From: Acidimicrobiales bacterium
GTDB lineage: Bacteria; Actinomycetota; Acidimicrobiia; Acidimicrobiales; MedAcidi-G1
Assembly (NCBI GenBank): GCA_016845305.1
Contig: JAERSW010000027.1
Location: forward strand, 1 to 64,000
DNA: 64,000 nucleotides
Direction: 5' to 3'
Shown here: one piece after another, positions 1-64,000 of the stretch
Position numbering within the stretch: position 1 is the first letter of the stretch
How the letters are laid out: every line of letters begins with the position of its first letter
Position numbers and translations under genes: made by a program
The notes under the pieces: model-generated
The model's input: the letters and a program-made list of their open reading frames with translations, nothing else
Database searches by the model: none
What the model was told of the DNA's origin: nothing

Positions 1-60
1 GGCTACGAGCGCCACCTCGTCGACGTCCTGGTCGGCGTGCTCACCGCCCCGGCCACCTGA
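1..60 (+). CDS. 3' end of an unidentified gene (partial)
   Basis: An open frame runs from the window edge to a TGA at 58-60 and encodes GYERHLVDVLVGVLTAPAT. It looks like the helical C-terminus of a small regulator or enzyme, but nineteen residues are too few to name a family. The stop codon is the first of a series of repeated CCACCTGAGGG units. Confidence 0.45.
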   Translation, partial: GYERHLVDVLVGVLTAPAT

Positions 61-130
61 GGGGCCCGCCGCCTGAGGGATCGGGCCACCTGAGGGCCCC
101 AGCCACCTGAGGGCCCCAGCCACCTGAGGG
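53..130 (+). repeat. 17-bp tandem repeat over a stop codon
   Basis: CCACCTGAGGGCCCCAG occurs as two exact adjacent copies (86-102, 103-119), with a truncated copy at 120-130 and degenerate copies at 53-71 and 72-85. The first copy carries the stop codon of the upstream gene, so the spacer has five CTGA steps. Confidence 0.85.
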
Positions 131-144
131 ATCGACCGGCCCGC

Positions 145-150
145 TACCGT
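145..150 (+). promoter_or_regulatory. Leaderless -10 element TACCGT
   Basis: TACCGT ends 8 nt before the GTG at 159 and no Shine-Dalgarno is present, so transcription should start at or next to the start codon. Confidence 0.55.
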
Positions 151-158
151 CGCCCGCC

Positions 159-866
159 GTGCACGTCATCCTCGTCCGGCACGGACGCCCCGAGAGCGTG
201 GTCGATTCGCCGACCGTCGCCGACCCCGGCCTCGACGAGATCGGTCGGTGGCAGGCCGAACGACTCACCGACTGGCTGGCGTGTGAACCCATCGACGCCG
301 TGGTCACCAGCCCCAAGGCCCGGGCCATCCAGACCGCCGCCGGGCTGTGCGCGGCCTCAGGCCTCGAGCCCCGGGTGGTCCCCGGCCTCGACGAGATCGA
401 CCGGGGCGCCCGCACCTACCTCCCCACCGAACTGCTCCCCACCGAGGGCGGCGCCTACTGGGAGATGATCTGCGAGAAGCGCTACGACGAGATCGGCTGG
501 GACACCCCCGAGGCGTTCCGCGACCGCGTCGTGGCCGCCTGGGACGACCTGTGCCGCAACCCGCCCGGCGAGCACGTCCTGGTGGCCTGCCACGGTGGCA
601 CCATCCGGACGATCCTCGCCGACGTGGTCGGCAACCCCTCGGCCGGCTTCCGCCTCGACTACACCTCGATCAGCCGGGTCGAGGTGACCGTGCCCGGCGG
701 GCCCGACGGCGACGGGCTCGCCGACCCGTACTGCTCGGTGGCGGGCACCAACCAGACCGCCCACTTCGACGCCCGCCGCAGCGAGGTGGTGGGCGCCTTC
801 CGGGGCGGCGAGCGTCCCGGGTCGCCGCCGCCCAACCGTCGACCGATGACCGCGCCAGCCTCCTAG
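159..866 (+). CDS. Histidine phosphatase family protein
   Basis: This 235-residue protein has the phosphohistidine RHG motif at residues 8-10 (ILVRHGRP) and the second catalytic histidine in CHGGTIR near residue 148. Both belong to the phosphoglycerate-mutase-like fold. The family includes phosphatases acting on sugar phosphates, nucleotides or phosphoproteins, and the substrate here is unknown. The GTG start is set by the -10 element 8 nt upstream. The C-terminal 40 residues are proline/arginine-rich and probably disordered. It resembles the gene at 57263-57883 along its whole length, including TSPKAR/ASPKSR and CHGG, so the two are paralogues. The end carries a degenerate 18-bp duplication around GCCTCCTAG. 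Confidence 0.85.
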   Translation: MHVILVRHGRPESVVDSPTVADPGLDEIGRWQAERLTDWLACEPIDAVVTSPKARAIQTAAGLCAASGLEPRVVPGLDEIDRGARTYLPTELLPTEGGAYWEMICEKRYDEIGWDTPEAFRDRVVAAWDDLCRNPPGEHVLVACHGGTIRTILADVVGNPSAGFRLDYTSISRVEVTVPGGPDGDGLADPYCSVAGTNQTAHFDARRSEVVGAFRGGERPGSPPPNRRPMTAPAS

Positions 867-908
867 AACGCACCGGCCTCCTAGGCGGAACCGGCCGTCG
901 CCGGCGGA

Positions 909-2129
909 TCAGCGACGCTCGAGGAGTTCCGGTCCCAGGTCGGCGACCGAGGCGGCGCCGACGAGGGCCATGGTCCGCTCGGTGCCGGACCGCAGCAGTT
1001 CGAGGACGTGGTCCACGCCCCGCTCGCCGGCCGCGGCCAGGGCGTACAGGAACAGCCGTCCCCCCATCGCCGCGTCGGCACCCGCGGCCACCGCCTTGAC
1101 GACGTCCGATCCCCGCCGCACCCCGCCGTCGCACACCACCTCGATCCGGCCCGCCACGGCCTCGGCGATCTCCGGCACCAGGTCGAACGGGGCCGGCGCC
1201 GTGTCGAGCTGCCGACCGCCGTGGTTGGACACGACGATGCCCTCCACGCCGTGCTCGACGGCCAGCACCGCGTCCTCCACGGCCTGGATGCCCTTGACGA
1301 GGATCGGGCCGTCCCACACGGTCCGCAGCCACGCCACGTCGTCCCACGACAGGCCGTGGTCGAACTGCTCGTTCATGTAGCCGGCCAGGTCGACCGCGGC
1401 GGTGCCGTCCAGGCCGGCCAGCCCCTCGGCGCTCGAGAACCGGATGGGCTCGGACCGCAGGAGCCGCCAGGTCCAGCCCGGGTGGCGCATCCCGTCGAGG
1501 AACGTGCCCGGTCCGATCTCGGGCGGCAGCGTGAAGCCCCGCCGGACGTCGCGTTCGCGGCGGCCCAGCTTGGCCGTGTCCACGGTCAGGCAGATGGCCT
1601 CGAAGCCGGACGCCGCGGCGCGCTCCACGAGGTCGCGGATGAGGTCGCGGTCGCGCCAGGCGTACACCTGGAACCAGAGGCGGGCATCGGGGCCGGCGAC
1701 CGCGGCGCACTCCTCGATGGACCGGGTGCCCATGGTGGACAGCGTGAACGGGATGCCGGCCCGCCCCGCGGCCCGGACCACCGCCAGCTCACCGGCCGGA
1801 TCGGCGATCCGGGTGAAGCCGGTGGGCGCCAGCACCAGCGGGAAGGCCAGGGGCCGTCCCAGCAGGGTGGTGGAGGTGTCCAGGTCACCGAGGCCGCGCA
1901 GCACCCGGGGCCGGAACGTCGTCTCCCGGAAGGCCCGGACGTTGCGGTCCAGCGTCAGCTCGTCCTCGGCCCCACCGTCGATGTAGTCGAAGACGCCGCC
2001 CGGCAGGCGTCGCTTCGCCATGGCCCGCAGGTCGTCGAGGTCGGCCGCGGCCCGGAGCCGACGGTCGGTGCGGTTGAACGCCGGCCGGCGCAGCCGCACG
2101 ACGGATCGGAGGGTCCTCAGCATTCCCAT
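909..2129 (-). CDS. FMN-dependent alpha-hydroxy-acid dehydrogenase/oxidase
   Basis: This 406-residue protein belongs to the lactate/glycolate oxidase family (LldD-like). The active-site signature SNHGGRQLD lies at 301-309 with catalytic His303. Upstream are the FMN-barrel segments FDYIDGGAEDE (47-57) and LAPTGFTRI (100-108), and CDGGVRRGSDVVKA forms the phosphate-binding end. It should oxidise a 2-hydroxy acid to the 2-oxo acid using FMN. The electron acceptor cannot be told from sequence. Pre-mycofactocin synthase MftD belongs to the same family, but no mycofactocin genes are nearby. It is last in a run rpiB-DUF3039-this gene, 17 nt after DUF3039. Start codons exist at 2129 and 2123, and a GGGAG precedes the first. 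Confidence 0.88.
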   Translation of the reverse strand: MGMLRTLRSVVRLRRPAFNRTDRRLRAAADLDDLRAMAKRRLPGGVFDYIDGGAEDELTLDRNVRAFRETTFRPRVLRGLGDLDTSTTLLGRPLAFPLVLAPTGFTRIADPAGELAVVRAAGRAGIPFTLSTMGTRSIEECAAVAGPDARLWFQVYAWRDRDLIRDLVERAAASGFEAICLTVDTAKLGRRERDVRRGFTLPPEIGPGTFLDGMRHPGWTWRLLRSEPIRFSSAEGLAGLDGTAAVDLAGYMNEQFDHGLSWDDVAWLRTVWDGPILVKGIQAVEDAVLAVEHGVEGIVVSNHGGRQLDTAPAPFDLVPEIAEAVAGRIEVVCDGGVRRGSDVVKAVAAGADAAMGGRLFLYALAAAGERGVDHVLELLRSGTERTMALVGAASVADLGPELLERR

Positions 2130-2146
2130 GGGCTCTCCCGGACCGG

Positions 2147-2404
2147 TCAGCCGCCGGACTCGCTGGCCTTCCGCTCCTCGTAGATCTCCCGACAGGTCGG
2201 GCAGACCGGATAGCGGTCGGGGTCACGACCCGGCACCCAGACCTTGCCGCAGAGGGCGACGATCGGCTTTCCGGTCACCGCGGACTCCACGATGTCGGAC
2301 TTGCGGGCGTAGTGCGAGAAGCGGTCGTGGTCGCCGTCGTCGAGCAGCGGGTCGTCCAGCCGCGGCTCGATGGTGGTGAGGCCGTCGCCGGAGAGGGTCG
2401 GCAC
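2147..2404 (-). CDS. DUF3039 family small protein
   Basis: An 85-residue protein with an acidic N-terminus followed by ALCGKVWVPGRDPDRYPVCP and TCRE. The three cysteines in C-x(n)-C-x2-C order suggest a small zinc knuckle. DUF3039 is a conserved actinobacterial family of unknown function. I chose the GTG at 2404 because GAGGAG lies about 6 nt upstream. A longer frame to 2467 would overlap rpiB. It follows rpiB by 10 nt and so should be co-transcribed with it. Confidence 0.8.
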   Translation of the reverse strand: MPTLSGDGLTTIEPRLDDPLLDDGDHDRFSHYARKSDIVESAVTGKPIVALCGKVWVPGRDPDRYPVCPTCREIYEERKASESGG

Positions 2405-2414
2405 GGGCGCCTCC

Positions 2415-2867
2415 TCAGGCCCCGGCCGAGCCGTCCAGGTCGGACAGCTTGTCGACCCGTCCCGCATGCCGGCCGCCCTCGAACTCGGCGTCCAGCCAGG
2501 CCCGCATGGCCTCGGACGCCACCTCGGGGCCGGTCAGGCGCTCGCCGAGGCAGATCACGTTGGCGTCGTTGTGCTGGCGGGTCAGGCGGGCCGACGTGGC
2601 GTCGTGCACGGTGGCCGCCCGCACCCCGGGCACCTTGTTGGCCGCCATGGCGATCCCGATGCCCGAGCCACACACGCAGACGCCCAGGTCCGCGTCGCCA
2701 CCGGCCACGGCGCGGCCCACCGCGGCGCCGAAGTCGGGGTAGTCGACCCGGTCGGTGGAGTGGGCGCCGAGGTCCAGCACGTCGTGGCCCAGGTTGCGCA
2801 GCTCACCGGCCAGCTGCTCCTTGAGCGCGTACCCGGCGTGGTCGGACCCGACGGCGATGGTGGCCAT
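2415..2867 (-). CDS. rpiB: Ribose-5-phosphate isomerase B
   Basis: A 150-residue RpiB/LacAB-family enzyme that interconverts ribose-5-phosphate and ribulose-5-phosphate in the non-oxidative pentose phosphate pathway. Visible motifs are GSDHAG (7-12), DYPDFG (42-47) and the catalytic CGSGIGI with Cys66. Length and motifs match the family. The ATG at 2867 is preceded 7 nt upstream by TAGCCT, so the mRNA is probably leaderless. The upstream in-frame extension to 2915 lacks support. DUF3039 follows after 10 nt. Confidence 0.93.
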
Positions 2868-2874
2868 GGGCCGG

Positions 2875-2880
2875 AGGCTA
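2875..2880 (-). promoter_or_regulatory. Leaderless -10 element of rpiB, TAGCCT
   Basis: On the minus strand TAGCCT ends 7 nt before the rpiB ATG. Its first three bases are also the TAG stop codon of tsaC (2880-2878), so the promoter core is built into the end of the preceding gene. Confidence 0.55.
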
Positions 2881-3543
2881 CCGGTCGACCCAGACCCCGG
2901 CCGCGGCGAGGTCATCGGGGCCGAGGCTCCCGAGCCGCAGGATCCGGGCCGGATCCACGGTCAGGTCCAGCACGGTGGACGGCACGCCGGTGCACGGACC
3001 GCCGTCGACGGCCAGCAGGCCGCCGCCGAGCACCGCGGCAGCGGATGCCGCGTCGGCCGGCGTGGCTTCGCCGGAACGGTTGGCCGAGGTGGTGGCGATG
3101 GGCCCCACCGCCGCCGCGATGGCACGCACCAGGTCGTGGTCGGGGCAGCGGATGCCCACCGTGGCCGGCCCGTCGTCGGCGGCCAGGCCCAGGGTCAGGC
3201 CGGCGCCCGGTCGGCGGGGCACGACCATGGTGAGCGGGCCGGGCCAGACCGCGGCGGCCAGGCGCTCGAAGCGTTCGTCGACCTCGGCCAGCGAACGGGC
3301 CTGGTCCACGTCGGCCACCAGCACGGCCACCAGCCGTTCGGCCGGTCGCCCCTTGCGGACGAAGACCTCCTCGACGGCGTCCGGGTCGGTGGCCACCGCG
3401 GCCACCCCGTAGACGGTCTCGGTGGGCAGGACGACCACGCCGCCGGCCCGCAGGCGGTCCACGGCGGCCGCCACCGCGCCCGCCGGATCGGTCGACGCGT
3501 CGAGCACCTCCGAGGGCCGTCTCTCCATTGGCAGGCCGTTCAT
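2878..3543 (-). CDS. tsaC: L-threonylcarbamoyladenylate synthase (TsaC/YrdC/Sua5)
   Basis: This 221-residue YrdC-domain protein makes threonylcarbamoyl-AMP from threonine, bicarbonate and ATP, the first step of tRNA t6A37 modification. It carries PTETVYGV (40-47), KGRP (64-67) and TTSANRSGE, all typical of the nucleotide/threonine pocket. It lacks the extra Sua5 C-terminal domain, so it is the short TsaC form. The ATG at 3543 overlaps the prmC stop (ATGA), indicating translational coupling. A second ATG lies at 3528. The order prfA-prmC-tsaC is common in bacteria. Confidence 0.93.
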
Positions 3544-4457
3544 GCCGGCCGGCGGGCCACCAACGCCCGGTCGCGCCCAGCCAGGTCGGGATGGACGGCC
3601 ACGTCCACGTACCCGGTCGCCTCGGCATGGGTCGCCATGGCCCCCGTCTGGTCGGGAGCCATCTCCAGCACCAGCGCCCCACCGGGGGCCAGCCAACCCG
3701 GGGCTCCGTCGACCAGCGTCCGCAGGGCCGACGTCCCCGCACCGAGGGCGTCGTCGTCCGGGGAGAAGAGGGCCATGTCGGGCTCCCAGTCGACGACCTC
3801 GACCGGGAGGGGGTCGTCGGGCGCCACGTAGGGCGGGTTGGAGACCACCACGTCGAGCCGGCCGGCCAGCTCCGCGGGCAGGCCGTCGAACCACGATCCC
3901 TCGGACACCACCACCCGCTGGGCGGGCCTTCCGAGGCCGACGCAGTTGGCCCGGGCCACGGCCACCGCATCGGCCGAGGCGTCCACGCACCACACCCGGG
4001 TCCCCACCCGCTCGGCAGCCACCGACAGGCCGATGGCGCCCGAGCCGGTGCCCAGGTCGGCCACCAGTACCGGATCCCCGCCACCGTCGGGTCGTCCGGC
4101 GGCGCGGCGGTCGACCTCGAGGAGGGCCAGACCGGCCACCACCTCGGTCTCCGGTCGGGGGATCAGGACCCGCCGGTCGACCATGAGGTCCAGCGTCCGG
4201 AACGCCCACCGGCCCAGCACGTACTGCAGCGGTTCACCGGCCAGGCGACGCTCCACCATGGCATCGTGGCGGGCCATCCCCCGCACGGTGGCCAACCCGT
4301 CCAGGTCGGCCGCCGAGGTCGCCCCCGAGGCCTCGTCCACGATCCACCGGGCCTCCCGGGCCGGCAGCCCGGCGGCCGACAGGCGGCCCTCGGTCTCGGC
4401 CAGGACCTCCCGCCAGGCGACGGTTCCCTCGAGGTCGGTGTCGCCGCCCTCAGCCAT
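3540..4457 (-). CDS. prmC: Release factor glutamine methyltransferase PrmC
   Basis: A 305-residue class I SAM methyltransferase that N5-methylates the glutamine of the GGQ motif in release factors. The N-terminal helical domain is followed by RPETE (101-105), the SAM motif DLGTGSG (134-140) and catalytic NPPY (207-210). It overlaps its substrate gene prfA by 8 nt upstream and tsaC by 4 nt downstream. Confidence 0.95.
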   Translation of the reverse strand: MAEGGDTDLEGTVAWREVLAETEGRLSAAGLPAREARWIVDEASGATSAADLDGLATVRGMARHDAMVERRLAGEPLQYVLGRWAFRTLDLMVDRRVLIPRPETEVVAGLALLEVDRRAAGRPDGGGDPVLVADLGTGSGAIGLSVAAERVGTRVWCVDASADAVAVARANCVGLGRPAQRVVVSEGSWFDGLPAELAGRLDVVVSNPPYVAPDDPLPVEVVDWEPDMALFSPDDDALGAGTSALRTLVDGAPGWLAPGGALVLEMAPDQTGAMATHAEATGYVDVAVHPDLAGRDRALVARRPA

Positions 4458-5529
4458 CGGCGCCGTCGAGCCCCTCGGCCAGCTGCCGGGTCCGCTCGTC
4501 GGCCAGCAGCCCGTCGGTCACCTCGTCCAGCTCGCCGGCCAGGACCCGGTCCAGCTTGTGCAACGTCAGGCCGATGCGGTGGTCGGTGACCCGGTTCTCC
4601 TTGAAGTTGTACGTCCGGATCTTCTCCGACCGGCCTCCGCCGCCGACCTGGCCCCGGCGGGCCTCCGACGCCTCGGACTGCTGCCGCTCCTGCTCGATCT
4701 GCAGGAGGCGGGACCGCAGGACCCGCAGGGCCTTCACCTTGTTCTGCAGCTGGCTCTTCTCGTCCTGCATGGACACGACCAGGCCGGTGGGCTTGTGGGT
4801 GATGCGGACCGCCGAGTCGGTGGTGTTGACCGACTGACCACCCGGACCGGACGCCCGGTACACGTCGACCTGCAGGTCGTTCTCGTCGACCTCGACCTCG
4901 ACCTCGTCGGCCTCGGGCAGCACGCTGACCGTGGCCGACGACGTGTGGATCCGGCCCTGCGACTCGGTGACCGGCACCCGCTGCACCCGGTGCACGCCGC
5001 CCTCGTACTTCAGCCGGGTCCATGCGTCCTCGCCCTTGACGAGCACCATCACCTCGCTGAACCCGCCCATGTCGGATTCCCGTGCCTCCAGGGGCTCGAC
5101 CGTCCACCCGTGGGCGGCGGCGAAGGCCAGGTACATCTCATGGAGGTCGCGGGCGAACAGGTTGGCCTCCTCGCCGCCCTCGGCGCCCCGGATCTCCACG
5201 ATCACCGGACGGCCGTCGTTGGGGTCGCGGGGCAGCAGCAGCGTCCGCAACTCGCCCTCCAGGCGCTCGATCTCGCCCTCCAGCGAACCGATCTCGGACC
5301 GGAGCTGGTCCCGCTCCTCGCCCTCGGCCAACTCGGCCAGCTCTCGGGCCGCTTCCAGGTCGTCGTGGGCCGCCCGCAAGGGGCGGCCGACGGCCAGGAC
5401 CTCCTCCAGTTCCTTGAAGCGTCGGCCGGCGGCCTGCAGGAGCCCGGGGTCGCCGAGCACCGCGGGATCGGCGAGGCGGCCCTCCACCTCCGCGTACTCG
5501 GCCTCGAGGGCGTCGACCTGCTCCAGCAT
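4450..5529 (-). CDS. prfA: Peptide chain release factor 1
   Basis: A 359-residue class I release factor reading UAA and UAG. The anticodon-like tripeptide PVT is at 186-188 and the peptidyl-tRNA hydrolysis motif GGQ at 230-232 (SGPGGQSVNTTDSAV). The N-terminus is a helical, glutamate-rich domain. The ATG at 5529 follows TACCCT by 7 nt, so the mRNA is predicted to be leaderless. prmC, its modifying enzyme, overlaps the 3' end. Confidence 0.96.
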   Translation of the reverse strand: MLEQVDALEAEYAEVEGRLADPAVLGDPGLLQAAGRRFKELEEVLAVGRPLRAAHDDLEAARELAELAEGEERDQLRSEIGSLEGEIERLEGELRTLLLPRDPNDGRPVIVEIRGAEGGEEANLFARDLHEMYLAFAAAHGWTVEPLEARESDMGGFSEVMVLVKGEDAWTRLKYEGGVHRVQRVPVTESQGRIHTSSATVSVLPEADEVEVEVDENDLQVDVYRASGPGGQSVNTTDSAVRITHKPTGLVVSMQDEKSQLQNKVKALRVLRSRLLQIEQERQQSEASEARRGQVGGGGRSEKIRTYNFKENRVTDHRIGLTLHKLDRVLAGELDEVTDGLLADERTRQLAEGLDGADG

Positions 5530-5536
5530 CGGGTTC

Positions 5537-5542
5537 AGGGTA
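5537..5542 (-). promoter_or_regulatory. Leaderless -10 element of prfA, TACCCT
   Basis: TACCCT on the minus strand ends 7 nt upstream of the prfA ATG, with no ribosome-binding site between them. It would drive prfA-prmC-tsaC separately from the rpmE unit upstream. Confidence 0.5.
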
Positions 5543-5605
5543 CCGACGGGTCCCCCGGCCCCTGCCGGACCTCCGGCTCCCCGAGGATCCGACGACGGCG
5601 GAGGG

Positions 5606-6625
5606 TCAGGCCCGGTCCCAGCCGCAGGGCACGCCGACCACCGAGGTCGGGACCCGCAGCCGGGCCAGGGCACGCTCCACCGGCGGCAGGACGTCACGGG
5701 CCGGCAGGGCCACCACCACCCGGTCGGGGCGCTCGCGCAGGACCAGCTCGCAGGCCGCCCCCAGCAGGCGTGGATCAACGCCCACCGAGGACACGACCAA
5801 CACCCGCTCCCCGTCGGGACCGGCGCCCACGGCGGGGGCCGGCGACGGGTCGCGCAGGTTCGGACGCTCGTCGGCCGGATCCACCGGGGCCAGGTCCGCC
5901 AGGCCGACCAGGTCGGGCGAAGCGCACAGGTCGCGGCGCAGCCACCGCTCCCGACACAGGGTGGCCAGGGGATGGGCGCCAGCGCCGGTCCGGCGCTGGG
6001 CCCGGACCAGGTCGGCCGCCGCGGCCAGCACCTCCGAATCGGACCGGTCGCCCTGCATGATGGCGCCCGCCTCGCGGTCGAAGCGCCCCACCCCGACCCG
6101 GACCACGGGGCCGCCGTCGGGACTGGCCTCGGGGTCGTCGACCACCCGGACCACCTCGAGGCCCAACACCTCGCCGCGCCAGGTGCCGTGCTCCCGCAGC
6201 GGCTCCACGCCCACGCCCCGGCACAGGTCGTCGAAGCCGTCGGGTGCCGGCACCTCGACCGGTTCGACCGGATCCCCCGCCGGCTCGACGGGCACCAGGC
6301 CCCGGCCGTCGACGAGGAACACCTCGGGCGGGTCGTGGAGGGCAGTGGCCCGGCGGGCCACCACGGCGGCGACCATCGGGTCGTCGACCAGCAGGCGGAC
6401 GGGGACCGGGGCATCGGGGGTGCCGTGCCGACCGGCCCGCAGCACCGCCGTGCCCAGGACCGTCTCCGGTGCGTCCTCGGACGCCAGGGTCCACAGGCAC
6501 GTGCCGTCGAAGAGGTGGTCGCCGTCGGGCTCGCCTCCATCGGTGGGCCCACCGGCGGCCCCGACGACCAGGGCGCGCAACTTGGCGCCACGCAGGGCGG
6601 ATCGGCGCTCGGGATCGAGGGCCAT
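5606..6625 (-). CDS. Uncharacterised protein between rpmE and prfA
   Basis: This 339-residue protein has no signal peptide or membrane segment and I do not recognise a family. It is acidic, with an alternating Ala/Val/Asp-rich pattern. Two stretches look like beta strands followed by glycine turns: LRALVVGAAGG near the N-terminus and VLVVSSVGVDPRLLG about 80 residues from the end. The last part, RVVVALPARDVLPPVERALARL, resembles a Rossmann-like edge. Its start lies 37 nt after rpmE, so the two may be co-transcribed. It may be a lineage-specific gene of Acidimicrobiia. Confidence 0.6.
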   Translation of the reverse strand: MALDPERRSALRGAKLRALVVGAAGGPTDGGEPDGDHLFDGTCLWTLASEDAPETVLGTAVLRAGRHGTPDAPVPVRLLVDDPMVAAVVARRATALHDPPEVFLVDGRGLVPVEPAGDPVEPVEVPAPDGFDDLCRGVGVEPLREHGTWRGEVLGLEVVRVVDDPEASPDGGPVVRVGVGRFDREAGAIMQGDRSDSEVLAAAADLVRAQRRTGAGAHPLATLCRERWLRRDLCASPDLVGLADLAPVDPADERPNLRDPSPAPAVGAGPDGERVLVVSSVGVDPRLLGAACELVLRERPDRVVVALPARDVLPPVERALARLRVPTSVVGVPCGWDRA

Positions 6626-6662
6626 CAGGTGTGATCCGGTCCGACGGGGACCGGGAGGGGGC

Positions 6663-6917
6663 TCAGCCCTTGCGGCGCTTGCCGTAGCGGCGCTCGAAGC
6701 GCTCGACGCGTCCGGCGGTGTCCACGATCTTCATCGTGCCGGTGAAGAACGGGTGGCTGGCCGAGGAGATCTCGACCTTGACCAGCGGGTACTCCACGCC
6801 GTCGTCCAGCGTGATGACGTCGTCGGTCTCGACCGTCGAACGGATCACGAAGTTGGTGCCCTCCGAGAGGTCCTGGAAGACCACGGGGCGGTAGTTCGGG
6901 TGGGTGTCCTGCTTCAT
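6663..6917 (-). CDS. rpmE: 50S ribosomal protein L31, type B (zinc-free)
   Basis: An 84-residue L31 with the type B pattern: HPNYRPVVFQD, a beta-rich middle, SSASHPFFTG and DTAGRVERFERRYGKR. It lacks the CxxC pair of zinc-binding type A L31, so it should be usable under zinc limitation. It lies downstream of rho, as rpmE does in many bacteria. CAGACT ends 9 nt before the ATG and may be a degenerate leaderless -10. Confidence 0.92.
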   Translation of the reverse strand: MKQDTHPNYRPVVFQDLSEGTNFVIRSTVETDDVITLDDGVEYPLVKVEISSASHPFFTGTMKIVDTAGRVERFERRYGKRRKG

Positions 6918-6926
6918 GGTGGGTCC

Positions 6927-6932
6927 AGTCTG
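6927..6932 (-). promoter_or_regulatory. Candidate -10 variant CAGACT of rpmE
   Basis: CAGACT on the minus strand sits 9 nt before the ATG of rpmE. It keeps the A and T at positions 2 and 6 of TANNNT but not the first T. The same variant precedes etfB and, as GAGACT, the FAH gene. Confidence 0.3.
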
Positions 6933-7025
6933 CGGTGCGTTCGGGGCCTCGGCAACCCGCGTGACGGGTGCGACGGGCCGGAGGATCGGGGTCCGGTGGC
7001 GGGGGTCGTCGGGGACGGGTGCCGG

Positions 7026-8765
7026 TCAGGCGCCCATGCTCGGTCCCTTGGCGATCTCCACCAGGAACTCCTCGTTGTCGTTGAAGGTCTTGAGCCGGTC
7101 GATCAACAGCTCCAGGCCGGCCGCCGCCCCGGCGTCGCCGTCGTTGGCCAGGCCGTTGAGCACCCGCCGGAGCTTCCACACCTGGTTCAGCTGCTTTCGC
7201 TCGAACAGCAGCTCCTCATGCCGGGTCGACGAGCCGTCCACGTCGATGGCCGGGTAGATGCGCCGCTCGGCGATGCGCCGGTCGAGGCGCAGCTCCATGT
7301 TGCCGGTGCCCTTGAACTCCTCGAAGATCACCTCGTCCATCTTCGAGCCGGTCTCCACCAGCGCGGTGGCCAGGATGGTCAACGAACCACCCTCCTCCAC
7401 GTTGCGGGCCGCACCGAAGAACCGCTTCGGCGGGTAGAGGGCGCCGCTGTCCACGCCACCGGACATGATCCGGCCGGTGGCCGGAGCGGCCAGGTTGTAC
7501 GCCCGGGACAGGCGGGTGATGCCGTCGAGCACGATGACCACGTCCTCGCCGTACTCCACCATCCGCTTGGCCCGCTCGATGGTGACCTCGGCCAGCGCCG
7601 TGTGCTCGTCGCTGGGACGGTCGAAGGTGGAGCCCACCACCTCGCCCCGCTGCAGCCAGCGGCGCATGTCGGTGACCTCCTCGGGCCGCTCGTCGACCAG
7701 CAGGACGATGAGCTTCACCTCGGGGTGGTTGGTCTCGATGGACCGGACGATCGACTTCATGATCGTCGTCTTGCCCGCCTTCGGGGGAGAGACGATCATG
7801 CCGCGCTGGCCCTTGCCGACCGGCGAGAGCAGGTCGATGATCCGGGCCGTCATGTTGGTGGGGTCGCCGTCGACCTCCATCCGGAGCTTCTCGTCGGGGA
7901 ACAGCGGGGTGAGGTCCTCGAAGCGGGGCCGGTCCTTGGCCTGCTCGGGGTCCCGGCCGTTCACCGTGTCGATGCGGAGCAGGGCGGGGTTCTTCTCGCT
8001 GCGGTTGGCCGGCCGCGAGGCGCCCACCAGGTGGTCGCCGCGTCGCAGGCCGTGCTGGCGGACCTGCTTGACCGACACGTAGGCGTCCTTCTTCGACGGC
8101 TTGAAGCCGCCGGTACGCAGGAAGCCGTAGCCCTCGTCGCGGAGGTCGAGGTAGCCCTCCACGTCGACCGGCTCGCCGTCCCACGGCTCCTCCGGCCCCT
8201 GGTCGCGGTCGCGGCCCCGGCGGCGACGACGACGGTTGCCGGGATCGGCGCCGTCGTTCTGGCCGCCCTGGCCCCGGTCGCCTCGGTTCTGCTGGCTGCG
8301 GCCCTGACCCTGACCCTGACCCTGGCGGTTCTGCTGGTTGCGACCCTGTCGGTCGCCCCCGTCACGACCCCCGGCCTGCTCGGACTCCCCGGAGGCCTCG
8401 GACCCCTCGGCCTTCCCCGCGTCCCCGTCGTCCTTCTCGGCCTCGGCGGCCTCCTCGGCAGCCGCGGCCACCTCCCATTCGGCCGGCGGCTCCTCGTCGG
8501 AGGACGCGTCCTCGGCCGCGTCCTCGACGGTGACCTCGACGGCCGGCTCGTCGGCGGCGGGGGCCGGGGACTGCGCCGCGCCGTTGCCGGCACTCGACCC
8601 ATTCGAACCCGACGGGTCGGCCAGGTCGAGGATCAGCTCGACGATCTCCGCCTTGCGGGCCCGCGACCCGGGCTTGCCGCCCAGGGCGGTGGCGATCGTG
8701 GTCAGCTCGTCGCGGTCCTTGCCCTCGAGGGTTCCGCGGTCCATTGGGGTGGAGGCCATGCTCAC
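7026..8765 (-). CDS. rho: Transcription termination factor Rho with long disordered insert
   Basis: A 579-residue hexameric RNA helicase. An N-terminal SAP-like segment (about 15-48) is followed by an inserted low-complexity region (about 50-195). That region is first Ala/Glu/Asp-rich and then Gln/Asn/Gly/Arg-rich, ending in a run of arginines. Next come the cold-shock-like RNA-binding domain (about 200-270), Walker A PPKAGKTT (327-334), Walker B VVIVLDG near 413 and the R-loop/Q-loop region. Actinobacterial Rho proteins are known for such inserts, and this one is unusually Q/N-rich. The GTG at 8765 and an ATG at 8759 are both possible starts. The 368-nt region upstream suggests a long leader. 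Confidence 0.96.
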
Positions 8766-9133
8766 AACACCTGTTCTGTCTTCTCTGGCCGGTCCTGTCG
8801 GACCGGCTCCGGTGGGCCGAACGGCCCGGATCGGGGATCAACTCCTCCAGTCGGACTTCCGACGGTTCCGACCGACGGGATTCCGAGGTGGAGGACGTGT
8901 CGTGGACGACGTCCCGGCCCCCGATTCCTACCGCAGGTCCCGGACCACGTGGTGGATTCCGGAAGGGTGGAGGGAGGTACCTCCGGGATGTCGACGTCCG
9001 CCCGACGACCCCCTCACACTACCGACGGCCCCGGAGGACCACAACGCGCCCGCCAGCGGCCCGAGCGGCGGACCGGCGCGACGGGTCCGCGTCTGTGCAG
9101 GTCAGGAGGGGTGTCGGCCGGTAGGGGGTCCGC
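8766..9133 (-). promoter_or_regulatory. Gene-free region upstream of rho with palindrome
   Basis: This 368-nt stretch is the longest gene-free interval in the window. It contains a candidate rho promoter (9016-9044), and the leader would include the perfect 12-bp palindrome GGAGGTACCTCC at 8973-8984 and CCACGTGG at 8945-8952. A structured leader of about 240 nt would fit Rho autoregulation by attenuation, known in other bacteria. I see no open frame with coding character in it. Confidence 0.5.
9016..9044 (-). promoter_or_regulatory. Candidate rho promoter
   Basis: On the minus strand TTGTGG (9044-9039) and TAGTGT (9021-9016) are separated by exactly 17 nt. The predicted start lies about 243 nt upstream of the rho GTG. 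Confidence 0.4.
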
Positions 9134-10294
9134 TCACGGAGCGAGCAGGCGACCCATCAGCGAATGGCCCGGGACCGGCTCGCAGTGGGCCACGCCGGGC
9201 TCGTCGAACGTCCCCCCGGGACCGTCCACCTCGGAGTCGACCAGCAGGTAGGGCACCGGGTCGGGGGTGTGGGTGCGGGTGGTCAGCGGCGTGGCGTGGT
9301 CGGGCAGCATCAGCAGCCGCCACGGGCCCATGGCGTCCAGCGCCGGGACCAGGTCGGCCATGATCCGGCGGTCCCAGTTCTCGAGCGCCTCGACCTTGTC
9401 GGCCACGTCGCCGGCGTGCCCGGCCTCGTCGGTGGCCTCCACGTGGATGACGAACAGGTCCAGGCCGCCCGCCAACTCGGCCAGGGCGACGTCCCGCTTG
9501 CCCTCGTAGTCGGTGTCGTACCAGCCGGTGGCCCCCGGGATGTCGCAGATCTTCATGCCGGACAGCACCCCGATGCCCCGGACCAGGTCCACCGCGGTGA
9601 CCAGCCCGGCCTCCACGCCGTGGGTGTCGCGGAACGACGGGACCTGCGGCTGGAAGCCCTGGCCCCACAGCCAGGCCTGGTTGGCCTCCAGGTCGAAGCC
9701 GGCCAGCACCTCGGCGCACGCCTCCATCACCTCGACCAGCGGACCGGCCGCCGGACCGGTGGGCAGCACCACGGGGTCCCCCGACAGGTCGTGGGGCGGG
9801 GTGCAGTCGGCGTCGATCCAGGCCTTCGGGGCGATCATGGCGTTGCGGAAGCCGACCCCGGCGAGGAACTCGACGCCCTCGAACGACGGTGCCACCCGTT
9901 CGTTCAGGGCGGCCATCACGGCGGCACCCTCCTCGTTGCTGGGGTTGGCACCGGCGTAGTCGGCCATCACGCCATCGCGGACGACCACCAGGTTGCAGCG
10001 GAAGGCCGTCTGGTCGGGGCGCAGGGTGCGCCCCATGGCCGCCACCTCGATGGGGGCCCGACCCGTGTGGTACTCGGCCGGATCGAAGCCCATGATGGCC
10101 ATGTTCCCGACGTCGCTGCCCGGTGGCATCCCCTCGGGGATGACCGCGGCCCGTCCCACCTCGCCACGGGCCGCCAGGGCGTCCAGCACCGGGGTGTGGG
10201 CCACCTCCATCGGCGTGCGGCCGTCCAGCTCGGGGACCGGCAGGTCGGCGCAGCCGTCGGGGACGCAGATCACGTGCTTGCGGGGGGCGGTCAT
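9134..10294 (-). CDS. ApgM-family enzyme, proposed homoserine kinase
   Basis: A 386-residue member of the archaeal-type cofactor-independent phosphoglycerate mutase family in the alkaline phosphatase superfamily. Metal-site segments are PDGCAD (12-17), the likely phosphoryl-accepting serine in GSDVGNMA (Ser60), HVEATDEAGHAGD and LPDHATP. It sits 22 nt after thrC in the order hom-thrC-this gene, exactly where thrB would be, and no GHMP-type thrB is present in the block. A subfamily of ApgM-like proteins beside threonine genes is annotated as proposed homoserine kinase (TIGR02535), and I infer that role. Glycolytic phosphoglycerate mutase is the alternative. Confidence 0.85.
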   Translation of the reverse strand: MTAPRKHVICVPDGCADLPVPELDGRTPMEVAHTPVLDALAARGEVGRAAVIPEGMPPGSDVGNMAIMGFDPAEYHTGRAPIEVAAMGRTLRPDQTAFRCNLVVVRDGVMADYAGANPSNEEGAAVMAALNERVAPSFEGVEFLAGVGFRNAMIAPKAWIDADCTPPHDLSGDPVVLPTGPAAGPLVEVMEACAEVLAGFDLEANQAWLWGQGFQPQVPSFRDTHGVEAGLVTAVDLVRGIGVLSGMKICDIPGATGWYDTDYEGKRDVALAELAGGLDLFVIHVEATDEAGHAGDVADKVEALENWDRRIMADLVPALDAMGPWRLLMLPDHATPLTTRTHTPDPVPYLLVDSEVDGPGGTFDEPGVAHCEPVPGHSLMGRLLAP

Positions 10295-10316
10295 GGTCGG
10301 GGCATCCTCGCAGCAA

Positions 10317-11696
10317 TCAGCCACGCCGACAGGACCGGACGTGGTCCTGCACCGTGGCCAGGTCGTCGGGGAGCGCGACGAGCCGCTCGGGCCGCTCGTG
10401 GAGGTCGGCGAGGCGCTCGGGCAGGGCGGGGCGGGCTCCGGTGGCCGCCTCGACGGCGTCGGGGAACTTGGCCGGGTGGGCGGTGGCCAACGCCACCATC
10501 GGGATCGACGGGTCGCGCCGGCAGGCCCGGGCGGCCAGCACGCCGACCGCGGTGTGCGGATCCAGCACGATCCCCGACCGGTCGGCCTCGTCGCCGATGC
10601 AGGCCCGGACCTCGTCGTCGCCGAAGCGGGCCCCGGCCCACCCGTCGGCCAGGCCGGCGTGCTGGACGGCGTCGAGGCGGAACCGGCCGGTGGCCCGGAA
10701 GTCGTCCAGCTGGGCGCCGACGGCCGCGCCGTCCCGTCCGCCCATCTCGAAGAGCAGCCGCTCGAGGTTGGAGGACACCTGGATGTCCATGCTGGGCGAG
10801 GTCGTCGGGACCACCTCGGCGATGTCCATGGCCCCCTCGGCGAAGAACCGGGTGAGCACGTCGTTGGTGTTGCTGCCCACCACCAGCTGTGGGACCTCCA
10901 GGCCGGACAGGCGGGCCACGTGGCCGGCGAAGACGTTGCCGAAGTTGCCCGTGGGCACCGAGAAGGCCACCGGCGACCGACGTCCACCGAGGCGCTCGGC
11001 GGCCACCACGTAGTAGACGACCTGCGCCATGACCCGGGCCCAGTTGATGGAGTTCACGGCCGACAACCGCACCTCGTCGCGGAAGGCCACGTCGGCGAAC
11101 ATGGCCTTCACCAGGTCCTGGCAGTCGTCGAACGTGCCGTCGACGGCCACGTTGTGGACGTTGGCCGACGGCACGGTCGTCATCTGGCGCCGCTGCACGT
11201 CCGACACCCGACCGGCCGGGTGGAGGATCACGATGTCGACCGCCTCGCGGTCCCGGCAGGCCTCGATGGCCGCCGAGCCGGTGTCGCCCGAGGTGGCGCC
11301 CACGATGGTGACCCGCTCGCCGCGCCGCGACAGCTCGTGGTCGAAGAGCCGGCCCACCAGCTGGAGGGCGACGTCCTTGAAGGCCAGCGTGGGCCCGTGG
11401 AACAGCTCGAGGAGGTGGATCCCGTCGGACAACTCGACCAGCGGGGTCACGTCGGGGTGGTCGAAGCCGGCATAGGCGTCGTCGACCATGGCGGCGAAGG
11501 CGTCGGCGTCGATGGCGTCGCCCACGAAGGGTGCCATGACCTCGACGGCCGTCTCCACGTAGTCGCCGCGCCCCCCGGAGCCCAGCGTGGGCCACGACTC
11601 GGGGACGTAGAGGCCGCCGTCGTCGGCCAGGCCGGCCAGCAGCGTGTCGGCGAAGTCGAGGACGGGGGCGGCCCCCCGGGTGCTCACGTACCGCAT
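10317..11696 (-). CDS. thrC: Threonine synthase
   Basis: A 459-residue PLP enzyme that converts O-phosphohomoserine to threonine. The PLP lysine is Lys107 in HGPTLAFKD. GATSGDTGSAA binds the phosphate, and the N-terminal YVSTRG and long C-terminal domain identify the long E. coli/yeast class of the enzyme. It lies 34 nt downstream of hom and 22 nt upstream of the ApgM-like gene, forming a threonine operon. Confidence 0.96.
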   Translation of the reverse strand: MRYVSTRGAAPVLDFADTLLAGLADDGGLYVPESWPTLGSGGRGDYVETAVEVMAPFVGDAIDADAFAAMVDDAYAGFDHPDVTPLVELSDGIHLLELFHGPTLAFKDVALQLVGRLFDHELSRRGERVTIVGATSGDTGSAAIEACRDREAVDIVILHPAGRVSDVQRRQMTTVPSANVHNVAVDGTFDDCQDLVKAMFADVAFRDEVRLSAVNSINWARVMAQVVYYVVAAERLGGRRSPVAFSVPTGNFGNVFAGHVARLSGLEVPQLVVGSNTNDVLTRFFAEGAMDIAEVVPTTSPSMDIQVSSNLERLLFEMGGRDGAAVGAQLDDFRATGRFRLDAVQHAGLADGWAGARFGDDEVRACIGDEADRSGIVLDPHTAVGVLAARACRRDPSIPMVALATAHPAKFPDAVEAATGARPALPERLADLHERPERLVALPDDLATVQDHVRSCRRG

Positions 11697-11730
11697 GGCG
11701 TCGTCGCGTCCGGTTCCCCGAGGGCGGCGG

Positions 11731-13041
11731 TCAGTCGCCGATGACCCGCAGGACGCTGCCCACGGCCCGCACGGCGTCCAGCGACCGCAGGTCGTGCAGG
11801 GTGGCCCGCAGGTCGCGCTCGCGGGCACCGTGGGTGATGAAGACCAGCCGGGCCTCGCTGCCCATGCCCTCCTGCTCCATGGAGCGGATGGACACGCCGT
11901 GCTCGCCGAACACGGCGGCCACCGCGGCCAGGACGCCGGGGCGGTCGTCGACCTCGACGTTCAGGTAGTAGGCCGACACCACGTCGTCGATGGGGGCGAT
12001 GCGGGCCCGCTCGAGCGTGCCGATGGTGGCGCCGTGGCCACGGGCCAGGTTGCCGGCGGCGTCGACCAGGTCGCCGAGGACCGCCGATGCGGTCGGTCGG
12101 CCACCGGCACCCCGGCCATACAGCATCAGGTCGCCGGCCGCACCACCCTCGACGAACACGGCGTTGAAGCTGCCGTTCACCGAGGCCAGCGGGTGGTCAA
12201 GCGGCACCAGCGTGGGATGCACCCGCACCCCGACCTGTGCCTGGCCATCGTCGGCCACCGTCTGCTCGGCCACGGCCAGCAGCTTGATGCAGTGCTTCAG
12301 GTCGGCGGCGAACTCGATGTCGGCCACCGTGATCCCCGAGATGCCCTCGTGGTACACGTCGCCGGCCACCACCCGGGCGCCGAAGGCGACGGTGGCCATG
12401 ATGGCCGCCTTGGCGCCGGCGTCGTACCCCTCCACGTCGGCCGTGGGGTCGCGCTCGGCGTAGCCGAGGCCCTGCGCCTCGGCCAGGGCGTCGCCGTAGG
12501 AGGCGCCGTCGTCGGCCATCCGGGTGAGGATGAAGTTCGTCGTGCCGTTGACGATGCCCATGACCCGGGTGATGGGCTCGGCGGCCAGCGACTCGCGCAG
12601 CGGCCGCATGATGGGGATGGCCCCGGCCACCGCGGCCTCGAACAGCAGGTCGACGCCGTTGGCCTCGGCCAGGGCGTACAACTCGGCGCCGTGGTTGGCC
12701 AGCAACTCCTTGTTGGCCGTCACCACCGGCTTGCCGGCGGCCAGGGCGGTGGACACCAGCTCGCGGGCCGGCTCGATGCCCCCCATGACCTCGACGACCA
12801 CGTCCACGTCGGGATCGGACACCACGGCGGCCGCGTCGGTGGTGAAGGCGTCGTCGGCCACCGGCACGTCGCGGTCGATGGCCGTGTTGCGCACGGCGAT
12901 CCGGGTGACCTCGAGGTCGAGGCCTCGACGGCGGGCCACCTCGGAACGCCGCTCGGCGACCAGGGCGGCCAGGGCCGCGCCCACGTGGCCGCAGCCCAGC
13001 AGGCCGACGCGCACGGACACCGGATCGGGGGACGCGTTCAT
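11731..13041 (-). CDS. hom: Homoserine dehydrogenase
   Basis: A 436-residue NAD(P)-dependent enzyme that reduces aspartate semialdehyde to homoserine. The Rossmann motif GLLGCGHVG starts at residue 13, followed by the substrate region GTTNFILTRM and AERDPTADVEGYDAGAKAAI. A C-terminal ACT domain (about 355-436, beginning near YYLNVEVDDRPGVLA) implies allosteric control by threonine. The ATG at 13041 has TACCGT 7 nt upstream, giving its own leaderless promoter 31 nt after lysA. Confidence 0.96.
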   Translation of the reverse strand: MNASPDPVSVRVGLLGCGHVGAALAALVAERRSEVARRRGLDLEVTRIAVRNTAIDRDVPVADDAFTTDAAAVVSDPDVDVVVEVMGGIEPARELVSTALAAGKPVVTANKELLANHGAELYALAEANGVDLLFEAAVAGAIPIMRPLRESLAAEPITRVMGIVNGTTNFILTRMADDGASYGDALAEAQGLGYAERDPTADVEGYDAGAKAAIMATVAFGARVVAGDVYHEGISGITVADIEFAADLKHCIKLLAVAEQTVADDGQAQVGVRVHPTLVPLDHPLASVNGSFNAVFVEGGAAGDLMLYGRGAGGRPTASAVLGDLVDAAGNLARGHGATIGTLERARIAPIDDVVSAYYLNVEVDDRPGVLAAVAAVFGEHGVSIRSMEQEGMGSEARLVFITHGARERDLRATLHDLRSLDAVRAVGSVLRVIGD

Positions 13042-13048
13042 GGCGATG

Positions 13049-13054
13049 ACGGTA
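13049..13054 (-). promoter_or_regulatory. Leaderless -10 element of hom, TACCGT
   Basis: TACCGT on the minus strand ends 7 nt before the ATG of hom, inside the short lysA-hom spacer. Confidence 0.55.
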
Positions 13055-13072
13055 CCGCCCGGACCCGGCCGG

Positions 13073-14395
13073 TCAGTCGCCGGATTCGGCGGCCTGGCCC
13101 CCGGCGAACAGCTGGCCCCCGGCGAACGGGTCGCGCAGCACCAGGTCGTCGTAGGTCTCTCGGCGGACCACGAGGCGGGCGTCGCCGTCGGCCACGAACA
13201 CCACGGCGGGGCGCAGGACGTGGTTGTAGTTGGAGCCCATGGAGACCCCGTACGCACCGGTCACCGGGGTGGCCAGTACGTCGCCGACGGCGAGGTCGTC
13301 GGGCACCCATCCCTCCCGGACCAGCAGGTCGCCGGACTCGCAGTGCTTGCCCACCACCCGGACGGCCCGGGGCCGCTCGGCGGCCGCGGCACGGGGCAGC
13401 AGCGTCTCGTAGCCGGAGCCGTAGAGCACGGGCCGCGGGTTGTCGCTCATGCCGCCGTCGACGGCCACGTAGGTGCGGATGCCGGGGAGGTCCTTGACGG
13501 TGCCCACCCGGTAGAGGGTCACCGCGGCGGCGGCCACGATGGACCGGCCGGGCTCGGCCGACACGCGGGCGGTGACCCCGGCGGCGTCGCACACGGCCCG
13601 GATCCCGGCCGCCCACTCGGTGAGGGTGGGCGCCGACTCGCCCTCCACGTAGGGCACGCCGAGGCCGCCACCGACCGACAGCTCGGGCAGGTCGAACGGG
13701 GCGGCGAAGCCGGCCAGGACCTCGACGGCCCGGGCGAAGGCGCCCACCTCGAACACCTGGCTGCCGATGTGGGCGTGCAGGCCGACCAGCTCGACGGCCG
13801 ACGACGCCGCCGCCCGCTCCACCGCGGCCGCGGCCAGGCCGGTCGACACGGTGAAGCCGAACTTGGAGTCGTCCTGGCCGGTGGCCACGAACTCGTGGGT
13901 GTGCGCCTCGACCCCGGGGGTGATACGCAGCAGGACCCGCGGGCGGGCGCCGGTGGCGGCGGCCAGTGCGTCGAGGCGGTCCAGCTCGTCGAACGAGTCG
14001 ACGACGATCCGGCCCACGCCCTCCTCGACGGCCATGGCCAGCTCGAGGTCGCTCTTGTTGTTGCCGTGCAGGACGAGGCGGTCGCCGGGCACGCCGGCCC
14101 GGCGGGCCACCGACAGCTCGCCGCCGGTGGCCACGTCGAGGTGCATGCCCGCCTCGTGGGCCAGGCGGGCCATGGCGCCGCACAGGAAGGCCTTCGAGGC
14201 GTAGGCCACGCCGTCGCCGAAGGCGGCCACCGCCTCGCGGCAGCGGGCCCGCAGGTGGGCCTCGTCGTAGACGAACAGGGGCGTGCCGAACTCGTCGGCC
14301 AGGTCGACCAGGTCGCATCCGCCGACCGACAGGCGACCGTCATCGCCGATGGCCGCCGTGTCAGGGAGTAGCCCGATGGGCAGGGGTCCGGCCAT
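13073..14395 (-). CDS. lysA: Diaminopimelate decarboxylase
   Basis: A 440-residue fold-type III PLP enzyme catalysing the last step of lysine synthesis. The PLP lysine is Lys68 in YASKAFLCG. SVGGGLGVPY binds the phosphate, EPGRS follows, and HCESGDLL supplies the cysteine at the dimer active site. It starts 2 nt after the argS stop. The 3' end contains a duplicated GGCCCCCGGCGAAC block that encodes AGGQLFAGGQ. Confidence 0.95.
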   Translation of the reverse strand: MAGPLPIGLLPDTAAIGDDGRLSVGGCDLVDLADEFGTPLFVYDEAHLRARCREAVAAFGDGVAYASKAFLCGAMARLAHEAGMHLDVATGGELSVARRAGVPGDRLVLHGNNKSDLELAMAVEEGVGRIVVDSFDELDRLDALAAATGARPRVLLRITPGVEAHTHEFVATGQDDSKFGFTVSTGLAAAAVERAAASSAVELVGLHAHIGSQVFEVGAFARAVEVLAGFAAPFDLPELSVGGGLGVPYVEGESAPTLTEWAAGIRAVCDAAGVTARVSAEPGRSIVAAAAVTLYRVGTVKDLPGIRTYVAVDGGMSDNPRPVLYGSGYETLLPRAAAAERPRAVRVVGKHCESGDLLVREGWVPDDLAVGDVLATPVTGAYGVSMGSNYNHVLRPAVVFVADGDARLVVRRETYDDLVLRDPFAGGQLFAGGQAAESGD

Positions 14396-14397
14396 GG

Positions 14398-16035
14398 TCA
14401 GGCCCCGTCCCCGTCGTCGTCCCCGCGCCACATCTCGGTGGGGGCGCCCACGCCGAGCAGGTCGAGGGCCACGACCAGGCCGATGCGGGCGCCCTCGGCC
14501 AGCCACAGGCGGGCCACCGACAGTGCCGGGTCGACGCCGTCGCCCAGCACCCGACAGTCGTGGTAGAAGCCGTGGAACGACGCGGCGAGGTCCCGCACCC
14601 AGGTGGTGACCTGGTGCGGGGCCCGTTCCCGGCAGGCCCGGGCCACGGTGTCGGGCAGCTCGTGCAGCGCCCGCAGCACCTCCAGCTCGCGGGGGTGCGA
14701 CAGCAACGACAGGTCGGCGTCGGCCAGGTCGCCCCGGTCCACGCCGGCCTCGGCGGCCCGACGGGCGATCTGGTGGATGCGGGCGTGCGCGTACTGCACG
14801 TAGAAGACGGGGTTCTCGTTGACCTGGCTGGCCACCAGGTCCAGGTCGAACGTCTGGGGGGAGTCGACCGACAGCAGCAGGTAGGTGAAGCGGGCCGCGT
14901 CGGCGCCCACCTCGCCGACCACCTCGGCCAGTTCGACCATCTCGCCGGTGCGCTTGGACAGCCGGACCTCCTTCCCGTCGCGCTGCAGGGCCACCAGCTG
15001 GGTGATGGCGATCTGGAGCTCGTCGGGGTCGTGGCCGAGGAGGGCCATGGCGGCGTGCATGCGGGCCACGTAGCCGTGGTGGTCGGCGCCGAACACGTTC
15101 ACCAGCCGGTCGGCCCGGGCGAACTTGTCGCGGTGGTAGGCCACGTCGGGCATGAGGTAGGTGGGCTCGCCGTCGCCCTTGACCAGCACCCGGTCCTTGT
15201 CGTCGCCGTGGTCGGTGCTGCGCAGCCACACCGCACCGTCCTCGTCGTACACCGCACCGGCGGCTCGCAGGTCGGCCAGCGTGGCGTCGATGGCGCCCGT
15301 GGCGATCATGGAGCGCTCGCTGAACCACGAGTCGAAGTGGATGGAGAGGTCCTCCAGCACGGCCCGGTGGGCGGCCAGCGCCCGGGCGTAGCCCCACTCC
15401 ATCGGGTCGGCGTCGACGGGCATCTCCCCGGCCCAGTCCACGATGTACTGGCCGTGGTAGCCGTCCTCGGGCACGTCGTCGCCGACGGCCCGGGCGGCCA
15501 GCGAGGCGGCGAAATTCTGCATCTGGAGGCCGCGGTCGTTGATGTAGAACTCCCGGACCACGTCGTGGCCGCACCGCTCGTAGAGGCGGGCCACCGAGTC
15601 GCCGTAGCAGGCACCGCGGCCGTGGCCGGCGTGCAGCGGGCCGGTGGGGTTGGCGCTGACGAACTCGACGATGACCGAGGTGCCCTCGCCGGTGGCGTGC
15701 CGGGCGTAGCCGTCGTCGCCGCCCGCCACCACCTCGGCCAGGACGTCGTGCAGCCAGGTGTCGGCCAGCCGGAAGTTGACGAAACCGGGGCCGGCCACCT
15801 CGACGCCCACCACGTGGGGTGGCGGCGTGGCCGTCAGGTGCTCGGCCAGCTGGGTGCCCAGCTCGCGGGGGTTGCGGCCGGCCGCCTTGGCCGAGGTCAG
15901 GGCCACGTTGGTCGACCAGTCGCCGTGCTCCGGGTTGCCGGGCCGTTCCAGTTGGACGACCTCGGGGACGGGGTCCACGCCGAGGGCACCGAGGGCGCCG
16001 CGGATGGCGTCGGTGAGGGTGTCGCGCACGTCCAT
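14398..16035 (-). CDS. argS: Arginyl-tRNA synthetase
   Basis: A 545-residue class I synthetase. The HIGH-type motif is HAGH (135-138, in NPTGPLHAGHGRG), the KMSKS-like loop is VRLSKRTGEMV, and the anticodon-binding DALR-like domain is C-terminal. It starts the argS-lysA-hom-thrC-apgM-like block. The argS-lysA-hom-thrC order is typical of Actinobacteria. A TAGCAT about 70 nt upstream is the nearest promoter-like element. Confidence 0.96.
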   Translation of the reverse strand: MDVRDTLTDAIRGALGALGVDPVPEVVQLERPGNPEHGDWSTNVALTSAKAAGRNPRELGTQLAEHLTATPPPHVVGVEVAGPGFVNFRLADTWLHDVLAEVVAGGDDGYARHATGEGTSVIVEFVSANPTGPLHAGHGRGACYGDSVARLYERCGHDVVREFYINDRGLQMQNFAASLAARAVGDDVPEDGYHGQYIVDWAGEMPVDADPMEWGYARALAAHRAVLEDLSIHFDSWFSERSMIATGAIDATLADLRAAGAVYDEDGAVWLRSTDHGDDKDRVLVKGDGEPTYLMPDVAYHRDKFARADRLVNVFGADHHGYVARMHAAMALLGHDPDELQIAITQLVALQRDGKEVRLSKRTGEMVELAEVVGEVGADAARFTYLLLSVDSPQTFDLDLVASQVNENPVFYVQYAHARIHQIARRAAEAGVDRGDLADADLSLLSHPRELEVLRALHELPDTVARACRERAPHQVTTWVRDLAASFHGFYHDCRVLGDGVDPALSVARLWLAEGARIGLVVALDLLGVGAPTEMWRGDDDGDGA

Positions 16036-16107
16036 GGCGGGATGCTCCGGTGGGCTGGGCTCGTCGGTCAGGGGCGGGTCCGACCGGCGGAGCCGGGGGA
16101 TCCCCCG

Positions 16108-16113
16108 ATGCTA
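16108..16113 (-). promoter_or_regulatory. Candidate -10 of argS, TAGCAT
   Basis: TAGCAT on the minus strand would start transcription near 16100, a leader of about 65 nt. The perfect palindrome GGGGGATCCCCC at 16095-16106 lies right at the predicted start and could be an operator or leader hairpin. Confidence 0.3.
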
Positions 16114-16142
16114 CCGGCGGCCCCCCTCCCGGCCCGGGTGCG

Positions 16143-16148
16143 TAATCT
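16143..16148 (+). promoter_or_regulatory. Leaderless -10 element TAATCT
   Basis: TAATCT ends 7 nt before the GTG at 16156. It is the most A+T-rich -10 of the series and supports the GTG start over longer frames. Confidence 0.55.
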
Positions 16149-16155
16149 GCGCGCC

Positions 16156-17394
16156 GTGTCGCCCTCGAGTTCGTCCACCGGCTCCCCCATCGACCCGCCC
16201 GCCATCGATCGGCCTCCCATCGATCACGACGCGCTGATCCACGATCGACGGGACCGGCTCCGGGCCCGGATGGTCGACCACGGCGTCGACGCCTGCCTGC
16301 TGTTCGACCCGGTCAACGTCCGGTACGCCACCGGGGCCCGCAACATGCAGGTCTTCCACCAGCGGAACCCCTCCCGCTACCTGTTCCTGCCCGTCGAGGG
16401 GCCGGTGGTGCTGTTCGAGTTCACCGGGGCCCACCACCTGGCCGACGGGCTGTCCACCATCGACGAGGTGCGGCCCGCCACCACGGCCAGCTACGTGGCC
16501 GCCGGACCGGCCATCGCCGACGTCGAACGCCGCTGGGCCGCCGAGGCCGCGGAGGTGCTGCGCACCGTGGTGGGCGACGGCGCCACGGTGGGCCTGGAGC
16601 GCATCAACCACGGCGCCTCGGCCGCGCTGGCCGACGCCGGCTTCACCATCGTCGACGCCCAGGCTCCGGTCGAGCGGGCCCGGGCCGTCAAGGGACCCCA
16701 GGAACTCCTCTGCATCCGGGAGAGCCTGCGGGCCACCGAGCGGGCCGTGCACGCCCTGCGCGACGCCATCCGCCCCGGCCTGACCGAGAACCAGCTGTGG
16801 TCCGAGCTGCACCGGGTGGTGGTGGCCGAGGGCGGCGACTACGTCGAGACCCGCCTCATGACGGCCGGCACCAACACGAACCCGTGGTTCCAGGAGACGG
16901 GCGACTCGCCCATCGAGCCGAACGCCCTGGTGGCGCTGGACACCGACGTGGTGGGCTGCCACGGCTACTACTCGGACTTCTCCCGCACCTTCCACGCCGG
17001 GCCCGACGCCCCCACCGCCGAGCAGCGGCGGCTCTACGGCCTGGCCCACGAGCAGGTCCACCACAACATGGCGGTCATCGGTCCCGGGGTGACGTTCCGG
17101 GAGTACGCCGAACGGGCGTGGGACATCCCCGACGAGTTCGCCGCCCACCGCTACTACCTGTCGTCCCACGGCGTGGGCATGACCGGCGAGTACCCCTACC
17201 TGTACCACCGCCACGACTTCGCGGCGTCGGGCTACGACGGGGTGATCGAGCCCGGGATGACCCTCTGCGTGGAGTCCTACATCGGGGCCGAGGGCGGCGC
17301 CGAGGGCGTGAAGCTCGAGGAACAGGTGCTGGTCACCGAGACCGGCACCGAACTGCTCAGCGACTTCCCGTTCGAGGCGTCGTTGCTGGCCTGA
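16156..17394 (+). CDS. M24 family aminopeptidase/creatinase-like protein
   Basis: A 412-residue pita-bread-fold protein with an N-terminal creatinase-like domain (about 30-165) and a C-terminal catalytic domain. Metal ligands are visible in order: Asp in ALDTDVVGCHGYYSDFSR (two Asp), His in SSHGVGM, Glu in VESYIG and Glu in KLEEQVLVTETG. It is probably a Xaa-Pro dipeptidase-type or related hydrolase. Some family members act on other C-N bonds, so the substrate is open. The GTG start is fixed by the leaderless -10. The gene ends inside an exact 14-bp tandem duplication. Confidence 0.85.
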   Translation: MSPSSSSTGSPIDPPAIDRPPIDHDALIHDRRDRLRARMVDHGVDACLLFDPVNVRYATGARNMQVFHQRNPSRYLFLPVEGPVVLFEFTGAHHLADGLSTIDEVRPATTASYVAAGPAIADVERRWAAEAAEVLRTVVGDGATVGLERINHGASAALADAGFTIVDAQAPVERARAVKGPQELLCIRESLRATERAVHALRDAIRPGLTENQLWSELHRVVVAEGGDYVETRLMTAGTNTNPWFQETGDSPIEPNALVALDTDVVGCHGYYSDFSRTFHAGPDAPTAEQRRLYGLAHEQVHHNMAVIGPGVTFREYAERAWDIPDEFAAHRYYLSSHGVGMTGEYPYLYHRHDFAASGYDGVIEPGMTLCVESYIGAEGGAEGVKLEEQVLVTETGTELLSDFPFEASLLA

Positions 17395-17408
17395 CGTTGC
17401 TGGCCTGA
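17381..17408 (+). repeat. Exact 14-bp tandem duplication ending at a stop codon
   Basis: CGTTGCTGGCCTGA occurs at 17381-17394 and again at 17395-17408. The first copy ends with the in-frame TGA of the M24 gene, so the duplication repeats its last four codons and stop. Confidence 0.95.
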
Positions 17409-17447
17409 CGGGGGCGTCGGCCCCGATCGACCACCGGGGGCCGGTGC

Positions 17448-17453
17448 TACGTT
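17448..17453 (+). promoter_or_regulatory. Leaderless -10 element TACGTT
   Basis: TACGTT ends 7 nt before the GTG of the ROK kinase, just after the duplicated end of the upstream gene. Confidence 0.55.
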
Positions 17454-17460
17454 CCGGCCC

Positions 17461-18342
17461 GTGAGCGGCGACGACCTGGTGGTGGGCGTCGACATCGGGG
17501 GCACCAACGTCCGGGCGCTCGTCGTGGACCCCGGAGACGGTTCCGTCCACGACCGCGCCCGGGGGTCGAGCGCCGGCGACGGCCCGACGCTGGTGGCCAC
17601 CATCGCCGGGCTGGTGGCGGACCTCCGGGACCGGGGCCACCGCGTGGCGGCCGTCGGCATCGGGGTGGCCGGCCTCGCCGACCGGTCGGGCACGCTGCGC
17701 TACTCCCCCAACCTGCCCGGCGTGGTCGAGTTCCCCCTCGGCCCCGAGGTGGAGCGGGCGGTCGGGGTGCCGGTGGCCATGGGCAACGACGCCACCTGCG
17801 CCGCCCTGGCCGAACACCGCCTGGGTGCCGGCCGGGGCGTCGACGACCTCGCCCTGGTCACCCTGGGGACCGGCATCGGGACCGGCTTCGTGGTCGACGG
17901 TCGGCTGCTGTGGGGCGCCGCCGGGTTCGCCGGGGAGTCGGGCCACATGGTCGTGGAGCGCTACGGCCCCACCCACCACACCGGCCAACGCGGCCCGTGG
18001 GAACACTTCGCCTCGGGCACGGCCCTGGACGGACTGGTCGGGCGACCCGCGCCCGACCGGTCGGTGGGCGACGACGACCTCCCGGCCGACGTGCTCGATG
18101 GGTACTGCCGGGAGGTGGCGCTCGGCGTGGCCAACCTGGTGCAGGTCCTGGATCCCGCCCGGGTGCTCCTCGGCGGCGGCGTGTCGGGGATCGGCGAGCC
18201 GCTGCGGGCCGGGGTGGACCGCTGGTTGGGCGGTCTGCTGCTGGGGGGCGACCACCGTCCACCGGTCGAGGTCCGGCTCGCCGAACTGGGCGACGACGCC
18301 GGCGCGGTCGGCGCCGCGCTGCTGGCCAGAGGCGGAGCCTGA
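17461..18342 (+). CDS. ROK family sugar kinase (glucokinase-like)
   Basis: A 293-residue ROK protein with the phosphate-binding DIGGTN (11-16), catalytic Asp110 in GNDATCAA, LGTGIGTGFVVDG and GESGHMVV (158-165). The usual zinc motif CxCGxxGCxE is replaced by HHTGQRGPWE (172-181), so all three zinc cysteines are absent (His, Thr and Pro instead). It is most likely a glucokinase or other hexokinase, not a NagC-type repressor, because it has no HTH. The missing zinc site is unusual for active ROK kinases. It converges on the EamA gene, 18 nt away. Confidence 0.85.
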   Translation: MSGDDLVVGVDIGGTNVRALVVDPGDGSVHDRARGSSAGDGPTLVATIAGLVADLRDRGHRVAAVGIGVAGLADRSGTLRYSPNLPGVVEFPLGPEVERAVGVPVAMGNDATCAALAEHRLGAGRGVDDLALVTLGTGIGTGFVVDGRLLWGAAGFAGESGHMVVERYGPTHHTGQRGPWEHFASGTALDGLVGRPAPDRSVGDDDLPADVLDGYCREVALGVANLVQVLDPARVLLGGGVSGIGEPLRAGVDRWLGGLLLGGDHRPPVEVRLAELGDDAGAVGAALLARGGA

Positions 18343-18360
18343 CCCGATCGGCTCCTCCGG

Positions 18361-19308
18361 TCAGTCCGGGGCCGAGGCCTCCAGACGGGCGTCGCGCCGG
18401 ACCACCAGCACGAGGCTGGCCAGCACCACCACCATCCCCGCGGCCTGCCAGCCGGTCAGCACCTGGTCGAGTACCAGCCACGCCCCGAACGTGGACAGCA
18501 CCGGGACGGCCAGGGTGAGCATCCCGGTCAGCGAGAGGGTGACGTGCAGGTGGGCCCAGTTCATGAGGAAGTGGCCCGTGCCCGGGATGGCCAGCAGGAG
18601 GGCCAGCCAGCCCCACTGCGACCAGGTCGGGAACGTGGGCACGATCCGGCCGGCGTCCACCGCGGCGAAGGGCAGCAACACGAGCGCCCCGATGGCCATG
18701 GTGGCGGTCTGCAGGGTGAACGTGTCGATCCGCGCCCGGACCTCCTTGACCAGCACGAAGTAGGCCGAGAAGAAGACCATGGCCGCCACGGCCAGCAGGT
18801 CGCCCCGCAGGTGCAGGCCGCCCCCGTCGTCGGAGCGGCCGCCGACGACAACGACCACCACGCCGACCAGGGCGACCGTCCCCACGCCGGCCAGCCACCA
18901 GCCGATCGGCTCGCGGTAGCGGCGGGCGGCCACGGCCAGCAGGACGATGGTCTGGAGGCTGCCGATGATGGTGGCGTTGGCCACGCTGGTGTGGTGGAGG
19001 GCGGTGAAGAACAGGCCCAGCTCGAGGGCGAACACGACGGCCACCGGCAGGGCCAGGCGCAGGTCGGCCCGGGTGATGCGCCGGCCGCCGGCGTACAGGA
19101 CCACCCCGTAGACCACCGAGCCGAGCACCAGGCGCCAGAAGGCGATGGCCATGCCCGGCATCTCGAACTGGGCGACGATCACGTTGCCGGTCGACCAGCA
19201 CAGGATGGCGCCCACCGCCGAGACGCGACCCGGGCCCGACCGGTCCGCCGCACCACCTCCGGAGCGCCCGGCGGCCTGCTGGTCCCGCTGCGATGGGGGG
19301 CCCGTCAT
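18361..19308 (-). CDS. EamA/DMT superfamily transporter
   Basis: A 315-residue membrane protein with about ten hydrophobic segments in two EamA repeats, preceded by a polar 27-residue N-terminus. The end of the second repeat (SLTGMLTLAVPVLSTFGAW) is typical. It is likely an exporter or permease for small metabolites, with unknown substrate. TAGGGT lies 6 nt before the ATG. Confidence 0.85.
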   Translation of the reverse strand: MTGPPSQRDQQAAGRSGGGAADRSGPGRVSAVGAILCWSTGNVIVAQFEMPGMAIAFWRLVLGSVVYGVVLYAGGRRITRADLRLALPVAVVFALELGLFFTALHHTSVANATIIGSLQTIVLLAVAARRYREPIGWWLAGVGTVALVGVVVVVVGGRSDDGGGLHLRGDLLAVAAMVFFSAYFVLVKEVRARIDTFTLQTATMAIGALVLLPFAAVDAGRIVPTFPTWSQWGWLALLLAIPGTGHFLMNWAHLHVTLSLTGMLTLAVPVLSTFGAWLVLDQVLTGWQAAGMVVVLASLVLVVRRDARLEASAPD

Positions 19309-19314
19309 CGCCGC

Positions 19315-19320
19315 ACCCTA
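19315..19320 (-). promoter_or_regulatory. Leaderless -10 element TAGGGT
   Basis: TAGGGT on the minus strand ends 6 nt before the ATG of the EamA gene. It is divergent from the phn promoter about 60 bp away. Confidence 0.55.
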
Positions 19321-19375
19321 GAGGCCGTCCCGCGGCGCCGAGCGCCTCGGGACGGACCGTCGGCGACGCGTTGAC

Positions 19376-19381
19376 TACGGT
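19376..19381 (+). promoter_or_regulatory. -10 element of the phnDCEE operon, TACGGT
   Basis: TACGGT, directly preceded by TTGAC, would start transcription near 19388. This gives a leader of about 40 nt with a strong GGGAGGA Shine-Dalgarno at 19417-19423. Unlike most promoters here, it is not leaderless. Confidence 0.45.
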
Positions 19382-19427
19382 CGCGCCACCGACGGGCCGA
19401 AGGGTCCGCCGACGACGGGAGGACACG

Positions 19428-20498
19428 ATGAGAATCCGTTCACTACTCGCCACGCTCCTGGCCCTGGTGCTGGTCGCCGCGGCCTGCGGCTCCGACGACG
19501 GGGGTTCGGCCGCCGGCGACGGCACCTGGCCCGACAAGATCACCTTCGGCTTCGTGCCGAGCTCCGAGCAGGAGCAGCTCCAGGACGACATCCAGCCCTT
19601 CATGGACGTGCTGGCCAACGCGCTGGGCATCGAGGTGGAGGGCGTGGTCACCACCGACTACACCGGCCTGGTGACCGCCATTGGCACCGGCTCGGCCGAC
19701 CTCGGCGCCTTCGGCCCCTTCGGCTACGTGCTGGCCGACCAGCAGTTCGGGAACATGGAGGTGCTGATCCAGGCCATCCGCTACGGCTCGGCCACCTACC
19801 ACGGCCAGTGGATGACCAACGACCCGTCAATGTGCGACACCGCCCCGGAGTCGGCCACGGCGCTGGAGAACTCCGACGACGGCGTCGTCCAGGTCGGGGC
19901 GCTGGATGCCGTCGCCCTGCAGGTCGGCGTCTACTTCGGCGACTCCGGCAAGGCCCTCGGCGAGTCCGTGGACGCCGGCGACGTCTCGCCGGGCACCTCG
20001 TGCATGGCCGACCTGTCGAAGGTGAAGGGCAAGCGGGTGGCGTTCACCTCGGAGTCGTCGACGTCGGGCTACCTGTTCCCGGCGCTGCAGCTCATCGAGG
20101 CGGGCATCGACCCGGTGAACGACATCACGCCGATCTTCACCGGTGGCCACGACGCCGCCGTGGTGGCCGTCTACAACGGCGACGCCGACGTCGGTGTGTC
20201 CTACGACGACGCCCGTCGCACGCTGCGCAAGGAGAAGGTCGACGTGGGCGACAAGGTGATCGTGTTCAACATCACCTCGGAGGTGCCCAACGACGTGGTG
20301 GCCGCCAGTTCGCTGCTGCCCGACACGCTGCAGACGGCCATCTACCAGGCCATCCACGCCTACCTCGAGACCGAGGAGGGCGAGGCGGTGTTCGACGAGA
20401 TGTACGGCTGGACGTCGATCCGCCGGGCCGTCGACTCCGACTTCGACGTGGTGCGCACGGCCGCCGAGGCCCTCGGCATCACCGAGCCTCCCGGCTGA
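19428..20498 (+). CDS. phnD: Phosphonate-type ABC transporter substrate-binding lipoprotein
   Basis: A 356-residue PhnD-family periplasmic-type binding protein. The signal peptide ends in a lipobox (LVAAACGS, Cys at about 20). After that come KITFGFVPSSEQEQ, DLGAFGPFGYVLA and VAFTSESSTSGYLFPALQL, the PhnD ligand loops. The ligand could be a phosphonate, phosphite or hypophosphite. No phosphonate-degrading genes follow. It leads a four-gene operon with phnC and two permeases. Confidence 0.9.
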   Translation: MRIRSLLATLLALVLVAAACGSDDGGSAAGDGTWPDKITFGFVPSSEQEQLQDDIQPFMDVLANALGIEVEGVVTTDYTGLVTAIGTGSADLGAFGPFGYVLADQQFGNMEVLIQAIRYGSATYHGQWMTNDPSMCDTAPESATALENSDDGVVQVGALDAVALQVGVYFGDSGKALGESVDAGDVSPGTSCMADLSKVKGKRVAFTSESSTSGYLFPALQLIEAGIDPVNDITPIFTGGHDAAVVAVYNGDADVGVSYDDARRTLRKEKVDVGDKVIVFNITSEVPNDVVAASSLLPDTLQTAIYQAIHAYLETEEGEAVFDEMYGWTSIRRAVDSDFDVVRTAAEALGITEPPG

Positions 20499-20559
20499 GC
20501 CCCGCACCGGACCCGACGGGCGTGACGACCACGACGGACGCGACGCAGGACCCCACCGG

Positions 20560-21330
20560 ATGATCGAATTCCGGGACGTCTCGGTGACCTACCGGGGCGG
20601 GGTCCGAGCGTTGCGCGGCGTCGATCTGACGATCGACGACGGGGAGTTCGTCGTGGTCGTCGGCCTCTCGGGGGCCGGCAAGAGCACGCTGCTGCGGGCC
20701 ATGAACGGCCTGGTGCCGGCCACCGGCGGGTCGATCACCGTCGACGGCACCGAGGTGGTGGGCGCGTCGCCCGCCGAGCTGCGCGACGTGCGGTCGCGGG
20801 TCGGGATGATCTTCCAGACGTTCAACCTGGCCGGCCGCACGTCGGTGGTGAACAACGTGCTCATGGGCCGCCTGTCGAGGGTCCCGGCGTGGCGGTCAAC
20901 CCTCGGGCTGTGGCCGTCCGACGACCGCGAGGCGGCCATGGTGGCCCTCGAGCGGGTCGGCATCGTCGAGAAGGCGTACGTCCGGGCCGCCAACCTGTCC
21001 GGCGGCCAGCAGCAGCGGGTCGGCATCGCCCGGGCCCTGGCCCAGGAGCCGTCGGTGATGCTGGCCGACGAGCCGGTCGCCGCCCTCGACCCGGTGACCA
21101 GCCGGCAGGTCATGGGCGACCTGCAGCGCATCAACCGGGAGCTGGGCATCACCACGCTGGTGAACCTCCACTTCCTGGACCTGGCCCGCGAGTACGGGCG
21201 GCGCCTGGTGGGCCTGCGGGAGGGCGTGGTGGTGTTCGACGGCGACATCGACGACGTCACCGACGACACGTTCCGGGAGATCTACGGGCGGGCCATCACC
21301 GACGACGACCTCCTGGCCACCGACGGATGA
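20560..21330 (+). CDS. phnC: Phosphonate ABC transporter ATPase
   Basis: A 256-residue ATPase with Walker A GLSGAGKST (35-43), the Q-loop glutamine Gln86 in FQTFNL, the signature LSGGQ (146-150), Walker B VMLADEP (166-172) and the switch histidine in NLHFLDL. The Ser in Walker A and FQTFNL are typical of PhnC. The stop overlaps the next ATG (ATGA). Confidence 0.93.
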   Translation: MIEFRDVSVTYRGGVRALRGVDLTIDDGEFVVVVGLSGAGKSTLLRAMNGLVPATGGSITVDGTEVVGASPAELRDVRSRVGMIFQTFNLAGRTSVVNNVLMGRLSRVPAWRSTLGLWPSDDREAAMVALERVGIVEKAYVRAANLSGGQQQRVGIARALAQEPSVMLADEPVAALDPVTSRQVMGDLQRINRELGITTLVNLHFLDLAREYGRRLVGLREGVVVFDGDIDDVTDDTFREIYGRAITDDDLLATDG

Positions 21331-22115
21331 CCGGACCGGGTCGCCCGGTCCGTCCGCGGGCCCGCCCCCGGACGTGGGCGATCGCCGCGGCGGTGGTCGC
21401 CTACACGGTGGTGGCCGGCCGGACGGTCGGCTTCGACCTCTCGACGTTCTGGACCGTCTGGTCGAACCCGCTGTGGGAGAAGTTCTGGCCCATCCCGTGG
21501 GACTGGGTGCTGGACCGCCACAACGTGATCGACCCGCTGGTCGAGACCTTCCAGATCGCCATCGTCTCCACCCTGGTGGGTTGCACGGTGGCCCTGCCGG
21601 TGGCGTTCGCCATGTCGCCGTTGACGTCGCCCAACCGGGTGGTGCTGGTGGCCAGCCGCTCGGTGATGAACGTGGTCCGGGCCGTGCCCGACCTGTTCTG
21701 GGCCAAGCTGCTGGTGACCGCGGTGGGCATCGGGGCATTCGCCGGGTCGTGGGCGCTGTCGGTGTTCTCGCTGGCCGTCATGGTGAAGCTGTTCAGCGAG
21801 ACGGTGGACGGTGCCGACCCCCGCCCGCTGGAGGCGGCACGGGCCGCCGGGGGGCGCCACGTGCCGGTCGTGCGCACCGGCGTGCTGCCCACCGTGCTCC
21901 CCGAGTACGTGGCCTACGGGCTGTACGTGTTCGAGCTGAACATCCGGGCCTCGGTGGTGCTGGGCCTGGTCGGAGCGGGCGGCATCGGCCGGGTGGTGGA
22001 GGCCCAGCGCCAGTACTTCCGGTTCGACCGGGTGCTGGGCGTGCTGGTCCTCGTGTTCGTGGTCGTGTTCGTGATCGAACAGGTCAGCGTGGCCATCCGG
22101 AAGCGGCTGGTGTGA
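21327..22115 (+). CDS. phnE: Phosphonate ABC transporter permease (first)
   Basis: A 262-residue inner-membrane permease. The EAA-type coupling loop reads DPRPLEAARAAGG and the end ASVVLGLVGAGGIGRVV is the PhnE signature. It has about six hydrophobic segments. It overlaps phnC by 4 nt and the second permease by 1 nt (TGATG). Confidence 0.9.
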   Translation: MTGPGRPVRPRARPRTWAIAAAVVAYTVVAGRTVGFDLSTFWTVWSNPLWEKFWPIPWDWVLDRHNVIDPLVETFQIAIVSTLVGCTVALPVAFAMSPLTSPNRVVLVASRSVMNVVRAVPDLFWAKLLVTAVGIGAFAGSWALSVFSLAVMVKLFSETVDGADPRPLEAARAAGGRHVPVVRTGVLPTVLPEYVAYGLYVFELNIRASVVLGLVGAGGIGRVVEAQRQYFRFDRVLGVLVLVFVVVFVIEQVSVAIRKRLV

Positions 22116-23035
22116 TGGCCACCGGGGCGCCTCCCGCATCGAACCCCCAGTCGGGCCCCGAGTCGGAAGCGCGGCCAGTCCGGCCCCGGCGGACGGGCCG
22201 TCGCGTGGCCGTCGTGGTGGTCGCCGTCGTCGCCGTGGCGTGGTCGGCGTCGGGGCTGGGCGTGGGCCTCGACCGGCTGGCGCGGGCACCGGGCGACGCC
22301 TGGGCCGTGTTCCGCCAGATGGTCCCGCCGGCGTTCGACGAGGCGATGGACCGGGGCGTGCCGGCCAAGGTGCTCGAGTCGGTCCACATCGCCTGGATCG
22401 GCACCCTGATCGGGGCGGTGCTGTCGTTCCCGCTGGCCTTCCTGGCCGCCACCAACGTGGCGCCGCGTGTCGTGCGGGCGCCGGTCCGGCAGCTGTTCAA
22501 CGTGATCCGGGCCGTGCCCGAGCTGATCCTGGCCGTGATCCTCATCCCGGTGACCGGCCTGGGGCCGTGGGCCGGGGCGCTGGCCATCGGCATCCACTCG
22601 GTGGGGACGCTCGGCAAGTGGGCGACCGAGGCCATCGAGGGGGTGGACGGCGGTCCGCTGGAGGCCGTGGCCGCCACCGGGGGTCGGTGGGTGTCGGGCA
22701 TGCGTTGGGGCGTTCTGCCCCAGGTGCTGCCGGTGGTGACCTCGCACTGGCTGTTCCGCTTCGAGATCAACGTGCGTGCCTCGGCGGTGCTGGGGATGAT
22801 CGGCGCCGGCGGGGTGGGCGCCGAGCTGGTGTCCCAGCTGGTGTTCCGCAACTTCGCCGCCGCCGGAGCGGTCCTGCTGATGACCATCGTGGTGGTGCTG
22901 GCCATCGACACGGCGTCGGCAGCGGTCCGTCGCCGGATCATCCGGGGCGCGGCGGCTCGGGGCGACGACGACCAGGATCGGAACGCGGCGGTGCTCGCCG
23001 ACCTGACCGGCCTGGGGCGGCCCGGCCCGGCCTGA
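22115..23035 (+). CDS. phnE: Phosphonate ABC transporter permease (second)
   Basis: A 306-residue permease paralogous to the previous gene, with the coupling loop GGPLEAVAATGG and signature ASAVLGMIGAGGVGAELV. Its N-terminus (about 30 residues) and C-terminus are polar extensions. The two permeases should form a heterodimer with PhnC and PhnD. It ends 67 nt before a convergent gene. Confidence 0.9.
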   Translation: MATGAPPASNPQSGPESEARPVRPRRTGRRVAVVVVAVVAVAWSASGLGVGLDRLARAPGDAWAVFRQMVPPAFDEAMDRGVPAKVLESVHIAWIGTLIGAVLSFPLAFLAATNVAPRVVRAPVRQLFNVIRAVPELILAVILIPVTGLGPWAGALAIGIHSVGTLGKWATEAIEGVDGGPLEAVAATGGRWVSGMRWGVLPQVLPVVTSHWLFRFEINVRASAVLGMIGAGGVGAELVSQLVFRNFAAAGAVLLMTIVVVLAIDTASAAVRRRIIRGAAARGDDDQDRNAAVLADLTGLGRPGPA

Positions 23036-23079
23036 GCGGGCCCGCCATCACCCATCTGGGCACCCTTCCGGACATGGGG

Positions 23080-23096
23080 CCGGGCACGGGGCCCGG
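23080..23096. terminator. Candidate GC hairpin between convergent genes
   Basis: CCGGGC and GCCCGG flank a 5-nt loop in the 67-nt gap between phnE and the convergent hydrolase. No T-tract follows, so it would be at best a weak or Rho-assisted terminator. Confidence 0.3.
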
Positions 23097-23102
23097 CACG
23101 GG

Positions 23103-23792
23103 TCAGAGGTGGGCGCGGAAGAGGGCGAGGGTGCGTGACCAGGCGGTGGCCGCCGCGACCTCGTCGTAGGTCCCGAACGGGTCGTCCTCGTTGGCGAAGG
23201 GGTGGCCGGTGTCCGGGTACACGTGGAACGTCACGTCCCTGCCGGCGTCGCGCAGCCGCTCGCCGAGGGCGGTCACCGCGTCGGGCGGGAAGAAGCCGTC
23301 GTCGGACGCCATGTGGCCCTCGACCACGGCGGTCAGGCCCGACCAGTCGGGCTCGCCGTCACCGAGGGGCGCGCCGTAGAAGGGGGCCGCCGCGGCCACC
23401 CGGTCGCCCTCCAGCGCGGCGATGGTCAGGGTGAGCATCCCGCCCATGCAGAAGCCGACCACGCCGACCGCGTCGCCGACGGTGGCCTCGTGGGCCAGCA
23501 GGTGGTCGATGGCCCCCGACATGTCCCGGGCGGCCCGGTCGAGCGGCAGCGTGGACATGAGCTCGCCGGCCTTGTCCATCTCGGTGTGGGTGGCCATCTC
23601 GCCGTGGTACAGGTCGGGGGCGAGGGCCACGAAGCCCTCGTCGGCCAGCCGGTCGCACACCCGCATGATCTGGGGGACGAGGCCCCACCACTCCTGGACG
23701 ACCAGGACGCCGGGTCCGCTGCCCGAGTCGGGGACGGCCAGGTGGCCGCCCGCCGTCGTGCCGTTGACCCCGAACTCCACCGTCTCGCCCAT
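23103..23792 (-). CDS. Dienelactone hydrolase family protein
   Basis: A 229-residue alpha/beta hydrolase with the cysteine nucleophile Cys115 in GFCMGG, the acid near Asp164 (SDDGFFPP) and His197 in DTGHPF. Glu34 in QEWWG matches the conserved glutamate of dienelactone hydrolase. No catechol-pathway genes are nearby, so it may serve a general ester or lactone hydrolysis role. The ATG follows a good GAGGAGAGG Shine-Dalgarno. Confidence 0.88.
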   Translation of the reverse strand: MGETVEFGVNGTTAGGHLAVPDSGSGPGVLVVQEWWGLVPQIMRVCDRLADEGFVALAPDLYHGEMATHTEMDKAGELMSTLPLDRAARDMSGAIDHLLAHEATVGDAVGVVGFCMGGMLTLTIAALEGDRVAAAAPFYGAPLGDGEPDWSGLTAVVEGHMASDDGFFPPDAVTALGERLRDAGRDVTFHVYPDTGHPFANEDDPFGTYDEVAAATAWSRTLALFRAHL

Positions 23793-23873
23793 CGTGACCT
23801 CTCCTCTGGTGCCCTGTTCCTTCAGGGGGTCCCTCCAGGGGGCTGTCCTCTCGGATGCCCGATCGTGTCGCAG

Positions 23874-23879
23874 ACGGTA
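23874..23879 (-). promoter_or_regulatory. Candidate -10 of the dienelactone hydrolase gene, TACCGT
   Basis: TACCGT on the minus strand predicts a leader of about 75 nt before the ATG, which has its own Shine-Dalgarno. The spacer 23793-23934 otherwise holds a direct repeat of CAGGGGG. Confidence 0.35.
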
Positions 23880-23934
23880 GGAGGGGACGGAGCGGGGGTC
23901 CAGTCCGCCTCTCCGGTCCGGACGGGCGGCCCCG

Positions 23935-24846
23935 TCAGTCCTCGGCCGGTTCGGCGGCGGCCGGCTCGGCGTCGTCGTCGTGACCGGCCAGCCACGAGGG
24001 ATAGCCGTCGTCCCCCGAACGGCTCGGCCTCTGGAACGCGGTCCGGCCCGCGGTGAGCGGCTGCTTGAGGAGGCGGCTCTGCGGCGACGAGAACAGGGTG
24101 GCCGGGCGGCCCCCGGCCTCCCCCGAGCGGACCCGCCGGTCGAGGTCGACCAGGAAGCCCTCGGAGCGGACCTTGCGCTGGAAGTTGCCGTGGTCGAGCT
24201 CGGTCTCCCAGACGGCCTCGTACACCCGCCTCAGCTGGCTGATGGTGAACTCGGACGGGCAGTACCGGGCGGCGTCGGTCGTGTACTCGAGGCGGTCGCT
24301 GGCCCGCTGGTGGGCGTCCTCGACGATCGTCCGGTGGTCGAAGGCCAATGGGAGGCCGCCACCGCCGTCGGAGGCACCGAGTATCCGGGACACCGGCACG
24401 AACCGGGCATCGGCCGCGTCCCCTCCGCCCACGATCTCGACGGGTTCGGCCATGACCGCCCAGAAGGCGACGGTCACGATCCGGCCCGGGTCGTCGGGGC
24501 TGCCCTTCCGGGGATCCCGGTCCGGATGCCCGTAGGCGCGGAGTTGCTCCAGGTGATCGGGGACCAGGTCGATCCTGGTCTCCTCGGCGAGCTCGCGCCT
24601 GGCCGCCTCGGCCAGGTCCTCGTCGGGCCGGACGAAGCCGCCGGGGAGCGCCCACCGGCCGCGGAACGGCGGCTCGCCCCGCTCGACGAGGGCCACGTGG
24701 AGGGCCTCGTCACGGACGGTGAAGACCACCACGTCGACGGTGACCGCGACCGGCGGGTAGTCCCGGAAGTCGTACCCGTCGAGGAAGGCCCGTCCATCGG
24801 TGTCCTCTTCGGGTCTTCCGGTGTTCTGGTCAGGGATCTGGTCCAT
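23935..24846 (-). CDS. NrtR-like Nudix transcriptional regulator
   Basis: A 303-residue protein with an N-terminal Nudix domain (about 33-165). A C-terminal winged helix (about 200-245, [15 protein letters not shown]...NFQRKV) matches NrtR, the ADP-ribose-sensing repressor of NAD genes. The Nudix box (69-92) reads REL-EET-R-I, with Arg91 replacing the canonical glycine, so hydrolysis may be lost and only ligand sensing kept. The tail (about 250-303) is Ala/Glu/Asp-rich. It is divergent from the vWA/ARPP-1 genes, which it may control. The ATG has TAGGCT 7 nt upstream. Confidence 0.85.
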
Positions 24847-24853
24847 GGAACGA

Positions 24854-24928
24854 AGCCTATCCGCTGTTCGTGTTGCAATGGCAAGTTTCGTCGGATAGAG
24901 TTCTTGTCAGATTGGTACGAGAAAGAAC
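24854..24928. promoter_or_regulatory. nrtR/vWA divergent control region with two inverted repeats
   Basis: On the minus strand TAGGCT (24859-24854) is 7 nt before the nrtR ATG. TTGC-AATG-GCAA (24873-24884) covers the likely -35 of that promoter. GTTCTT-N17-AAGAAC (24900-24928) lies on the side of the vWA gene. The region is clearly A+T-richer than its surroundings. Both repeats are candidate NrtR operators. This is inferred from position only. Confidence 0.45.
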
Positions 24929-25004
24929 CGGGCTCGTCCGGAGCCCATCTGTCACGACCGGTCCTTACAGAGGAAGCACGACCACCGAAGGACACACATC
25001 ACCG

Positions 25005-25841
25005 ATGGACACCTCCACCTACCTCGAACAGCTCCGCCGACTCATCGCCGAGGCCCCCGAGGGCGTCGACCTCGCCGCCCTCCGGTTCGCCCTCGCCGCC
25101 GCCGAGGCGGACGCCGCGTCGGCCGCCGCGGAGGGCGACGACGACCGGACCAAGGTCTGGTTCCTGCTCGACCGCTCCGGCTCGATGCAGCACCTGACCC
25201 GGGACCTCATCGGCGGCTTCAACCAGTTCCTGGCCGAGCAGAAGGCCAAGCCCGGGAAGGCCCGGATGACCGTCGTCCTGTTCGACGGCCAGGACCCGTT
25301 CGAGGTCGTCGTCGACGCCACCCGCATCGGCGACGTCCCCGAGCTGACCACCACCACCTACGGGGCACGCGGCGTGACGCCCCTGTACGACTCCCTCGGC
25401 ACCCTCATCGAGACGGCCGACCGGCGGATCGCCCGGCGGGCCGAGGCCGGCCGACCGGCCGAGGACCAGCTGGTGCTGGTGTTCACCGACGGCCTCGAGA
25501 ACGCCTCGTCCCGCTTCGACCGGGCCCGGGTGTTCGAGATGGTCAAGGAGCGTCAGGACGACCAGGGCTGGACCTTCGTGTTCATGGGTGCCAACCAGGA
25601 CTCCTACGGGACCGGCGCCGGGCTCGGCTTCGCCGACGGCAGCGTCCAGGACTTCGCCGCCACCCCGGCCAGCGTGCGCAGCTCGTTCGCCGAGTTCTCC
25701 CGGGGCACGTCCAGCTACCGGGCCAAGCCCCGCATGCAGCGCCACCGGGAGAACCTGGCCTTCTTCGAGGGTCGCAAGCTCGCCGAGGAGGCCCTGCGCG
25801 ACCAGGAGGCCCGCGGCACCGGGGAGTCGGGCACGGACTGA
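25005..25841 (+). CDS. vWA domain protein with MIDAS motif
   Basis: A 278-residue protein with a short helical N-terminus (1-45). The von Willebrand A domain has the MIDAS DRSGSMQ (56-62), the threonine in TYGARGVTPLYDSL and the aspartate in FTDGLENASS. It therefore should bind a metal and a protein partner. The C-terminal 60 residues are charged and helical. It resembles TerY-type soluble vWA proteins. It is followed by the ARPP-1 gene (156 nt) and is divergent from nrtR. Confidence 0.85.
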   Translation: MDTSTYLEQLRRLIAEAPEGVDLAALRFALAAAEADAASAAAEGDDDRTKVWFLLDRSGSMQHLTRDLIGGFNQFLAEQKAKPGKARMTVVLFDGQDPFEVVVDATRIGDVPELTTTTYGARGVTPLYDSLGTLIETADRRIARRAEAGRPAEDQLVLVFTDGLENASSRFDRARVFEMVKERQDDQGWTFVFMGANQDSYGTGAGLGFADGSVQDFAATPASVRSSFAEFSRGTSSYRAKPRMQRHRENLAFFEGRKLAEEALRDQEARGTGESGTD

Positions 25842-25925
25842 CCGGAGCGACCCGAACCGGGTGACCTGACCAGATCGGGCTTCCCCGAGGGGTGGGCCGG
25901 CCGGGCCGACGGGTCCGGCCGGCCG

Positions 25926-25960
25926 CCTTCCCCCTCTTCACCCTTCCCCCTCTTCACCCT
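25926..25960 (+). repeat. 16-bp tandem duplication in a pyrimidine-rich spacer
   Basis: CCTTCCCCCTCTTCAC is present twice head to tail upstream of the ARPP-1 gene, in a long pyrimidine-rich run. A GAGAGGA Shine-Dalgarno follows before the ATG at 25998. Confidence 0.85.
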
Positions 25961-25997
25961 GCCCGCCACGACCCACCCGCCACGAGAGGAACCACCC

Positions 25998-26900
25998 ATG
26001 ACGACCACCACCGTCCTCGACCGGGCCGCCATCGGCCCGCCCATCACCCGCCGGGGCATCTCCCTGTACCCCGTGTACCTGCCAGGCCACGCCCTGCCCC
26101 CGATCGCCACCGGACGCCAGGCCGGCCTGGTCGTCGACGAGCTGCCGGACGCCGAGGTCCCCCACCTGGTCGTCACCAACCCCACCGACCGACCGATCCT
26201 CGTCGTCGAGGGCGAGCAGTTCGTGGGCGGTCGCCAGAACCGCACGGCCAACACCAGCGTGCTGGTGCCGGCGGGCGCCAGGCTCGAGATCCCCGTGTCC
26301 TGCCTCGAGGTGGGCCGTTGGGGCGACGAGCGGGCCTTCGACCGGTCCCCCACCTTCACCCCCCGGCGGGTGCGGCGCACCAAGCAGCGCAGCGTCAACC
26401 GGTCGCTCCAGCTGACCGGCGCCCGCAGCGGCGACCAGGGAGCGGTCTGGTCGAGCATCGAGCAGGAGATGAACCACCTCCACGCCATGTCGCCGACGGG
26501 CGCGGTGGCCGACGCCGACCAGGTCTTCCAGCGCGACGACGCCCTGGCCGCCGCCGTCGACGAGTTGGTGGCCCGCGGGCCGCTGGTCGGCCAGTGCGGC
26601 GTGGTCGTGGCCCACGGCTGGCGCGCCGTGGCCGCCGAGGTGTTCGGCACCCCCGACCTCCTCGCCGCCCACTGGGGGCCGCTGGTCCGCTCGCACCTGC
26701 TCGAGAACCCGACGGCCGCCGGCGACCGGTCGGCCACCGGCGCCATGAAGCTGCTCCGTCGCTTCGCCAACGCGCCGTCGTCCCAGGCCGACGGCCTGGG
26801 CCTGGGCACCGAGCACCACGTCGACGCCGAGCGGGTGGCCGGCCACGCCCTGGCGCTGGACGACCACCTCGTCCACGCGGCCATCTTCCGCCGCGGCTGA
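25998..26900 (+). CDS. ARPP-1 domain protein (DUF6569-like)
   Basis: A 300-residue protein matching the ARPP-1 family as I remember it. The matching segments are VYLPGHALPP, VTNPTDRPILVVEGEQFVGG, QNR followed by NTSVLVPAG, and IPVSCLEVGRW (98-108). The name means ADP-ribosylglycohydrolase and rhodanese-phosphatase associated protein. The domain was proposed from genome context to take part in NAD/ADP-ribose metabolism, and no biochemical activity is known to me. Its company here, an NrtR-type regulator and a vWA protein, fits that idea. Confidence 0.75.
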   Translation: MTTTTVLDRAAIGPPITRRGISLYPVYLPGHALPPIATGRQAGLVVDELPDAEVPHLVVTNPTDRPILVVEGEQFVGGRQNRTANTSVLVPAGARLEIPVSCLEVGRWGDERAFDRSPTFTPRRVRRTKQRSVNRSLQLTGARSGDQGAVWSSIEQEMNHLHAMSPTGAVADADQVFQRDDALAAAVDELVARGPLVGQCGVVVAHGWRAVAAEVFGTPDLLAAHWGPLVRSHLLENPTAAGDRSATGAMKLLRRFANAPSSQADGLGLGTEHHVDAERVAGHALALDDHLVHAAIFRRG

Positions 26901-26961
26901 GACCCGGCCCCGGGGCTGGTCGAGGGGCCCCGCCCCCCGACCGGCGACGGGTCGCCCCCGG

Positions 26962-26967
26962 TAGCCT
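26962..26967 (+). promoter_or_regulatory. -10 element upstream of tRNA-Arg, TAGCCT
   Basis: TAGCCT lies 11 nt before the tRNA 5' end, a fitting distance for a short processed leader. Confidence 0.45.
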
Positions 26968-26978
26968 GACCCGTCCCA

Positions 26979-27053
26979 GCCCCCGTAGCTCAGCGGATAG
27001 AGCATCGGCCTCCGGAGCCGTGTGCGCAGGTTCGAGTCCTGCCGGGGGCGCCA
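26979..27053 (+). tRNA. tRNA-Arg (anticodon CCG)
   Basis: A 75-nt cloverleaf can be drawn. The acceptor stem is GCCCCCG/CGGGGGC, the D-stem GCTC/GAGC, the anticodon loop CTCCGGA with anticodon CCG, and the T-arm GCAGG-TTCGAGT-CCTGC, with discriminator G and an encoded 3' CCA. It reads the CGG codon, which should be common in this genome. The next start codon begins one base after the CCA. Confidence 0.97.
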
Positions 27054-27054
27054 C

Positions 27055-27534
27055 ATGGCCGGTCCCTCCACGCCTTCCGCCGACACGCCGCCGGCCAGCC
27101 GGGGTGAACTGGAGGCGACCTTCGCCGAGTTCGTGCGCCGGGCCGACGAGGCCGCCACGACCGGCGACTGGACCTCCTGGTCGGAGATGTTCACCGACGA
27201 CGCCCACTACGTGGAGCCCACCTACGGCGAGTTCCACGGTCGGGCGGCCATCCTCGACTGGATGTCGGCCACCATGGCCACCTCCCCGGGTGCCGACATG
27301 GTGTCGTTCCCCGTCCACTGGCACGTGGTCGACGAGCAGCGGGGGGTCGTGGTGGTCCGCTTCGGGAACCGACTCCGGGATCCCGGCGACGGCAGCGTCC
27401 ACGAACCGTGGAACCTGGCCGTCCTCACCTGGGGCGGCGACGGTCGGTGGGCCGGCGAGGAGGACGTCTACGACGTGGGACGCTTCGCCGCCGAGGCCAC
27501 GGCCTGGATGGCCGCCCGCGACGCCCACGCCTGA
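27055..27534 (+). CDS. SnoaL-like/NTF2-fold protein
   Basis: A 159-residue protein with the NTF2-like pattern: a helix EATFAEFVRRADEAATTGDW, then WSEMFTDDAHYVEPTYGEFHGRAAI and beta strands such as WHVVDEQRGVVVVRF. Such domains form steroid-isomerase-like pockets with varied functions. The only reasonable start, ATG 27055, is one base after the tRNA CCA end. There is no Shine-Dalgarno outside the tRNA, so the mRNA is probably released leaderless by tRNA 3' processing. Confidence 0.8.
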   Translation: MAGPSTPSADTPPASRGELEATFAEFVRRADEAATTGDWTSWSEMFTDDAHYVEPTYGEFHGRAAILDWMSATMATSPGADMVSFPVHWHVVDEQRGVVVVRFGNRLRDPGDGSVHEPWNLAVLTWGGDGRWAGEEDVYDVGRFAAEATAWMAARDAHA

Positions 27535-27615
27535 ACCAGACCGGCCGGTGTCCGGCAGGCCCATCCGAGGGCCGCGGCCGGACCGCCCACCGGCGTTGGA
27601 CCGAGGGGCCTGGGC

Positions 27616-27621
27616 TAGGGT
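27616..27621 (+). promoter_or_regulatory. Leaderless -10 element TAGGGT
   Basis: TAGGGT ends 8 nt before the ATG at 27630. Confidence 0.55.
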
Positions 27622-27629
27622 CGACGGGG

Positions 27630-28784
27630 ATGGCCGAGCCCCGCAAGAAGTGGTCCTTCCAGTGGAAGGAGCTCTACGACGAGGTCATCACCTCGGGCCT
27701 CTGCACCGGTTGCGCCGGCTGCGTGATCGCCTGCCCGCACGACGTCATCGGCTACGAGCACGAGCCCGGGAAGTACCGCCCCTTCCACCTCGAGGAGGAG
27801 GCCGGCACCGACGACTGCGTCCACGGCCAGAAGGGTTGCTCGTCGTGCACCCGGGCCTGCCCCCGCTTCCGGGACTGGGAGACCGAGGCCGACCAGCACC
27901 TCTTCGCCCGGGCCCGACGCCCCGACGAGATGTCCGGGATCTACAAGGACGTCCTGCTCACCCGGGCCAGCGACGCCACCGTCCACGCCCAGGGCCAGGA
28001 CGGCGGCCTGGTGTCGGCCATCCTCATCTGGTGCCTCGAGAACGGGGTCATCGACGGCGCCCTGACCAGCCACCTCGAACCCGAGGGTCCCGACGGCTCC
28101 AGCAGCTGGAAGGCCATCCCCGCGGTGGCCACCGACCGGGCCTCGGTGCTGGCCGGTGCCGGCAGCCGCTACACCTACTCGGCCAACACGCTGGCCATGC
28201 CCGAAGCCCTCGACCGGGGCCTCTCGTCGCTGGCGCTGGTGGGGATGAGCTGCCAGACGTCCATCGGCCCGGTCATGTGGCATCGCAAGGTGGGCAAGGC
28301 CGGCAAGCCGATCAAGCTCAACATCGGCCTGCTGTGCTCCAAGTCGTTCGACGACAGCATCTTCGAGGAACTCTTCTGGGCCAAGTACCGCCTCCGCAGG
28401 GAGGACATGGTCAAGATGAACATCAAGGGCGTGTTCCAGATCTGGATGCGCGACGGCGACTACCACGAGGTCAACCTCAAGGAGTGCCACGCCTGGACCC
28501 GGGAGGGCTGCAACCACTGCCCGGACTTCGCCGCCGAGCACGCCGACATCTCCACCGGCGGCATCGGCGAGAACAACGACTGGACGTTGACCATCGTCCG
28601 GACCGAGCTGGGCCGCCAGGTGATCATGCAGATGCTGGCCGAGGGCGTGATCGAGGGTCGACCGGGCGACAGCGACCCCGGCGCCATCGCGTTGATGCAC
28701 AAGCTGGCGGCCAAGAGCCGGGACCGGTGGCCCGAGTGGGCCAACCCCACGGCACGCGTCGGGCTACCCGTGAAGGCGGGATGA
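27630..28784 (+). CDS. Coenzyme F420 hydrogenase/dehydrogenase beta subunit family protein
   Basis: A 384-residue FrhB/FdhB-family iron-sulfur flavoprotein. A first cluster motif has Cys25, 28, 31 and 35 (CTGCAGCVIACP) and a second has Cys63, 70, 73 and 77. After these come the FrhB N- and C-domains, with GQDGGLVSAIL near 128 and LLCSKSF. Family members exchange electrons between F420 or ferredoxin and FAD. It stands alone without hydrogenase or formate dehydrogenase subunits, as seen for several orphan actinobacterial and archaeal homologues, so its partner is unknown. Confidence 0.88.
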   Translation: MAEPRKKWSFQWKELYDEVITSGLCTGCAGCVIACPHDVIGYEHEPGKYRPFHLEEEAGTDDCVHGQKGCSSCTRACPRFRDWETEADQHLFARARRPDEMSGIYKDVLLTRASDATVHAQGQDGGLVSAILIWCLENGVIDGALTSHLEPEGPDGSSSWKAIPAVATDRASVLAGAGSRYTYSANTLAMPEALDRGLSSLALVGMSCQTSIGPVMWHRKVGKAGKPIKLNIGLLCSKSFDDSIFEELFWAKYRLRREDMVKMNIKGVFQIWMRDGDYHEVNLKECHAWTREGCNHCPDFAAEHADISTGGIGENNDWTLTIVRTELGRQVIMQMLAEGVIEGRPGDSDPGAIALMHKLAAKSRDRWPEWANPTARVGLPVKAG

Positions 28785-28786
28785 GC

Positions 28787-28845
28787 GGCCGGAGAGCCTG
28801 AGAAAAGAGCGGGAGAGAAGAGCCGGAGAAGAGAGCCGGAGAGAC
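28787..28845 (+). repeat. Purine-rich tract between convergent genes
   Basis: About 60 nt are almost all A and G with repeats of GAGCCGGAGAG and AGAAGAG, far from the base composition around it. It separates the F420 gene from a convergent lipoprotein gene. Confidence 0.7.
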
Positions 28846-28856
28846 GGGTCGGGCCG

Positions 28857-29213
28857 TCAGCCCGAGCAGGACTCGGTGGCCTCGACGAACCAGCCGAAAT
28901 GCTCGGTCAGCATCCCCGAGGTGACCTCGTCGCGGTGCTTGTCGATGAAGTCGTCGAGCTCCTTGAACTCCTCGAAGGTCACCGCGTCCTGCACGCCGTC
29001 CAGCACGCAGCCGCAGAAGGCCTTCGCCTTCACCGCACCGAGGTCCTCGTTGGCCTCCACGCAGGCCGCCACGAACTCGCGCTCCACGAGGCCCCGGCCG
29101 CTGTCGTCGGCCTGGTCCTCCCACGACACCGGTTCGCCGGAAGCCACACAGGCGGTGGCCACGAGCGCCAGCAGCAGGATGGGCAGCAGGGATCGGGAGG
29201 AGCGTCGTATCAC
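28857..29213 (-). CDS. Small secreted lipoprotein, unknown function
   Basis: A 118-residue protein with a basic N-terminus, hydrophobic segment and lipobox (LVATAC). The mature part is acidic and has four more cysteines, including a CGC pair in AFCGCVLDGVQ and a C-terminal SCSG. I do not know a named family. The pattern FVAACVEANEDLG...FCGCVLDG...FEEFKELD suggests a small helical disulfide-bonded domain. The GTG start is supported by TAGCCT 7 nt upstream. Confidence 0.7.
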   Translation of the reverse strand: MIRRSSRSLLPILLLALVATACVASGEPVSWEDQADDSGRGLVEREFVAACVEANEDLGAVKAKAFCGCVLDGVQDAVTFEEFKELDDFIDKHRDEVTSGMLTEHFGWFVEATESCSG

Positions 29214-29220
29214 GGGCACG

Positions 29221-29226
29221 AGGCTA
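29221..29226 (-). promoter_or_regulatory. Leaderless -10 element TAGCCT
   Basis: TAGCCT on the minus strand ends 7 nt before the GTG of the lipoprotein gene, in a 29-nt spacer after the udgB-like gene. Confidence 0.55.
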
Positions 29227-29242
29227 CCGGCGGACCCGCCGG

Positions 29243-29932
29243 TCAGGCCCCGGCCGCCAGTTCCCGGGCCCGCAGCAGGACGGCGTCGAACATGGGCTCG
29301 GTGAGGCGACCGGTGAAGGTGTTCTGCTGGCTCACGTGGTACGAGCAGAGCATCGTGCGTCCCCCCTCCATGGGAGCCTCCACCCCGTGGCCGAAGGCCG
29401 GCCGGGGTGACAGGCCGAACTCGGCCGCCGCGGCCACGTACCCGATCTGGCCGAGCACGACCACCACGCGGACCCGGTCCAGGGCGGTCACCTCCCGGGT
29501 GAAGAAGGGCCGGCAGGCCACCCGTTCGTCCGGAGTGGGCTTGTTGGCCGGCGGGGCGCACTTGACCGGAGCGGTGATGAACACGTCGGTCAACGCCAGG
29601 CCGTCGTCGCGCCCCGTCGCCTCGGGCTGGTTGGCGAGGCCGACGCGGTGGAGGGCGGCGAACAGGAAGTCGCCCGACCGGTCCCCGGTGAACACCCGTC
29701 CGGTCCGGTTGGCGCCGTGGGCGGCAGGAGCCAGGCCGACCACCAGGATGCGGGCCGCCGGGTCGCCGAAGCCGGGCACGCCCCGGCCCCAGTACTCGTC
29801 GTCGCGGTAGGCGGCGCGCTTCTCAGCCGCCACCTGCTCCCGCCACGCCACCAGCCGCGGGCAGGCCCGGCAGGCGACCACCTCGTCGTGCACGTCGGCC
29901 AGCAGGCGGGCGGCGGCCGGACGTCGGGGCAT
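29243..29932 (-). CDS. Family 5 uracil-DNA glycosylase (UdgB)
   Basis: A 230-residue Fe-S uracil-DNA glycosylase that removes uracil and some other deaminated bases. Probable cluster ligands are Cys21, Cys24, Cys125 and Cys140. Motif A is GLAPAAHGANRTGR (66-79), with Ala and His in place of the family 4 acid, which marks family 5. The second motif is SYHVSQQNTFTGRLT (197-211). The ATG at 29932 has TACCCT 6 nt upstream, and this -10 overlaps that of the divergent gene. Confidence 0.92.
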   Translation of the reverse strand: MPRRPAAARLLADVHDEVVACRACPRLVAWREQVAAEKRAAYRDDEYWGRGVPGFGDPAARILVVGLAPAAHGANRTGRVFTGDRSGDFLFAALHRVGLANQPEATGRDDGLALTDVFITAPVKCAPPANKPTPDERVACRPFFTREVTALDRVRVVVVLGQIGYVAAAAEFGLSPRPAFGHGVEAPMEGGRTMLCSYHVSQQNTFTGRLTEPMFDAVLLRARELAAGA

Positions 29933-29938
29933 GCCGGC

Positions 29939-29948
29939 AGGGTAGGTT
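29939..29948. promoter_or_regulatory. Overlapping divergent -10 elements
   Basis: AGGGTAGGTT reads TAGGTT (29943-29948) on the plus strand, 9 nt before ATG 29958. On the minus strand it reads TACCCT (29944-29939), 6 nt before ATG 29932. The two -10 hexamers share the TA base pairs, so both genes cannot be opened by polymerase at once. Confidence 0.6.
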
Positions 29949-29957
29949 CGGCGCCCC

Positions 29958-30614
29958 ATGGCCCCCACGTCGGCTCGTCCCACCCTCGTGCTCTACGTCC
30001 GCCACGGACGCACCCCCACCACCGGCGCCCGCCTCCCCGGTCGGGCCCCCGGCCTCCACCTCTCCGACGAGGGCCGCGCCCAGGCCGAGGCGGTGGCCCG
30101 CTGGATGGCCGGCCCCGACGGACCGGGACCGGTGGCCGCCGTCTACGCCTCGCCCATGGAACGGACCCGGGAGACCGCCGCGCCGACGGCGAAGGCCCTC
30201 GGCCTGCGGGTCCGCACCGCAACCGGCCTGAACGAATGCGACTTCGGCGCCTGGACGGGACGACGCCTCCGGGACCTCATGCGCCTCAAGGCCTGGGCCA
30301 CGGTCCAGCGCCAGCCATCGGCCTTCCGGTTCCCCGGTGGCGAGTCGTTCGCCGAGATGCAGGCCCGGATCACCGGACAAGTGGCCGACCTGGTGGCCCG
30401 CCACCCCGGCGAGACGATCGTCTGCGTGTCGCACGCCGACACCATCAAGGCGGCCCTGGCCCAGGCCCTCGGCACCCCGCTCGACCTGTTCCAGCGCATC
30501 GTGGTCGGACCGTGTTCGGTCAGCGCCGTGCAGTACGCCACCGAGCGCCCCACCGTGCTGGCCGTCAACTCCACCGGCCACCTGGCGCGCTCGCCGTCGG
30601 CCCGGGACTCCTGA
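29958..30614 (+). CDS. MSMEG_4193 family putative phosphomutase
   Basis: A 218-residue histidine phosphatase with RHG at 15-17 and the second histidine in VSHADTIKAAL. Length and the following two genes match the actinobacterial MSMEG_4193 family (Rv2135c type). Its substrate is unknown. It is first in a conserved trio with DUF3090 and the SCO1664-type kinase-like protein. Confidence 0.88.
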   Translation: MAPTSARPTLVLYVRHGRTPTTGARLPGRAPGLHLSDEGRAQAEAVARWMAGPDGPGPVAAVYASPMERTRETAAPTAKALGLRVRTATGLNECDFGAWTGRRLRDLMRLKAWATVQRQPSAFRFPGGESFAEMQARITGQVADLVARHPGETIVCVSHADTIKAALAQALGTPLDLFQRIVVGPCSVSAVQYATERPTVLAVNSTGHLARSPSARDS

Positions 30615-30650
30615 ATGCGTGCCGGCCCGCGGGGCGGGACCCCGACTTCC

Positions 30651-30656
30651 TAGGAT
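30651..30656 (+). promoter_or_regulatory. Leaderless -10 element TAGGAT
   Basis: TAGGAT ends 8 nt before the ATG of the DUF3090 gene, so the second gene of the trio can also start its own transcript. Confidence 0.5.
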
Positions 30657-30664
30657 CCGGGGCG

Positions 30665-31165
30665 ATGGCTCGACCGGAGATCGACTGGGACGACACCGAC
30701 GGCTTCACCACCGGCACGATCGGCGACCCCGGACGGCGGGTGTTCTTCCTGCAGGCCCGTCGGGCCGAGCAGGTCGTGTCGCTGAAGGTCGAGAAGCAGC
30801 AGGTGGCCGGCCTGGCCGAGTTCCTGGACGGCCTCATGGCCGACCTGCCGCCGCTGGACGAGGACGCCGTGGCCGACGCGGCCACCGAGGCCCAGTTCGA
30901 CGACCCGGTGGAGGCCGACTGGGTGGTCGGCAGCCTCGGCGTGACCTACCAGCAGACCACCGACCGCCTGGTGCTCATCGTCGAGGAACTGCTCCGCGAC
31001 GAGGACGAGCAGCCCGCCCAGGCACGGTTCCCGATGCGCCGCGAGCTGGTGGCCGCCTTCATCCACCGGGCACGCGACCTGGTGGCCGCCGGACGGCCAC
31101 CGTGCCCGTGGTGCGCCGCCCCGCTGGAACCCACCAACGGCGACTGGTGCCCCTGTGCCAACTGA
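30665..31165 (+). CDS. DUF3090 family protein
   Basis: A 166-residue protein with the conserved start WDDTDGFTTGTIGDPGRRVFFLQAR and a C-terminal cysteine cluster CPWCAAPL...WCPC, probably a zinc ribbon. The family (TIGR03847) is found beside the MSMEG_4193 and SCO1664 families across Actinobacteria and has no known function. The stop lies in the first unit of a 15-bp repeat that also encodes the N-terminus of the next gene. The genes overlap by 11 nt. Confidence 0.9.
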   Translation: MARPEIDWDDTDGFTTGTIGDPGRRVFFLQARRAEQVVSLKVEKQQVAGLAEFLDGLMADLPPLDEDAVADAATEAQFDDPVEADWVVGSLGVTYQQTTDRLVLIVEELLRDEDEQPAQARFPMRRELVAAFIHRARDLVAAGRPPCPWCAAPLEPTNGDWCPCAN

Positions 31166-31982
31166 CGCCGCGCCAACTGACGCCGCGCCCACTGACGCCG
31201 CGCCCACTGACGCGGCGCCCACTGACGCCGCCGAGGCTCCGTCCGACCCGTTCCGGCGTCGGGACCGGGTCGACGACGACCTGGCGCTCCGGGTCCTGGC
31301 CGACGCCGAGGTGGAGCTCCTGGGTCGGATGCCGTGGACGTCCAACGCCACGTTCCTCGTCGACCTCACCCATCCCGACACCGGTGACGGACCATTGCTG
31401 CAGGGCGTCTACAAGCCGCTGCGGGGCGAACGGCCGCTGCACGACTTCCCGCCCGGCCTCCACCGTCGGGAGGCCGCGGCCTGGGAGTTGACGGCGCAGT
31501 TGGGTTGGGGGCTGGTCCCGCCGACGGTGGTCCGCGATGGCCCGTTCGGCGAGGGGTCCGTCCAGCTGTACGTACCGTGCGACTACGAGCAGCACTACTT
31601 CACGCTGCGCGACGACCCGGCCCGGGCCGACGACCTGCGGCGGCTCGCCGCCCTCGACCTGGTGGCCAACAACACCGACCGCAAGGGCGGCCACGTGCTG
31701 GCCGGCGACGACGGCGACCTGTGGGCCATCGACAACGCCCTGTGCTTCCACCACCAGTTCAAGGTCCGCACGGTGGTCTGGGACTTCGCCGGCGACCCGT
31801 TGGACGACGCCCTGGTGGCCGACCTGCGTCGCCTGGTCGACGACGGCCCGTCGGACGCCCTGGCCGGGCTGCTGGACGCCTTCGAGCGCGACGCCCTGGT
31901 GGCCCGGGCCCGTGCCCTGGCCGAGGCCGGGGAGCTGCCCGGCGACCCCAGCGGACGCCGCATCCCCTGGCCGCTGGTCTGA
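31155..31982 (+). CDS. SCO1664 family PI3/4-kinase-like protein
   Basis: A 275-residue protein whose core matches the TIGR03843 family. The segments are FLVDL...[12 protein letters not shown] (ATP-binding lysine), [16 protein letters not shown] (catalytic loop) and [10 protein letters not shown] (metal-binding Asp-Asn), as in phosphatidylinositol-kinase-like folds. The true substrate is unknown. The GTG at 31155 opens five PTDAA repeats encoded by a 15-bp tandem repeat that covers the end of DUF3090. A later start would remove this tail, and only the core from about residue 30 is conserved. Confidence 0.82.
31158..31232 (+). repeat. Five 15-bp tandem repeats across a gene junction
   Basis: The units CCAACTGACGCCGCG (two) and CCCACTGACGCCGCG-like (three) run head to tail. 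In the DUF3090 frame each unit carries an in-frame TGA, giving five successive stops. In the next gene's frame each unit encodes PTDAA. Confidence 0.95.
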
Positions 31983-31996
31983 GCGGACGGCACGCC

Positions 31997-33004
31997 GTGG
32001 CCGACCTGGATCGCCTGCTGGCCGACGGCGACCTGGACGGCCTGCTGCGCCTCGTCGACGACGCCTGCGACGGCGGCGACTGGTCGACACTGGAAGGCAT
32101 CGCCACCCGGTCGCGGGCTGCGGTCGAGCGCGGCCACCAACTGTGGCCGGCCGCCGACCACGCCGAGCATCGCCTCGCCCTGCAGGCCCCGGCAGAACTG
32201 GCCGCCGCAGCCGTCCTCCGCGACGCCACCACGTTTGGCGTCGCCCCGCTGGCCGAGGTGGCCGCCTCCCGCCTGGCCTGGTCCGACCTCGAGCCGCACC
32301 TCCCGGTCGATTCCGGCGCCCTGCGGGCCGTGGTGGCCCACGAGCGGGTGGCCCGCGGCGAGGACCTGACCGGCGTCGACCTCGGCGGCGACATCGACGA
32401 CGACCCGCTCGGGCTGCCGTTGCGCCTGACGGCGTGGGAGCCCACGGCCATGACGCCCACCATCGGCCCCTACGGCGTGGACGACCCCGTCCCGCCCGCC
32501 GGAATCCTCGAGCCATCACCGGCCACGGCCGCCGGGCCGCCCGCCGGTCCCGAGGCCGAGCAGGCCCGTCGTGCCCTCCGCGACCTGGCGTCGGCGTGGA
32601 CCGACCACTCCGACGGATCGGCCACCACGGTCGCGGTGGCCGGCGGCGGGCCCGCGGCGGTGGCCGCCGTGGCCGACGGCGACATGCGGCTCAGAGAGCT
32701 GGCTCCCGACGAAGGGTTCGGCCTGATGGCCTGGCTGGGCGCGTCGGCCGGTGCCCACGGCCGCCGACGGGGCGCGGCCCGCGGCCGGTTCGAGGCCTGG
32801 TGGTGCGCCGCCGCACTCACCGGCCTCGACGATGCGGACGGCTGGCCGCCCGACGCCGACGAGCTGGGCGAGGCCGTGGCCGAGCTGCGGTGGTGGCGGT
32901 GGGACGACCGGGCACGCCCGGCCGGCTGGTTCCTGGGCCTGGCCGTCGAGGATCCCCTCGACGGCATCGCCTGGGCGCTCGCGGCGAACGACCGGGCGGT
33001 CTGA
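31997..33004 (+). CDS. Uncharacterised protein after the SCO1664 trio
   Basis: A 335-residue soluble protein that I cannot place. The N-terminal half is helical ([19 protein letters not shown], then an Ala-rich repeat-like stretch). The middle has a Pro/Ala-rich linker near 175-195. The C-terminal part has a glycine-rich segment ([18 protein letters not shown]) and a Trp-rich block ([15 protein letters not shown]). The GTG 15 nt after the kinase-like gene is the likely start. Position suggests co-transcription with the trio. Confidence 0.65.
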
Positions 33005-33055
33005 CGGCACCACCGGCCCGGAACGGCCCCGATGTCGGTGTGGAAGGATGCCGTG

Positions 33056-34753
33056 ATGGCGTGGCGGGCGGCGGTCCTGGGTCTCCTGGTGGTGACCGCG
33101 GCCTGCGGCGGCGACACCGACACCACGTCTCCGGCGAACGCCCCGGCACCCACCACCGCAGCCCCGGCGCAGACCACCGCCCCGTCATCCACCGCCGTCC
33201 CGGCCACCACGACCACCCCGGCATCCGCCACCACCGCAGCCCAGACCACCACAGCCTCCGAACCCACCAGCACCACCGCAGCCCCAACCACGACGGCACC
33301 AACCACCACCGCATCCCCGACCACGACCGCGGCCCCAACCACGACGGCACCCACCACGACGGCACCCACCACGACAGGGCCACCCGGGCCGGTGGTCGTG
33401 TCCGGCCAGAAGCTGGCGTGGACCGGCCCGTGCGCCGACGCCGGCCTCGACGGCACCTACGGCCGGACGGACACCACCCTCACCTGGACCTTCGCCACCC
33501 AGCCGACCCTGGGCTCGATGGAAGTGCGGACCCGACCGGCAGAGTCCTCCACCGGCGACCTCGGAAGCGCGCTGACCGGTGGCTTCGGCCTGGTGAACTG
33601 GCGACGCCACGCCATCCCCGTCCACGAAGCACGGAGCTACGAGGTCGTCCTCCCCCGACCCATCGGCAACCGGATCGCCCTCGACGTGGACCTGGTCGTC
33701 GACCAGCCCGATGGCCCGACATGCGTCATGCCCCTGTTCACCAAACTCGTCCACGCGGAGGCCGACGAGGACGAGCGGCGCCTGAGCGTGCCCGCGGGGA
33801 TCGTCCTCGACCGGTCCCGCTATGCCGACCTGACCCTGCCGGAACCGACCGTGGAGGCCCTCGTCCACGCCTTCGCCGAGTACCGCGGCCCGAACGGCAT
33901 GGGCGACGACGAACCCGACTACGAGGCCTGGCGGGTCTGGGACGGCAAGGTGATCCGGGACTACGACGCGGAACTCCGCCACTTCCTGTTCGGCGACGCC
34001 CTGGACCTCGGCGACTGGGAGGCCGCAGCCCTGATGCTGGAGGTGCTCGCCGCGCTCCACCCAGACCTCGACCCGCGCTTCGCCACCACCATCGACGAGG
34101 TCAACCTCCCCCAGTTCCACCCACTCTGCGAACGCTGGATCCTGGACGGAGACTGGATGGGCGATGCCGACCCGAGGTCCGACCAGCAACCCTGCCAGCG
34201 GTCCCGCAACGGCGCGTACTTCAGCGAGGCCAGCACGCAGGAGTGGTACGGCTACCCCGACTGGCGCCGGTCACGCGGCTTCCTCTACCACAACTCCTGG
34301 GTGGTCGACGCCGACGACCTCACGCGGGAGGACGCATGGCCGGACTGGCCATTGGGCGGCACGGTCAACAACCCGTGCTGCAGCATCAACTTCCACGAGG
34401 CCAGCCACGCCATGGGCCTCGAGCACAACTACTGCGCCTACAGCGCCGTCTCGCGCTGGGACGGCCTGCCCTACATGACGGCACCCTGGTCGGCCGACGA
34501 CCTGGCCGGCATGGCCATCCACCTCGACCCGCGCACCACCCATGGCATGGACATCCGCCAGGCCGCCGATGCGCTCGGCATCCCCCGGGACGCCCGCTTC
34601 GACGAGTTGGTCGCCAACCCGTGGCGGGCCTGCGGACGTCAGGACCCGGCGTGGACGGCCTTCGCCGACCTCATCTTCGCCCGCCACGTCTCGTCGGCGA
34701 ACCTGGGCACCAACCACCCCGACGACCGCACCCCGATCCTCTACGACCGGTAG
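33056..34753 (+). CDS. Thr/Pro-linked lipoprotein with metzincin-type zinc motif
   Basis: A 565-residue predicted surface lipoprotein. Its signal peptide ends in VTAAC (Cys17). A Thr/Pro/Ala linker of about 85 residues built from TTTAPT-type repeats follows, then a large extracellular domain. [11 protein letters not shown] (447-457) is the HExxHxxGxxH zinc signature of metzincin metallopeptidases, with a possible Met-turn in PYMTAP. The Cys-rich surroundings (NNPCCS, HNYC) imply disulfides. I know no close family. The ATG at 33056 is favoured by a GGAAGGA 7 nt upstream. Protease activity is inferred from the motif only. Confidence 0.75.
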
Positions 34754-34795
34754 GCCGTGAAGAGGTAGGACCTCGGCGAAGGTCGGCGATTCCCC

Positions 34796-34823
34796 GGACC
34801 GCGGCCCCAGAGGCCGGCGGTCC
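34796..34823. terminator. Strong hairpin between convergent genes
   Basis: GGACCGCGGCC pairs with GGCC-(g)-GCGGTCC around a 5-nt loop, an 11-bp stem with one bulge. It lies in the 85-nt gap between the metzincin gene and etfA. No T-tract follows on either side, so it may act as a Rho-assisted or 3'-end stabilising structure for both strands. Confidence 0.45.
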
Positions 34824-34838
34824 CCCTGCTGGAGAGGC

Positions 34839-35807
34839 TCAGCCTCGGGCCTGGAGGGCCTCGATCAGCTTGGGCAGCACCTTGTGCACGTCGCCCACGA
34901 TGCCGAGGTCGGCCACGCCGAAGATGGGGGCCTCCTCGTCCTTGTTGATGGCGACGATGTTGGCCGAGCCCTTCATGCCCACCAGGTGCTGCGTGGCACC
35001 GGAGATGCCGCAGGCCAGGTAGACGGTGGGCTTCACGACCTTGCCGGTCTGGCCGACCTGGTACGAGTACGGGACCCACCCGGCGTCGACCACGGCACGC
35101 GAGGCGCCCGGCGCGCCCTTGACCAGCTTGGCCAGGGTCTCGATCATCTCGTACTTGTCGGCCTCGCCCAGGCCACGGCCACCGGAGACGACCACGGCCG
35201 CCTCGTCCAGTTTCGGGCCGGTGCTCTCCTCGACGAAGCGGTCCTTGACCACCGCGGTGCCGGTGTTGCCCAGGTCGCCGGCGGCCAGCTCGGCCACGGC
35301 CGCGGGGCCGCCACCGGACTCCTCGGCGGCGAACGACTTCGGGCGGACCAGGAAGATGGCCAGGCCACCGTCCGTAAAGCCGGTCAGGACGTCGGTGGTC
35401 CCGCCGAACACGGGCTCGCTGCCCAGCAGGCGATCACCGTCGGCGACGAGGTCGACCACGTTGGTGAGCACCGGACGGTCGACCTTGGCCGACAGGCGGC
35501 CGGCCACGTCGCGGCCGTCATAGGAGGTGGTGGCCAGCAGCACGTCGGGGCCGGTCCCGGCGGCCACCGCGGCGGCGATGGCCGAGGCCACCCTGGTACC
35601 GGGCAGCGAACCGGCCAGGTCGCCGACGGTGTGGACGGTGGTGGCGCCGTGGGCGCCCAGCTCGGCGGCCACCGCGGCGGCGTCGCCGGCCATGACCACC
35701 TCGACGGTGTCGGCCAGCGAACGGGCCTTGGTCAGCAGTTCGAGCGTCCCGGCGGTCGCACCGGCCTCGGTGGCCTCGCCGTACACCCAGATCTTCGAGA
35801 TTCCCAT
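34839..35807 (-). CDS. etfA: Electron transfer flavoprotein subunit alpha
   Basis: A 322-residue FAD-binding ETF subunit. The C-terminal FAD domain has [32 protein letters not shown] and [13 protein letters not shown], followed by [20 protein letters not shown]. It takes electrons from acyl-CoA dehydrogenases. It starts 9 nt after etfB with an AGGAGG Shine-Dalgarno. Confidence 0.96.
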
Positions 35808-35816
35808 GACGGCCTC

Positions 35817-36596
35817 CTACAGGACCTTGAGGTCGTCCAGGAACGCCAGGATGCGCTCGTGGGCGTCGCCCTCGTCGACGATGACCTCGCCGGCCTCCCG
35901 GGCGGGAGCCTCGGCGATCTCGGTGATCTCCTGGCGGGCACCGGCCCACCCCACCGTGGTCGGGTCGATCCCCAGCCCGGCCAGATCGAGCTCCTCGACC
36001 GGCTTGTTCTTGGCGGCCATGATCCCCTTGAACGAGGGGTAGCGGGGCTCGACCACGCCGGCGGTCACCGAGACCACGCACGGCAGCGGGCACTCGACCT
36101 CGTCGTAGCCGGCCTCGGTCTGGCGCTTCACGGTGGCCGTGCCGCCCTCGACGGTGATCTCCTTGCCGAAGGTGACCGACGGGAGGTCCATCAGTTCGGC
36201 GACCTGCACCGGGACGGTGCCGGTGTAGCCGTCGCTGGACTCCGTGGCGGCCAGCACCAGGTCGGGCTCGCAGCGGGCGATCGCCGCGGCGAGCACCTTG
36301 GCCGTCGACAGGGCGTCCGAGCCGGCCAGGGCCTCGTCGCTGACCAGCACGGCGCTCTCGGCACCCATGGCCAGGGCGGTCCGCAGGCCGCTCACCTCGT
36401 TGTTGGGGGCCATGGAGACGAGGCGGACCTCGCCCTCGCCGGCGGCGTCCACCAACTGCAGGCCCATCTCGACCCCGTACGAGTCCGACTCATCCAGGAT
36501 GAGCTTGACGTCCCGCTTGAGGGTCCTGGTCTCCGGATCCAGCGCACCCGGGTCAGCCGGGTCGGGGATCTGCTTCACACACACGACGACGTTCAT
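35817..36596 (-). CDS. etfB: Electron transfer flavoprotein subunit beta
   Basis: A 259-residue partner of EtfA. It begins MNVVVCVKQIPDP and has the AMP-binding region SMAPNNEVSGLRTALAMGA and ATESSDGYTGTVPVQVAELM. C-terminal SFKGIMAAKNKPVE is typical. CAGACT lies 7 nt upstream of the ATG in the position used by -10 elements in this window. Confidence 0.96.
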   Translation of the reverse strand: MNVVVCVKQIPDPADPGALDPETRTLKRDVKLILDESDSYGVEMGLQLVDAAGEGEVRLVSMAPNNEVSGLRTALAMGAESAVLVSDEALAGSDALSTAKVLAAAIARCEPDLVLAATESSDGYTGTVPVQVAELMDLPSVTFGKEITVEGGTATVKRQTEAGYDEVECPLPCVVSVTAGVVEPRYPSFKGIMAAKNKPVEELDLAGLGIDPTTVGWAGARQEITEIAEAPAREAGEVIVDEGDAHERILAFLDDLKVL

Positions 36597-36603
36597 GGAC
36601 CGA

Positions 36604-36609
36604 AGTCTG
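36604..36609 (-). promoter_or_regulatory. Candidate -10 variant CAGACT of etfBA
   Basis: CAGACT on the minus strand ends 7 nt before the etfB ATG. No Shine-Dalgarno is present, so a leaderless start from this degenerate -10 is the simplest reading. Confidence 0.35.
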
Positions 36610-36715
36610 CCCGACCACGGCCGAAACCGGACGAGCCGGACCGGGCGATTTCGGCCCGGTCGTCCGTCACGCGCCGGGGCCACGAACCCGCCGGTCCGAG
36701 GTCGGATCCGCGCCC

Positions 36716-36721
36716 TAGGGT
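36716..36721 (+). promoter_or_regulatory. Leaderless -10 element TAGGGT
   Basis: TAGGGT ends 8 nt before the ATG at 36730. Confidence 0.55.
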
Positions 36722-36729
36722 CGAGGCCC

Positions 36730-37683
36730 ATGAGGTTGCTGCTGGTGGTGAACCCGTCGGCCTCGTCGGTGACGGCCCGGACCCGCATCGTGATCCAGAA
36801 GGCGTTGTCGGCCGACCACCGCCTCGAGGTGGCGGCCACCACCCGTCGGGGACACGCCACCCGCCTCGCCCAGGGCGCGGCCAACGACGGCATCGACGTG
36901 GTCGTGGTCCTCGGCGGCGATGGCACCCTCAACGAGGCCGCCAACGGCCTCGTCGGCACCGACACGGCACTGGCGGCGCTCCCCGGCGGCTCCACCAACG
37001 TCTTCGCCCGCACCCTCGGCCTGCCCGACGACCCCGTGGAGGCCACCGGCGCGCTCCTCGACGCCGTCGAGGCCGCCTCCATTCACCGCGTCGGCCTCGG
37101 CTCGGTGAACGGCCGCCACTTCCTGTTCCACGCCGGCATCGGCTTCGACGCCGCGGTGGTCGAACAGGTCGAGCGACGGGGCGGCCTGCTGAAGCGCTTC
37201 GCCGGCCACCCCCTCTTCGTGGCCGCCTCCGTCGACACCTGGGTCCGCCACTACGACCACCGCCGCCCCACCTTCCGGGTGGCCATCGGCGACGATGGGG
37301 AGCGGGCCGAAGCGCCCGGCCTCCCGTCGGTGTTCGCCGTGTGCCTGAACACCGACCCCTACACCTACCTGGGCACCCGGGGCCTGTCGCTGGCCCCGGC
37401 GGCCGCCCTCGACCGTCCGCTGTCCGTGGTCTCGTTCCGCGACCTGCGGCTGGGGACGGTGGCCACCACCATGGCCGCGGCCGCCGGCCTCCGGGCCGCC
37501 GCCGGCCGGTCCCCGTCGGTGACCACGGTCGACGACGTGGAGGCCGCCACCGTCACCGCCGAGCGACCGGTGCCGCTGCAGGTCGACGGCGACCACGTGG
37601 GCGAGGCGACCACCGTGGAGGTCCGGCACCATCCGTCGGCCCTGGACCTCGTGGTGCCGCTGGGCTCGCCGGCCCTCGCCTGA
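36730..37683 (+). CDS. Diacylglycerol kinase catalytic-domain lipid kinase
   Basis: A 317-residue DgkB/YegS-type lipid kinase. The ATP motif GGDGTLNE is at 62-69, PGGSTNVFAR follows, and HAGIGFDAAVVE marks the catalytic region. The C-terminal beta sandwich ends in VQVDGD-like PLQVDGDHVG. It should phosphorylate diacylglycerol or a related lipid. It converges on a glycerophosphodiester phosphodiesterase 18 nt away, a possible link in lipid turnover. Confidence 0.9.
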   Translation: MRLLLVVNPSASSVTARTRIVIQKALSADHRLEVAATTRRGHATRLAQGAANDGIDVVVVLGGDGTLNEAANGLVGTDTALAALPGGSTNVFARTLGLPDDPVEATGALLDAVEAASIHRVGLGSVNGRHFLFHAGIGFDAAVVEQVERRGGLLKRFAGHPLFVAASVDTWVRHYDHRRPTFRVAIGDDGERAEAPGLPSVFAVCLNTDPYTYLGTRGLSLAPAAALDRPLSVVSFRDLRLGTVATTMAAAAGLRAAAGRSPSVTTVDDVEAATVTAERPVPLQVDGDHVGEATTVEVRHHPSALDLVVPLGSPALA

Positions 37684-37687
37684 CCGA

Positions 37688-37697
37688 CCCCGCGGGG
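37688..37697. terminator. Palindrome CCCCGCGGGG between convergent stops
   Basis: A perfect 10-bp palindrome fills the 18-nt gap between the lipid kinase and the convergent phosphodiesterase. It could be a weak bidirectional end signal. There is no loop or T-tract. Confidence 0.2.
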
Positions 37698-37701
37698 CGG
37701 C

Positions 37702-38409
37702 TCAGCCGTCGACGACCGACCGGGCCAGGCCCGGCCGGTTGGTGATGATCCCGTCCACGCCCCAGCGGGCCAGGCGGTCCATCCGCTCGGCCTCGTCCAC
37801 CGTCCAGACGAGGACGGACAGGCCACGGGCGTGGGAGGCCTCCACCAGGTGCTCGTCGACCAGCTCGTCCCACGGGTTCACCGAGCCGTGCCCGTGGGCC
37901 ACCGTGCGGTCCAGCACCAGGTCGGTGCCGTGCCGCTCGGCCACCACCCAGGCGGTGGGCACCGTCGGGTCGGCGGCCCGGATGCGGTCCACGGCCGCGA
38001 TGTCGAACGACGACACCAGCAGCAGGTCGGGCGTTCGGTAGGCCGACGCCAGGCCGGCCACCGCCTCGCAGGCCACCACCGAGGCCTCGTGGTCGGGGTC
38101 GCCGGGCAGGTTCTTCACCTCGACGTTGACGCCCATGCCGTCGCACGCCTCGAACGCCTCGGCCAGGGACGGGACGTGGTCGGGCACCTCGTCCATGGGC
38201 ACGTCCCGGACCAGGCGCCCGTCCGGATAGTGGGCGTCGTGGTGGACGACGAGCACGTCGTCGGCCGAGACCCGCACGTCCAGCTCCACCCAGTCGGCAC
38301 CCTGGTCGCGAGCCTCCACGAAGGCCTCGACGGTGTTCTCGAGGCGATCGGCCGAGGCGCCCCGGTGGGCCACCACCAGCGGGCGTCGGGAGGAGGAGCC
38401 GTCGGACAC
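37702..38409 (-). CDS. Glycerophosphodiester phosphodiesterase
   Basis: A 235-residue GDPD-family TIM barrel with HRGAS (15-19), ENT (24-26), ELDVR and VHHDAH as the metal and catalytic residues, and a C-terminal VWTVDEAERM...GVDGIITNRP. It hydrolyses glycerophosphodiesters to glycerol-3-phosphate. No signal peptide, so cytoplasmic. The GTG start has TAGGGT 6 nt upstream. Confidence 0.93.
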   Translation of the reverse strand: MSDGSSSRRPLVVAHRGASADRLENTVEAFVEARDQGADWVELDVRVSADDVLVVHHDAHYPDGRLVRDVPMDEVPDHVPSLAEAFEACDGMGVNVEVKNLPGDPDHEASVVACEAVAGLASAYRTPDLLLVSSFDIAAVDRIRAADPTVPTAWVVAERHGTDLVLDRTVAHGHGSVNPWDELVDEHLVEASHARGLSVLVWTVDEAERMDRLARWGVDGIITNRPGLARSVVDG

Positions 38410-38415
38410 GCCCCG

Positions 38416-38421
38416 ACCCTA
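38416..38421 (-). promoter_or_regulatory. Leaderless -10 element TAGGGT
   Basis: TAGGGT on the minus strand ends 6 nt before the GTG of the phosphodiesterase gene and fixes that start. Confidence 0.55.
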
Positions 38422-38472
38422 GGCCCCGGTGGTGGGCGCTCGGCACGCCCCGGGTGGCGTCCGGGTGTGGGC

Positions 38473-40005
38473 TCAGCCGGTCGGATCGCGGGAGTCGCCC
38501 CACGGACCGACGAGGCGGCTGGCCGGCACCCGCACCTCGGCCACCGTGCCCCGACCCCGCTCCACGGGGCGCAGGCTGATCCGACCACCCAGCTCGCCCT
38601 CCACGAAGGTCCGGACGATGGTCAGGCCCAGGCCGGTGGCCTCGGCCACGTCGAAGCCGTCGGGCAGGCCCACCCCGTCGTCGACCACCCGGACCGAGAG
38701 CCCGTCGCTTCGACGCTCCAGCTCGATGCGCACCGACCCGGGCTCGGGATCGCCGACGTCGGGGGCCGTCGACGACGCTGGGAAGGCGTGGTCGACGGCG
38801 TTCTGCAGCAACTCGGTCAGCACCACGGCCAGAGTGGTCGTGACCTGGCCGGGCACCGTCCCGGCGTCGCCGTCGACGGTGAACGCCAGGGGTCGCAACG
38901 GCGACGACACGCTCTCCTCCACCACCCGGACCAGCGGACGGACGATCTCGCTGAACGCCACGTCGTCGTCGGCGCTCTGGGCCAGCGTCTCGTGCACCAC
39001 CGAGATGGCCCCGATGCGGCGCACCGACTCGCCGAGGGCCGAGCGGGCCTCCTCGCCCTGCAGGCGGCGGGCCTGGAGGCGGAGCAGCGACGAGATGGTC
39101 TGCAGGTTGTTCTTCACCCGGTGGTGGATCTCCCGGATGGTGGTGTCCTTGGAGACCAGCTGGCGGTCCCGGCGGCGCAACTCGGTGACGTCACGGACCA
39201 GCACGATGGCCCCCGTGGCCACCCCCTGGGCCAGCAGCGGGAAGCAGTGGCTGACCACCGACAGGCTGACCTCGGACCGGTCGTCGGTCCGCTCCAGCTC
39301 GTCGATCACCGCGGTGCGACGGGCGAACGCCGAGCGCAGCATGGCCGAACCCAGCCCCGTGTCGTCGAAGCGCGCCCCGGTCACCCCCCGGGTCATCCCG
39401 AGGCGGTGGAGCGACGACACGGCGTTGGGCGAGGCGAACTCGATGCGCCCGTCGGCGTCGACCAGCAGCAGGCCGTCGCCCACCCGGGGGGTGCGGTGGC
39501 GGAGGCGCTCCTCGTCGCGGTACGGGAACTCGCCGCCCTCGATCATCGCCGCGAAGCGGTCGAAGACCCCCACGTAGGTGCGTTCCTGCTCGCTGGTCGA
39601 CCGGTCGACCGGCCGGATGCGCTCCCGGGCCAGCACGGCCACCGTCTGGCCGTCCCGCACCACGGGGACCGCCGTGACCCGCACGTCGCGATCGGCGCCC
39701 ACGTTGACGGTGCCCCGCACCGTCGTCCCCGTCTCGAAGGCCTCGCTGACCAGCGGACGTCGACGCGCCTCGAAGACCTGCCCCATGAGGTCGGCCCGGT
39801 ACAGCGTGGTCCCGGTGGTGGGTCGGACGTGGCCCAGCAGGACCAGCCGATCGGCCGCCGGTCCACCACCCCGACCGAACAGCAGCAGGTCGGCGAAGGA
39901 GAGGTCGGCCAGCAGGCCCCACGAGCTGACCAGGTCCTGGAGGTGGGCGAGGCGCGGCTCGTCGAGGTCGGTGTGGGAGCGGGCCAGCTCGGCGAGGGTC
40001 GCCAT
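38473..40005 (-). CDS. pdtaS: PdtaS-type sensor histidine kinase
   Basis: A 510-residue soluble histidine kinase. The N-terminal GAF-like domain (about 1-135) contains LLADLSFADLLLF and matches mycobacterial PdtaS. A PAS domain follows (about 165-280). The HisKA_2 motif EIHHRVKNNLQTISSLLRLQ has its phosphoacceptor at His294/295. The C-terminal ATPase domain has N and G boxes (ELLQNAVDHA, DDGVGLP, GLGLTIV). Its known partner PdtaR is an ANTAR RNA-binding response regulator, absent from this window. It follows DUF3107 by 47 nt. Confidence 0.9.
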   Translation of the reverse strand: MATLAELARSHTDLDEPRLAHLQDLVSSWGLLADLSFADLLLFGRGGGPAADRLVLLGHVRPTTGTTLYRADLMGQVFEARRRPLVSEAFETGTTVRGTVNVGADRDVRVTAVPVVRDGQTVAVLARERIRPVDRSTSEQERTYVGVFDRFAAMIEGGEFPYRDEERLRHRTPRVGDGLLLVDADGRIEFASPNAVSSLHRLGMTRGVTGARFDDTGLGSAMLRSAFARRTAVIDELERTDDRSEVSLSVVSHCFPLLAQGVATGAIVLVRDVTELRRRDRQLVSKDTTIREIHHRVKNNLQTISSLLRLQARRLQGEEARSALGESVRRIGAISVVHETLAQSADDDVAFSEIVRPLVRVVEESVSSPLRPLAFTVDGDAGTVPGQVTTTLAVVLTELLQNAVDHAFPASSTAPDVGDPEPGSVRIELERRSDGLSVRVVDDGVGLPDGFDVAEATGLGLTIVRTFVEGELGGRISLRPVERGRGTVAEVRVPASRLVGPWGDSRDPTG

Positions 40006-40052
40006 GGTGGGTCGGTCCGGTCGTCCGCCGACGCGGTGACCCGGACGTCCGA

Positions 40053-40283
40053 TCAGCCGAAGCCGACCGGGCGGGCACCTCCGGCGGCACCCAGGTCGAC
40101 GTAGGCGATGCGCTCGGCCGGCACGCCGACCCGTCGCCCGCGCACGTCGGTCAGCCACAGCACGGCTGCGTCGCCGGCCACCGCCTGCTCCACCTCGGCC
40201 ACCAGGCCGTCGACGTCCACGTCGTCGGCCAGCTCCACGGTGATCTCCTTGGGGGTGTTGGTGACCCCGATGCGTACGTCCAC
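40053..40283 (-). CDS. DUF3107 family protein
   Basis: A 76-residue protein of the actinobacterial DUF3107 family (DVRIGVTNTPKEITVEL...LTDVRGRRVGVPAERIAYVDLG, ending RPVGFG). Function unknown. It is small and beta-rich. The GTG start has AGGGGAAG 6-8 nt upstream. It lies between mrp and pdtaS on the same strand. Confidence 0.85.
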   Translation of the reverse strand: MDVRIGVTNTPKEITVELADDVDVDGLVAEVEQAVAGDAAVLWLTDVRGRRVGVPAERIAYVDLGAAGGARPVGFG

Positions 40284-40330
40284 GTGTCGCTTCCCCTGTC
40301 CTCGTCCCGTGACTCGTCCTCGTCCGGTGG

Positions 40331-41470
40331 TCAGACGATCTTCAGTTCCCGGTGCCGACGCTTCGTCGGCTTCATGTCCTCGTCCAGCACCCGGGCCATC
40401 TCGGCGAACACGGCCCCGACCTCCGTCGTCGGGTCCGTCGCCACCGGACGACCGGTGTCGGCACCGTCGCGCAGGGCGGGCACGAGGGGCACCTGGCCGA
40501 GGAGGGGAACCTCCAGGCGTTCGGCCAGCGCCGTGCCCCCACCGGCGCCGAACAGCTCGTAGCGCGTCCCGTCGTCGCCGGTGAACCACGACATGTTCTC
40601 GATCACGCCGTGGACCTTCAGGTTCACCTTGTCGGCCATGAACGCCGCCCGCTGGGCCACCGTCTGGGCGGCCGGCTGCGGGGTGGTCACCACGTACATC
40701 TCGGCGGTGGGCAGGAACCCGGCCAGCGAGATGGAGATGTCGCCGGTGCCCGGGGGCAGGTCGACCAGCAGGTAGTCGGGCTCGTCCCAGTAGACGTCGG
40801 TCAGGAACTGCTCGAGGGCCTTGTGCAGCATGGGGCCCCGCCAGATGACCGGCTGGTCCTCCTCGGCGAAGAAGCCCATCGAGATGCACCGCACGCCGTG
40901 GGCCTCCGGCGGGATCAGCATCTCGTCGATGACCGTCGGAGCGTGGGACACGCCCAGCATCCGGGGGATGGAGAAGCCCCACACGTCGGCGTCGACGACG
41001 GCAACGTCCTTCCCCCGACCGGCCAGGGCCACGGCCAGGTTGGTGGTGACCGACGACTTGCCCACGCCGCCCTTGCCCGAGGCCACCAGCAGGACCCGGG
41101 TCGACGAGTTGGCCTCGGCGAACGGCACGGCCCGCCCCTCGGAGTGGCCGTAGGTGGAGTTGGTGCCCGCGGTGGCCGCCGGGTCGCCGTGGAGGCGCTC
41201 GCGCAGCTCGGCCAGCTCGGACTCGGTCATGGTGGTGAACGACACGCCGACGACGTCGACGCCGTCCAGGGCGGCCACGGCGCCGTCCACGGCGGCCTGG
41301 ATCTCGGCCTTCATGGGGCAGCCGGGCACCGTCAGGGCGACCTCGACGTCGACCCGGCCACCGTCGATGCCGACGGTCCGGACCATGCCGAGGTCGACGA
41401 TGCTTCGTCGCAGTTCGGGGTCCTGGACGGGGCGCAGGGCATCGACGACCTGGGATTCGGTGACCGGCAC
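40331..41470 (-). CDS. mrp: Mrp/NBP35 family Fe-S carrier ATPase
   Basis: A 379-residue P-loop ATPase with an N-terminal MIP18/DUF59 domain (about 3-90, DPELRRSIVDLGMV). The deviant Walker A GKGGVGKSS starts at residue 132, and LVDLPPGTGD is the second motif. The CxxC after ENMSWF, which binds the cluster in many Mrp proteins, is missing (FTGDDGTRYELFG), as I recall for mycobacterial Mrp. I place the start at GTG 41470, which has AGGAG upstream. A GTG at 41536 would add 22 low-complexity residues. It is divergent from a SufR-like regulator. Confidence 0.9.
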   Translation of the reverse strand: MPVTESQVVDALRPVQDPELRRSIVDLGMVRTVGIDGGRVDVEVALTVPGCPMKAEIQAAVDGAVAALDGVDVVGVSFTTMTESELAELRERLHGDPAATAGTNSTYGHSEGRAVPFAEANSSTRVLLVASGKGGVGKSSVTTNLAVALAGRGKDVAVVDADVWGFSIPRMLGVSHAPTVIDEMLIPPEAHGVRCISMGFFAEEDQPVIWRGPMLHKALEQFLTDVYWDEPDYLLVDLPPGTGDISISLAGFLPTAEMYVVTTPQPAAQTVAQRAAFMADKVNLKVHGVIENMSWFTGDDGTRYELFGAGGGTALAERLEVPLLGQVPLVPALRDGADTGRPVATDPTTEVGAVFAEMARVLDEDMKPTKRRHRELKIV

Positions 41471-41550
41471 GGGGGCTCCTGTGGGTGCTGGCTGGGCTGC
41501 GATCGGGGCCGCCGGAGAGGGGCTCCGGACGTCCACCCGAGCGGGATCGG

Positions 41551-41557
41551 TAGGCTA
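41551..41557. promoter_or_regulatory. Shared divergent -10 core TAGGCTA
   Basis: The plus strand reads TAGGCT (41551-41556), 6 nt before the GTG at 41563. The minus strand reads TAGCCT (41557-41552), which would give mrp a leader of about 75 nt with its own Shine-Dalgarno. The two -10 elements use the same base pairs. Confidence 0.5.
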
Positions 41558-41562
41558 ACCGG

Positions 41563-42288
41563 GTGGACGGGGCCCCCCTCACGGCCACCGAGTTCGCCTC
41601 GGCGGTCACTGCCATCACCGGAGCCTTCGGCGACCCCACCCGGCGGGACATCTACCTCCACGTCCGGGAACGGGCCGACGGCACCGGGGTGACCGCCGCC
41701 GAGGCCGCCGGGGCCTTCGACCTCCACCCCAACGTGGCCCGCCACCACCTCGACAAGCTGGCCGCCGGCGGCTACCTGGAGATCGCCGTCGAACGACCCG
41801 AGGGCGCCTCGGCGGGCCGCCCGTCGAAGCACTACCGGGTGGCCGACCCCGGCACGCCGCTGGAGCTGCCGGTCCGCCAGGACGCGGTGCTGGTCAGCCT
41901 GCTGGGACGGGCCCTGGCCCTGCTGCCACCCGACCAGGCCGAGGCCATGGCCGAGGAGGTGGGCGCCGAGGTGGGCCGGAGCATGGCCGACGCCCTGGGC
42001 GAGGACGAGGCCCACCGGTCGCTGCGGTCGGCCATGCAGGTGGTGGCCGAGGCCCTCACCGCCCACGGGTTCGCCGCCCGGGCCGAGCGGTCCGGCGACG
42101 ACCGGCTGCGGATCGTGTCCGAGCACTGCCCGTTCGGCGGCGCCCCCATCGAGCACCCGGTGATCTGCGCCGTCGACCGCGGCCTGGTCCGCGGCATGCT
42201 CGGCACCCTGTACGGCGAGGCCACCGCCGAGGTGCGATCGTCGCTGCCCATGGGCGACGCCGTCTGCATCACCGACGTGACGGCCTGA
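41563..42288 (+). CDS. SufR-like winged-helix regulator
   Basis: A 241-residue protein with an ArsR-type winged helix (about 10-90: FGDPTRRDIYLHV, HPNVARHHLDKLAAGGYL, GRPSKHYRV) and a ligand domain. Near the C-terminus CPFGGAPIEHPVIC gives C-x12-C, the spacing seen in the Fe-S binding repressor SufR. The third SufR cysteine is not obvious. Its position divergent from mrp, with a shared promoter, suggests Fe-S-responsive control of mrp. Confidence 0.8.
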   Translation: MDGAPLTATEFASAVTAITGAFGDPTRRDIYLHVRERADGTGVTAAEAAGAFDLHPNVARHHLDKLAAGGYLEIAVERPEGASAGRPSKHYRVADPGTPLELPVRQDAVLVSLLGRALALLPPDQAEAMAEEVGAEVGRSMADALGEDEAHRSLRSAMQVVAEALTAHGFAARAERSGDDRLRIVSEHCPFGGAPIEHPVICAVDRGLVRGMLGTLYGEATAEVRSSLPMGDAVCITDVTA

Positions 42289-42316
42289 GCCGGACCCACC
42301 TCCGACCGCGTCGCCC

Positions 42317-42796
42317 GTGAGCATCCTCCTGGTCCGGCACGGATCGGCCGGCGACCCCTACCGCTGGTCGGGCGACGACGCCGACCGGCCGCTGGACGCC
42401 GGCGGACGCGACCAGGCCGACCGCCTCCCTGACGCCGTGGGACCGGTGCTGTCCGGTCGGACGCTGGCCGCCATCCACAGCAGCCGGGCCGTCCGGTGCC
42501 TCCAGACCGTCGGCCCCCTGGCCGCCCGCCACGATCTGGCCGTCGACGACGACCCGGCCCTCTTCGAGGGCGGCTCATCGACCACCACCGAACTGGTCCG
42601 TCGCCTGGCCGCCGACCCGTCGGTCGACGGGCGGGTGGTGGTGCTGTGCAGCCACTCCGACGTGATCCCCGACGTGGTCCGCGACGTGGTGGCCGACGGC
42701 GCCGGGCTCAGCGGCGGACGGGGCTGCGCCTACGCCTCGGTGTGGGAGCTGACCGTCGCCGACGGCGCCGTCACCCACGCCCACTATCACCAGTAG
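42317..42796 (+). CDS. SixA-like histidine phosphatase
   Basis: A 159-residue short histidine phosphatase with LLVRHGSAG (RHG 7-9) and the second histidine in CSHSDVIPD. It has the length and layout of SixA, which dephosphorylates histidine phosphotransfer domains. Other substrates are possible. It lies 28 nt after the SufR-like gene and has no -10 of its own, so it is likely co-transcribed. Confidence 0.85.
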   Translation: MSILLVRHGSAGDPYRWSGDDADRPLDAGGRDQADRLPDAVGPVLSGRTLAAIHSSRAVRCLQTVGPLAARHDLAVDDDPALFEGGSSTTTELVRRLAADPSVDGRVVVLCSHSDVIPDVVRDVVADGAGLSGGRGCAYASVWELTVADGAVTHAHYHQ

Positions 42797-42824
42797 TCAG
42801 GCACCAGTAGTCAGGCACCAGTAG
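42789..42824 (+). repeat. 14-bp tandem duplication over a stop codon
   Basis: ACCAGTAGTCAGGC is repeated exactly and followed by a third partial copy. The first TAG (42794-42796) is the stop of the SixA-like gene. Confidence 0.95.
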
Positions 42825-42840
42825 CCCGGCGGCGGGCCGG

Positions 42841-44103
42841 TCAGTCGGCCAGCAGCCCGGCGGTGCGGAGCAGCTCGACCAGGTCGGCTGGCGGCCCATC
42901 CAGGGCGGCGAAGGCCGCCACGTCGTCGACGGCGTCGCCCGGCCGGGCGGCCACCACGGCCACCACCACCGCCCGGTAGGCCCGGGCGTACGGGTCGGTC
43001 GGGTCGGCCGCCACCGCCCCGTCCAGGGCGGCGAGGCCCCGCTCCACCAGCTCGGGCACCCGGGTGGCGGCCAGCAGCCAGCCCCGTTCGGCCAACAGGG
43101 CGGCATCGGCCGGCGAGCCGCCGTCGCCGTCGCCGTCAGGGTCGAGCCCCGAGTCGAGCAGCTCGAGGGCGGCCAGCAGCTCGCCGGCGTCGGCCAGGCC
43201 CCCGGCGATGCGCTGGCGCAGGCGGCTGGCGGCCAGCAGGTCGTCGACGATGGGCGGCGCGTCCAGGCCGTCGAGGACCACCAGGTCGGCGGCCGCTCCG
43301 GCATGGTCGCCGTCGGCGTGGCGGGCCGATGCCCGGAACACCCGGACGTCGGCATATCCCGCGTCGACGGCCACCGCGTCGTCCAGGTCGTCCCGGGCCG
43401 CCTCCCGGTCGCCGGTGCGCCAGCGCGACCAGCCCCGGTAGGCCAGCGCCTCCACGTTCGATGGCTGGAGTTCGAGCACCCGGCCGTACAACGCCTCGGC
43501 CTCGTGGGGTGCGGCCACGGCCGCCTCGGCCAGCATCGTCCGCGTCGACGATCGGATGTCGCCGGTCAGGGTGTCCGACGCCCCCCGGTCACCGGCCGTG
43601 CGGGCCACCAGCACGCCGGCCAGCACGCCGACCACCACCACCCCCGCCACCGTGGCGGCACCCACCGACGGTCGACGACCCCGGTCCTCGGCGGTGGCGC
43701 CGGTCGCCCCCCCGACGCTCCACCGGCGGACCGCGGTCCCCACCGCGACCACGGCCACCGCGCCGGCCACCACCGGGAGGATCCACACCAGCCCGGTCAG
43801 GCCGCGCCCGGTCGGGGTGTAGTCGACCTGCTCGCCGAAGCGCTCCACCAGCATGAGCCGGACCTGGTCGTCGGTCCGGCCCTCGTCGACCATGGTCCGC
43901 ATGGCGGCCCGGATGGTGCGGGCCACCGGCACGTCCGACTCGCCCAGGGACTGGCCCTGGCAGACCGGACAGGCGAAGTCGTCGGCCAGGGCGTGGACCC
44001 GCTCGGCGTTGGTGCGCGGAGCCCGCTCGACGGCCTCGGACGCCACCAGGCTGCCCACGGCCACCGCCAGGACCACCAGCCACAGGACCCGGGAGCGGGT
44101 CAC
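42841..44103 (-). CDS. ccmH: CcmH apocytochrome reductase fused to a CcmI/TPR-like domain
   Basis: A 420-residue protein with an N-terminal signal/anchor, the redox motif FACPVCQGQSLGES (Cys45, Cys48) of CcmH/CycL, and a transmembrane helix at about 106-126. A second helix and a periplasmic TPR-like region rich in alanine (about 190-420) resemble CcmI. It reduces apocytochrome cysteines for haem attachment and may hold the apocytochrome. It is last in the ccm operon. Its GTG overlaps the ccmG stop (GTGA). Confidence 0.9.
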   Translation of the reverse strand: MTRSRVLWLVVLAVAVGSLVASEAVERAPRTNAERVHALADDFACPVCQGQSLGESDVPVARTIRAAMRTMVDEGRTDDQVRLMLVERFGEQVDYTPTGRGLTGLVWILPVVAGAVAVVAVGTAVRRWSVGGATGATAEDRGRRPSVGAATVAGVVVVGVLAGVLVARTAGDRGASDTLTGDIRSSTRTMLAEAAVAAPHEAEALYGRVLELQPSNVEALAYRGWSRWRTGDREAARDDLDDAVAVDAGYADVRVFRASARHADGDHAGAAADLVVLDGLDAPPIVDDLLAASRLRQRIAGGLADAGELLAALELLDSGLDPDGDGDGGSPADAALLAERGWLLAATRVPELVERGLAALDGAVAADPTDPYARAYRAVVVAVVAARPGDAVDDVAAFAALDGPPADLVELLRTAGLLAD

Positions 44104-44693
44104 GCCCCGCCTCCCGCCCCGTCACCCCGCACCGCCGACGCGCCCATCGCCCCGGCCAGCAGGTCCTCGAGGTCCTCGCGCACCACCCCGCCCACCACCT
44201 TGGCCGCCACGTACCCCGACGGGGTGACCAGGTACGACTCGGGCACGGCCACCACGCCCCAGTCCACGGCGATCCGCCCCGTGTCGGCGGCCAGCACCGC
44301 CCAGCCGCCGCCGTTGGCGGCGAAGAAGTCGGCCACCGCCGATGCCCGGTCGTCGAAGGCCACGCTGACCACCCGCACCTCCGGCCGGTCCGGGTCGCCG
44401 GAGGCCCGCGCCCCGACGGGACCGTGGGCGGCTGCGAAGGCCACCAGCTCCGGGTGCTCCTCGACGCACGGCACGCAGGTGGTGGAGAAGAAGTTGACCA
44501 GCACCCAGCGACCCCGCTGGTCGTCGAGGTCCCAGGCGTCGCCGTCCACGGTGGTGCCGACCACCGGGGGGGCCACGGCCCCCACCAGGTGGGTGGTCAG
44601 GCGGTCCCGGCCGGCGTCCCGGGTGGCGAACACCACCACCAGCAGGGCCAGCACCAGGCCGATGACCGCCGCCGCGGTCCGGACCGGGTTCAC
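44100..44693 (-). CDS. ccmG: CcmG/DsbE-type thioredoxin
   Basis: A 197-residue membrane-anchored thioredoxin-fold protein. One N-terminal helix is followed by the active site CVPC (73-76, NFFSTTCVPCVEEH) and the cis-proline region GVVAVPESYLVTPSG typical of CcmG. It passes reducing power to CcmH. Its GTG overlaps ccmF and its stop overlaps ccmH. Confidence 0.93.
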   Translation of the reverse strand: MNPVRTAAAVIGLVLALLVVVFATRDAGRDRLTTHLVGAVAPPVVGTTVDGDAWDLDDQRGRWVLVNFFSTTCVPCVEEHPELVAFAAAHGPVGARASGDPDRPEVRVVSVAFDDRASAVADFFAANGGGWAVLAADTGRIAVDWGVVAVPESYLVTPSGYVAAKVVGGVVREDLEDLLAGAMGASAVRGDGAGGGA

Positions 44694-46681
44694 GTGGTGG
44701 CCCCGTCGCCGACCGCGGGCTCAGGATCACCGGGAGAGTCGGCCCGGCGGGTCCGACCGGTCGGGCTGCCGGCGCCGGGCAGGGCGGCCAGCAGCGTCCC
44801 GAGGGCCGTCACCGCGCCACCGATCCACAGCCACGACACCAGCGGCTGCACCGTCACCCGCACCACCGTGGCATCGCCGCCGGCGTCGTCCCCGGAGCCG
44901 TCGGGGACGGCCAGCACGGCCAGCTGCAGGTCGTCGCGCCACGTCGACCGGGTGGAGGGCGTGCCGATGGTCTGGCCGCCGAACGGGAACACGCTGATGG
45001 CCGGCTCGTGGCGCCCGCCGTCGACCAGCACGGCCACCCGCGTCTCGGACTTCTCCGGGAGGTCGACCACCGACAGCCCGTCGAAGACCAGTTGGTGGCC
45101 GGCGAAGGCGGCCCGGTCGCCCACCTCGTCGAAGCGGAACTCGGCCTGGCGGACGTAGGCCGACGAGCAGGCCATGGCCACGGCGACCACGGCCACGCCC
45201 ACGTGGACCACCATCCCGCCGCTGGACCGGCCGGCCAGGCCCCGCAGGCCCCGGGCCCGCACGGCCAGGAACAGGTGGCGGACCGCCCCACCGGCGGCGA
45301 AGCCCCCGAGGCCCACGGCCAGCGTCGGCGCCCAGCCCCGACCGCCGAGGACCACCGAGCCGGCCATGGCCACCGCCCCGGCCAGCGCCGGGACACGCAG
45401 GCGGACCGACAGCACCTCGGTGGTGGCCCGCCCCCACGGCAGGGCCGGAGCGACGGCCATGAGGAACAGCAGGGCGAACCCGATGGGCATGGTCATCCGC
45501 TCGAAGTACGGGTTGCCCACCGCGATGCGGTCGCCGCGGGCCGCCTCGACGAGGAGCGGGAACACCGTGCCGAGCAGCACCACGAAGGCGAAGGCCCCGA
45601 ACAGCAGGTTGTTGCCGAGGAACGCCCCGGTGCGCGACACCGGCGACTCGATGGATCCCGGCGACCGCAGGGCGTCGCCCCGCCAGCCGATCAGGCCCAC
45701 GGTGACCGCCACCACCAGGGCGAAGAAGCCCAGTAGCAGCGGCCCGACCCCCGACTCGGTGAAGGCGTGCACCGACTCCAGCACGCCCGACCGGGTGATG
45801 AACGTGCCCAGGATGGTCAGGGCGAAGGTGGCGCACAGGAGCGACAGGTTCCAGACCCGCAGCATCCCCTGGCGTTCCTGGACCATGACCGAGTGCAGGT
45901 AGGCGGTGCCGGTCAGCCACGGCAGGAACGAGGCGTTCTCGACCGGGTCCCACGCCCAGTAGCCACCCCACCCGAGCACGTCGTAGGACCACCACGCCCC
46001 GAGCAGGATCCCGACGGTCAGGCAACCCCAGGCCACCAGCGTCCACCGACGGGCCTCCAGCAGCCACCCCTCGCCGAGACGGCCGGTGGCCAGGGCGGCC
46101 ACGGCCAGGGCGAACGGCACGGTGAACCCGACGTAGCCCAGGTACAGCACCGGTGGGTGGAAGGCCATGAGCACGTGGTTCTGGAGCAGCGGGTTGGGGC
46201 CCGGCCCGTCGTAGCCGGCCCACGGCTCGAACCGCCCGAACGGCTGGGCCGGGCCAGCCAGCAGCAGGAAGAAGAACGTGCAGACGGCGAACATGACCAG
46301 CAGGGTCCAGCCGACCATCGGGTCCTCGAGGCGGTCCCGGAAGCGGCGGGCCACCAGCACCAGGTAGCCGACCAGCACGAGGACCCACAGCAGGATCGAC
46401 CCCTCCAGCGCCGACCACAGGGTGGCCACGTTGAACAGCGCCGGGGTGCGGTGGCTGCCGTGCTCGGCCACGAAGGCCACGGTGAAGTCGCGGGTGATGA
46501 GCGCCCGCTCCATGACCACCACCTGGCCGACGGCGGCCACGGCCAGCAGCCACACCCAGGTGGTCGAGCGGGCGATCAGGCGAAGGTGCCCGCTGGCCAG
46601 CGCCCGGCCGGTGGTGGCCACCCCGGCCACCGCGGCGACCAGGCCGAGGGCGACGAACCCCGTCCCGAGGGTGGCGTTCAC
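44690..46681 (-). CDS. ccmF: Haem lyase subunit CcmF
   Basis: A 663-residue integral membrane protein with about 14-15 helices. The haem-handling WWD domain is WGGYWAWDPVENASFLPW (238-255), and conserved external histidines lie in MAFHPPVLYLGY and ESVHAFTESG. It joins haem from CcmE to the apocytochrome with CcmH. Its GTG overlaps the ccmE stop. Confidence 0.96.
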   Translation of the reverse strand: MNATLGTGFVALGLVAAVAGVATTGRALASGHLRLIARSTTWVWLLAVAAVGQVVVMERALITRDFTVAFVAEHGSHRTPALFNVATLWSALEGSILLWVLVLVGYLVLVARRFRDRLEDPMVGWTLLVMFAVCTFFFLLLAGPAQPFGRFEPWAGYDGPGPNPLLQNHVLMAFHPPVLYLGYVGFTVPFALAVAALATGRLGEGWLLEARRWTLVAWGCLTVGILLGAWWSYDVLGWGGYWAWDPVENASFLPWLTGTAYLHSVMVQERQGMLRVWNLSLLCATFALTILGTFITRSGVLESVHAFTESGVGPLLLGFFALVVAVTVGLIGWRGDALRSPGSIESPVSRTGAFLGNNLLFGAFAFVVLLGTVFPLLVEAARGDRIAVGNPYFERMTMPIGFALLFLMAVAPALPWGRATTEVLSVRLRVPALAGAVAMAGSVVLGGRGWAPTLAVGLGGFAAGGAVRHLFLAVRARGLRGLAGRSSGGMVVHVGVAVVAVAMACSSAYVRQAEFRFDEVGDRAAFAGHQLVFDGLSVVDLPEKSETRVAVLVDGGRHEPAISVFPFGGQTIGTPSTRSTWRDDLQLAVLAVPDGSGDDAGGDATVVRVTVQPLVSWLWIGGAVTALGTLLAALPGAGSPTGRTRRADSPGDPEPAVGDGATT

Positions 46682-47250
46682 TCCCCGGCGACCCCGGTGC
46701 CGCAGGGCTCCAGCTCGGCGCCCTCGCCCCGGTAGTCGTTGTCGTGCTTGACCACCATGTGGTCGGTGCGCAGGTGCCAGCCGTCGTCGGACGACCCGTC
46801 GAGGTCGGCGAGGCCGGGGACCGGCCCGGCCACCCAGACGCCCTGGAGGACCACCGGCACCCCGGGCTGGAAGAGCTCGGCCGGGTCACCGACGTGGGCC
46901 ACGTCGGCCAGCACGTGGCCGGCGCACAGGGTGAAGACCACCGCCGGCTCGCCGTCCACGTCGAGCTCCACGAGGCCGGGCTGCGGGGTGCCGACGACCC
47001 GGAACCGGGCGTCGGCCAGCTCGGTCCGGCGCTCCACGGCCTCGGAGACCTCGTAGAAGAACAGGGACGCGTCGCCCAGGGTGCGCAGGAGCACGGCGAC
47101 CACGGCCACCAGCACGGCCACGACGGCCACGACGGCCACCGGGCGACGTCGGGCCCGTTCGGGGCGCGACGGCGACGGCGTCAGGTCGAGCGACGGCCCG
47201 GTGGGCGACCCCCCGGGAACCTCCTCCGGCCCGTCGCCGGGATCAGGCAC
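46678..47250 (-). CDS. ccmE: Haem chaperone CcmE
   Basis: A 190-residue protein with a polar N-terminus, one membrane anchor (about 37-56) and an OB-fold periplasmic domain. Its haem-binding HxxxY is VKHDNDYR (His169, Tyr173). It uses histidine, not the cysteine variant described for some archaea and Gram-positives. It carries haem from CcmABCD to CcmF. Confidence 0.92.
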   Translation of the reverse strand: MPDPGDGPEEVPGGSPTGPSLDLTPSPSRPERARRRPVAVVAVVAVLVAVVAVLLRTLGDASLFFYEVSEAVERRTELADARFRVVGTPQPGLVELDVDGEPAVVFTLCAGHVLADVAHVGDPAELFQPGVPVVLQGVWVAGPVPGLADLDGSSDDGWHLRTDHMVVKHDNDYRGEGAELEPCGTGVAGE

Positions 47251-47425
47251 CGGAGGCCCTCCCGTCCTCGGACCCCGCGGGGCCCGGGGCCTCGAGCCAA
47301 CGGCGGTGGACCTCGGGCACCCGGCCGCTCAGCGCCCGCCCACGACGGACGAGGCGCACCGCGTAGGTGCCGAGCACGCCGACCACGATCCCCCACCCGG
47401 CCACCAGGTAGCCCACGTGCGTCAC
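47243..47425 (-). CDS. ccmD: CcmD-like small membrane protein
   Basis: A 60-residue protein with one transmembrane helix near the N-terminus (VGYLVAGWGIVVGVLGTYAV) followed by RLVRRGR and a polar tail. Size, topology and position between ccmC and ccmE identify it as CcmD, which helps release holo-CcmE. It overlaps ccmC by 4 nt and ccmE by 8 nt. Confidence 0.82.
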   Translation of the reverse strand: MTHVGYLVAGWGIVVGVLGTYAVRLVRRGRALSGRVPEVHRRWLEAPGPAGSEDGRASGA

Positions 47426-48273
47426 GAGCCCGGCTCCCCGTCTCCGCTGGTGCCCTCGCCCGCGGCGCGCTCACCCACAGATCGGAGCACCTCGGCGTCG
47501 TCGGTCTCGGCGTGGCGTTCGGCGATGGCCGCCGCCACGCCGTGGTCGAGCGCCGCCTGCTCCAGCCAGCCGACCCGGAACCGGTGCAGCAGCAGCCAGG
47601 CCAGGACCAGGCCGGCGGTCACGAAGCCGAAGAAGAGGGTGAACAGGGTGAGGTCCTCGATCTTGAGCTCCCCGATGGTGGAGCGCTGGTGCAGCGTCCG
47701 GTTCTCCCACCACTCCACCGACCGGTTGACGAGCGGGATGTCCAGCACGGCCACCAGCGCCACCACGGCCGCCCGGCGGGCCTGGCGTCGCGGATCGTCG
47801 GTGGTGCGTCGCAGGGCCAGGTAGCCGGTGAACATCAGGAACAGGACCAGGGTGGTCATCAGGCGCACGTCGCCCCACTCCCACCAGGTGTTCCACACCG
47901 GACGGCCCCAGATGGAGCCGGTGACCAGCACCAGCCCGCAGAACACGGTGCCCACCTCGGCCGCCGCGTGGGCGGTGACGTCCCACCACGGGGTCCTCTT
48001 CACCAGCACCCCGACGCTGGCCACGGCGCAGATCCCGTAGGCCAGGTAGGTCATGACGGCCAGCGGCACGTGCACGTAGAGCATCCGCACGGCGTCGAAC
48101 TGGCCGAACTCCTCGCCGGTGGTGGGATGGATCCGCACGTCGGGGTCGGTCAGGACGAAGGCCAGCACCCCGAGCACGGCCACGGCCAGCAGCGTGACGA
48201 CGCCCAGCAGGCGCGACCGCGGCGAACCGGTGGTGTCGCGGGTCCCCGCGGCGGTGCCTGTCGTCGTGCCCAT
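47422..48273 (-). CDS. ccmC: Haem exporter/loader CcmC
   Basis: A 283-residue protein with six helices. The tryptophan-rich WWD-type segment WGRPVWNTWWEWGDVRLMT is flanked by histidines (YVHVP and TLHQRSTI). It loads haem onto CcmE. The C-terminal 60 residues are a charged tail not usual in short CcmC proteins. Confidence 0.94.
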   Translation of the reverse strand: MGTTTGTAAGTRDTTGSPRSRLLGVVTLLAVAVLGVLAFVLTDPDVRIHPTTGEEFGQFDAVRMLYVHVPLAVMTYLAYGICAVASVGVLVKRTPWWDVTAHAAAEVGTVFCGLVLVTGSIWGRPVWNTWWEWGDVRLMTTLVLFLMFTGYLALRRTTDDPRRQARRAAVVALVAVLDIPLVNRSVEWWENRTLHQRSTIGELKIEDLTLFTLFFGFVTAGLVLAWLLLHRFRVGWLEQAALDHGVAAAIAERHAETDDAEVLRSVGERAAGEGTSGDGEPGS

Positions 48274-48285
48274 CGTCGCTCCCGA

Positions 48286-48960
48286 TCAGTCCTCGACCAG
48301 CGCGCCGTGGGCCGACGCGCCGACCACGGTGAGGACCAGGGCGGCCACCGCGAGCAGGCCGGTCCACGACCAGCCGTCCACGGCCGCGGCCCCGAGGGCG
48401 TCGTCGAACGCCCGGGTGGCCCCGATCAGCACCGGCGCCAGCACCGGGAGCAGGAGGATGGGGAGGAGCGTCTCCCGCACCCCGAGACCCGAGGCCAGCG
48501 CGCCGTAGAGGGTACCGGCGGCCGCCACGGCGACCCCGGCGACGAGGCCGGCCACGACCAGCAGCAGGGGGTCCTCCACCGCGACGTCGTAGAGGACCAG
48601 CAGTCCGCCGACCAGCACCACCTGGAGGGCCACCACCTGTACGAAGACGGCCGTCGCCCGACCCAGGAACAGTGCGACGGGCGACAGGCCGGACATGCGC
48701 AGCGCGGTGTCGGTCCCGTCGGCCCGGTCGAGGGCCGCCGATCGCTGGACGGCCAGCAGTGCGCTCAGCAGGACGGCCACCCAGAACAGGCCCGGGGCGA
48801 AGGTCCGCAGGGTGCGGTGGTCGGCGTCCAGGGCGAACCCGAACAGGACCAGCACCAGGACCGAGAAGGGCACCACCTGGTGGAGGACGACCCGGGACCG
48901 GGCCTCGATGCGCAGGTCGCGTTCGGCGACCAGCCACGCGTCGCGCAGGAACGGACCCAT
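48286..48960 (-). CDS. ccmB: Cytochrome c maturation ABC permease CcmB
   Basis: A 224-residue, six-helix permease of the CcmB family (RDLRIEARSRVVLHQVVPFSVLVLVLF, then GTLYGALASGLGVRETLLPILLLPVLAPVLIGAT near 150-185). It pairs with CcmA. TGATG overlap with ccmA indicates coupling. Confidence 0.93.
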   Translation of the reverse strand: MGPFLRDAWLVAERDLRIEARSRVVLHQVVPFSVLVLVLFGFALDADHRTLRTFAPGLFWVAVLLSALLAVQRSAALDRADGTDTALRMSGLSPVALFLGRATAVFVQVVALQVVLVGGLLVLYDVAVEDPLLLVVAGLVAGVAVAAAGTLYGALASGLGVRETLLPILLLPVLAPVLIGATRAFDDALGAAAVDGWSWTGLLAVAALVLTVVGASAHGALVED

Positions 48961-49649
48961 CAGGTGGCCCCTCCCCCGGCGCGTCCGTCGACCACCCGTC
49001 CACCGGCCAGGGTCACCACCCGGGGCGACAGGGCGGCGACCCGCTCCAGCTCGTGCGACGACACGACCACGGTTCCGCCGGCGGCCACCGCCTCGGCCAC
49101 CAGCCCGTCCACCACGTCGCGCCCCGCCTGGTCGAGGCCGGCGTGCGGCTCGTCCATCAGCCACAGGTCGGGGCGCCGCACCACCAGCGCGGCCAGGGCC
49201 ACCCGGCGACGCTGCCCCTGGGAGAGGACGGCCGCCCGCTGGTCGACCAGGCGTTCGGGGACGGCGAGTCGGTCCAGCGCCCCGGCCACCCGCTGGTCGA
49301 CGCCGTCGGGACCGGAGCCTGACGACAGGCCGGCCGCCCGGGCCCAGAAGCGGAGGTTCTCCCCCACCGTCAGGTCGTCGTAGAGCGCCGCGCCGTGTCC
49401 CAGCAGGGCCACCCGGCGCCGGACCGCCCGACGGTCCGCTCCGTCGCCCAGGTCGTGGCCGAGCACGGTGGCCGAACCGGACTCGGGTCGGACCAGGCCG
49501 GCGCACAGGCGCAGCAGCGTCGTCTTGCCGGCCCCGTTCGGACCGCGCACCAGCACGGTCTCGCCGGCGTCGACGGACAGGTCGACCCCCGACAGGGCGG
49601 GAAAGCGCCCCAGCAGCGCGACCGCGGCGCGCAACTCGACCACCGGCAC
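48960..49649 (-). CDS. ccmA: Cytochrome c maturation ABC ATPase CcmA
   Basis: A 229-residue ATPase with Walker A GPNGAGKTT (36-44), signature LSQGQRRRV, Walker B LWLMDEP and switch histidine SSHE. The LSQGQ form is characteristic of CcmA. It powers release of haem-loaded CcmE. It is first in the operon. TACCGT lies 6 nt before the GTG. Confidence 0.93.
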   Translation of the reverse strand: MPVVELRAAVALLGRFPALSGVDLSVDAGETVLVRGPNGAGKTTLLRLCAGLVRPESGSATVLGHDLGDGADRRAVRRRVALLGHGAALYDDLTVGENLRFWARAAGLSSGSGPDGVDQRVAGALDRLAVPERLVDQRAAVLSQGQRRRVALAALVVRRPDLWLMDEPHAGLDQAGRDVVDGLVAEAVAAGGTVVVSSHELERVAALSPRVVTLAGGRVVDGRAGGGAT

Positions 49650-49655
49650 CCCGTC

Positions 49656-49661
49656 ACGGTA
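49656..49661 (-). promoter_or_regulatory. Leaderless -10 element of the ccm operon, TACCGT
   Basis: TACCGT on the minus strand ends 6 nt before the ccmA GTG. With no internal gaps, it is probably the only promoter for all eight genes. Confidence 0.55.
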
Positions 49662-49672
49662 CCGGTCGGTCG

Positions 49673-49678
49673 TACCCT
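49673..49678 (+). promoter_or_regulatory. Leaderless -10 element TACCCT
   Basis: TACCCT ends 6 nt before ATG 49685, back to back with the ccmA promoter. Confidence 0.55.
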
Positions 49679-49684
49679 GACCCC

Positions 49685-50299
49685 ATGACGACGCCCCGCC
49701 TCGGCACTGGCCTCCGGGGCCGGACGGCGCTGGTGGCCGCTGTGGCGACCGTCCTGGTGGTCGGAGCGGCCTGCGGGTCGACCGGTGATCCGGGTCCCGA
49801 CGGTGGATCGGGATCGGGCGACGACGGCGAGGCCGCCGCCCCGACCACCTCGATGGTGGAGGTCCGACCCACCCTGGCCGAGGACGGGATCCCCGACTGG
49901 GTGGGCGAGGTGGTCAACCTCCACGACCTGGGCGCCGGCACCTGCTTCAACAGCTACTCGTGGGTCCGCGACGACCGCCTGGTGGAGATCGACACCCGGG
50001 TGCCGTGCGAGGGCCCCCACCAGCACGAGGTCTACCTGCGGACCGAACACCCGGCCCGGCCCGGTGCACCGTGGCCCGGCGACCGGGAGATGGAGGCCTA
50101 CGCCCGGGCCGAGTGCTACGCCGCCTTCGCCGGGTTCGTGGGGTTGATCTACGAGCTCTCGGAACTGGACCTGGGCTACCTCACGCCGAACCGGACCGAC
50201 TTCGAGCACGAGCGGGCCGTGTTCCGTGGCATCCACTGCTACGTGTTCCGAGACGACGGCGCCGAGCTGGTCGGCACCGCCCGGGACTCCCGGCGCTAG
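49685..50299 (+). CDS. Septum-formation-domain-like lipoprotein
   Basis: A 204-residue protein with a signal peptide and lipobox VVGAACGS and a low-complexity Gly/Ser/Asp linker. The outer domain has LGAGTCFNSY, VPCEGPHQHEVYL and AECYAAFAGFVG, with paired cysteines. The pattern matches the Septum_form-type domain (PF13845) common in Actinobacteria. The role is not established. Its TAG stop shares CTAG with the stop of the convergent next gene. Confidence 0.75.
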   Translation: MTTPRLGTGLRGRTALVAAVATVLVVGAACGSTGDPGPDGGSGSGDDGEAAAPTTSMVEVRPTLAEDGIPDWVGEVVNLHDLGAGTCFNSYSWVRDDRLVEIDTRVPCEGPHQHEVYLRTEHPARPGAPWPGDREMEAYARAECYAAFAGFVGLIYELSELDLGYLTPNRTDFEHERAVFRGIHCYVFRDDGAELVGTARDSRR

Positions 50300-51513
50300 C
50301 CCCGCTCCTCCGGGGGGCGGGTCCCCGCCCACCGACGGGACAGCACCAGGGCCAGCCCCGTCCACGACTGGGGGATCGCCCCGAGCCCCGCGCCGGTGTC
50401 GGGGTCCCAGTACTCGGCCAGGCCCGAGGCCCACGCCCCGGCCACCGTGGACCGGGCCAGGGTGGCCGCCGCGGTCGGCGAGTGCCCGGCCACGGCCCGC
50501 ACCAGCAGGTAGGCCAGCTGGGGCCACACCGGACCCCGCCAGTACGCGCCGGGGTCGAACGACGGCTCGGCCCGGTGCACGCCGGTCGGCCCGACCGGCC
50601 CGCCGTGGGCGGACGGATCCAGCAGCTGGTCGACCACCCGGGCCGCCCGGCCCGGCCCGTCGTCGACCAGCAGCCCCAGCAGGGCGTCGGCCGTGCGGAC
50701 CCGACCCGACCCGTCGGCCGTCGGGCCGACGTCCGTCCAGGTCCCGAGCGCCGGATCCCACCGGTCCGCCAGGTGGCCGGCCAGCACGTCGGCGTCCACG
50801 GCCAGGCGGTCGTCGCCGGTGACGCCGGCCAGCTCCCGGGCATTGAAGGCCACCAGGGCGTTGAAGCCCGCCGGAGCCACGTCGAACCCGGGGTTGGCCA
50901 GCGCGTCGGCGTCGGGTCCGGTCTCCACCATGGACGCCAGCCGGTCCTTGGTGGCCCGCCACCGGTCCCGGTCGAAGCCGCCGGGGCAGTGGTCGTCCCA
51001 GCGGGGCGAGTCGTCGGCCCCGGTCTCCCACGGATGGCAGACCCGGACCAGGCCCGACGGGTGGCGACGCCGGTCGAGCAGGAACCGCAGGCCGGCCGTC
51101 GCCGCGGCCAGCACCTCGTCGGCCGGCCGGTGCCCGGCCCGGACCAGCTCGGCCACGGCATGGCCGTACATCGGCGGCTGGGTGATCGACGAGCCGTCGC
51201 GCCGCCCCCACAGGTCCTCGTGGAAGCCGGGGTCGCGGACGTAGTTCATGTGGGGCACGAACCCCGACGCCGCCTGCGGACCGAAGGCCACCGACAGCTC
51301 CCGCTGCGCCCGCTCCACCTCGCCCAGCTCCAGCCACACCAGCACGTGGAAGCACGAGTCCCACAGCCACTGCCACGGGTAGACCGTCTGATGGGGGGCT
51401 GCGTACCCTTCGGCGACCCAGTGGGCGTCCAGCATCCGGCGGACCGCCGCCTCCAGCTCGGCGTCCGACGGGAGCCCGCCGAGACCCCCACCACCCTTCC
51501 CGAAGACGTCCAC
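50296..51513 (-). CDS. MGH1-like / GH63-type glycoside hydrolase
   Basis: A 405-residue (alpha/alpha)6-barrel enzyme similar to mannosylglycerate hydrolase and GH63 proteins. Motifs are YPWQWLWDSCFHVLVW (near 45-60), GFVPHMNYV, QPPMYGHAVAEL and YWRGPVWPQLAYLL. No signal peptide, so it acts in the cytoplasm, perhaps on an alpha-linked compatible solute such as a glucosyl- or mannosylglycerate. The GTG start is only 9 nt from the divergent glycosyltransferase ATG. One start may be later. Confidence 0.8.
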   Translation of the reverse strand: MDVFGKGGGGLGGLPSDAELEAAVRRMLDAHWVAEGYAAPHQTVYPWQWLWDSCFHVLVWLELGEVERAQRELSVAFGPQAASGFVPHMNYVRDPGFHEDLWGRRDGSSITQPPMYGHAVAELVRAGHRPADEVLAAATAGLRFLLDRRRHPSGLVRVCHPWETGADDSPRWDDHCPGGFDRDRWRATKDRLASMVETGPDADALANPGFDVAPAGFNALVAFNARELAGVTGDDRLAVDADVLAGHLADRWDPALGTWTDVGPTADGSGRVRTADALLGLLVDDGPGRAARVVDQLLDPSAHGGPVGPTGVHRAEPSFDPGAYWRGPVWPQLAYLLVRAVAGHSPTAAATLARSTVAGAWASGLAEYWDPDTGAGLGAIPQSWTGLALVLSRRWAGTRPPEERG

Positions 51514-51522
51514 GCCCCGATC

Positions 51523-52599
51523 ATGCCCCGCTGCACCATCGCCTCCTTCCGCTTCGGGCCCACCGACGGCGTCTCGGTGGTGGCCCGGATGTGGGCCGAC
51601 GCCCTCGCCGGGCTGGGCTTCGACGTCGACTGGGTGGCCGGTGGGGTCGAACCCGGGTGGGACGATCCCCGCCCGGTGCGGCTCGTCCCCGGGCTGGGCC
51701 TCGACGTCGGAACCGACGACGACCCGGAACCCGGCCCCGACCCCGATCAGGTGGTCGACGCCCTGGCCGGGTCGGACCTGGTGGTGGTCGAGAACCTGTG
51801 CACCATCCCGCTGAACCTGCCCGCCGCCCGGGTGGTCGCCGACGCCCTGCGGGGCCGGCCGGCGATCCTCCACCACCACGACCCGCCATGGCAGCGGGAG
51901 CGGTTCGCCCACGTGGCCGAGCTGCCGCCCGACGACCCGGCGTGGCGCCACGTGACCATCAACGACCTGACCCGCCGCCAGATGGCCGACCGGGGCATCG
52001 TGGCCACCACCATCCACAACGGCTTCCGGACCGAGGTCGCCCCCGGCGACCGGAGGCGGACCCGGGCCGCGCTCGGGCTGGACGACGACGAGCTCCTGGT
52101 GGTCCACCCCGTCCGGGCCATCCCCCGCAAGGCCGTCGACCGGGCCATCGCCCTCGCCGAGGCGCTGGGCGCCACCTACTGGCTGCCCGGCCCCGCCGAG
52201 GACGGCTACGGACCCGAGCTGGCCCGCCTGCTGGCCGGCGCCCGGTGCCCCGTCGTCCGCCACCGGGCCCCGTCGCGGGCCGACCTCTACGCGGCGGCCG
52301 ACCTGGTGGCCTTCCCGTCCACCTGGGAGGGCTTCGGCAACCCCCCGATCGAAGCGGCCCTCGCGCTGCGTCCGGTGGCCGTCGGCCCCTACCCGGTGGC
52401 CGACGAGCTCCGGGCGCTGGGCTTCCGATGGTTCGACGCCGACGACGTGGACGCCATCGCCGCCTGGCTGGACGGCGCCGCCGACGACCGGGAACGGTGG
52501 CTGGCCGAGGAGCGACGGGTGGCCGTCGAGCACCTGTCGTTCGAGCGCATGGCGGCCCGTCTGGAATCGCTGCTCGCCGAGGCAGGCTGGCTGCCGTGA
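51523..52599 (+). CDS. GT4-type glycosyltransferase
   Basis: A 358-residue protein with a GT-B fold. The N-terminal part is RFGPTDGVSVVARMWADALAGLG. The C-terminal nucleotide-sugar domain has VRAIPRKAVDRAI and the family 4 motif STWEGFGNPPIEAALA (E-x7-E). It may build a glycoside that the adjacent hydrolase can cleave. Acceptor and donor are unknown. No TA step exists for roughly 100 bp upstream. The nearest -10-like element is TACCCT at 51403. Confidence 0.82.
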   Translation: MPRCTIASFRFGPTDGVSVVARMWADALAGLGFDVDWVAGGVEPGWDDPRPVRLVPGLGLDVGTDDDPEPGPDPDQVVDALAGSDLVVVENLCTIPLNLPAARVVADALRGRPAILHHHDPPWQRERFAHVAELPPDDPAWRHVTINDLTRRQMADRGIVATTIHNGFRTEVAPGDRRRTRAALGLDDDELLVVHPVRAIPRKAVDRAIALAEALGATYWLPGPAEDGYGPELARLLAGARCPVVRHRAPSRADLYAAADLVAFPSTWEGFGNPPIEAALALRPVAVGPYPVADELRALGFRWFDADDVDAIAAWLDGAADDRERWLAEERRVAVEHLSFERMAARLESLLAEAGWLP

Positions 52600-52907
52600 A
52601 CGACCGGCCCGACGACGCGACCTTCTCCCGGGGCGACCCCGGCGACGACCCGGTCCTGGCGACGCGCCGCCGCATGGCCCGCCTGGCCTCGCTCGGCCAA
52701 CGGCTCGGCTACCTGGCCTTCCTCGTCTCCATCGTGGTGTTCGCCGTGGGCCTGGCCACCGGGTTCACCGACGCCGTGGCCACCACGCTGGTCGTCCTGC
52801 TGGTCGCCGGGTCGGCCGTGCTGGCCCCGGCCATCGTCCTGCACTACGCGGTGCGGGCCGCCGCCGACGAAGACCGGGCCACCGGGAGCGGGACCGCCGG
52901 ACACTGA
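52596..52907 (+). CDS. Small two-helix membrane protein
   Basis: A 103-residue protein with a polar N-terminus (1-38), two transmembrane helices (about 39-59 and 65-88) and a charged tail. No family recognised. Its GTG overlaps the stop of the glycosyltransferase (GTGA), so it is co-translated and may anchor or assist that enzyme. Confidence 0.7.
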   Translation: MNDRPDDATFSRGDPGDDPVLATRRRMARLASLGQRLGYLAFLVSIVVFAVGLATGFTDAVATTLVVLLVAGSAVLAPAIVLHYAVRAAADEDRATGSGTAGH

Positions 52908-52940
52908 CCCGGTTCCGTCCGGCTGGTCACCCGGGCGGCA

Positions 52941-52960
52941 GGTGTGCCTACGGTCACACC
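52941..52960 (+). promoter_or_regulatory. Leaderless -10 inside a 20-bp inverted repeat (TetR operator candidate)
   Basis: GGTGTG-CCTACGGT-CACACC is a perfect 6-bp inverted repeat with an 8-nt centre. It encloses the -10 TACGGT (52949-52954) and ends directly before the tetR-like ATG. Binding of a TetR dimer here would block its own promoter. Confidence 0.6.
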
Positions 52961-53611
52961 ATGACGAGCACGCCGGGCACCGCCCTGGACGAAGCGGCCC
53001 CCGGGGACGCGACCCGCGGGGACGGACCGTCCAACGGCTCCACCCGGATGCCGGCCGCCGAGCGTCGACGCCAGATCCTCGACGTGGCGCTGGAGGCCTT
53101 CGGCCGCTCCGGCTACCACGACACCTCCATGAACGCGGTGGCCGCCGAGGCCGGGGTCACCAAGCCGGTGCTGTACCAGCACTTCGCCTCCAAGCACGAG
53201 CTGTTCGAGGTCCTGCTGGCGGAGACCGGCGACGCCCTGCTCCGGGCCATCGAGTCCTCCGAGGTCGAGGACACGCCCCGGCGACGGGTGGAGGCCGGCT
53301 TCCGGGCCTTCTTCCGCTTCTTCGAGGAGCGGCCGGCCGCCTTCGCCGTGCTCTACGGCTCCAGCGTGGCCACCGATCCCGAGTTCCGTCGCGACGCCCG
53401 CCAGGTCCGGGACTCGTTCAGCGAGTACCTGACCCGGATCATGGGCGACATGGGGCACGACGACGCCCTGGCCATGGCGGCCGGCATCAACGGACTGTCC
53501 GAGGGGATGATCCGCCACTGGATGCACCTCGGTCGGGTCCGCTCCGCCGACGAGATGGCGGCCCTGGCCGCCCGCCTCGCCTGGGGCGGCCTCGACGGGC
53601 TCACCGGCTGA
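52961..53611 (+). CDS. TetR/AcrR family regulator
   Basis: A 216-residue regulator. After a 30-residue polar lead comes the HTH (about 33-80: RRRQILDVALEAFGRSGYHDTSMNAVAAEAGVTKPVLYQHF split over two helices), then a helical ligand domain. The ligand and other targets are unknown. Autoregulation is suggested by the inverted repeat over its -10. Confidence 0.9.
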   Translation: MTSTPGTALDEAAPGDATRGDGPSNGSTRMPAAERRRQILDVALEAFGRSGYHDTSMNAVAAEAGVTKPVLYQHFASKHELFEVLLAETGDALLRAIESSEVEDTPRRRVEAGFRAFFRFFEERPAAFAVLYGSSVATDPEFRRDARQVRDSFSEYLTRIMGDMGHDDALAMAAGINGLSEGMIRHWMHLGRVRSADEMAALAARLAWGGLDGLTG

Positions 53612-53628
53612 CCCGACCCTGCCGCCTG

Positions 53629-53670
53629 TCAGTTCCGGTGGCCGGTCAGTTCCGGTCGCCGATCAGTCCA
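53629..53670. repeat. 17-bp tandem duplication over a minus-strand stop codon
   Basis: TCAGTTCCGGTGGCCGG is repeated at a 17-bp period with a third partial copy. The TCA at 53663-53665 is the TGA stop of the Nudix gene. Two more TCA copies lie beyond it at 53646 and 53629. Confidence 0.85.
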
Positions 53671-54154
53671 GGGGCACCGGCGAGATGTCGATCGGCTCGG
53701 CGGGCAGGTCGCCGGCCACGATGGGAGCCAGGTGCGTCCGCAGCAACGCCGGCAGCACCGGTTCGTCGGAGGCCAGCAGGTCGTCCAACGTCCACCACCG
53801 GGCCCCCATGAACGCCGCGGCCTCCAGGGCCTCGAGGTGCCGGGGCCGGTACTCGCCACCGTCGCACCACGCCACGTGGATCTTCTCGTGGCTGTCGAAG
53901 AAATAGCCGCCGAACGTGAACTGGACGTGTTGCGTCCAGATCACCGGCCCCATCTCGAAGTCGTCGATGCCGGTCTCCTCGACCAGCTCCCGGCCGGCGG
54001 CCGCCGCGCTGTCCTCGCCCCAGTCGATGCCGCCACCCGGGATCTCCCACCACGCCGGCTTGAACGGGTCCAGGGGATCCTCGGCGTTGACCATGAAGAT
54101 CCGACCGTCCCGGTCCAGCAGGACGACCCGGGCCGCCGGTCGACGCAGGAGCAC
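53663..54154 (-). CDS. Nudix hydrolase
   Basis: A 163-residue Nudix protein with an intact box: GGGIDWGEDSAAAAGRELVEETGI region at about 40-63 (catalytic REL-EE). It hydrolyses an unidentified nucleoside diphosphate derivative. I chose the GTG at 54154, 2 nt after the fur stop. Longer frames run through fur. Confidence 0.85.
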   Translation of the reverse strand: MLLRRPAARVVLLDRDGRIFMVNAEDPLDPFKPAWWEIPGGGIDWGEDSAAAAGRELVEETGIDDFEMGPVIWTQHVQFTFGGYFFDSHEKIHVAWCDGGEYRPRHLEALEAAAFMGARWWTLDDLLASDEPVLPALLRTHLAPIVAGDLPAEPIDISPVPLD

Positions 54155-54156
54155 GG

Positions 54157-54639
54157 TCAGGCGCAGTCGGCGCAGCGGCCGACCATGTCGAAGCGGTGGG
54201 CGTCCACCCGGAAGCCCCGGTCGGCGACCGCGGCCACCAGGTCGGCCACCCGGGCCTCGAACTCGTCGGGCACCTCGAAGTCCTCGATCCGGCCACAGCC
54301 GTCGCACACCAGGTGGTGATGATGCCCGGTGAGCGATTCGTGCAACTCGAAGCGGGCGTGGTCGTCGCCCGAGTCGACCCGACGGACCACCGCGGCGTCG
54401 ACCAGCTCCCCGACGTTGCGGTAGGCGGAGCTCTGGGCGAGGGGCCGGTCGTCGGCGGGACGGCCGGCCTCGAGGATCTCGGGCAGGGTCAGCGGACGTC
54501 CGGCCGTGGCCAGCACGTCGACCACCACGCGACGGGACCGGCTGTAGCGCATGCCCACCACGCGGAGACGGCGACCCACCGTGACGTGGAGGTCCTCGCC
54601 GGCAAGCCCGTGGTCGTGGGTGGGTTCCTGCGGCGGCAC
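54157..54639 (-). CDS. Fur family metalloregulator
   Basis: A 160-residue protein with a winged helix (about 25-90, SRSRRVVVDVLATAGRPLT...SSAYRNVGELVDAAVV) and a dimerisation domain. HHHH is at 106-109, and Cys112, Cys115, Cys156 and Cys159 form two CxxC pairs for structural zinc. It could be Fur, Zur or PerR-like. The GTG start is supported by TAGGCT 7 nt upstream. Confidence 0.9.
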   Translation of the reverse strand: MPPQEPTHDHGLAGEDLHVTVGRRLRVVGMRYSRSRRVVVDVLATAGRPLTLPEILEAGRPADDRPLAQSSAYRNVGELVDAAVVRRVDSGDDHARFELHESLTGHHHHLVCDGCGRIEDFEVPDEFEARVADLVAAVADRGFRVDAHRFDMVGRCADCA

Positions 54640-54646
54640 GGGCCGG

Positions 54647-54652
54647 AGCCTA
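54647..54652 (-). promoter_or_regulatory. Leaderless -10 element TAGGCT
   Basis: TAGGCT on the minus strand ends 7 nt before the GTG of the fur-family gene. It also selects this GTG over an upstream ATG at 54753. Confidence 0.55.
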
Positions 54653-54697
54653 GGCGCGTCCGCTCCCGGGAATCCCTGGGAAGCCGGACGGCGGGAG

Positions 54698-55168
54698 TCA
54701 GGCCGGTCGCCGCCGCATGAGGGCGTTGCGGCGGGCCCGGCACACCAGCTCATCGCGCTGGTTGGTGGCCCGGTGCTCGAAGGTCACGATCCCGGCGTCG
54801 GGCCGCGACCCCGACGCCCGGGCGGCCACCACCTCGGTCTCGAAGCGCAGCGTGTCGCCGATGAACACCGGCGCCGGGAACGTCGTCTCGTCGAAGCCCA
54901 GGTTGGCCACCGTGGTGCCCAGCGTCGTGTCGCCCACGCTCGCGCCGACCACCAGGCCCAGGGTGAACAGGCTGTTGACCAGCCGTTCGCCGAACTCGGT
55001 GCCCGCGGCGAACTCGGCGTCGAGGTGCAGCGGCTGCGGGTTGTGCGTCATGAGGCAGAACTGCAGGTTGTCGGCCTCGGTGACCGTGCGGGTCAGGGCG
55101 TGGCGCACCACCAGGCCCACCGGCAGATCCTCGAACCAGCGGCCCGATCGGGCATCCTCGACCTCCAC
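54698..55168 (-). CDS. MaoC-like hot-dog dehydratase
   Basis: A 156-residue hot-dog protein with the R-specific enoyl-CoA hydratase pattern: [30 protein letters not shown] and [15 protein letters not shown]. It probably hydrates an enoyl- or mesaconyl-type CoA. The GTG at 55168 has GGAGGG upstream. CAGACT at 55235-55230 on the minus strand would give a leader of about 54 nt. Confidence 0.85.
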
Positions 55169-55229
55169 GACGTCCCTCCGTCCCCGGCCCGGGCCGGCTC
55201 CCCGCGGCATGGCCCGCGATCCGATCCCC

Positions 55230-55235
55230 AGTCTG
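55230..55235 (-). promoter_or_regulatory. Candidate -10 variant CAGACT of the MaoC-like gene
   Basis: The hexamer on the minus strand lies about 54 nt before the predicted GTG, which has its own Shine-Dalgarno. This is the same degenerate hexamer as at rpmE and etfB. Confidence 0.25.
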
Positions 55236-55252
55236 GTGGAAGCGCCCGTCGG

Positions 55253-55258
55253 TAGTCT
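55253..55258 (+). promoter_or_regulatory. Leaderless -10 element TAGTCT
   Basis: TAGTCT ends 8 nt before the ATG at 55267. Confidence 0.55.
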
Positions 55259-55266
55259 CGGCGGAC

Positions 55267-57228
55267 ATGGCCACCCCCCTGTGGACCCCCGACGCGGAAC
55301 GGGCGGCGGGCACCAACCTGCGGGCCTTCGCCGACGCGGTCGGCGTGGCGCCCGGCGACCTCCACCGGTGGTCCATCGACCGGCCGGAGGCCTTCTGGCG
55401 GGCCGTCTGGGACCACCTCGGCGTGGTCGGCGACCCCGGGCCCACCACGGCCACCGGCCTCGACACCGGCGACCTGCTGGACGTCCGGTTCTTCCCCGAG
55501 GCACGCCTCAACGTGGCCGAGACCCTGCTGGGTTCCGCCGACGACCGGCCGGCCCTGGCCTTCGAGGGCGAGGATCCGACGGCCCCCGGTGGGCAGCGCG
55601 ACCTGACCCGGGCCGACCTCCACGCCCTGGTGTCGAGGCTCCAGCAGGCGCTGCTCGACGCCGGCGTGGAACCCGGCGACCGGGTGGCCGCCTGGCTGCC
55701 CAATGTGCCCGAGACCTATGCGGTGATGCTGGCCGCGGCGTCGGTCGGCGCCGTCTTCTCGTCGACGTCGCCCGACTTCGGCACCGACGGCGTCCTGGAC
55801 CGGTTCGGGCAGATCCAGCCGGTCGTCCTGTTCGCGACCGACGGCTACCGCTACGCCGGCCGCCGACACGACGTCACCGGACGCCTGGCCGAGGTGGTGG
55901 CCGGGCTGCCCTCGCTGCGCCGGGTGGTCGTCGTGCCCGAGGACCCGACCGGTGGACCCGTCGGCGACCTGCCGGCCGACGCCGTCGACCTGGCGACGTT
56001 CCTCGGGCCACACGAGGCCGGCCCCGTCCGGTTCACCCCCCGACCCTTCGACCACCCGCTGTACGTCCTGTACTCGTCGGGCACGACGGGGAAGCCCAAG
56101 TGCATCGTCCACCGGGCCGGCGGGATCCTCCTCAAGCACCTCGTCGAGCACCGCCTCCACTGCGACGTCCGCGACGGCGACCGGGTCTTCTACTTCACGA
56201 CGGCCGGCTGGATGATGTGGAACTGGCTGGCCTCCGGCCTGGCCGCCGGCGCCTCCCTCGTGCTCTACGACGGCTCGCCGTTCCACCCCGGCCCGTCCCG
56301 CCTGTTCGACCTGGCCGACGAGCACGCCATCACCCTGTTCGGCGTGTCGGCCAAGTTCGTCGACTCGGTGGCCACCGCCGGCCTCCGCCCGGCCGACACC
56401 CACGACCTCTCGTCGGTCCGCACCATCTGCGCCACGGGCAGCCCGCTCAGCCCGGAGGGGTTCGCCCACGTCCAGGCCGACTGGGCCACCGACGTCCACC
56501 TCGCCTCCATCTCGGGCGGCACCGACCTGTGCGGCTGCCTGGTGGCCGGGGACCCGACCCGACCGGTCCACGCCGGGCAGATCCAGGGACCGGTGCTGGG
56601 CATGGACATGGATGTCGTGGACGACGCCGGCGACCCGGTCGGGACCGGCGTGCGCGGCGAGCTGGTGTGCCGGTCGCCGTTCCCGTCGATGCCGCTGGGC
56701 TTCTGGGACGACGCGGGCGACGTCCGCTACCGGGCCGCCTACTTCGACCGGTTCGACGGCCTGTGGCACCAGGGCGACTTCGCCGAACGCACCGACGAGG
56801 GCGGCTACGTCATCCACGGCCGCTCCGACGCCACGCTGAACCCGGGCGGGGTGCGCATCGGCACCGCCGAGATCTACCGCCGGGTCGAGGCCCTCGACGA
56901 GGTGGTGGAGGGACTGGTCATCGGCCAGGCGCACGCCGGCGACGTCCGCGTCGTCCTGTTCGTGGTCCTGGCCGACGGCGCCACCCTCGACGACGACCTC
57001 CGCGACCGGATCCGTACGACGGTTCGCACCGGCGCCTCGCCGCGCCACGTCCCGGCCGTGATCCTCGAGGTGCCGGAGCTGCCCCGGACTCGGTCGGGAA
57101 AGCTGGTCGAGCTGGCCGTCCGCAACGTGGTCGAAGGCCGCCCGGTCACCAACGTGGAGGCCCTGGCCAACCCCGACGCGCTCGAGCATTTCCGGGACCG
57201 GCCCGAGCTGGCGGACGCCCCCTCCTGA
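55267..57228 (+). CDS. Acetoacetate-CoA ligase
   Basis: A 653-residue ANL-superfamily ligase that activates acetoacetate with ATP and CoA. It carries the P-loop [14 protein letters not shown], the acetoacetyl-CoA synthetase signatures [15 protein letters not shown] and [18 protein letters not shown], and the hinge [20 protein letters not shown]. The acylation-site lysine is in RTRSGKLVE. It should feed ketone bodies into acetyl-CoA or polyester metabolism. Confidence 0.93.
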
Positions 57229-57262
57229 CCGACGCGACCGGCCGGCCCGTTGGTGGACCCGC

Positions 57263-57883
57263 CTAGAACTCGGCGAGGGGCACGCCGGCCACCTGGAGGT
57301 GGCCCAGCTCGTTCATTGACCGCACCGACCGCTGCCCGGTCGACGACGCGGCCACCCGGCACACCGACGTGTAGTGGGCCTCGTAGAACAGGACCCGCTC
57401 GATGCCCAGCACGTGGGACAGGTAGGCCGAGACCACGCCGCCGTGGCAACCGACGGCCACCGTGCGACCCGGGTTGGCGGCGATGATCCGGTCCATCCCG
57501 GCCACCACCTGGTCTCGGAAGGCCTCCGGGTCGGCGATGTCGTCGCCGGCCATGATGGCGTCCCACCGCGGGTCGCCGTCGGCCTTCAGCTTCTCGATGG
57601 GCACGTACTCCACCTCGCCGGCGTCGTACTCGTTGACCAGCGGCTCGATGGCCATCTCGAGGCCCAGGCGGGCGGCCAGCGGGGCCACGGTCTGGCGGGC
57701 CCGGGACTTCGGGCTGGCGTAGACGGCGTCGATCGGCTCGGCGGTCGGTCCCGACGTCAGCCAGTCGGCCAGCGCCTCGGCCTGGCGCAGGCCCAGCTCC
57801 GACAGCTCCGGATCGGCCTCGATGCCCGACTCGCGGTTGTCGACGGTGACGGGCAGGGCGTGGCGGATGAGCAGCAGTTCCAT
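57263..57883 (-). CDS. Histidine phosphatase family protein (paralogue)
   Basis: A 206-residue protein with LLIRHALPVT (RHA instead of RHG at 7-9), YASPKSRARQT and GCHGGVVSAYL with the second histidine. It aligns over its length with the gene at 159-866. The small change RHG to RHA is tolerated in some members. Substrate unknown. TACGGT lies 10 nt before the ATG. Confidence 0.85.
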   Translation of the reverse strand: MELLLIRHALPVTVDNRESGIEADPELSELGLRQAEALADWLTSGPTAEPIDAVYASPKSRARQTVAPLAARLGLEMAIEPLVNEYDAGEVEYVPIEKLKADGDPRWDAIMAGDDIADPEAFRDQVVAGMDRIIAANPGRTVAVGCHGGVVSAYLSHVLGIERVLFYEAHYTSVCRVAASSTGQRSVRSMNELGHLQVAGVPLAEF

Positions 57884-57893
57884 GGCGGGCCGG

Positions 57894-57925
57894 ACCGTAC
57901 CGGGGGCGACGACCACCACTACCGT
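57894..57925. promoter_or_regulatory. Back-to-back -10 elements of divergent genes
   Basis: TACGGT on the minus strand (57899-57894) is 10 nt before ATG 57883. TACCGT on the plus strand (57920-57925) is 7 nt before ATG 57933. The whole divergent control region is 49 bp. Confidence 0.5.
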
Positions 57926-57932
57926 CGGCGCC

Positions 57933-58967
57933 ATGAAGATCGACGGAGGACTCACCGGACTGACCAGCCCTGCCGACGACGGCGGCCTGGGCGCCATCGC
58001 CGCGTCGGCGCGACGCCTCGAGGAGGCCGGATACGCCGGCGCCTGGACGGCCGAGACCAGCCACGACCCGTTCCTCCCCCACGTGGTGGCCGCCGAGCAC
58101 ACGTCGAGCATCGAGCTGGGCACCTCGATCGCCGTGGCGTTCGCCCGCAACCCGATGGTGCTGGCCAACCTCGGCCACGACCTGCAGCGCTACAGCGACG
58201 GCCGGTTCGTACTCGGCCTCGGCACCCAGATCAAGCCGCACATCACCAAGCGGTTCTCGATGGAGTGGTCGAAGCCGGCGGCCCGCATGCGGGAGATGAT
58301 CAGCGCCATGCGGGCCATCTGGGCCGCCTGGAACGACGGCGAGAAGCTGGCCTTCCGGGGCGACTTCTACACCCACACCCTGATGACCCCGTTCTTCGAC
58401 CCGGGGCCCAACGCCTGCGGTCCGCCCAAGGTCTTCGTCGCCGCCGTCGGCCCGCTGATGTCGGAGGTGGCCGGCGAGGTGTGCGACGGCCTCATCTGCC
58501 ACGCCTTCAGCACCGAGCGCTACCTGCGCGAGGTGACCATCCCCGCCGTGGAACGGGGCCTCGAGAAATCGGGCCGGACCATGGACGACTTCGAGATCGT
58601 CGGCCCCGGCTTCGTGGTCACCGGCGCCACCGAGGAGGGCATGGCCCGCACGGCCACCGGCATCCGCCAGCAGATCGCCTTCTACGGCTCCACGCCCGCC
58701 TACCGGCCGGTGCTGGACATCCACGGCTGGGGCCACCTCCAGGACGACCTGAACCGCATGTCCAAGCGGGGCGAGTGGCAGGCCATGGGCGAGCTGATCG
58801 ACGACGAGGTGCTGTCCACCTTCGCCGTGGTCGGTGAACCCGACCGGATCGCCCCCGGCTTCCTCGACCGGTACGGCGACTGCGTCGACCGCCTCAGCTT
58901 CTACGGCACCGCCGGTGAGGGCGTCGACTTCTGGGAGCCGATCATCGCCGAGCTGGCCGCCGCCTGA
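57933..58967 (+). CDS. LLM class F420-dependent oxidoreductase (TIGR03617-like)
   Basis: A 344-residue luciferase-like TIM-barrel protein: MKIDGGLTG, GYAGAWTAETSHDPFLP, IAVAFARNPMVLANLGHDLQ and RFVLGLGTQIKPHI. These match actinobacterial F420-dependent LLM enzymes. The substrate is unknown. With the FrhB-like gene at 27630 it shows that the organism uses F420. It ends in a 12-bp near-duplication around the stop. Confidence 0.88.
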   Translation: MKIDGGLTGLTSPADDGGLGAIAASARRLEEAGYAGAWTAETSHDPFLPHVVAAEHTSSIELGTSIAVAFARNPMVLANLGHDLQRYSDGRFVLGLGTQIKPHITKRFSMEWSKPAARMREMISAMRAIWAAWNDGEKLAFRGDFYTHTLMTPFFDPGPNACGPPKVFVAAVGPLMSEVAGEVCDGLICHAFSTERYLREVTIPAVERGLEKSGRTMDDFEIVGPGFVVTGATEEGMARTATGIRQQIAFYGSTPAYRPVLDIHGWGHLQDDLNRMSKRGEWQAMGELIDDEVLSTFAVVGEPDRIAPGFLDRYGDCVDRLSFYGTAGEGVDFWEPIIAELAAA

Positions 58968-58978
58968 TCCGCCGCCTG
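58957..58978 (+). repeat. 12-bp period duplication at a stop codon
   Basis: CCGCCGCCTG is repeated at a 12-bp period. The TGA of the LLM gene is in the first copy. Confidence 0.6.
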
Positions 58979-59028
58979 GCCTCGCCGGGCGGGCCGCAAC
59001 CCCCACGACCCCGGTCCGGGACGACCGG

Positions 59029-59034
59029 TAGGTT
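59029..59034 (+). promoter_or_regulatory. Leaderless -10 element TAGGTT
   Basis: TAGGTT ends 6 nt before the ATG of the fumarase gene. Confidence 0.55.
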
Positions 59035-59040
59035 GGAGCC

Positions 59041-60684
<1,644 letters not shown>

Positions 60685-60712
60685 CGACCTGACCTGAGCC
60701 GACCTGACCTGA
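60685..60712 (+). repeat. 13-bp repeat with repeated TGA after fumarase
   Basis: CGACCTGACCTGA is present twice two bases apart, directly after the stop of the fumarase gene, whose own end (CCTGACCTGA) is a further copy. The rest of the spacer to 60769 is GC-rich with a short hairpin. Confidence 0.8.
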
Positions 60713-60769
60713 CCGCCGGCCGGTCGCCCGACCACCGGCCCGCCGACCCGCCGGAGGGAACGCTCCCGG

Positions 60770-61651
60770 TCAGACGCAGTGGTTGACCATGTGGCCGACG
60801 CCCTCGATGTGGGAGTCGATCCGCTGGCCGACCACCAGGCACCGGTCCTGGGCCAGGCCCACGCCGGACGGCGTCCCCGTGAACACCAGGTCGCCCGGCT
60901 CCAGGGTGCAGACCGCGGAGAGGTAGGCCACCTGCTGGGACACCGACCGGATCATGAGGCCGGTGCGGCCGTCCTGGCGGACCTCGCCGTCGACGGCGCA
61001 CGTCAGGGCCAGGTCGTCGGGATCGCCCAGGAGGTCGGCCGAGACCACCGCGGGGCCGATCGGCCCGAAGGTGTCGTGGCTCTTGCCGAGGCTGAACTGG
61101 GGCGGCCTCGACGCCATCTGGAGGTCGCGCTCGGAGACATCCTGGCCCACGGTCACGCCGGCCAGCACGCTCCAGGCCTCGGACTCGGCCACGTTCCGGC
61201 ACCGTCGGCCGACCACGGCCACCAACTCCACCTCGTAGTCGGTGTGGTCGCCGACCAGCACCACGTCGTCGGCCGGACCGACGAGGCACGACGAGAACTT
61301 GGTGAAGATCACCGGCGCGTCGTCCGACGGCTTCCGGTCCATCTCGGCCACGTGGTCGCGGTAGTTCAGGCCGAGCCCGAACACCTTCTGGGGACGGGGG
61401 ACGGCGGGTCCGAGCCCGTCGAGGCCGACCTCGCCGTCGGGATCGCCGTCCGGCGTGCCGGCGGCATCGGTCAGGGCGTGCAGCGCATCGGCGTCGGCGA
61501 CGGCGGCCATCGGGTCGGCCAGACGACCGTCGGTGAGCCGGCCGAGGTCCCACCAGCGGGCGGTCGCCCCGGCGGTGGAAGCGGGGGCGACGAGGCCGTC
61601 GTCGAGGAGGACGGCGCGGCCGTCGCGGAGGGTCGCGAGTCGAAAAGCCAT
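60770..61651 (-). CDS. Fumarylacetoacetate hydrolase family protein
   Basis: A 293-residue FAH-fold enzyme. The metal and catalytic core includes VFGLGLNYRDHVAEM, VIFTKFSSCLVGP, DYEVELVAVVGRR (Glu ligands), DVSERDLQ, GKSHDTFGPIGP and LVFTGTPSGVG. Family members hydrolyse or decarboxylate beta-diketo or oxo acids. The nearby fumarase hints at central C4 metabolism (for example oxaloacetate or fumarylpyruvate), but that is inference. Confidence 0.88.
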   Translation of the reverse strand: MAFRLATLRDGRAVLLDDGLVAPASTAGATARWWDLGRLTDGRLADPMAAVADADALHALTDAAGTPDGDPDGEVGLDGLGPAVPRPQKVFGLGLNYRDHVAEMDRKPSDDAPVIFTKFSSCLVGPADDVVLVGDHTDYEVELVAVVGRRCRNVAESEAWSVLAGVTVGQDVSERDLQMASRPPQFSLGKSHDTFGPIGPAVVSADLLGDPDDLALTCAVDGEVRQDGRTGLMIRSVSQQVAYLSAVCTLEPGDLVFTGTPSGVGLAQDRCLVVGQRIDSHIEGVGHMVNHCV

Positions 61652-61658
61652 GACGGCC

Positions 61659-61664
61659 AGTCTC
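61659..61664 (-). promoter_or_regulatory. Candidate -10 variant GAGACT
   Basis: GAGACT on the minus strand ends 7 nt before the FAH-family ATG, and no Shine-Dalgarno is visible. Confidence 0.3.
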
Positions 61665-61758
61665 GCCGTGGCACCCGCCGATCCCTCCCCGACGGCCACG
61701 TTTCCCGGGCCAACCGGCCACCTACTCGGCCCCCCACCAGGGGGCCCGACGGGCGGGG

Positions 61759-61787
61759 CTGACAAGCGTCGCCCGACGCGCCATGAT
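61759..61787 (+). promoter_or_regulatory. Candidate promoter of the hibernation-factor gene
   Basis: CTGACA (61759-61764) and CATGAT (61782-61787) are separated by 17 nt. The predicted leader of about 70 nt ends in a GGAGG Shine-Dalgarno, unlike the leaderless genes around it. Confidence 0.4.
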
Positions 61788-61865
61788 GGTCGGACACGCA
61801 CAGAGCCGGACCCCGGTCCCCGCTCCGGCGGGACGGGGCCGACGCCGACGATGGGAGGTCCGGGC

Positions 61866-62630
61866 TTGTCCAAGCCACATGCCGTCTGCGAGGTGGAGCT
61901 GCTCACGAGGGGTCCGGTGCGACCAGCGGATCGGACCCTGGCCACCACGAAGGTCCGGGCACTGTGCGAGTTGGGCCACGAACCGGTGCTCTCGGCAGTG
62001 GTCAAGCTGCGGATCCGACCCGTGTCCAACGACACCCTGGACGCCATCGCCGAGGCCAGCCTGGACCTGAACGGCGTGCCCATCCGGGCCCACGCGGCGG
62101 CGAGGACGCTGGCCGAGGCCATCGACGAGATGGACGAGCGCCTCACTCGGCGGTTGCGCCGCCACCGCAAGCGCCTCGAGGACCGACACCACGACCGGGA
62201 TCCCGAGCCGGTCCGCACCCATCCCGGCTACGCCCGGCTCGACCCCGACGAACGCGAGGTGGTCCGGCACAAGACGCTGGCCATGGTCCCCATGTCGGCC
62301 GAGGAGGCCGCCGACGAGATGGACCTCCTGGACCACGGCTTCTACCTGTACCTGGACGCCGACCACGGCCTCGACCGGGTCGTGTACCGCAACGGCGACG
62401 GCGGCCTGCACGTGGCGCCGGCCGTCGACGGCGAGGACCTGAGCGACGCCCGCCCGCCGATCAGCGCGGCCGCGCTGGTGCTCAACCACCTGCCGCTGGA
62501 GGAGGCCGAGGTCCTGCTCGACGAGGGCGACGAGGCCTTCGTCTTCTTCGCCGAACCGGGGACCGACCGCGGCCAGGTCCTGTACCGACGCTTCGACGGG
62601 CACTACGGCCTCGTGACCCCCGCCGTCTGA
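61866..62630 (+). CDS. HPF/RaiA-family ribosome hibernation factor-like protein
   Basis: A 254-residue protein whose N-terminal part resembles the S30AE/HPF ribosome-binding domain (about 1-105). Two C-terminal dimerisation-like segments follow. The first is VVRHKTLAMVPMSAEEAADEMDLLDHGFYLYLD...VVYRNGDG (about 125-180). The second is PLEEAEVLLDEGDEAFVFFAEP...VLYRRFDGHYGLV (about 210-250). Such doubled C-termini recall the mycobacterial RafH/Rv0079 type. It would inactivate ribosomes in stress. I prefer TTG 61866 because GGAGG is 7 nt upstream. ATG 61851 is in frame and also possible. Confidence 0.8.
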   Translation: MSKPHAVCEVELLTRGPVRPADRTLATTKVRALCELGHEPVLSAVVKLRIRPVSNDTLDAIAEASLDLNGVPIRAHAAARTLAEAIDEMDERLTRRLRRHRKRLEDRHHDRDPEPVRTHPGYARLDPDEREVVRHKTLAMVPMSAEEAADEMDLLDHGFYLYLDADHGLDRVVYRNGDGGLHVAPAVDGEDLSDARPPISAAALVLNHLPLEEAEVLLDEGDEAFVFFAEPGTDRGQVLYRRFDGHYGLVTPAV

Positions 62631-62685
62631 GCGGGCGGGCACGGGCGGACGCGGGCGAACCCGTCGGGCATGGGGCGTCGGTGAC

Positions 62686-63318
62686 ATGAGGGTCGTGGGC
62701 CTCTGTGGGGGCATCGGCGCCGGCAAGTCCACGGTGGCCGCCCTGCTGGCCGACCACGGTGCCGTGGTGGTCGACGTGGACGCCCTGGGCCGTGGGGTCC
62801 TGACCGAGCCCGACGTGCTGGCCGCCGTCGTCGAAGAGTTCGGGCCCGGGGTGGTGGACCACGACGGGGCGATCGACCGGGCCGCGCTGGCCGCCGAGGT
62901 GTTCGCCTGCGAGGGGCGCCTGGCGGACCTGGAGGCCATCAGCCACCCGGCCATCAACCGGGCCCTCGGCCGACGCCTCGACGAGTTGGCGGCGGCCGAC
63001 CGACCCACCGACCTGGTCGTCCTCGACATGGCGGTCCTGGTGGAGAGCGACCTGGGCCGCCTCGACGACGGACGCGGCTACGGCGAGGTGGTGGTCGTGG
63101 AGGCGGACCGTGACGTGCGCCTCCGTCGCCTGGCCGGGCGGGGCATGGACCGCGCCGACGCCGAGGCCCGGATGGCGTCGCAGGCCACCGACGCCGAACG
63201 CCGGGCCGTGGCCGACCACGTGCTGGTCAACGACGGCGACGAGCGGGACCTGGCCAGAGCGGTGGCCGACCTGTTCCCACGGCTCCTGGGGTCCGACGCC
63301 GGCTCGCCCGCCGCCTGA
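62686..63318 (+). CDS. coaE: Dephospho-CoA kinase
   Basis: A 210-residue P-loop kinase for the last step of CoA synthesis. P-loop GGIGAGKST is at 8-16, the CoA-site Asp in VVDVDALGR, and the lid arginines in RDVRLRRLAGRGMD. Length fits the single-domain form. Actinobacterial CoaE often has an extra C-terminal domain, absent here. Confidence 0.95.
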   Translation: MRVVGLCGGIGAGKSTVAALLADHGAVVVDVDALGRGVLTEPDVLAAVVEEFGPGVVDHDGAIDRAALAAEVFACEGRLADLEAISHPAINRALGRRLDELAAADRPTDLVVLDMAVLVESDLGRLDDGRGYGEVVVVEADRDVRLRRLAGRGMDRADAEARMASQATDAERRAVADHVLVNDGDERDLARAVADLFPRLLGSDAGSPAA

Positions 63319-63335
63319 GATTCCAGAGGTCCGGG

Positions 63336-64000
63336 CTACCAGCGGAGGGCGCCGAGGACCCGTTCGGTGTACTCGGGGCGGCTGACCACCAGGCCCGGCA
63401 CCACGGGCCGGGGCTTGTTGAACTCCAGACGGGAGCCGTCGATGCCGGCCACGTCGAAGCCGGCCGCGGCGGCCACCCCGGCCGGAGCACAGGCGTCCCA
63501 CTCGTAGAGGCCCGACGGGTGCACGTAGACGTCGGCCCGCCCCGACACCACGGCCATGGCCTTGACCCCCGCCGAGCCGAACGACCGCACCACCCCGCCG
63601 ATGGCCGACGCCACCTGCTCGGCCTCCCCCCACTGCGACCGGCTGGTCACCACCACCGGCCGGTCCCGCTCGGAAGGTCGGCCCACCGGCGAGGTCCCCG
63701 TCCCGAACAGCGCGCCGCTGGCCGGAAGGGCCACCGCGGCGGCCACCGGCCACCCGCCGACCACCAGGGCCACGTGGACGGCCCACTCGACGCTGCCCGG
63801 GCGACCGAAGTCGCGGGTGCCGTCCAACGGGTCCACGATCCAGGTCCTTTCGGCGCCGAGGCGGGCGCCGTCGTCCCCGCCCTCCTCGGAGAGCACGGCG
63901 TCGTCCGGACGTAGCTCGGCGAGGCGCGCCACGAGGTGGTCGTGGGCCCGGCGGTCGCCCTCGTCCTGGAGGCGCCACTGGTCCCACCCGGCGGCCAGGC
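63336..64000 (-). CDS. CysQ-like 3'(2'),5'-bisphosphate nucleotidase (5' end outside window)
   Basis: The frame stays open to the window edge, so the N-terminus is missing. Present are LSEEGGDDG, the metal motif DPLDGTRDFG, and the C-terminal YEWDACAPAGVAAAAG of the inositol-monophosphatase superfamily. The preceding text LQDEGDRRAHDHLVARLA resembles actinobacterial CysQ. It should hydrolyse PAP/PAPS or a related phosphate ester. An inositol phosphatase role is the alternative. Confidence 0.85.
   Translation of the reverse strand, partial: LAAGWDQWRLQDEGDRRAHDHLVARLAELRPDDAVLSEEGGDDGARLGAERTWIVDPLDGTRDFGRPGSVEWAVHVALVVGGWPVAAAVALPASGALFGTGTSPVGRPSERDRPVVVTSRSQWGEAEQVASAIGGVVRSFGSAGVKAMAVVSGRADVYVHPSGLYEWDACAPAGVAAAAGFDVAGIDGSRLEFNKPRPVVPGLVVSRPEYTERVLGALRW

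Follow-up and report, generated by a model that had tools for sequence, protein, structure and literature searches.

Sites in the Window

What places the hexamer TANNNT a few nucleotides before so many start codons in this stretch of Acidimicrobiales DNA, and could it mark the promoters of leaderless mRNAs? The stretch, hereafter the window, comprises positions 1-64,000 of contig JAERSW010000027.1 (assembly GCA_016845305.1, Acidimicrobiales bacterium, MedAcidi-G1). The host is a GC-rich, uncultured actinobacterium. A first-pass annotation, which located minus-strand sites by the low end of the hexamer, had reported TANNNT 6-9 nt before 23 start codons. All 23 hexamers are present where it placed them, each separated from its start codon by 6-9 nt. 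Start codons were assigned by a motif-blind gene caller that uses coding potential alone. The hexamer precedes an in-frame start of a called gene in 22 of the 23 cases, 17 at the called start and 5 at a nearby in-frame start; the remaining one (16143) precedes a 412-aa M24-peptidase ORF that the caller missed. The sites, each a putative -10 element, are as follows.

145..150, plus: TACCGT, 8 nt to GTG at 159; histidine phosphatase family gene, 159-866
2875..2880, minus: TAGCCT, 7 nt to ATG at 2867; RpiB/LacAB isomerase gene
5537..5542, minus: TACCCT, 7 nt to ATG at 5529; peptide chain release factor 1 family gene, 4450-5529
13049..13054, minus: TACCGT, 7 nt to ATG at 13041; homoserine dehydrogenase
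16143..16148, plus: TAATCT, 7 nt to GTG at 16156; M24 peptidase ORF, 16156-17394
17448..17453, plus: TACGTT, 7 nt to GTG at 17461; ROK family gene
19315..19320, minus: TAGGGT, 6 nt to ATG at 19308; EamA transporter, start shifted upstream of the caller's choice
24854..24859, minus: TAGGCT, 7 nt to ATG at 24846; Nudix/NrtR-type gene
27616..27621, plus: TAGGGT, 8 nt to ATG at 27630; F420 hydrogenase/dehydrogenase beta-type gene
29221..29226, minus: TAGCCT, 7 nt to GTG at 29213; 118-aa ORF without a Pfam match
29939..29944, minus: TACCCT; uracil-DNA glycosylase, start 29932; half of the shared-TA pair 29939..29948
29943..29948, plus: TAGGTT; histidine phosphatase, start 29958; other half of that pair
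30651..30656, plus: TAGGAT, 8 nt to ATG at 30665; DUF3090 gene
36716..36721, plus: TAGGGT, 8 nt to ATG at 36730; diacylglycerol kinase catalytic domain gene
38416..38421, minus: TAGGGT, 6 nt to GTG at 38409; GDPD family gene
41551..41556, plus: TAGGCT, 6 nt to GTG at 41563; HTH_20 regulator
49656..49661, minus: TACCGT, 6 nt to GTG at 49649; ABC transporter ATPase
49673..49678, plus: TACCCT, 6 nt to ATG at 49685; divergent from the 49656 site, 35 nt between start codons
52949..52954, plus: TACGGT, 6 nt to ATG at 52961; TetR regulator
54647..54652, minus: TAGGCT, 7 nt to GTG at 54639; FUR family gene
55253..55258, plus: TAGTCT, 8 nt to ATG at 55267; AMP-binding enzyme
57920..57925, plus: TACCGT, 7 nt to ATG at 57933; luciferase-like monooxygenase, start shifted downstream of the caller's choice
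59029..59034, plus: TAGGTT, 6 nt to ATG at 59041; fumarase

Enrichment and Sequence Features

The analysis covered 963 kb of the 2.92 Mb genome, divided into a first set of 621 kb and 342 kb of held-out contigs. Enrichment of TANNNT at this spacing was borne out beyond the window. In the first set, 88 of 516 motif-blind starts carry the hexamer at 6-9 nt, as compared to about 0.1% of genes for any single position elsewhere, and the previously unseen contigs replicate the result (57/296). Gaps of 6, 7, 8, and 9 nt occur in 40, 22, 20, and 6 of the 88 sites, and none has a gap of 5. An unbiased scan of spaced three-base patterns returns TANNNT at gap 6 as the most enriched. The earlier estimate of 1 in 100 per gene is what base composition predicts, but the true background is lower: within genes, 13,880 ATG/GTG triplets afford only 5 matches (0.036%). 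Even at the composition rate of 1.3%, the probability of at least 17 matches in the 65 window genes is about 1e-17. The peak is absent from E. coli K-12 (4/110, the same as adjacent positions), and none of 33 starts on S. meliloti pSymB has TANNNT at this spacing. These data confirm that the occurrence of TANNNT before start codons is real.

Base counts were made on the 169 sites that directly precede gene starts in the 963 kb; all start codons are predicted, 24 of the 169 having been shifted to a nearby in-frame codon. TAGGNT and TACCNT, previously noted as the usual, G+C-rich form, account for 47% of sites, and other cores are also frequent (positions 3-4: GG 51, GC 38, CC 28, CG 25), so we do not retain them as a separate class. 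The sole preference that stands out is G at position 3 (102/169), and the share of these two forms mostly reflects G+C content and this TAG preference. The reported lack of a Shine-Dalgarno (SD) sequence holds: across two samples of this genome, 0 of 145 such starts carry both TANNNT and an SD. The anti-SD CACCTCCTTT is intact in relatives from the order, which were read because the contig breaks off within the organism's own 16S gene. At gaps 7-8, 80 of 93 sites have a C immediately before the start codon, as compared to 356 of 663 other starts; gap-6 sites show no such excess (36/66). A search upstream of the sites detected no strong pattern. A hidden -35 element was rejected, the zone showing just a weak TTG excess (12/168 sites; control, 3.5).

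For four genes, orthologues across the order retain both the hexamer and its gap at the start. The RpiB/LacAB isomerase site is kept in 22 of 30 order orthologues and the homoserine dehydrogenase site in 26 of 28 order homologues. The fumarase site is kept in 42 of 48 Acidimicrobiia loci and in 0 of 14 Streptomycetaceae, which have a GAGGA-type SD in its place.

Leaderless transcription had been described as looking like the rule, which the counts reject. It appears common at first genes, but starts of this type make up only about 20% of all genes. They account for 40% of divergent first genes versus 4% of genes lying 20 nt or less from a same-strand neighbor. Among divergent first genes with a recognizable TANNNT, 78 are of the leaderless type and 40 have the hexamer 10-160 nt upstream. 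The window is richer than the rest of the sample (22/65, 34%, versus 147/767; Fisher p 0.009). The density thought worth recording is nonetheless typical of the phylum by the same method (Streptomycetaceae 18.5%, other Actinomycetes 18.9%), a comparison made without low-GC Acidimicrobiia, which supply too few ORFs to train the gene caller.

Proposed Mechanism and Alternatives

We propose that the hexamers serve as -10 elements of housekeeping (SigA) promoters with essentially no -35 element. RNA polymerase would open the DNA at TANNNT and initiate 7-10 nt downstream, at the purine (A or G) that begins the start codon. The mRNA would then have no leader, or a few nucleotides at most, and would be translated without SD contact. 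This mode would serve many genes that come first in their transcription units, and seldom genes within operons. The RNA 5' ends, the use of SigA, and leaderless translation are what we infer from sequence; the standard -10 distance, the C at gaps 7-8, the lack of an SD, the bias toward first genes, and conservation strongly support this reading, to which we assign a probability of about 0.93.

The hexamers could also be -10 elements from which RNA starts 1-5 nt before the start codon in many genes. Leaders of that length are allowed by gaps of 8-9 nt, found in 26 of the 88 sites, and by gaps of 10-12 nt in some histidine phosphatase orthologues of the order; the missing C excess at gap 6 and the predicted nature of the start codons also speak against the leaderless reading. 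However, the modal gap of 6 is precisely what initiation at the codon's first base requires: relative to such a transcript, the hexamer occupies -12 to -7. No site has a gap of 5. The C before the codon at gaps 7-8 is likewise expected if the codon's purine is +1. Short leaders in so many genes are improbable.

Far less probable is that the hexamer is a translation signal or an upstream-frame stop codon (TAG/TAA), as the frequent TAG might suggest. TAC makes up most of the remaining sites, and in the unbiased scan the final T is held as constant as the leading TA. Sites cluster at divergent first genes, which have no same-strand gene ending upstream of them, and are almost missing from tightly spaced same-strand genes. 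Depletion of TANNNT also extends to the antisense strand of genes, on which translation has no bearing. Chance, meaning AT-rich hexamers chosen by eye before fitted starts, gains from hand-picking (the motif-blind caller chose another start in 5 of 23 cases), but is rejected as next to impossible by counts at motif-blind starts far above the internal background, the replicate, the two control replicons, and conservation.

Depletion of TANNNT in Coding DNA

If bare TANNNT nearly suffices as a promoter, selection would have stripped it from genes, whichever strand it lies on. Coding DNA shows a 4-10-fold depletion of TANNNT on either strand, with controls near 1, and antisense depletion is as strong as or stronger than sense depletion. 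Depletion was measured against a shuffle that keeps the protein, codon usage, and codon-junction dinucleotides; a simple codon shuffle was rejected because it breaks these junctions and exaggerates depletion. Both strands of the 963 kb hold 431 copies, 169 (39%) of them directly before a gene start, unlike the M. tuberculosis genome with its ~16,400 copies (PMC3898074). In M. tuberculosis coding sequence, TANNNT falls below expectation in each of the three sense frames, which was read as limiting intragenic transcription (mBio 2023, PMC10653884). Our sense-strand depletion is similar, whereas the junction-preserving shuffle and the antisense depletion differ from that study. We infer that selection is the cause. 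Near-removal of the hexamer from both gene strands offers a quantitative indication of how little sequence suffices for a promoter here.

A Predicted Two-Way Promoter

Between uracil-DNA glycosylase and histidine phosphatase, whose start codons lie 25 nt apart, the two opposed predicted -10 elements, AGGGTAGGTT, overlap on one TA. This arrangement is conserved across the order, and the 963 kb hold four opposed shared-TA cases in which both starts are of the leaderless type. Positions 29939-29948 are a predicted two-way promoter whose transcripts would both be leaderless and protein-coding. Bidirectional promoters whose opposed -10 elements have bases in common were described by Warman et al. 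2021, as reported in PMC12825309 and PMC10268837, which give 10, 18, and 23 bp as the usual spacings of divergent transcription start sites in E. coli. The shared bases are alike; unlike the cases relayed there, both transcripts predicted here are leaderless and protein-coding, and the arrangement is kept across an order.

Sigma Factor and Cofactors

The genome encodes a typical group 1 sigma factor (Sigma70 regions 1.1 to 4, with region 2 intact) whose closest relative of solved structure is mycobacterial SigA. RbpA is a cofactor that aids such promoters in mycobacteria. A CarD-like protein is present, and no RbpA match was found in the sampled genome or in nine other Acidimicrobiia of the phylum sample; unlike in M. 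tuberculosis, the RbpA-plus-CarD pair of the mycobacterial-type initiation complex is not matched in full here, and the absence of RbpA makes the lineage a useful contrast to mycobacteria. It is conceivable, at somewhat less than even odds, that in this lineage TANNNT by itself almost suffices to specify a promoter, being strongly depleted on both strands of coding DNA and working without RbpA. If so, promoters and first start codons could be read from uncultured genomes by sequence alone.

Comparison with Known Systems

A literature search for Acidimicrobium with "leaderless" returned no reports, and the papers searched contained no transcript maps of uncultured Acidimicrobiales. The leaderless, -10-only mechanism is already known in Actinobacteria (PMC3160421, PMC3898074). 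The present case is a clear new example that extends it to uncultured Acidimicrobiales; it corrects start codons and offers a route to annotating promoters and first genes here. Zheng et al. 2011 (PMC3160421) described TA-led (leaderless) genes in Actinobacteria and Deinococcus-Thermus, with TAnnnT ~10-12 bp before the start codon in >20% of genes and uninformative middle bases at high GC. Our sites agree in distance, share, and middle bases; that study does not appear to single out Acidimicrobiia, and the gap of 6-9 nt is wider than in Streptomycetaceae (mostly 6-7). Cortes et al. 2013 (PMC3898074) described the leaderless transcriptome of M. tuberculosis, in which 26% of the genes that have a primary transcription start site are leaderless. 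The TANNNT -10 there lacks a -35 motif, CGN often precedes the hexamer, C is preferred at -1, and close divergent promoters are frequent, all features that the predicted promoters described here have in common with it.

TANNNT marks gene starts beyond the window

The first-pass annotation listed 23 TANNNT hexamers lying 6-9 nt before start codons in the window, and all were confirmed in place. So that no start would be picked to fit the motif, starts in 621 kb of the source draft genome (2.92 Mb, 136 contigs) were called with a purpose-written, motif-blind gene caller whose inputs were codon statistics and start-codon priors only. Of the 516 starts called, 88 are preceded by TANNNT, read here as the SigA -10 element, at a gap of 6-9 nt: 40 sites at 6 nt, 22 at 7, 20 at 8, 6 at 9, and none at 5. 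Elsewhere within 40 nt of the called starts, its mean frequency is about 0.1% per position, and the background at gene-internal ATG/GTG triplets is 0.036%. When all spaced three-base patterns were scanned at every distance, TANNNT at gap 6 ranked first. The held-out 342 kb of the same genome gave 57 of 296 starts, and no peak at such spacing is present in the controls, E. coli K-12 and S. meliloti pSymB. The observation is correct and well replicated.

Gene classes and the leaderless interpretation

Once nearby in-frame starts are allowed, 169 of 832 genes (20%) in the source genome are of the leaderless type, with TANNNT at a gap of 6-9 nt. Their share is 40% among divergent first genes, 27% among genes whose upstream neighbor on the same strand is over 60 nt away, and 4% where that neighbor lies within 20 nt. 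Shine-Dalgarno-like sequences follow the opposite trend across gene classes. As the annotation had stated for its TANNNT starts, a Shine-Dalgarno sequence is lacking: no start in the source-genome samples carries both. These data make it very likely that the TANNNT starts are leaderless, with RNA 5' ends predicted from sequence to fall on the start codon. The proposal that leaderless transcription is the rule overstates how general it is. The window is richer in such genes than the rest (22/65 versus 147/767, p 0.009), which partly accounts for that impression. Leadered transcription is common too, since 40 of 196 divergent first genes have TANNNT 10-160 nt upstream instead; in a comparison set of antisense 150-nt stretches after stop codons, the motif occurs in only 1.1%.

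Predicted promoter anatomy and transcription factors

A hexamer at gap 6 occupies -12 to -7 of an RNA whose first base is that of the start codon. Where the gap is 7-8, C is the base before the start codon in 80 of 93 sites (86%), as compared to 54% at other starts, which resembles the preference for C at -1 in M. tuberculosis (PMC3898074). At gap 6, C precedes the start codon in only 55% of leaderless sites, a pattern that would fit a role for the -1 C confined to starts past the optimal distance from the hexamer. CGG is enriched threefold on the 5' side of the hexamer, and a clear -35 element was not found upstream of leaderless-type sites. The window has a G+C content of 73.6%. The annotation described the hexamer core as usually TAGGNT or TACCNT; its G+C-rich middle is borne out, but the GG/CC rule reduces to a preference for G at position 3 (102/169). 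The genome encodes a standard group 1 sigma factor and a CarD-like protein (G000:C68:10595-10762, where G000 is the source genome). The RbpA family (PF13397) has no match in the whole genome, nor in the nine other Acidimicrobiia of a phylum sample.

Conservation across relatives

The closest sequences to the window's fumarase come from Acidimicrobiales metagenome genomes; the one from a genome that bears the label Candidatus Microthrix sp. UBA2974 is 92% identical. Leaderless-type TANNNT precedes the fumarase start in 42 of 48 Acidimicrobiia loci, tallied by row. It is found at 0 of 14 fumarase starts in Streptomycetaceae, which have an SD-like GAGGA in its place. The arrangement is also retained, in diverged flanking DNA, at the starts of homoserine dehydrogenase (26/28 homologues), RpiB (22/30), and histidine phosphatase (24/30). 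With the same caller, leaderless-type starts make up 18.5% of the total for Streptomycetaceae and 18.9% for other Actinomycetes, in samples drawn from one gene neighborhood. Five histidine phosphatase loci of order relatives (L204, L206, L207, L208, and L213) keep TAGGTT at a gap of 10-12 nt, a spacing that suggests drift to very short leaders.

A predicted two-way promoter

The histidine phosphatase start forms one side of a predicted two-way promoter:

29932, minus strand, start of uracil-DNA glycosylase, one side of the predicted promoter
29958, plus strand, start of histidine phosphatase, the other side

The 25 nt separating these starts contain AGGGTAGGTT, two opposed -10 elements with one common TA, each 6-9 nt from its own start codon. 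Of the 24 relatives of leaderless type, 22 retain the opposed -10 element, and the glycosylase gene adjoins in nearly all of them. The region 29932-29958 is predicted to be a conserved two-way, doubly leaderless promoter in which one TA serves both directions. The 963 kb sampled includes three further pairs of this type, doubly leaderless and sharing a TA. Shared -10 elements are already known in E. coli (PMC12825309).

Depletion inside genes and comparison with known systems

Gene-internal TANNNT was compared with shuffles preserving protein sequence, codon usage, and codon-junction dinucleotides. Observed/expected ratios are 0.21 (sense) and 0.10 (antisense) in the source genome and 0.23 and 0.18 in the held-out part. 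Across the 963 kb sampled, this is a 4-10-fold depletion on both strands, at least as strong in antisense as in sense. The control patterns TAN6T and TANNNA lie at 0.84-1.07 of expectation, and TANNNT is the most strongly depleted of 896 patterns. The ratio is 0.2-0.5 in other Acidimicrobiia and Actinomycetes and about 0.9 in E. coli and pSymB. Stray promoters inside genes are probably selected against, which would explain the depletion. A paper on M. tuberculosis has already described depletion in sense frames (PMC10653884), so what is added here, the antisense depletion and its magnitude, extends a known principle and does not establish a new one. The TANNNT starts themselves are a further case of the kind described in PMC3160421, PMC3898074, and PMC9581028.
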